DNA of 20,615 bases from Bacteroidales bacterium (GTDB lineage: Bacteria; Bacteroidota; Bacteroidia; Bacteroidales; UBA932): assembly GCA_017527625.1 (NCBI GenBank), contig JAFXPV010000003.1:1-20615 (forward strand), written 5' to 3'. Numbering within the stretch: the first letter of the stretch is position 1; each line of letters starts with the position of its first letter. This document shows positions 1 through 20,615 of this stretch, piece after piece. The position numbers and the translations under genes are program-made. A model generated the notes under the pieces. The model was not told where the DNA came from. It did not search any database and saw only the letters and a program-made list of their open reading frames with translations.

Positions 1-1091
1 AGAACTATTCCCGCTATTTCGACGGCCGCAAGCCAGGCCAGAGACCGTTCTGCCTGATAGATTACTTCCCCGATGATTTCGTGACATTCATCGACGAAAG
101 CCACGTGACGATACCGCAGGTGCGCGCAATGTACGGCGGAGACCGGGCGCGCAAGTCTACTCTGATAGAATACGGCTTCAGGCTTCCGGCTGCCGCCGAC
201 AACCGTCCCCTCAAATTCGACGAATTCGAGAACATACTCGGCCAGAAACTCTATGTCAGCGCAACTCCCGGTGACTATGAGCTTCAGAAGTGCGAGGGTC
301 TCGTGGTGGAACAGGTAGTCCGTCCCACCGGTCTGCTCGACCCTCCGATCGAGGTGCGCCCCACCAAGAACCAGATCGACGACCTGCTCGAAGAAATCGA
401 GATCCGCAGCGAGAACGACGAAAGGGTGCTGGTCACCACGCTTACCAAGCGTATGGCCGAAGAACTTGAGAAGTACCTCACCAAGATGGATGTGCGCAGC
501 CGCTATATCCACTCCGACGTGGATACGCTGGAGAGGGTGGAGATCATAGAAGATTTCAAGGCAGGCCGCTTCGACGTGCTGGTGGGTGTAAACCTGCTCC
601 GCGAAGGTCTTGACCTTCCTACCGTGTCGCTGGTGGCAATCCTGGATGCCGACAAGGAAGGCTTCCTGCGCAGCGAACGTTCGCTGACCCAGACTGCCGG
701 CCGCGCCGCAAGGAACATCAACGGCAAGGTGATAATGTATGCAGATACGGTCACCGAGTCGATGCAGCGCACCATCGACGAGACAAACCGCCGCCGTGCC
801 AAGCAGCAGCGCTACAATGAAGAGCACGGCATCACACCCCATCAGGTCGGCATCAAGGCCTATAACGCGCTTGTCCGCACGGATATTTACCAGAGGGAGG
901 ACGATCTGCACAAACAGGCAAGATATTTGGAGGAAGATCCCGTCATCGGCAAGATGGACGCCTCCCAGCTCAAAGAAGCTGTGGCAGCGGCCAAAAAGAG
1001 GATGGAAGATGCTGCGGCCCAGCTGGATTTCCTCGCTGCAGCCCAGGCCCGTGACGAGATGAACGCCCTTAAATTGTTGTTGGAAAAATGA
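1..1091 (+). CDS. uvrB: UvrABC excinuclease subunit B (3' part; 5' end outside window)
   Basis: UvrB is the DNA-opening, damage-verifying ATPase of nucleotide excision repair; UvrA loads it and it recruits UvrC. The reading frame is open from base 3 with no start codon in view. About 362 C-terminal residues are present of a usual ~670, so the gene begins upstream of the window. Visible family marks are the NYSRYFDGR stretch at the left edge, the helicase motif II variant DESH (bases 93-104) followed by VTIPQ, the helicase C-terminal lobe with [12 protein letters not shown], motif VI (QTAGRAARN, about bases 690-716), and a C-terminal UVR motif ending in KLLLEK that contacts UvrA/UvrC. The stop overlaps the next start as ATGA (1088-1091), implying translational coupling to the RelA/SpoT homologue. 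No damage or frameshift is seen in the visible part. Confidence 0.97.
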
Positions 1092-3211
1092 CGCAGGACG
1101 CCATAGACAGGATTTGCGCTTTCTACAGCGAAAGTGACGCAGCGATGATACGCCGGGCGTATGATCTCGCCTGCACTTGCCTTGAAGGCAAGGCGCGCAG
1201 CAACAACCATCCGTTCATAGAACATCCCCTGGCAGTGGCGGAAATAGTCGCCCGCGAGCTGGGGCTCGGTGCCGATGCGGCAGCGGCGGTGTTCCTGCAC
1301 GAGGCTACCCGTCAGGACAATGCAATTCTCGATACGGTGAAAGGCTCCTTCGACAAGGTCGTCATAGATATGGCGGTAAGCCTTAACAAGATATCCGAGA
1401 TAAAGCCCAAGGACACCCGCCTCGAAGCCGACCGCTACCGCAAGCTCATAGCCTCATATTCCAGCGATCCGAAGGTCTTTCTCATCAAGCTTGCCGACCG
1501 TCTGGAGATAATGCGCAACCTGGGCATCCTGCCCAAGTCCGACCAGGCCCGCAAGAACGCCGAGACAATCCTGCTGTATGTGCCACTGGCCCATCAGACA
1601 GGAGTCTACAACGTGAAGAGCGAGCTGGAGGACCTCTGGCTGAAATACGCCGACCCGGCGCAGTACCGCGCCATCTCCAACCAGCTCAAGGCGGGGGAGA
1701 AGGAGCGTGAGGCGCTGGTCAAGGAATTCGTCAGGCCCCTCGAAGACAAACTCCGTAGCAAAGGCATCAAATACACCCTGAAGGCCCGCACCAAGAGCGC
1801 CTACTCCATCTGGCGCAAGATGCAGGCCCAGGACATCCCTTTCAGCAAAGTCTATGATGTCTTTGCCATAAGGTTCATAATAGATGCTCCCCTCGAGAAA
1901 GAGAAAGATCTCTGCTGGGAGGTCTATTCCCTCGTGACTGAAGAGTACGAGCCGGACACCAGCCGCCTGCGCGACTGGATAACCGTGCCCAAGCCCAACG
2001 GCTACCAGTCCCTCCAGATCACAGTCAAGAATTCCCGCGGCCAGTTCCTCGAGGTTCAGATCCGCACCGAAAGGATGGACTACGAGGCCGAACTCGGCAG
2101 TGCAGCCCACTGGTCATACAAAGGCGTCAAGAAGGAGGAGAGCCTGCAGCACTGGCTGGATATGGTCCACGGCCTTATCAGCGGCAACTCGCAGGACAAC
2201 TACGAGCAGATAGACTCAGTCCTCAACCAGGACGTGTTCGTCTTCACGCCCAACGGCGAACTGCGCCAGCTCAGGGCCGGGGCGACCGTGCTTGACTTTG
2301 CCTTCGACATACATTCCAACATCGGATTGAAATGCTCCGGCGCCAAGATCGGCAGCAAGATGGTTTCCATCAAGGAGAAGCTAAAGACCGGCGACGTGGT
2401 GGAGATCCTGACCAACAAGAACCAGAAACCTAACGCCGGCTGGCTGGACTTCGTGGTCACCTCGAAGGCCAGGGCCAAAATCAAGCAGCGGCTCAAGGAA
2501 GAGGAGAACAAGATGGCCCGCGAGGGCAAGCAGCTGCTGGAGCGCAGGCTCAAGAACTGGAAGCTGGAACTGCCCGACGACGACCTGACATATCTGGTCA
2601 AGAAATACAAGTTCCGCACGGCGAACGAACTGTTCTCGGCCCTCGGCTCGGGCGACGTTGACGTGGCGGATATCAAGTCATATCTCCTCGACAAGGCTTC
2701 CCGAGTGCAGGAGACCGTCGAGAGCCACGTGATCCACACCCTGCGCAAGACGGACTCGTCCGACTACCTCGTCATCGGCGGCAACAAGTCGCTCAAGAAC
2801 GTGGACTACAAGATGGCCCGCTGCTGCAACCCTGTCTTCGGAGACGAAGTCTTCGGCTTCGTGACCGTCAATGACGGCATCAAGATCCACCGTATGTCGT
2901 GTCCAAACGCATCCAGGCTGCTGACCCTGTATCCTCACCGTGTGCAGAAGGTACGCTGGAAGGAAGATGCAAGCACAAACAGCTTCCAGACCACTGTCCG
3001 CGTGACAGTCGAGTCGGACTCGGCGGTGAACGAGGTGATATCGACCATCAGTATGTTCAAGGCTTCGATCCGCGCTTTCTATGTGAAGGACGCACGCAAC
3101 GGCGAGAAAGAGGTCACGGCGACCATCTTCGTGCCGGGCAACCTTGAACTCGACAAGATCATCGCTTCCCTGAAGAAGCTCAAGGACGTCAGACAAGTGA
3201 CAAGGATATAG
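1088..3211 (+). CDS. RelA/SpoT homologue, (p)ppGpp synthetase with degenerate hydrolase site
   Basis: This 707-residue long RSH protein has the usual order: HD-type domain (about 20-190), synthetase (about 230-340), TGS (about 382-445), zinc-finger region (C579, C580, H601, C605) and C-terminal ACT (about 630-707). The synthetase keeps the key acids D257 (VYDVFAIRF) and E322 (EVQIRT), plus PKPNGYQSL and an R-L-R-D element at 293-296 resembling the RxKD of bifunctional enzymes. The hydrolase half is eroded: HD is HE (71-72), the ED dyad is RQ (75-76), and the HN of KLADRLHN is EI (140-141); H46, H71 and D137 remain. By homology it makes (p)ppGpp from ATP and GTP/GDP, and I infer weak or no hydrolysis. 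The start is fixed by the ATGA overlap with uvrB; uvrA begins directly after its stop. Bacteroidota often carry a second, canonical RSH, which would supply hydrolysis. Confidence 0.95.
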
Positions 3212-5998
3212 ATGGAAGAGCAGGGAAACATATTCATCAAGGGCGCAAGGGCCAACAACCTCAAGAATTTCGATCTGTCGCTTCCGAGGGGCAAGTTCAT
3301 CGTCATTACAGGCATCTCCGGCTCCGGCAAGTCCTCGATAGCCTTCGACACCATCTATGCGGAAGGGCACAGGCGCTTCGCGGAGAGCCTTTCGTCATTC
3401 GCACGCCAGTTCCTGGGCAGGATGACCAAGCCTGCAGTCGACTATATCACCGGCATCCCGCCGGCAATAGCCGTGGAGCAGAAGGTGAATACCACCAATC
3501 CCCGTAGTACGATAGCCACGACCACCGAAGTCTATGATTACCTGAGGCTGCTGTTCGTCAATGCCGGCCGCACCTATTCCCCGGTAAGCGGAAGGGAAGT
3601 GGTCTGCGACACGGCCAAGAGCGTGCTGGACTATCTGCTGACGCTGGAAGAAGGCTCGGTGGCCCTGATTGCCGCGATGATAGACTGCGAGAGCGCAAAG
3701 ACCGTCGAATTCCTGCTTTCTCTCAAAGAAGAGGGCTTCTCGAGACTCGTCGATATGCGCAGCGGCGCTTTCTTCAAGATAGACGAGCTGCTCGCCGGCG
3801 GGCAGGTCACCGACCTTCGCGACAAGGCCCTGCTTATCGACAGGGTGACGGTGGCGGACGACGATGATTTCCGCTCCCGCGTGCTGGATTCCGCCCAGAC
3901 AGCCTTCGCCAAAGGCAAGGGCTACATCTACGCGGGGCCGGCAGGCAAGTTGCTCAGTTTCTCCAACATCTTCGAGGCCGACGGCATCATCTTCGAGGAG
4001 CCTACCGAGAATTTCTTCAGCTACAACAGCCCTTTGGGCGCCTGCCCTGTCTGCGGCGGTTACGGCAAGATCCTCGGCATAGACGAGTCCCTCGTCGTCC
4101 CCAATCCGACGCTCAGCGTCTATGAAGGCGCGATAGCCTGCTGGAGGGGCGAAGTGATGGGCTATTGCCAGGACCGGCTGGTGGAGAATGCATATCGTTT
4201 CGACTTCCCCATCCACAAGCCCTATAAAGACCTCACCCGCGAGCAGAAGGACCTGCTGTGGAACGGCAACGAATATTTCGACGGCATCAACACCTTCTTC
4301 GACTGGGTGCGCAAGAACCGCTACAAGATACAGTACAAATATATGCTGAGCCGCTACACCGGCAAGACGGTGTGCCGTGCCTGCGGAGGGTCCCGCCTGC
4401 GCAAGGAAGCCCTCTATGTCCGCGTCGGCGGCAAGAACATCGCAGAGGTGATGGATATGCAGATCAAGGATCTGCAGAAGTACCTCGACTCGCTCGACAG
4501 CCTGCTCACCGACTACGAAATGGCCAAGGTGGCAGTGCCGCTGAAGGAGCTGAAGATGAGGGTGGGCTATATGATGGATGTCGGGCTCGGCTATCTGACT
4601 ATGTCCCGGCCGTCCAATACCCTGAGCGGCGGCGAGAGCCAGCGCATCAACCTTGTCAGTTCCCTTGGCAACAACCTTGTCGGCTCGCTCTACATCCTCG
4701 ACGAGCCTTCCATCGGCCTGCATTCCCGCGATACCGAGAAACTCATCGGCGTGCTCAAGCGGCTCCGCGACCTGGGCAACACCGTGATCGTGGTGGAGCA
4801 CGACGAGCAGATAATAAAGGCTGCCGATATGCTGGTCGACGTAGGCCCTTATGCAGGAGTGTATGGAGGCCAGATAGTCTATCAGGGCCTGCCTGACGGC
4901 AGCGGGGTCTACAACGGGGATTCGATAACGATAGATTACCTCCAGGGACGCAGACAGAGATATCTGCCGGCTGCGAAAAGGCCGTGGAAGTATTCCATCG
5001 AAGTCTGCGGCGCGGCCGAGAACAACCTCAAGAACATATCCGTAAGGTTTCCGCTGGGCTGCCTGACCGTCGTCACAGGAGTCAGCGGCAGCGGCAAGTC
5101 TACGCTGGTGGGGGATATCCTCTATCCGGCCGTATACCGTCACATCAATCAGATAGGCGAGCGGCCCGGCGCGTACCGTGAACTGAAGGGCGACCTGAAC
5201 AAGATCACCTCGATAGAGTATGTCGACCAGAATCCCATAGGCAAGAGCACCCGGTCCAACCCTGTGACCTATCTCAAAGTGTACGACGACATCCGCAAGC
5301 TGTTCTCGGAGCAGCCTTATGCCAAGATGAACGGATTCGGCCATTCGCACTTCTCCTTCAACATCGACGGCGGCCGCTGTCCGGACTGCCAGGGTGAGGG
5401 TGTAATCCGCATCCAGATGCAGTTTATGGCCGATGTCACGATGGTGTGCGAGAGCTGCGGCGGACACCGCTTTATGCCCGAGATTCTCGAGGTGCGCTAT
5501 CAGGGCAGGAACATAGACGATGTGCTGAATATGAGCGTCAGCGAGGCCGTGGAGTTCTTCGCCTCCCAGGAGGACCCTTCTGCAAAGAGAATCGCCGAGA
5601 AACTCCAGCCGCTTGTGGACGTAGGCCTTGCATACCTGAAGCTCGGGCAGAGCAGCAGCACGCTGAGCGGCGGCGAGAGCCAGCGCATCAAGCTGGCATC
5701 CTTCCTCGCCAAGGACGCTTCTTCCAAGGAACGCATCCTCTTCATCTTCGACGAGCCTACGACAGGCCTCCACTTCTATGACATAGAGAAGCTGCTGAAG
5801 TCGTTCGACGCCCTCATTGCCCGAGGACACTCGATAATCGTAGTGGAGCACAATATGGATGTCATCAAGGCTGCAGACTGGATAATAGAGCTGGGTCCGG
5901 ATGCTGGAGACGAGGGTGGAGAACTGATTTTCGAAGGGACGCCCGAAGACCTTGCCGCACATCCTGAATTCCCCACCGGCAGGGCCCTGCAGGACTGA
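3212..5998 (+). CDS. uvrA: UvrABC excinuclease subunit A
   Basis: UvrA is the dimeric ABC-type ATPase that scans DNA for lesions and loads UvrB. The 928 residues are close to the usual ~940. Both ATPase halves are complete: Walker A GISGSGKSS (34-42) and GVSGSGKST (about 626-634); signatures LSGGESQ at 471 and about 818; Walker B LYILDEP (about 493-499) and LFIFDEP near the C-terminus. Zinc sites are CPVC (278-281) with CRAC (388-391), and C723/C726 with C746/C749. The ATG follows the preceding stop with no gap, so co-translation with the RSH gene and uvrB is likely. Many Bacteroidota carry two UvrA paralogues, and I cannot tell from this window whether a second exists; the location beside uvrB favours the repair enzyme. 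Its stop lies 2 bases from the end of the convergent gene, leaving no room for an intergenic terminator. Confidence 0.97.
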   Translation: MEEQGNIFIKGARANNLKNFDLSLPRGKFIVITGISGSGKSSIAFDTIYAEGHRRFAESLSSFARQFLGRMTKPAVDYITGIPPAIAVEQKVNTTNPRSTIATTTEVYDYLRLLFVNAGRTYSPVSGREVVCDTAKSVLDYLLTLEEGSVALIAAMIDCESAKTVEFLLSLKEEGFSRLVDMRSGAFFKIDELLAGGQVTDLRDKALLIDRVTVADDDDFRSRVLDSAQTAFAKGKGYIYAGPAGKLLSFSNIFEADGIIFEEPTENFFSYNSPLGACPVCGGYGKILGIDESLVVPNPTLSVYEGAIACWRGEVMGYCQDRLVENAYRFDFPIHKPYKDLTREQKDLLWNGNEYFDGINTFFDWVRKNRYKIQYKYMLSRYTGKTVCRACGGSRLRKEALYVRVGGKNIAEVMDMQIKDLQKYLDSLDSLLTDYEMAKVAVPLKELKMRVGYMMDVGLGYLTMSRPSNTLSGGESQRINLVSSLGNNLVGSLYILDEPSIGLHSRDTEKLIGVLKRLRDLGNTVIVVEHDEQIIKAADMLVDVGPYAGVYGGQIVYQGLPDGSGVYNGDSITIDYLQGRRQRYLPAAKRPWKYSIEVCGAAENNLKNISVRFPLGCLTVVTGVSGSGKSTLVGDILYPAVYRHINQIGERPGAYRELKGDLNKITSIEYVDQNPIGKSTRSNPVTYLKVYDDIRKLFSEQPYAKMNGFGHSHFSFNIDGGRCPDCQGEGVIRIQMQFMADVTMVCESCGGHRFMPEILEVRYQGRNIDDVLNMSVSEAVEFFASQEDPSAKRIAEKLQPLVDVGLAYLKLGQSSSTLSGGESQRIKLASFLAKDASSKERILFIFDEPTTGLHFYDIEKLLKSFDALIARGHSIIVVEHNMDVIKAADWIIELGPDAGDEGGELIFEGTPEDLAAHPEFPTGRALQD

Positions 5999-6000
5999 CG

Positions 6001-6882
6001 TCATTCGTCGTCTTCGTCGATGACCATATATCTCTGGTTGCCGAAATAGCCCATTGCTTTGGAGAGCAGCTCCACCATATCCTTGTTGCCTTTCTGGTCG
6101 AAATAGAAAGCGACAAGTTCCATATACATCGTGAGGATGGTGGCGTCCTTCTTTATCACCATCGAAGAGGGGTCGAGATTCAGGCCCTGAGAAGCCATCA
6201 TCGCTGAAAGATTTTCCTGAAGGAAGATTTCGCCTTTGTGGAATACGTTGAGGTAGAAAAGCACCTTGCCGTCTTCTACGTAGACCGGGACGAAGCCGCC
6301 CTTGAAGCAGAGCGGGTACACCGGCAGGCCGGCGGCGTGGGCTACCGCGAAGTAGAGGACGGATATCGCGACGGGGTTGCCGCGGCGCTTCTCGATGACA
6401 TTGATGAAAAGGGAATTGTCCTCGGAGAAAGAGAAGGGATCCGTCGTGGTGAAGTGGTATCTGTTGTAGAATATATGGTTCAGTATCCGGGCGTTCTCGA
6501 CGGCCGTCTTGTCTTCGGATGTCTCGCTCATTATCTCGCCGATCAGCGGTATGAGGTCGTCATAGAAGGCAGCCCTCTTGTAGCCGGGGGTAATCAGTGC
6601 GCTGATGAGGTAAGCGCCTTCCAGCAGGGTCGCCTCTTCCCGTTTGGCAAGGGCGGCATACTGCTCAAGCTGTTCCAGCACCGACGCTGCGCTGTAGTAT
6701 ATGAATTTGCGGTTGATGATGTCCCTGCGGACCTCGTCCTTGGTGTCGATGGCCATATTGCGCAGCGCGTCGAGCAGTTCAGGGCCACCCTGCCGGATTC
6801 TCTTGTCCAGCGCGGAGGCAACCTGGCTGTCGGGGTCGTCGAACAGGTCTACCAGGTATTCGAGGTCTTTGGTGTCTGTCAT
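6001..6882 (-). CDS. SirB1-like transglutaminase-fold protein
   Basis: A 293-residue cytosolic protein with no signal peptide. The segment around residues 130-190 (NSLFINVIEKRRGNPVAIS followed by a hydrophobic helix and AGLPVYPL) matches the Transglut_core2 / SirB1-like family, in which this RRG-P-ISVLY block is the most conserved part. The N-terminal ~100 residues are helical and charged, and the tail is very acidic (IDEDDE). These proteins usually lack an obvious catalytic Cys-His-Asp triad, and none is evident here, so an enzymatic role should not be assumed. Its ATG overlaps the upstream phosphorylase stop by one base (TAATG), so it is probably the last gene of a three-gene operon. The function is not known. 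Confidence 0.8.
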   Translation of the reverse strand: MTDTKDLEYLVDLFDDPDSQVASALDKRIRQGGPELLDALRNMAIDTKDEVRRDIINRKFIYYSAASVLEQLEQYAALAKREEATLLEGAYLISALITPGYKRAAFYDDLIPLIGEIMSETSEDKTAVENARILNHIFYNRYHFTTTDPFSFSEDNSLFINVIEKRRGNPVAISVLYFAVAHAAGLPVYPLCFKGGFVPVYVEDGKVLFYLNVFHKGEIFLQENLSAMMASQGLNLDPSSMVIKKDATILTMYMELVAFYFDQKGNKDMVELLSKAMGYFGNQRYMVIDEDDE

Positions 6883-7757
6883 TATGCAGTCAGGGAATCA
6901 AGTGCGTAAACGATGAGTTTTTCGATGTATGGCTTGTAGTCCGGGATGCTTTCGAGGCGGAAGCGGTTGGCGATAGCACAGCAGATGGTGGCTGCGTGGT
7001 GTCCCAGCAGATTGGCTATGCCCACAATGGCGGAGTTCTCCATTTCTATGTTTGTCATCCTGACGCCTCTGAATTCGAACTGTTCGAGTTTCGGAATAAA
7101 GTCGGGTATGGTGAGGCCCATCCGGATGGAGCGGCCCTGAGGACCGTAGAATCCCGGGGCGGACATCGTGATGCCTCTGGCGCAGCCGTCGAACCTGTCG
7201 AGGATTTCCTTGCTTGACCACACGCAGTAGGGGGTGGCGAGACGGGGTGCCCAGCCCATATGCTCCATAAAGGCCCTCTCCATATCGCTGTCGCTGGCTT
7301 TTTCACCGCCTTCATACCAGTTGAGCAGGCCGTCGATGCCTATGCCGACCTCCGAAAGGACGAAGCCTCCGAGCGGGATGTCCGGGCGTACGCAGCCGCA
7401 GGTGCCGATGCGCAGGATGTTGAGGGACTTGCGCTGAGGCTTCTGCTGCCTGGTAGTGAAATCCACGTTGACCAGGGCGTCCAGTTCGTTCATCACTATG
7501 TCGATGTTGTCAGTGCCTATGCCGGTGGACATCACGGATATGTCTTTGCCGTGGTATTTGCCTGTGATAGTGTGGAATTCCCTTGAGGATTTGTCGCAGA
7601 CCACGCTGCCCTCGTCGAAATATTTCGCCACGGCGGGGACGCGGTTCTGGTCTCCTACCAGGATCACGGTGTCAGCGAGGTCTTCAGGCAGGATGTGAAG
7701 ATGGAAAACGGATCCGTCGCCGTTAATTATCAATTCAGATTCAGCTATTCTTCTCAT
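6882..7757 (-). CDS. Nucleoside phosphorylase, uridine phosphorylase type
   Basis: A 291-residue cytosolic enzyme of the PNP/UDP phosphorylase family, expected to cleave a nucleoside (probably uridine) with phosphate to base plus ribose-1-phosphate for pyrimidine salvage. Visible family elements are GDQNR (35-39, phosphate loop), STGIGTDN (77-84), RIGTCG (116-121, the second phosphate arginine) and NIEMENS (236-242, the ribose-binding EME region). GTCG replaces the GTTG common in characterised uridine phosphorylases, so substrate preference is uncertain. The only nearby upstream Met gives a 17-base overlap with the DUF4293 gene. That overlap, together with the conserved-looking AESELIIN just after the start, supports this start and suggests coupled translation. 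Confidence 0.86.
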   Translation of the reverse strand: MRRIAESELIINGDGSVFHLHILPEDLADTVILVGDQNRVPAVAKYFDEGSVVCDKSSREFHTITGKYHGKDISVMSTGIGTDNIDIVMNELDALVNVDFTTRQQKPQRKSLNILRIGTCGCVRPDIPLGGFVLSEVGIGIDGLLNWYEGGEKASDSDMERAFMEHMGWAPRLATPYCVWSSKEILDRFDGCARGITMSAPGFYGPQGRSIRMGLTIPDFIPKLEQFEFRGVRMTNIEMENSAIVGIANLLGHHAATICCAIANRFRLESIPDYKPYIEKLIVYALDSLTA

Positions 7758-8235
7758 TTCCGGTTTCTTTCTGATATTTTTTGATCTTGCCGTTCTTTTT
7801 GTTCTTGCGGATTATGTGGTAGGCTATCACTTCCGACTCGTCGCGCCATATATAGCGGATGGCCAGCAGGAGCAGCACAATGCAGGCGAAGGGGAAGAGG
7901 GTGGCTACCGTGAAGGTATATACGCTTTTGAGCTGAAAGAAGCTCACCAGTATCCATATCTGATAGGCCACAAGCAGCAGGATGTTTATGATGCAGATTC
8001 TGATCTGCAATATCCTGGCCTTGTAGTAGAAGATGGCTATTACGCTGAGGGCCAGCGTCACGAAGGTGAAGATGATGAACTGGGAGCGGTTCACGAACTT
8101 GATGGCGTAGCGGGTCAGCTCTCCGGAGGCGCTGCCTTCGGCGGGCACCATCACATAGCACATATCAGCGCTGAACATCGCAATCAGGAGTCCGGCGCAG
8201 ATGAGTAAAAGTAAGGTTTGAAAACGCTGCCACAT
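7741..8235 (-). CDS. DUF4293 family four-helix membrane protein
   Basis: A 164-residue integral membrane protein. Hydrophobic segments lie at about 5-22, 52-71, 79-100 and 108-129, giving four predicted transmembrane helices, followed by a strongly basic cytoplasmic-looking tail rich in Lys. The opening MWQRFQTLLLL and the fourth helix ending in LLLLAIRYI-x-RDE fit DUF4293, a family restricted to Bacteroidota and of unknown function. It is the first gene of the leftward 8235-6001 unit: a TAAATTTG promoter box lies 17 bases upstream, and its 3' end overlaps the phosphorylase gene. No function can be assigned. The family assignment is from recall of the pattern, not a search. Confidence 0.8.
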   Translation of the reverse strand: MWQRFQTLLLLICAGLLIAMFSADMCYVMVPAEGSASGELTRYAIKFVNRSQFIIFTFVTLALSVIAIFYYKARILQIRICIINILLLVAYQIWILVSFFQLKSVYTFTVATLFPFACIVLLLLAIRYIWRDESEVIAYHIIRKNKKNGKIKKYQKETGNEKNS

Positions 8236-8252
8236 ACCCGTACAGTTTCGTA

Positions 8253-8260
8253 CAAATTTA
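8253..8260 (-). promoter_or_regulatory. Bacteroidota -7 box for the DUF4293 operon
   Basis: Read on the - strand this is TAAATTTG, a full match to the TAnnTTTG -7 consensus, 17 bases before the ATG. No TTG is found at the expected -33 distance. The box lies almost exactly at the centre of an inverted repeat, ACAGTTT (8242-8248) and AAACTGT (8267-8273), which could be an operator. Confidence 0.55.
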
Positions 8261-8280
8261 ATAAAAAAACTGTCAGGCGC

Positions 8281-10284
8281 CTATTGTTGCTGCTCCGTAC
8301 AGTATTTTTTGATGACGCTGTAGGCGTCGGCTATGCCCAGCTCTCCCGCCTTGCTCATATCGAGGCAGCCCTTTTCCTTGTCCTTGAGGAATATCAGCAC
8401 GAGGCCGCGGTTGTAATAGGCTTCGGGAATGTAAGGGTAGAGGTCGAGAGCCTTCGTGTACTGGCTTATGGCCGTCAGCATATCCTCGCTCAGGCAGAAC
8501 AGGTTGCCGAGGTTGTAGTATGTGTAGGGGAAGTCGGGGGCGACCTCCGCGGCTTTCATAAAGTCGCTTATCGCTGCTGAATAATCGTATGTCCGGGAGG
8601 CTGAGTTGTCCGAAACCGTCACCCTGGCTGTCGCTGAATTGTCGAGCGAGAGCACCCGGATGTTGTTGTCCATCGATGATATGAAGTCGGTCATATCGGC
8701 CTGAAGCACACCTCTGTTCAGATAGAGGAACTCGTTGTCGGGCTCCTTGGTCAGGGCTTCGTTGTAGCAGGCCATAGCAGTGTTGAACTGGCTCTGTCCC
8801 GTCTCGAGTACGGCCTTTGCGAGAAGGTTTCCGGCAGTCTTGCCGGTCAGCACTTCGTGGTTCACTGCAGCCAGTTTGGACGACAGGTCGTCTCCCGGGC
8901 TCTCCTTGTCGGTAGTCAGGGCCAGGTCGAGAGGCACCTCCTTGTAGAAGGCGTCCAGTTTTTCATACTGGAGTTTGTGAGAGAGGGTGTTCAGGTCGCT
9001 GATGACGGTCTTGCCGGCCAGCGCGAATCTGTAGAGGGGTTTGAGTCCTATGTCGACATCCCTGTACTGCAGCAGCTCGTTGTCGAAATTCTTCTTGGCG
9101 AAGTCGGCGTCGAAGTCGATGAGGTGGCTGTAGCTCTGAGTGGTGTCGGCGAAGGCTTCGTAGCCCTCCTTGGTGGACGTGCTCTGCTGGTATTCCCTGA
9201 TTTTCGCACGGGCAGTCTCGTAGTCTCTTTCGGATGCAGCCCACTGACCGAGCATATTGCGGGCGTAAGCCCTGTTCATATATGCCTTCGCGAAGTCGGG
9301 ATAGAGTTCGATGGCCTTGGTATAATCGGATATCGCGTTTTCATAGCGCCGCATCTCAAGGAATACCGAGGCTCTGTTGAAATATGCGAGCACGTTTTCG
9401 GAGTTGATGTTGATGACGCGGTCATAGTCGTCCAGCGCCTTCTCGAAGTCTCCTATCTGTGAATAGATTAGAGCTCTGTTGTAGAGCGTGAGGGCATTGC
9501 CGGGGTCGTCCCTCAGCACTTTGTCAAGATCTTCCAGCGCTCCGCGGATATCCTTGTTGTCATATTTCATAAGGCCGCGGTTGAAGTATGCCAGGGTGTT
9601 GGTGCTGTCGAGAGAGATGGCGGTGTCAAGGTCCTTTATAGCATCTTCGTACTGGTCGCGCAGTGCATATATGCGGGCGCGGCGGACGTATACCTCCGCG
9701 TCGTAGCGGTCAAGCCTGATGGCCTGGTTGTAATTGTCCAGGGCTTTTGTGGTATCGCCGAGGAAGAGGTAGCTTGCTCCCCGGTTGAGGTATGCGGCGC
9801 CGTCTTCCGGCTCGTTGCGGATGTAGCGGTCGAAGTCCTCCACCGCCTTTTCGAACTGCTGCGACATAAAGTATACTACGCCGCGGCTGAAATAAAGCCC
9901 CGTGTAGCCGGGCCGCAGGCCGACGGCGGTGGCAAGGTCTGCCAGCGCTTCGTCATATTTCCCGCTCTGGCTGCGGGCGATGGCGCGGTAGTGATAGCCG
10001 AGCGTGTATATCGGGTTTTTCTGAAGCGTCAGGTCGAAGTCCTTCTCGGCTCCGGTGTAGTCTCCGAGGTCGTACTTGGCCACTCCGCGGAAGAAGAAGG
10101 CCTCGTAATCGGCAGTGTCCAGCCTTGAAAGCACGTTGAAACTTGCTATGGCATCGGCATATTTGCCGTCAGCAAGCGCCCTGCGGCCACGCATATAGAA
10201 GTGGTCGGGGTTGTACTGTGCGGCCGCCTGGAAGCAAGCCGCAAGGCAGAGGACTGTCGTCAATATGTGCCTTTTCAAAGACAT
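8281..10284 (-). CDS. Exported tetratricopeptide-repeat protein
   Basis: A 667-residue protein with a cleavable signal peptide (basic MSLKRH, hydrophobic core, cleavage near QAAAQ about residue 22). Residues about 26-365 form roughly ten consecutive TPR units with the usual AYxNRG...A..D...A...P rhythm. A linker of about 100 residues with no clear repeat follows (about 366-470), then about three further TPR units to the end (for example NEFLYLNRG, PYTYYNLGN, PEAYYNRGL). It is expected in the periplasm as a protein-protein scaffold; no catalytic domain is visible. Its ATG overlaps the stop of the M28 peptidase gene by one base (TAATG), so the two are probably co-translated and may act together at the envelope. 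Partners are unknown. It could equally be a lipid- or outer-membrane-assembly scaffold. Confidence 0.92.
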   Translation of the reverse strand: MSLKRHILTTVLCLAACFQAAAQYNPDHFYMRGRRALADGKYADAIASFNVLSRLDTADYEAFFFRGVAKYDLGDYTGAEKDFDLTLQKNPIYTLGYHYRAIARSQSGKYDEALADLATAVGLRPGYTGLYFSRGVVYFMSQQFEKAVEDFDRYIRNEPEDGAAYLNRGASYLFLGDTTKALDNYNQAIRLDRYDAEVYVRRARIYALRDQYEDAIKDLDTAISLDSTNTLAYFNRGLMKYDNKDIRGALEDLDKVLRDDPGNALTLYNRALIYSQIGDFEKALDDYDRVININSENVLAYFNRASVFLEMRRYENAISDYTKAIELYPDFAKAYMNRAYARNMLGQWAASERDYETARAKIREYQQSTSTKEGYEAFADTTQSYSHLIDFDADFAKKNFDNELLQYRDVDIGLKPLYRFALAGKTVISDLNTLSHKLQYEKLDAFYKEVPLDLALTTDKESPGDDLSSKLAAVNHEVLTGKTAGNLLAKAVLETGQSQFNTAMACYNEALTKEPDNEFLYLNRGVLQADMTDFISSMDNNIRVLSLDNSATARVTVSDNSASRTYDYSAAISDFMKAAEVAPDFPYTYYNLGNLFCLSEDMLTAISQYTKALDLYPYIPEAYYNRGLVLIFLKDKEKGCLDMSKAGELGIADAYSVIKKYCTEQQQ

Positions 10285-11228
10285 TACAGGTTCGAATAAT
10301 TATAAATCACATCAAAGATCAGGGCGGTCCGCTTGCGAAGCATCCCGAAATCTATGATGTCAATCTTGTCGGTAGGTTTGTATGTGTGGTCGTGGAATGC
10401 GGAGGTGAAGAGCAGGGACGGAATCTTCTTTGACCTGAAAGAGTACTGGTCGCCCGTGCGGTATACCATTCCCGTGAAATTCTCACTGCCGTAGAACGAG
10501 TAGTCAATATCCATGCCGAAGCGGGCATTGGCGTTGCTGCGGCGGATTATTCCCTGCATTTCCTTTGGCAGGGTGTCTTCCCCGAGGACGATCAGGTAGT
10601 CCGGGCGGTTGCGGTGGACGGGTGCCAGTGTTGTGCCGAGCATATCAATATTGACTGCGCAAACAATCTTGTCGGCAGGGAAGGGCAGGTGCCTGACGAA
10701 ATACTCGCTTCCGGCCATATCGAGCTCCTTGCCGTCATACGCGATGAAGATCAGGTTCTTGCCCGGGCCAGCCCCGTCGGCCCTCATCTTGCCGAAAAGC
10801 TGCGCCAGGTTCAGCAGGGCCGTGACGCCTGAGGCGTTGTCGTCGGCGCCGCTGTAAATCTGGCCGCCAAGCCTGCCGAGATGGTCGTAGTGGGCTCCGA
10901 TGACTATGTATTCATCGCTCATCCGGTTGGCCGGGACGACACCGATGACATTCCGCACCATTATGGAATCGTCATAGGGGAACGACTGGGTGTAGTTCCA
11001 CTCAAAGGGCTTGAGTCCGTATTTGCGGAAGCGCTCCTTGATGAACTGCTCTGCGCTCAGTTTGCCGGGCGTGCCTGTGGCCCTGCCTTCTGCAAGCTCG
11101 CTGGCGAGGTAGTCCAGCGTCTGGTAGAGTTCTTCGGTCCCCACCATATTTTCATACGCCACGTGCGTCTGCCCCGACATTATAAATGCCTGGATGAAAA
11201 GCAACAGGGACAGGAAGACTTTGCGCAT
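10284..11228 (-). CDS. Exported M28 family zinc metallopeptidase
   Basis: A 314-residue protein with an N-terminal signal peptide (MRKVFLSLLLFIQAFIMSG). The M28 aminopeptidase layout is clear: first zinc His in GAHYDHLG (H113), bridging Asp in GADDNASG (D129/D130), the Glu pair region at 167-168, Asp in VNIDMLG (D195) and the last His in FHDHTYKPTDKIDIID (about H281). Such enzymes remove N-terminal residues from peptides outside the cytoplasm. The Glu-Glu pair reads Lys-Glu here (DGKELDMAGS), so the usual general-base Glu looks replaced while the zinc-ligand Glu remains; activity may be altered. It is the first gene of the leftward pair with the TPR gene and is divergent from the M23 gene 78 bases away. 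Confidence 0.92.
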   Translation of the reverse strand: MRKVFLSLLLFIQAFIMSGQTHVAYENMVGTEELYQTLDYLASELAEGRATGTPGKLSAEQFIKERFRKYGLKPFEWNYTQSFPYDDSIMVRNVIGVVPANRMSDEYIVIGAHYDHLGRLGGQIYSGADDNASGVTALLNLAQLFGKMRADGAGPGKNLIFIAYDGKELDMAGSEYFVRHLPFPADKIVCAVNIDMLGTTLAPVHRNRPDYLIVLGEDTLPKEMQGIIRRSNANARFGMDIDYSFYGSENFTGMVYRTGDQYSFRSKKIPSLLFTSAFHDHTYKPTDKIDIIDFGMLRKRTALIFDVIYNYSNL

Positions 11229-11306
11229 AAGCTGAATTTAACTTCGTAAAAGTAAGAAATTAGACTTTTTTATGCCTAACTTAGACCCCCGAATTTTGAT
11301 TTTTTT
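11229..11306. promoter_or_regulatory. Divergent promoter region, M28 gene / M23 gene
   Basis: This AT-rich 78-base gap must drive both directions. Rightward, GAATTTTG (11291-11298) is one base off the TAnnTTTG box, with a T-run about 20 bases upstream where TTG is expected; it would give a very short leader. Leftward, TACTTTTA (11247-11254 on the - strand) is also one base off. Neither is a full match, so exact promoter positions are tentative. Confidence 0.35.
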
Positions 11307-12242
11307 ATGAAAACAGCCTATATAGCGCTATTTGCCATCCTTTCATCCTTAGCTTGCCTGGCCCAAAGTCCCCAGGCCACTATCGACAGCCTGCCTGCCA
11401 CAAAAGCGGCTTTCGACACCCTGGACACCCGGGACAAATACACCAAGATCATCCTTTTCGACGACCAGACCTGGGCTTATTTCGACATAGGACATCCCAA
11501 GATCGATACGGCCAGCCTCTATGATGATTACTGGACCAACTCGGAGCTTCACGCCTACAATGATTATCCTGCGAGCTCGATTCCCGAGGAGATAGACCTG
11601 CTTCTGGCTGATTCTGTCTATAACTACCATTCACCCATCATAGGCTCGGTGTACAGCGGTTACAAAGTGCGTCGCGGCAGCCCCCACAAAGGGACCGACA
11701 TCCCGTTGTCCGTGGGAGATACCATTTTTGCCGCTTTTGACGGAGTTGTACGCTATGTGGGCACGACCAGGCAGACGGGCGGCTATGGCAACCTTGTGGT
11801 TATCAGGCATTCCAATGGTCTCGAAACCTATTACGGCCACCTGTCCAAGACTCTCTGCCAGCCCAATGAGACTGTCAAGGCCGGCGATGTGATCGGTCTC
11901 GGCGGCAGCACGGGCCGCAGCACCGGGCCCCACCTCCATTTCGAGGCCAGGTACAAAGGACAGGCCTTCGATCCCGAGCGTCTGATCGATTTCGAGACCG
12001 GTGCGCTGAGGGATTCGCTGTTCACTCTCAAGAAACATTATTTCAGCATATATTCCCACTATGGCCAGACCGAATCCGAGTCCAAGGCTGCTTCTGACCG
12101 TATCGTGCACACCATCCGTTCCGGCGATACGCTCAGTGCCCTGGCAAGGAGGTACGGCACTACCGTCTCAACAATCTGCAAGCTGAACAATATTTCGGCG
12201 AGCAAGACTCTGAGGGTGGGTGAGCGCATCATCGTCCGTTAG
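11307..12242 (+). CDS. Exported M23 peptidoglycan endopeptidase with C-terminal LysM
   Basis: A 311-residue protein with a signal peptide (MKTAYIALFAILSSLACLAQ). The M23 (LytM-type) domain spans about 115-230 and has the complete zinc/catalytic set: H127 and D131 in HKGTD, H178 in YGHLS, and H209/H211 in PHLHFE. A single LysM domain follows at 267-311 (HTIRSGDTLSALARRYGT...VGERIIV) and would bind glycan strands. The intact HxxxD and HxH motifs predict an active D,D-endopeptidase cutting peptide cross-links, rather than a degenerate EnvC/NlpD-type activator. It lies 6 bases upstream of the pnuC-like gene, so it probably heads an operon with it and the phosphoesterase. The C in LSSLACLAQ lies in a weak lipobox-like context, so a lipoprotein is a less likely alternative. 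Confidence 0.95.
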   Translation: MKTAYIALFAILSSLACLAQSPQATIDSLPATKAAFDTLDTRDKYTKIILFDDQTWAYFDIGHPKIDTASLYDDYWTNSELHAYNDYPASSIPEEIDLLLADSVYNYHSPIIGSVYSGYKVRRGSPHKGTDIPLSVGDTIFAAFDGVVRYVGTTRQTGGYGNLVVIRHSNGLETYYGHLSKTLCQPNETVKAGDVIGLGGSTGRSTGPHLHFEARYKGQAFDPERLIDFETGALRDSLFTLKKHYFSIYSHYGQTESESKAASDRIVHTIRSGDTLSALARRYGTTVSTICKLNNISASKTLRVGERIIVR

Positions 12243-12248
12243 TTTCCT

Positions 12249-12863
12249 ATGGAGTTCCTTGCCTTTTCCGATATCTGGGACTGGATTGAGTTCGCAGCGA
12301 TGGTCCTGGGCATACTGTATGTGGTCAAGGAAGTGCAGCAGAGGGTGTCGATGTGGTATTTCAACATCTTCTGTGCTTCTGCCTATGTGGCCATAGGCAT
12401 CCATCAGCATCTGTGGGGGTCGATGACTCTCAATATCTATTATGTACTCATTTCGTTCCTGGGCATATACCGTCTGACAAGGGACAAGGCGAAACTGTCC
12501 GAAGAGACGCCGGATGCAGCAAACCACGACATCGTGGTGCGCCGGATGCCTTCGCGCACCCTGCTGGTTTCCGCTCTAGTGTTCCTTGCCGGCGCTTCTG
12601 CGCTTTTCTTCGTGCTCAGGGCCCTGGACGATCCTCAGCCGAATCTGGATGCAGTGACAATGACGCTGAGTTTCATCGGCACATACTGGCTGACGAATTC
12701 CCATATCGAACAGTGGCTGCTGTGGATGGTTGCCGATGTGCTGCAGATAACGATGTTCGCCCTGCAGGGTATGTACGCGCCTGCCTTTATGTTCGCCGTA
12801 TACTTCTCAGCCAGCGTCTGGGGATACTTCCACTGGCGCAGGCATATGACAGTGATAGAATAA
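12249..12863 (+). CDS. PnuC-family vitamin transporter (nicotinamide riboside or thiamine)
   Basis: A 204-residue polytopic inner-membrane protein with about seven hydrophobic segments. It carries the PnuC/SWEET-like pattern: amphipathic start, VVKEVQQRVSMWYFNIFCASAY, the central WGSMTLNIYYVLISFLGIY segment, and a C-terminal NSHIEQWLLWMVADVLQ...YFSASVWGYFHW block. PnuC proteins move nicotinamide riboside by facilitated diffusion; Bacteroidota relatives (PnuT) can move thiamine. Substrate cannot be read from this sequence. There is no riboswitch-sized leader, only 6 bases after the M23 gene, and no adjacent nadR or thiamine kinase gene to decide the matter. Eight bases separate it from the phosphoesterase gene. 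Confidence 0.92.
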   Translation: MEFLAFSDIWDWIEFAAMVLGILYVVKEVQQRVSMWYFNIFCASAYVAIGIHQHLWGSMTLNIYYVLISFLGIYRLTRDKAKLSEETPDAANHDIVVRRMPSRTLLVSALVFLAGASALFFVLRALDDPQPNLDAVTMTLSFIGTYWLTNSHIEQWLLWMVADVLQITMFALQGMYAPAFMFAVYFSASVWGYFHWRRHMTVIE

Positions 12864-12871
12864 TTGATAAG

Positions 12872-13375
12872 ATGGCATATATAGGTCTCATATCAGACAC
12901 CCACGGTTACTTCGATGACAAGCTCCGCAAATTCCTGGAGCCTGTGGACGTGGTGTGGCACGCCGGCGATTTCGGCACCGGCGCGGTGGCTCAGGAAATA
13001 GCTGCTTTCAAACCTCTGGTGGGGGTGTGCGGCAACTGCGACGGCTACGACGTGCGCAGTTTCCATTCAGGCGTGGAATGTTTCGAGCAGGACGGTATGG
13101 GCGTGCTGATGACTCACATCGGCGGCTACCCAGGCCATTACGATTTGCGCGCCCAGCGTCTGATCGAGATGGTCAGGCCCCAGATCTTCGTCTGCGGACA
13201 TTCTCACATCCTGAAAGTGGTCTACGACAAGCACTATGATATGATGGTCCTCAACCCGGGCGCCTGTGGCGTCGAGGGTTTCCACTTGGTCCGCACCGCC
13301 CTGCGCTTCCGCATCGAAGACGGCAAACTCAAGGATATGGAAGTCGGCGAATGGCCCAAGTTCACCAAGTCGTAA
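12872..13375 (+). CDS. YfcE/MJ0936-type metallophosphoesterase
   Basis: A 167-residue cytosolic phosphodiesterase of the calcineurin-like Metallophos_2 family. All metal-site motifs are present: D9 and H11 (ISDTHG), D33 (HAGDFG), N55 (GNCD), H82 (LMTHIGG) and H110/H112 (CGHSH). Small members hydrolyse phosphodiesters such as bis-pNPP; the cellular substrate is generally unknown. The start at 12872 follows the pnuC stop by 8 bases and places the first motif at the usual distance from the N-terminus. The frame stays open far upstream inside pnuC, but that extension has no family resemblance. Its 3' end overlaps the convergent CYTH gene by 14 bases. Confidence 0.93.
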   Translation: MAYIGLISDTHGYFDDKLRKFLEPVDVVWHAGDFGTGAVAQEIAAFKPLVGVCGNCDGYDVRSFHSGVECFEQDGMGVLMTHIGGYPGHYDLRAQRLIEMVRPQIFVCGHSHILKVVYDKHYDMMVLNPGACGVEGFHLVRTALRFRIEDGKLKDMEVGEWPKFTKS

Positions 13376-13832
13376 AAGGATGATTTGAAAGCCAGGAGTT
13401 GTAGTAGCGCCTGTCGCCTGTAACTTCTTCGCCCAGCCAGGCGGGTTTGCTGATGGGCTCGTCTGCTGCGTCGAGTTCGATTTCTGCTATGACAAGGCCG
13501 GCGTTGGCTCCCTCGAAGACGTCGATTTCCCAGGGATGGCTGCCCGAGCTGCGGACAAGGTGGCGCGTCTTCTCGATGGGTGTCGGCTCGGCGAGTTCCA
13601 GGAGTTTCTCCGCATCTTCGGCCGGGATTTCTTTCTCCCACTCGAAGCGTGAGAGTCCGCCGTCGTCAGAAGGCCCCTTGACAGTGATGTATGCCTTGTC
13701 CTCCTTTATCCGTATGCGCACTGTCCGTCCCTTCGCGGAGTTCAGATAGCCTTGTACGATGTGGTGCGATTCGTAGACTTCCCCGAGGAAATCCCCCTTG
13801 ACCAGAAATTTACGCTCTATTTCCTGTGCCAT
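13362..13832 (-). CDS. CYTH-domain triphosphate tunnel metalloenzyme
   Basis: A 156-residue single-domain CYTH protein. The signature ExExK is at the very N-terminus (EIERK, residues 4-8). It is followed by the alternating charged strands of the tunnel: TVRIRIKEDKAYITVKGP, RFEWEKEIP, EKTRHLV, WEIDVFEG, AEIELD and the closing RRYYNSWL. Stand-alone bacterial members commonly hydrolyse inorganic triphosphate; class IV adenylate cyclase activity is the alternative. I place the start at 13832 rather than the in-frame ATG at 13862, because a full -7 box (13850-13857) lies between them and the shorter form begins with the family's usual MxxEIERKFLV. Confidence 0.92.
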   Translation of the reverse strand: MAQEIERKFLVKGDFLGEVYESHHIVQGYLNSAKGRTVRIRIKEDKAYITVKGPSDDGGLSRFEWEKEIPAEDAEKLLELAEPTPIEKTRHLVRSSGSHPWEIDVFEGANAGLVIAEIELDAADEPISKPAWLGEEVTGDRRYYNSWLSNHPFTTW

Positions 13833-13849
13833 ATCTATATTCTTTGGTA

Positions 13850-13857
13850 CAAAGATA
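13850..13857 (-). promoter_or_regulatory. Bacteroidota -7 box for the CYTH gene
   Basis: On the - strand this reads TATCTTTG, a full match to TAnnTTTG, 17 bases upstream of the ATG at 13832. No TTG is seen at the -33 distance. Its position supports the shorter start of the CYTH gene, because transcription would begin downstream of the alternative ATG at 13862. Confidence 0.6.
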
Positions 13858-13984
13858 ATCATTGTCCGTCACAGAGAGCGTCACATTTTCGGATCGGCTG
13901 GACTAGATGGCGCAGGGACAGCGGCCGCGCCTTTTTCGCAGGAAAGCAAGTCCTCGCAGGCAACACGCTCGTGTCAGGGAAAAA

Positions 13985-14110
13985 TGGAGCAGGGCAATCG
14001 ACCTTGGAAGGCATCCTGGGGCAGGTGAGTCTGCTCCACTGCCAGAAATAAGCCAGTGGAGCAGGTCAATCCCCTCCAGAGACCTCTCTGGGGCATACTC
14101 GCCTGCTCCA
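13985..14110. repeat. Two 54-bp direct-repeat hairpin units
   Basis: Unit 1 is 13985-14038 and unit 2 is 14057-14110, with 18 bases between. Both are exactly 54 bases, begin TGGAGCAGG and end CTGCTCCA, and so each can close as a hairpin. They match at 35 of 54 positions, mainly at the ends and in a CTGGGGCA block. Flanks add symmetry: AAAATGGAGCAGG (13981-13993) pairs with CCTGCTCCATTTT (14102-14114), and CTGCTCCACTG (14031-14041) pairs with CAGTGGAGCAG (14054-14064). Two alternative folds are therefore possible. Confidence 0.85.
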
Positions 14111-14150
14111 TTTTGCCGCTGTGTCACAGACCTGACTTGCTGCGACCTAC

Positions 14151-14232
14151 GTTCGCTTACGCTCACTCCGACCCTCCCGTTGCCTACTTCGTCATCGCTG
14201 CGCGATAACTCGTATTCAACGGGCCCCTCCCT
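14151..14232. repeat. Dispersed intergenic repeat, copy A
   Basis: An 82-base segment beginning GTTCGCT and ending GGGCCCCTCCCT that matches 20493-20572 at about 70 of 82 aligned columns. It holds a hairpin ATCGC/GCGAT (14194-14206) at the spot where copy B has ATGC/GCAT, and is followed after 5 bases by a second hairpin (14237-14254). Both copies have the same orientation and lie between genes. Confidence 0.88.
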
Positions 14233-14299
14233 CTTTACTACCGAGGGCGGTAGTGTCGCCGGCAAGTCAGTCTGTTCAAGCGGCTTTTCACTTCCCATC

Positions 14300-14334
14300 G
14301 TACAAGGTCTGCTAAAAGAGTGCAGACCTTGTAC
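14300..14334. repeat. Perfect 13-bp inverted repeat (hairpin)
   Basis: GTACAAGGTCTGC (14300-14312) and GCAGACCTTGTAC (14322-14334) are exact complements around a 9-base loop. Neither strand has a clear T-run after the stem, so it is not a convincing intrinsic terminator. No adjacent gene explains it. Confidence 0.85.
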
Positions 14335-14353
14335 ATTATTGCACGATTAACAG

Positions 14354-14437
14354 GGCGCATCAGCGCCGTGGCGGAGTGTGCGCAATGTCCGAAGGACAGG
14401 AGCCACGGAGCCACCCGGGGTTTGGGGCGGAGCCCCA
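14354..14437. repeat. Cluster of short perfect hairpins
   Basis: In order: GGCGC-ATCA-GCGCC (14354-14367); an outer stem CCGTGGC/GCCACGG (14366-14372 with 14402-14408) enclosing TGTCC-GAA-GGACA (14386-14398); and TGGGGC-GGA-GCCCCA (14423-14437). Two of the loops are GNA triloops on the + strand. The first two stems share two bases, so they compete. Confidence 0.75.
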
Positions 14438-14447
14438 GTAATAAAGG

Positions 14448-14479
14448 GAGCGGAACACCCGAAGGGTGTCTTTCCGCTC
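14448..14479. repeat. Bulged hairpin competing with the tRNA-proximal stem
   Basis: GAGCGGAA (14448-14455) pairs with TTCCGCTC (14472-14479), and inside it ACACCC-GAA-GGGTGT (14455-14469) forms a 6-bp stem. The right arm is also the outer left arm of the perfect repeat 14471-14522, so only one of the two structures can form at a time. Confidence 0.7.
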
Positions 14480-14522
14480 AAAAGAATAGGCCCGACTAAG
14501 GGCCTATTCTTTTGAGCGGAAA
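14471..14522 (-). terminator. Intrinsic terminator of tRNA-Gly within a perfect 23-bp inverted repeat
   Basis: The arms 14471-14493 and 14500-14522 are exact complements around a 6-base loop. The core, on the - strand, is AAAAGAATAGGCCC, loop, GGGCCTATTCTTTT (14513 down to 14480), a normal A-tract/stem/T-tract terminator for the tRNA. The outer 9 bp extend the stem into the tRNA: 14516-14522 is the 3' acceptor strand, so the mature tRNA end is part of the inverted repeat. Confidence 0.85.
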
Positions 14523-14587
14523 ACGGGTTTCGAACCCGCGACCTTCGGCTTGGGAAGCCGACGCTCTACCGACTGAGCTACTTCCGC
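14515..14587 (-). tRNA. tRNA-Gly (anticodon CCC)
   Basis: This 73-base cloverleaf folds completely on the - strand: acceptor GCGGAAG/TTTCCGC (last pair G-T), D stem GCTC/GAGC, anticodon stem TCGGC/GCCGA with loop TTCCCAA giving anticodon CCC, 5-base variable region AGGTC, T arm GCGGG/CCCGT with loop TTCGAAA, and discriminator T. CCA is not encoded (CAA follows). It reads GGG glycine codons. A full promoter lies just upstream and a terminator hairpin begins within its 3' end. Confidence 0.97.
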
Positions 14588-14597
14588 GGATTTGTTA

Positions 14598-14628
14598 TTG
14601 CAAATGTACTTGTTTTGATGTAATTTTA
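14598..14628 (+). promoter_or_regulatory. Candidate promoter of galKM (TTG-N20-TAATTTTA)
   Basis: TTG at 14598-14600, a 20-base spacer and TAATTTTA at 14621-14628, one base off TAnnTTTG. It occupies the same DNA as the tRNA promoter on the other strand, with each -7 box beside the other's -33. It implies a leader of about 40 bases before the galK ATG. Confidence 0.5.
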
Positions 14629-14631
14629 CAA
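14601..14631 (-). promoter_or_regulatory. Promoter of tRNA-Gly (TTG-N20-TACATTTG)
   Basis: On the - strand, TTG (14631-14629), a 20-base spacer, then TACATTTG (14608-14601), a full match to the Bacteroidota -33/-7 pattern. The -7 box ends 13 bases before the mature tRNA 5' end. It interlocks with the rightward galK promoter. Confidence 0.75.
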
Positions 14632-14674
14632 GATACGACTCGCAATAAACAAACCACTAAATAATCAAAAACAA

Positions 14675-15844
14675 ATGCTGAATCACAAATCAGTCCTCAG
14701 ATGCTTTGAAAAGCAGTTCGGACACAAGAAATGCAGCCTGTATACCTCGCCGGGCCGCATCAACCTCATCGGAGAACACACAGATTACAACGGCGGCTTC
14801 GTCCTTCCCGCAGCCATTGACAAAGCAATGTCAGTAGCCATCTGCAAGAACGGCACCGACACCATCAACGTATATTCAATGGACTTCAACGCCAAGTTGG
14901 CTATCGACATCAACGGTCCCAAGCCCGAAGAGCAGTGGGCCTGCTACATCTACGGCGTAGTCGCCGAGATGAAGAAGCGCGGCGCTGCTCCCGGCGGCTT
15001 CGACTGCGTGTTCGGAGGTGACGTTCCCCTCGGAGCAGGTATGTCGTCGTCGGCTGCCCTCGAATCAGTGTTCGGCTATGCCATCAACGACCAGTTCAAG
15101 CTCGGCTTCAAGCGCGAAGACCTCGCCAAGATCGGTCAGATGACCGAGCACAACTATGTCGGCGTGCGTTGCGGCATTATGGACCAGTTCGCATCTCTGT
15201 TCGGCAAGGACGGCCACGTGATCCGTCTGGACTGCCGCAGCCTCAAATACAAGAGATTCCCCTTCAATCCCCGCGGCTACAGGGTTGTCCTCATCGACAC
15301 GATGGTGAAACACACCCTCGCCTCATCTGAATATAACGTCCGCCGCGCACAGTGCGAAGAGGGCGTTGCTAGGATTGCAAAGGACCATCCCGGAGTGGAG
15401 CTGCTTCGCGACGTGACTCCCAAGATGCTCGAGAGCTACCGCGACAAACTGGACCCGATGGTATTCAAGAGATGCTCTTATGTAGTATACGAAGACAAGC
15501 GCTTGCTCGACGGCTGCCGCGACCTTGAGAAGGGCGACCTGAAGGCATTCGGCGCCAAGATGTTCGCAACCCACGACGGTCTCAGCAAGGACTACGGCGT
15601 GAGCTGCGAGGAGCTCGACTTCATCGTCGACATCGCCCGCAAGAACGAGGGCGTCATCGGCGCACGTATGATGGGCGGCGGCTTCGGCGGCTGCGTCATC
15701 AGCATCGTCAAATCCGGCGCATACAAGGGCTACATCGAGGACGTCAAGAAAGCCTATATCAAGAAATTCGGCAAGGATCCGCGCGTGATCAACGTTGTCA
15801 TAAGTGACGGTGCCAAGAAGTGGAATCTCAGAAAAATCAAATAA
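14675..15844 (+). CDS. galK: Galactokinase
   Basis: GalK phosphorylates alpha-D-galactose with ATP to galactose-1-phosphate in the Leloir pathway (cytosol). The 389 residues are the usual length. The galactokinase signature GRINLIGEHTDYNGG starts at about residue 27. The GHMP ATP loop GAGMSSSAAL is at about 120-129, the catalytic Asp is D170 (CGIMDQF), and the C-terminal GHMP motif GGGFGG is near residue 331. This full set separates it from other GHMP sugar kinases. The mutarotase gene starts 2 bases after its stop, giving a compact galK-galM unit; no galT, galE or galactose transporter gene is in the window. The ATG is preceded by an A-rich leader without a Shine-Dalgarno sequence, usual for the phylum. 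Confidence 0.98.
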   Translation: MLNHKSVLRCFEKQFGHKKCSLYTSPGRINLIGEHTDYNGGFVLPAAIDKAMSVAICKNGTDTINVYSMDFNAKLAIDINGPKPEEQWACYIYGVVAEMKKRGAAPGGFDCVFGGDVPLGAGMSSSAALESVFGYAINDQFKLGFKREDLAKIGQMTEHNYVGVRCGIMDQFASLFGKDGHVIRLDCRSLKYKRFPFNPRGYRVVLIDTMVKHTLASSEYNVRRAQCEEGVARIAKDHPGVELLRDVTPKMLESYRDKLDPMVFKRCSYVVYEDKRLLDGCRDLEKGDLKAFGAKMFATHDGLSKDYGVSCEELDFIVDIARKNEGVIGARMMGGGFGGCVISIVKSGAYKGYIEDVKKAYIKKFGKDPRVINVVISDGAKKWNLRKIK

Positions 15845-15846
15845 CT

Positions 15847-16869
15847 ATGGCAGAAATCAAACATTTCACCCTCACCAACAGCAAAGGCGAGAGCGTCGTA
15901 CTGAGCAACTTCGGAGCCAGCATCCTGGCCATCAACGTTCCTGACCGCGGCGGCCGTATCGACAACGTCGTGCTGGCCTATGCCAAAGACGAGGACTACT
16001 ATGACGACGGTCCCTTTATGGGCAAGACTCCCGGAAGATATTCAAACCGTATCGCGAAGGGCCATTTCACCCTTGACGGCAAGCAATACACCCTCTCTAT
16101 CAACTGCGGCACCGAGCACCTGCACGGCGGCATCAAGGAAGAGAGCTACGCCAACCGCGTGTGGGACGCCGAGCAGAAAGGCAATTCAGTCGTGATGTCA
16201 CTTTTCAGCCCTGACGGCGACGCCGGCTATCCCGGCAACCTGAAAGTCCAGGCCACCTATACCTGGGATGACGACAGCTGCCTCACCCTCGACTTCGTCG
16301 CCACTACCGATGCCAAGACTGTCGTGAACCTTACCAACCACGTCTATTTCGACCTGCGCGGCGCCAGCAACAAGCAAGGAGGCATACTCAACCACGTGCT
16401 GAAGCTCAACTGCAGCAGGTATCTCCCCACCGACGACCAGCTGATTCCCACCGGAGAAATCGCTCCGGTTGCCGGGACTCCGATGGACTTCACCAAAGGC
16501 AGGATCGTAGGAAAGGATATCCACGATTACAGCTTCCCCGCACTCAAGTTCGGCAAGGGGTACGATGCCTGCTGGGCTATCGACGACTTCGACGGCAGCA
16601 TCAAGCCGATCGCCGAGCTGTGTGAGCCCTCTACCGGCAGGAAGATGGTCCTGAGCACCAACAAGCCCGGAGTCCAGCTCTACACCGGCAACTACCTCGA
16701 AGGCTGCCCCGACGGTCCTGGCGGATATGTCTACAAGGAGAATGACGGTCTGGCTCTCGAGTGCCAGGACTTCCCGGACGCTCCCAACCATCCCAACTTC
16801 GGCTACAAGCCGCTTGAGCCCGGAGAAACATACCACCACACTATGAAGTGGCAGTTCTCCGCTGAATAA
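15847..16869 (+). CDS. galM: Aldose 1-epimerase (galactose mutarotase)
   Basis: GalM interconverts beta- and alpha-galactose, supplying the alpha anomer to GalK. The protein has 340 residues. Motifs seen are GRYSNRIAKG with HLHGG about 20 residues later, the catalytic His in LTNHVYFDL (H165) and the catalytic Glu in LECQDFPDAPNHPNF (E305). The ATG at 15847, 2 bases after the galK stop, gives MAEIKHFTLTNSKG, a normal N-terminus; an in-frame upstream start inside galK would add nine residues without support. There is no signal peptide, so it acts in the cytosol, unlike some exported Bacteroidota mutarotases. A strong terminator follows 27 bases after the stop. Confidence 0.96.
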   Translation: MAEIKHFTLTNSKGESVVLSNFGASILAINVPDRGGRIDNVVLAYAKDEDYYDDGPFMGKTPGRYSNRIAKGHFTLDGKQYTLSINCGTEHLHGGIKEESYANRVWDAEQKGNSVVMSLFSPDGDAGYPGNLKVQATYTWDDDSCLTLDFVATTDAKTVVNLTNHVYFDLRGASNKQGGILNHVLKLNCSRYLPTDDQLIPTGEIAPVAGTPMDFTKGRIVGKDIHDYSFPALKFGKGYDACWAIDDFDGSIKPIAELCEPSTGRKMVLSTNKPGVQLYTGNYLEGCPDGPGGYVYKENDGLALECQDFPDAPNHPNFGYKPLEPGETYHHTMKWQFSAE

Positions 16870-16896
16870 AGCCCGAGGGCGACATATTGTTCGAAA

Positions 16897-16941
16897 AATT
16901 GAGGGTATCGTTGACATAAATGATACCCTCAATTGTTTTTT
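16897..16941 (+). terminator. Intrinsic terminator after galM
   Basis: AATTGAGGGTATC (16897-16909) and GATACCCTCAATT (16922-16934) form a perfect 13-bp stem with a 12-base loop, followed by G and six T (16936-16941). A run of A before the stem makes it possibly bidirectional. Its 3' edge overlaps the thrB promoter. Confidence 0.93.
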
Positions 16942-16963
16942 AATGCACGAGTTCCTATTTTTG
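16933..16963 (+). promoter_or_regulatory. Promoter of thrBC (TTG-N20-TATTTTTG)
   Basis: TTG at 16933-16935, exactly 20 bases of spacer and TATTTTTG at 16956-16963, a full match to the Bacteroidota consensus. Transcription would start about 17 bases before the thrB ATG. The -33 element shares bases with the right arm of the galM terminator. Confidence 0.78.
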
Positions 16964-16986
16964 CAGCTACATTGTTTCGCAGTGGT

Positions 16987-17919
16987 ATGAGAAAAGTTAG
17001 AGTTTTTGCACCGGCGTCCATTGCCAATATGGGCTGCGGTTTCGACATCATCGGTCTGGCCCTTGACGAAGTAGGGGACATCATTGAAATTGTTCAAAGC
17101 GAAGGAGACGGCCTGACCATCACCAACAAGACAGACGTTCCGCTTCCCGAAGACATCGAGAAGAACGTCATAACACCGGTGGTCCGCTCTTTTCTCAAGA
17201 GGATCGGCAAGAAAGCCCAGATAGACGTCACCATCTGCGAGAAGATTTATCCCGGCAGCGGCATAGGCTCCAGCGCGGCATCCAGTGCTGCGGCTGCCTA
17301 CGGTATGAACGAGCTTTACGGCTGCCCCCTGACAGAAGAGGAGGTAGTCGAGTGCGCGATGGAGGGTGAAAACCTCGCTTCCGGCGGCTACCACGCTGAC
17401 AATGCGGCTCCCGCAGTGATGGGCGGCATCATCCTCATCCGCGGCTATGAACCCCTTGACGTAGTGAAGATTTCCGTGCCCGGCAATTTCTACTGTGCCG
17501 TGATCCATCCCCGCATCGTCGTCTCAACCAGGGAGGCCCGCGAGATCCTGCCAAAGCAGGTGCCCCTGCACAGCGCCATCACCCAATGGGGCAATGTGGG
17601 CGGTCTGGTGGCCGGCCTTTTCACTTCAGATATCGAACTGGTCGGCCGCTCGATGAAGGATGTAATCGCAGAGCCGTACCGCAAGCAGTTCATCCCCGGT
17701 TTCGACGAGCTCCGCGAGAAAGTCCTCAAGGCCGGTGCGCTTGCAATGAACATCTCCGGTTCGGGTCCTTCAGTGTTTGCGCTTTGCAACCATAAGGACA
17801 AGGCAGATGCTGCCGGCAAGGTGATGGGTGAACATTTCAGCTCCCGCGGCATCGAGAATGAGGTTTATGTGGTGAAGGTTTCCAACAAGGGAGCCAAACT
17901 GACAAGAGTTTCCATCTGA
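16987..17919 (+). CDS. thrB: Homoserine kinase (GHMP family)
   Basis: ThrB phosphorylates homoserine with ATP to O-phosphohomoserine, the substrate of ThrC. The 310 residues fit the family (~300-310). Visible marks are the N-terminal VFAPASIANMGCGFDIIGLA, the GHMP ATP loop PGSGIGSSAASS (89-100), the homoserine-kinase block GYHADNAAPAVMGG (about 138-151) and a C-terminal GHMP motif NISGSGPSVFAL. The start at 16987 gives MRKVRVFAPA and lies just after a full promoter; an in-frame TTG further upstream (16933) is part of that promoter and is rejected. The stop overlaps the thrC ATG by one base (TGATG). No thrA is in the window. Confidence 0.96.
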   Translation: MRKVRVFAPASIANMGCGFDIIGLALDEVGDIIEIVQSEGDGLTITNKTDVPLPEDIEKNVITPVVRSFLKRIGKKAQIDVTICEKIYPGSGIGSSAASSAAAAYGMNELYGCPLTEEEVVECAMEGENLASGGYHADNAAPAVMGGIILIRGYEPLDVVKISVPGNFYCAVIHPRIVVSTREAREILPKQVPLHSAITQWGNVGGLVAGLFTSDIELVGRSMKDVIAEPYRKQFIPGFDELREKVLKAGALAMNISGSGPSVFALCNHKDKADAAGKVMGEHFSSRGIENEVYVVKVSNKGAKLTRVSI

Positions 17920-19220
17920 TGGTTTACTATAGCACAAGAGACAGAGAAAGGCTGCATCCCTACAGCCTTAAGGAAGCTGCGTTTATGGGTCTTGCACCCG
18001 ACGGCGGCCTGTTTGTGCCAGAGCGCATCCCCGCTGTCGATATGGCGGTGGTGGAGAGCAAGGCGGCTGAATCCTATGCAGAGATGGCCTGCTATCTGGC
18101 CGGCCTGTTCTTCGGCGACGACGTGCCGCAGGCAGACCTGCGCAGGATGGTCTTCAATGCCTACAACTTCGACTGCCCGCTGGTGAAGGTGGGGGAGGGT
18201 AAGTACACCCTCGAACTGTTCCACGGTCCGACCTTTGCCTTCAAGGACTTCGGCGCCCGCTTTATGGGCGGAATGCTCGGCCTGCTGAATCAGTCGGCCG
18301 AAGACCTGGTGGTGCTCACGGCAACATCGGGTGACACAGGAAGTGCAGTTGCCGCCGGTTTCTACAACGTGCCGGGCATCAAGGTGGTTGTGCTCTACCC
18401 GAACGGCAAGGTTTCCGACCTGCAGGAGAGCCAGATGACCACTCTGGGCGGCAATATCCGTCCCGTGCGTGTCAACGGCAATTTCGACGACTGCCAGGCC
18501 CTCGTAAAGCAGGTTTTCAATGATTCTGCGTTCCGTTCTCACGTCAACGTGACTTCGGCCAATTCCATAAACATCCTTCGCTGGATTCCCCAGTCATTCT
18601 ATTATTTCTACGGCTGGTGCCAGTGGAAGAAGGCGACGGGGGAGCAGCTGCCCACCATCGTCGTGCCCAGCGGCAACTACGGCAACATCACTGCCGGTAT
18701 GCTGGCTCAAGCTATGGGACTGCCGGTGAAGGGCTTCGTGGCCGGCTCGAACGCCAACGACGTGGTGCCGGAGTACCTGCGCAGCGGCATCTACAGCCCG
18801 AGAGAGAGCGTGCGCACCATCGCCAACGCTATGGATGTCGGAGCGCCGAGCAACTTCGAGCGGATGATGTATCTCTACGGAGAGGATTTCGACCGTCTCA
18901 CCGGCTCTCTGGCCGGCTTCAGCAATACCGACGCCGAGATACGTGACGGCATCCGCGATATGTACGAGAAGTTCGGCTATGTTTCCGACCCCCACAGTGC
19001 TGTGGGCTACAACGCCTCGAAGTTCTATGGCATCGAGGGCTTCTGGCTCTCCACAGCCCATCACGCCAAGTTCCGCGAGGTCATTGCCGACACCCTCGGC
19101 CGCGAATTTCCAATCCCCGAAGGCCTGCAGGTCGCAATGCACAAACAGAAGCACTTCCACCCGATGGATGTGTCAGTCGCAGCGCTGGAGGACTATATCG
19201 TGGAGTGCGTGAGAGAGTAG
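17919..19220 (+). CDS. thrC: Threonine synthase
   Basis: ThrC converts O-phosphohomoserine to threonine using PLP. The 433 residues match the usual bacterial length. The N-terminal threonine-synthase domain (YYSTRDRE, then LAPDGGLFVPE) is followed by the PLP lysine K109 in HGPTFAFKDFGARF, the ATSGDTGSAVAAG phosphate loop at about 139-151 and the PSGNYGNITAG segment at about 250-260. The one-base overlap with thrB points to translational coupling. No terminator follows; the lipoprotein gene starts 11 bases after the stop. Bases 19115-19141, encoding PEGLQVAM, are repeated almost exactly at 20363-20389. Confidence 0.97.
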   Translation: MVYYSTRDRERLHPYSLKEAAFMGLAPDGGLFVPERIPAVDMAVVESKAAESYAEMACYLAGLFFGDDVPQADLRRMVFNAYNFDCPLVKVGEGKYTLELFHGPTFAFKDFGARFMGGMLGLLNQSAEDLVVLTATSGDTGSAVAAGFYNVPGIKVVVLYPNGKVSDLQESQMTTLGGNIRPVRVNGNFDDCQALVKQVFNDSAFRSHVNVTSANSINILRWIPQSFYYFYGWCQWKKATGEQLPTIVVPSGNYGNITAGMLAQAMGLPVKGFVAGSNANDVVPEYLRSGIYSPRESVRTIANAMDVGAPSNFERMMYLYGEDFDRLTGSLAGFSNTDAEIRDGIRDMYEKFGYVSDPHSAVGYNASKFYGIEGFWLSTAHHAKFREVIADTLGREFPIPEGLQVAMHKQKHFHPMDVSVAALEDYIVECVRE

Positions 19221-19231
19221 TATAGTACTGT

Positions 19232-20362
19232 ATGATTATGAAAATATCAAGATTGGCTATTATTTGTCTGTTTGCTGTAACCGCGCTGAGCGCTTGCCGC
19301 GAGACAGAAATTCCGTCCGCGGCAGTCAATGCTGATTCCATCGCCGGCTTCTACCTGCTCAATGAAGGTAACAAGGGGAGCAACAGATGCACACTTGACT
19401 ACTATGACTACCAAAGCGAAGTATACATCAAAAACGTATTTGCTGAACGCAATCCGGGAATGGTCGAGTCACTTGGAGACCTCGGCAATGACCTGCAGCG
19501 CTACGGGTCCAAGCTATATGCCGTGGTAAACTGCTCAAACCTGGTTGAGGTCATTGATGTCGCGACGGCAAAGCATATAGGGCAGGTATCTGTCCCTAAC
19601 TGCCGCTACATAGTCTTTCAGGACGGCTACGCATACGTAAGCTCATACGCAGGGCCAGTGGATTCTGAACGGGACTCTGTCGGTTATGTCGCAAAAATCG
19701 ACACGACTTCCCTTCAGGTAGTGGCGACCTGCAAGGTGGGATATCAGCCGGAAGAGATGGTCATCACGAATGGCAAACTATATGTGGCCAATTCGGGATG
19801 CTGCCGTGAGCCCGATTACGAGCATACAATCTCGGTTGTCGATCTGGATTCGTTTCAGGAACTCGGCAAAATAGACGTGGCTCCAAACCTGCACCGGATG
19901 GAGCTTGACCCCTACGGCAAACTCTGGGTGTCCAGCAGGGGCGATTATTACGATATACAATCGATGTTATTTGTCATCGATACGGATGGCGACTGTGTCA
20001 TCGATCAGTTAGACTTGTTGCCCTGCAGCGATATGACCATCTGCGGTGATTCGCTCTACGTGTTGGCCAATGTCTGGAGTAACTTCACACAGGCCAGCGA
20101 GGTCAGCTATGGCATCGTGGATTTGACCACCCGCCAGATTGTCTCCCGCAGTTTTATCAGCGACGGCACTGACGACCAGTTCCAAAACCCCTACGGCATA
20201 GCTGTCAACCCCCAGACGCGCGAAATCTTCATAACCGAAGCCCGCGACTATGTCACCCCGGGAAGAATCTATTGCTACTCGCCCGAAGGCCGGCTAAAAT
20301 GGCGAGCCGACACAGGCGATGTCCCTTCCCGCATCGTATTCACCAACACGCCCCTCCTCTGA
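19232..20362 (+). CDS. YncE/DUF5074-type beta-propeller surface lipoprotein (BtuG-like fold)
   Basis: A 376-residue predicted lipoprotein: short basic N-terminus, hydrophobic core, then lipobox LSAC with the lipidated Cys at 22 (20 if translation starts at the second ATG, 19238). Acidic residues directly after the Cys (CRETE) resemble the export signal that sends Bacteroidota lipoproteins to the cell surface. The mature part opens with FYLLNEGNKGSNRCTLDYYD and repeats short beta-strand units such as GSKLYAVVNCSNLVEVIDVAT, GYAYVSS, GKLYVANSG and SLYVLANV, the blade pattern of seven-bladed YncE-like propellers. That family includes BtuG, the surface cobalamin-binding protein, but ligand and partner transporter cannot be read here. 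It looks more AT-rich than its neighbours. It follows thrC by 11 bases with no evident promoter, and is immediately followed by a 27-bp copy of thrC sequence. Confidence 0.86.
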   Translation: MIMKISRLAIICLFAVTALSACRETEIPSAAVNADSIAGFYLLNEGNKGSNRCTLDYYDYQSEVYIKNVFAERNPGMVESLGDLGNDLQRYGSKLYAVVNCSNLVEVIDVATAKHIGQVSVPNCRYIVFQDGYAYVSSYAGPVDSERDSVGYVAKIDTTSLQVVATCKVGYQPEEMVITNGKLYVANSGCCREPDYEHTISVVDLDSFQELGKIDVAPNLHRMELDPYGKLWVSSRGDYYDIQSMLFVIDTDGDCVIDQLDLLPCSDMTICGDSLYVLANVWSNFTQASEVSYGIVDLTTRQIVSRSFISDGTDDQFQNPYGIAVNPQTREIFITEARDYVTPGRIYCYSPEGRLKWRADTGDVPSRIVFTNTPLL

Positions 20363-20389
20363 CCCCGAAGGCCTCCAGGTCGCAATGCA
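20363..20389 (+). repeat. 27-bp near-exact copy of the thrC 3' coding region
   Basis: This segment begins at the first base after the lipoprotein stop codon. It matches 19115-19141 inside thrC at 26 of 27 bases (G at 19127 is C at 20375). The offset is 1248 bases. The match stops abruptly on both sides. Part of it (CCCGAAGGCCT, 20364-20374) is also repeated in inverted form at 20476-20486. Confidence 0.9.
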
Positions 20390-20399
20390 TATCCTATAC

Positions 20400-20436
20400 C
20401 GGGCAAGGCGTGCCGTATTTTTACCCACCTTGCCCG
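20400..20436. repeat. Hairpin CGGGCAAGG/CCTTGCCCG
   Basis: A perfect 9-bp stem (20400-20408 with 20428-20436) around a 19-base loop. It sits inside the wider inverted repeat 20364-20374 / 20476-20486. It could end transcription from the lipoprotein gene, but no T-run follows the stem. Confidence 0.65.
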
Positions 20437-20492
20437 CCAAGATGGTTTAATGGCGGCAGCCTCAGATGGAAAGTAAGGCCTTCGGGAAGCTC

Positions 20493-20572
20493 GTTCGCTG
20501 CGCTCTCTCGTACCCTCCCATTGCCTGCTTCGTCATGCTTCGCATAACTCGCATTCAACGGGCACCCTCCCC
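20493..20572. repeat. Dispersed intergenic repeat, copy B
   Basis: The second copy of the ~80-base repeat, in the same orientation as copy A. Its internal hairpin is ATGC-TTC-GCAT (20535-20545), and a hairpin TGGCC-GGGT-GGCCA (20578-20591) follows after 6 bases. The window ends 43 bases later, so the full right boundary is not seen. Two of the only three CATG sites found in the window lie here or just beyond (20534, 20590). Confidence 0.88.
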
Positions 20573-20615
20573 TTCCCTGGCCGGGTGGCCATGTTCCCTC
20601 AGACCTTCTTTCCAT

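Follow-up and report, generated by a model that had tools for sequence, protein, structure and literature searches.

How can a stretch of ordinary bacterial core genes come to be nearly empty of a single tetranucleotide? The stretch of Bacteroidales DNA analysed here (the window, 20,615 bp, 55.8% GC) carries a partial uvrB, a relA/spoT family gene, uvrA, pnuC, galactokinase, galM, threonine synthase and others, together with a tRNA-Gly. An exact count finds CATG in it at only three positions (Table 1), against an expectation from base composition of 78.4 and from a maximal-order Markov model, built on its tri- and dinucleotides, of 83.2. The resulting observed-to-expected ratio (o/e) is 0.036, and the Poisson probability of three or fewer sites is about 7e-32. 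CATG is the most depleted of all 4-mers in the window, with CTAG second (3/32); GATC is halved (53/102), and nine of the eleven 2-kb bins hold no CATG at all. This is a short palindrome lying below its Markov expectation, the pattern by which restriction-site avoidance is recognised. A sequence-only reading of this DNA had listed the same three positions, which the count bears out; its figure of about 58% GC was too high, while the near-absence that it described against about 75 predicted sites stands.

Beyond the last gene, within 20363-20615, two of the residual sites are separated by 56 bases; an Rfam comparison of this segment yields nothing above threshold, its one RsmZ-like match scoring 16.6 bits vs 44. 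That end had been called repeat-rich, a description that Tandem Repeats Finder does not confirm, returning a single weak array in the window, at 11901-11929. The third site falls in a gene with similarity to aminopeptidases, under curated cut-offs. An 869-codon open frame runs antisense to uvrA (3395-6004, minus strand) and is probably a shadow of codon usage.

Table 1. CATG and the codon detours around it in the window (a hyphen within a motif marks the codon boundary).
Feature	Position	Strand	Remark
Whole window nearly CATG-free, both strands	1..20615	.	3 vs 83.2 expected
TTT-ATG, uvrA	5423..5428	+	Phe detour avoiding CATG
TTT-ATG, uvrA	5471..5476	+	
TTT-ATG, pnuC	12786..12791	+	
TTT-ATG, galM	16015..16020	+	
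TTT-ATG, thrC	17982..17987	+	
TTT-ATG, thrC	18261..18266	+	
TTT-ATG beyond the earlier list	7266, 8557, 9865		
Residual CATG, GGC-ATG	10512..10515	.	sole in-gene C-ATG; M28-peptidase-like gene 10284-11228 (minus)
Residual CATG, right end	20534..20537	.	outside listed genes
Residual CATG, right end	20590..20593	.	outside listed genes

Within genes, the word is avoided through the choice of codon. No TTC-ATG occurs in the window and TTT-ATG occurs at nine places, six of them already named in the sequence-only reading (uvrA twice, pnuC, galM and thrC twice, all present, the largest shift in position being 7 bases) and three more. The same reading had Asp, Asn and Tyr behave likewise, and they do so throughout, with 17 GAT, 6 AAT and 6 TAT before Met and not one codon ending in C. 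Taken together, two-fold codons before ATG end in T 40 times and in C never; before other codons that start with A, the counts are 328 C and 66 T. Four-fold codons before ATG (G29 T11 A8 C1) stay close to their usual non-C proportions (G180 A83 T44). The codon detours around CATG are therefore real.

To see how far this property extends among relatives, we compared the window with its best 80 UvrA-matching contigs, a set of 81 in which the closest matches are rumen Bacteroidales at 68-70% UvrA identity. CATG o/e falls below 0.1 in six of the 81 (window 3/83, L051 0/83, L014 1/48, L037 2/71, L016 3/79, L026 4/60), lies at 0.20-0.36 in four and at 0.55-1.26 in the other 71; among these best 80, the nearest relatives of the window are normal (L001 0.93, L002 0.85, L007 0.71). 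On the UvrA tree of the 81, the CATG-less label of the six requires five changes, at least four of them forced by well-supported branches, and its clustering is not significant (60 of 500 shuffles score as low). We conclude that the depletion is patchy and not common to close relatives. Across 393 Bacteroidales genomes, the density of CATGNRRRR has a median of 424 per Mb and drops below half of this in 25 genomes and below a tenth in two; the CATG-poorest is G330, followed by G360 (22 contigs).

Within a genome, the purge can also vary. Further stretches were taken from among G001-G005, the source genomes of the five CATG-less contigs besides the window: two more contigs of G001 are empty (0/50 and 0/54), three stretches of G002 hold 11/73, 6/73 and 19/76, and six arbitrarily picked stretches of G004 range from 0/63 to 34/82, with up to 18/63 and 24/40 in stretches picked for methyltransferase genes. 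Genome-wide, G004 stands 8th of 393, with 297 matches vs 1043 for the control pattern. In G002 and G004 these values differ from those of the original contigs; the purge is thus strong in the uvrA region and, in some of these genomes, uneven outside it. The 16S rRNA gene could be located in 2 of 18 genomes, and Rfam gave no match on seven stretches of purged genomes. The 16S fragment of G002 retains four CATG, with none in 1.4 kb of flank where 4.5 are expected, which suggests, for one fragment in one genome, that sites are tolerated where RNA function demands them and so argues against a CATG nuclease acting without any methylation.

What is being selected, the codon or the DNA word? Given their proteins and codon usage, the six CATG-less contigs contain 8 of 300 expected sites in the frame C-ATG, 0 of 39 in CA-TG and 1 of 72 in CAT-G, vs 261/272, 43/31 and 115/134 in six normal contigs; their intergenic DNA holds none where 10 are expected, too small a number to carry weight. 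G360 gives larger numbers, with 280 CATG vs 7470 expected across 1,958,474 bases and 872 of 969 2-kb bins empty, 207 of 278 sites being concentrated in just 43 bins. When these clusters are masked (137 genes excluded), genes keep 28/6364 sites, intergenic DNA 3/315 and divergent promoter stretches 1/66, although masking by site count pushes these figures down by construction. In the pieces that we read closely, the clusters lie partly within low-GC genes of foreign look.

Sister pairs allow the loss to be followed site by site. Of the 41 aligned CATG of L010, a single one persists in L014, whose UvrA is 90% identical, and at conserved C-ATG the C survives in 0 of 17 cases vs 124 of 170 at control sites; from L028 to L058, the values are 1 of 22, and 1 of 14 vs 79 of 100. 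A rough estimate from these counts puts CATG loss at about 9-11 times the control rate in both pairs. The four-fold codons are replaced by T2 A1 G2 in one pair and T3 A5 G2 in the other, and on these small counts neither T excess is significant (P 0.28 and 1.0). L058 is itself a mosaic that retains most of its CATG in the first 6.7 kb. With all three frames, the intergenic DNA of G360 and both sister pairs in agreement, the depletion is selection on the DNA word and not a codon or mutation bias.

The kind of word involved is informative as well. In a survey of 4-mers across the 81 contigs, 10,929 combinations of contig and word have an expectation of 15 or more (1235 of them palindromic). Of these, 38 have o/e below 0.12, and every one is a palindrome (CTAG 22, CATG 6, GATC 5, GGCC 3, GCGC 1, AGCT 1), an indication of Type II restriction. 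CTAG is widely scarce among the compared contigs, the window included. Some contigs are purged of other palindromes just as strongly: GGCC 0/34 in L054, GATC 0/50 in L070, AGCT 0/23 in L076 and GCGC 2/53 in L051.

We therefore think it likely that the window was purged by a past or present orthodox Type II restriction-modification (R-M) system cutting CATG, with NlaIII-like specificity. The host lineage would carry, or have recently carried, such an endonuclease; a CATG left momentarily unmethylated would risk self-cleavage, so that each site would bear a small fitness cost, and since a CATG within a gene can always be removed synonymously, nearly all would be replaced over time by whichever codon is at hand. 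The action of a system of this kind in the window's lineage, and self-cleavage as the cost, are both what we infer.

CATG is cut by known enzymes such as NlaIII, FatI and CviAII, and the sequence-only reading had suggested a search for genes of this type. In other Bacteroidales the search is productive. G330 carries, between host genes, a low-GC cassette, itself without CATG, in which the gene for an ICEA (NlaIII/IceA family) endonuclease sits between two methyltransferase genes, one of the HPPY family and one of the D12 family, the latter presumably resembling M.NlaIII. HPPY methyltransferases (E 1e-20 or better) are present in seven of the 393 genomes, full length in G330, G293 and G077, as truncated copies in G086, broken in G389, and cut or partial in G091 and G081; in this order, their ranks are 1, 16, 4, 7, 24, 39 and 32 of 393 by CATG density and 1, 22, 3, 13, 120, 92 and 31 by the GTAC-control ratio. 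All seven thus lie within the lowest tenth by density (Mann-Whitney P 1.2e-5) and two of the seven are not low by the ratio (P 1.2e-4), for genomes that are phylogenetically non-independent. The gene adjoining the methyltransferase is ICEA in G330 and a weak-EVE protein (below cut-off) in G293; in G077 and G389 it matches nothing in Pfam. One of the 269 genomes in the family of the window's nearest relative (G011, source of contig L002) has the HPPY methyltransferase, namely G590; its neighbours there are an ICEA endonuclease (398 bits) and a second weak-EVE protein, and the locus is only mildly depleted (CATG 6/12.7). In G006, an ICEA-like gene adjoins this methyltransferase, and contig L041 of that genome has CATG 10/49. 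These results support an association of CATG-type R-M genes with CATG scarcity in other Bacteroidales, and to that extent the NlaIII-like cause first proposed.

Several observations surround these genes. Contigs L335, L234, L235 and L161 combine one methyltransferase family with varied neighbours that are candidate endonucleases (ICEA, weak-EVE proteins and two genes of ~290 aa); the latter two, with no Pfam match, look alike by eye. Viral contigs have relatives of the methyltransferase at eight loci and of the endonuclease at one, with CATG 1/36 in L332, 5/24 in L328, 9/29 in L334 and 14/23 in L326, and 50/45, 51/57, 55/71, 68/86 and 91/93 in the other five; L332, an IMG/VR contig with a weak methyltransferase match, is possibly a phage of a CATG-restricting host. 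Plasmids gave one distant match to the endonuclease. A profile (A1) built from the G006 ICEA-like gene and its relatives (34 of 120 listed matches) was rejected as a detector of NlaIII-type genes, as it matched only G152 among the 393, ranked just 29th in CATG, and missed the G330 gene found by PF05315.

In several other purged genomes, the same search comes up empty. No ICEA (PF05315) endonuclease was named among 19 open reading frames of the window (10 compared with NCBIfam, 10 with Pfam, one with both) or found in the draft genomes G001-G005 and G008 (the unpurged sister of G008 being the genome of L028), nor did these six drafts yield a close HPPY relative by single-sequence search (profile A2 covered the sets of 393 and 269 genomes, and the single-sequence search stood in for it on G001-G003, G005 and G008). 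Neither gene was found in the G360 draft, where PF01555 was looked for by a motif scan of part of the genome. In G001, G005 and G008 neither D12 nor N6_N4 was matched, and Eco57I was matched only weakly and below cut-off; across the D12, N6_N4 and Eco57I searches, no family was confined to CATG-poor genomes, whose D12 genes are of several kinds. As all of these are drafts, absence is weak evidence, and the best reading is that the enzyme of the window's lineage was lost, was missed in the drafts or belongs to another family. It is possible, if rather doubtful, that several uncultured Bacteroidales lineages, that of the window among them, are purged by a restriction or defence system from a family whose CATG specificity has yet to be recognised; this rests on G360 without ICEA or an NlaIII-associated methyltransferase and on G001, G005 and G008 without D12 or N6_N4, in drafts that may lack genes.

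Could CATG disappear without selection against its cleavage? Mutation targeted to CATG, whether a methylated base is deaminated or breaks are repaired with errors, would erase sites unselected and could produce the loss rate of the sister pairs, and pooled four-fold codons before ATG do show a mild T excess (G157 T169 A88 C4 vs G1015 T836 A681 C1817 elsewhere). The changed base nevertheless varies by frame (C in C-ATG, A in CA-TG, T in CAT-G), the four-fold codons of the window keep nearly their usual non-C proportions, and a tenfold rate, we argue, should still spare roughly one site in ten, whereas the genes of G360 outside the masked clusters keep 0.4%. We reject m5C deamination as the main cause on the frame pattern and the lack of a significant T bias in the sister pairs, and consider targeted mutation in general very improbable; the selection proposed in the sequence-only reading is upheld, and its mutational alternative is disfavoured by the three frames, the intergenic DNA, the four-fold replacements and the palindromes. 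Codon bias as the main cause is likewise rejected, with all frames and intergenic DNA purged. That dinucleotide or codon bias might explain the ratio had been raised from the outset and is not what we see: about 83 sites are expected from the tri- and dinucleotides themselves, which tells equally against a codon-pair or mRNA-level effect, and close relatives of similar composition have normal CATG.

An RNA endonuclease cutting CAUG deserves separate mention, since CATG is its own reverse complement and selection on mRNA alone would lower it in genes too, and since the G002 16S fragment retains its sites. The equal purging of intergenic DNA in G360, divergent promoter stretches included, already contradicts it, and we regard codon-pair, dinucleotide and mRNA-level bias as extremely improbable. 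The cost might instead be paid in DNA exchange rather than self-cleavage, with restriction by neighbours destroying incoming CATG-bearing DNA and CATG-free alleles spreading by recombination. Such a sieve would, by inference, let genomes without a CATG enzyme of their own be purged, and quickly; but clusters of CATG, partly in low-GC, foreign-looking genes, persist in purged genomes, so CATG-bearing DNA does enter, and we judge this account improbable.

If a Type II system cutting CATG is responsible, restriction-site avoidance can near completion over most of a chromosome, genic and intergenic alike, and sister species can come to differ in it. With pairs such as L010/L014 and L028/L058, one could measure what a restriction system costs per site and how long it takes to act. 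CATG clusters within purged genomes mark probable foreign DNA, and unknown restriction systems might be sought in those purged genomes that have no known CATG enzyme.

Among the top matches in the open-licence PMC literature, none dealt with depletion of CATG in Bacteroidales. Rusinov et al. 2015 (PMC4687349) tie avoidance of short palindromes to orthodox Type II R-M systems and read avoidance without an encoded system as the trace of a lost one. As in those cases, a short palindrome is under-represented here; its depletion is near-total, which may set the window apart, and the cognate system of the lineage is putative. In H. pylori (PMC10423294), the methyltransferase for CATG occurs universally, yet of the motifs counted CATG is the densest, so that having a system of this type does not by itself entail a purge. 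NlaIII and HpyI (IceA1) share the recognition word, and their ICEA endonuclease family is found in G330 and G590 (compare PMC10423294), whereas searches of G001-G005 found no such gene. UpaP162 of Ureaplasma parvum (PMC6191088) is another Type II system specific for CATG, in which a blunt-cutting endonuclease is paired with an m6A-type methyltransferase; its authors report that it is not homologous to known enzymes, which shows that CATG is also cut by enzymes of other families. Restriction-site avoidance is an established phenomenon, and the window is an unusually extreme instance of it.
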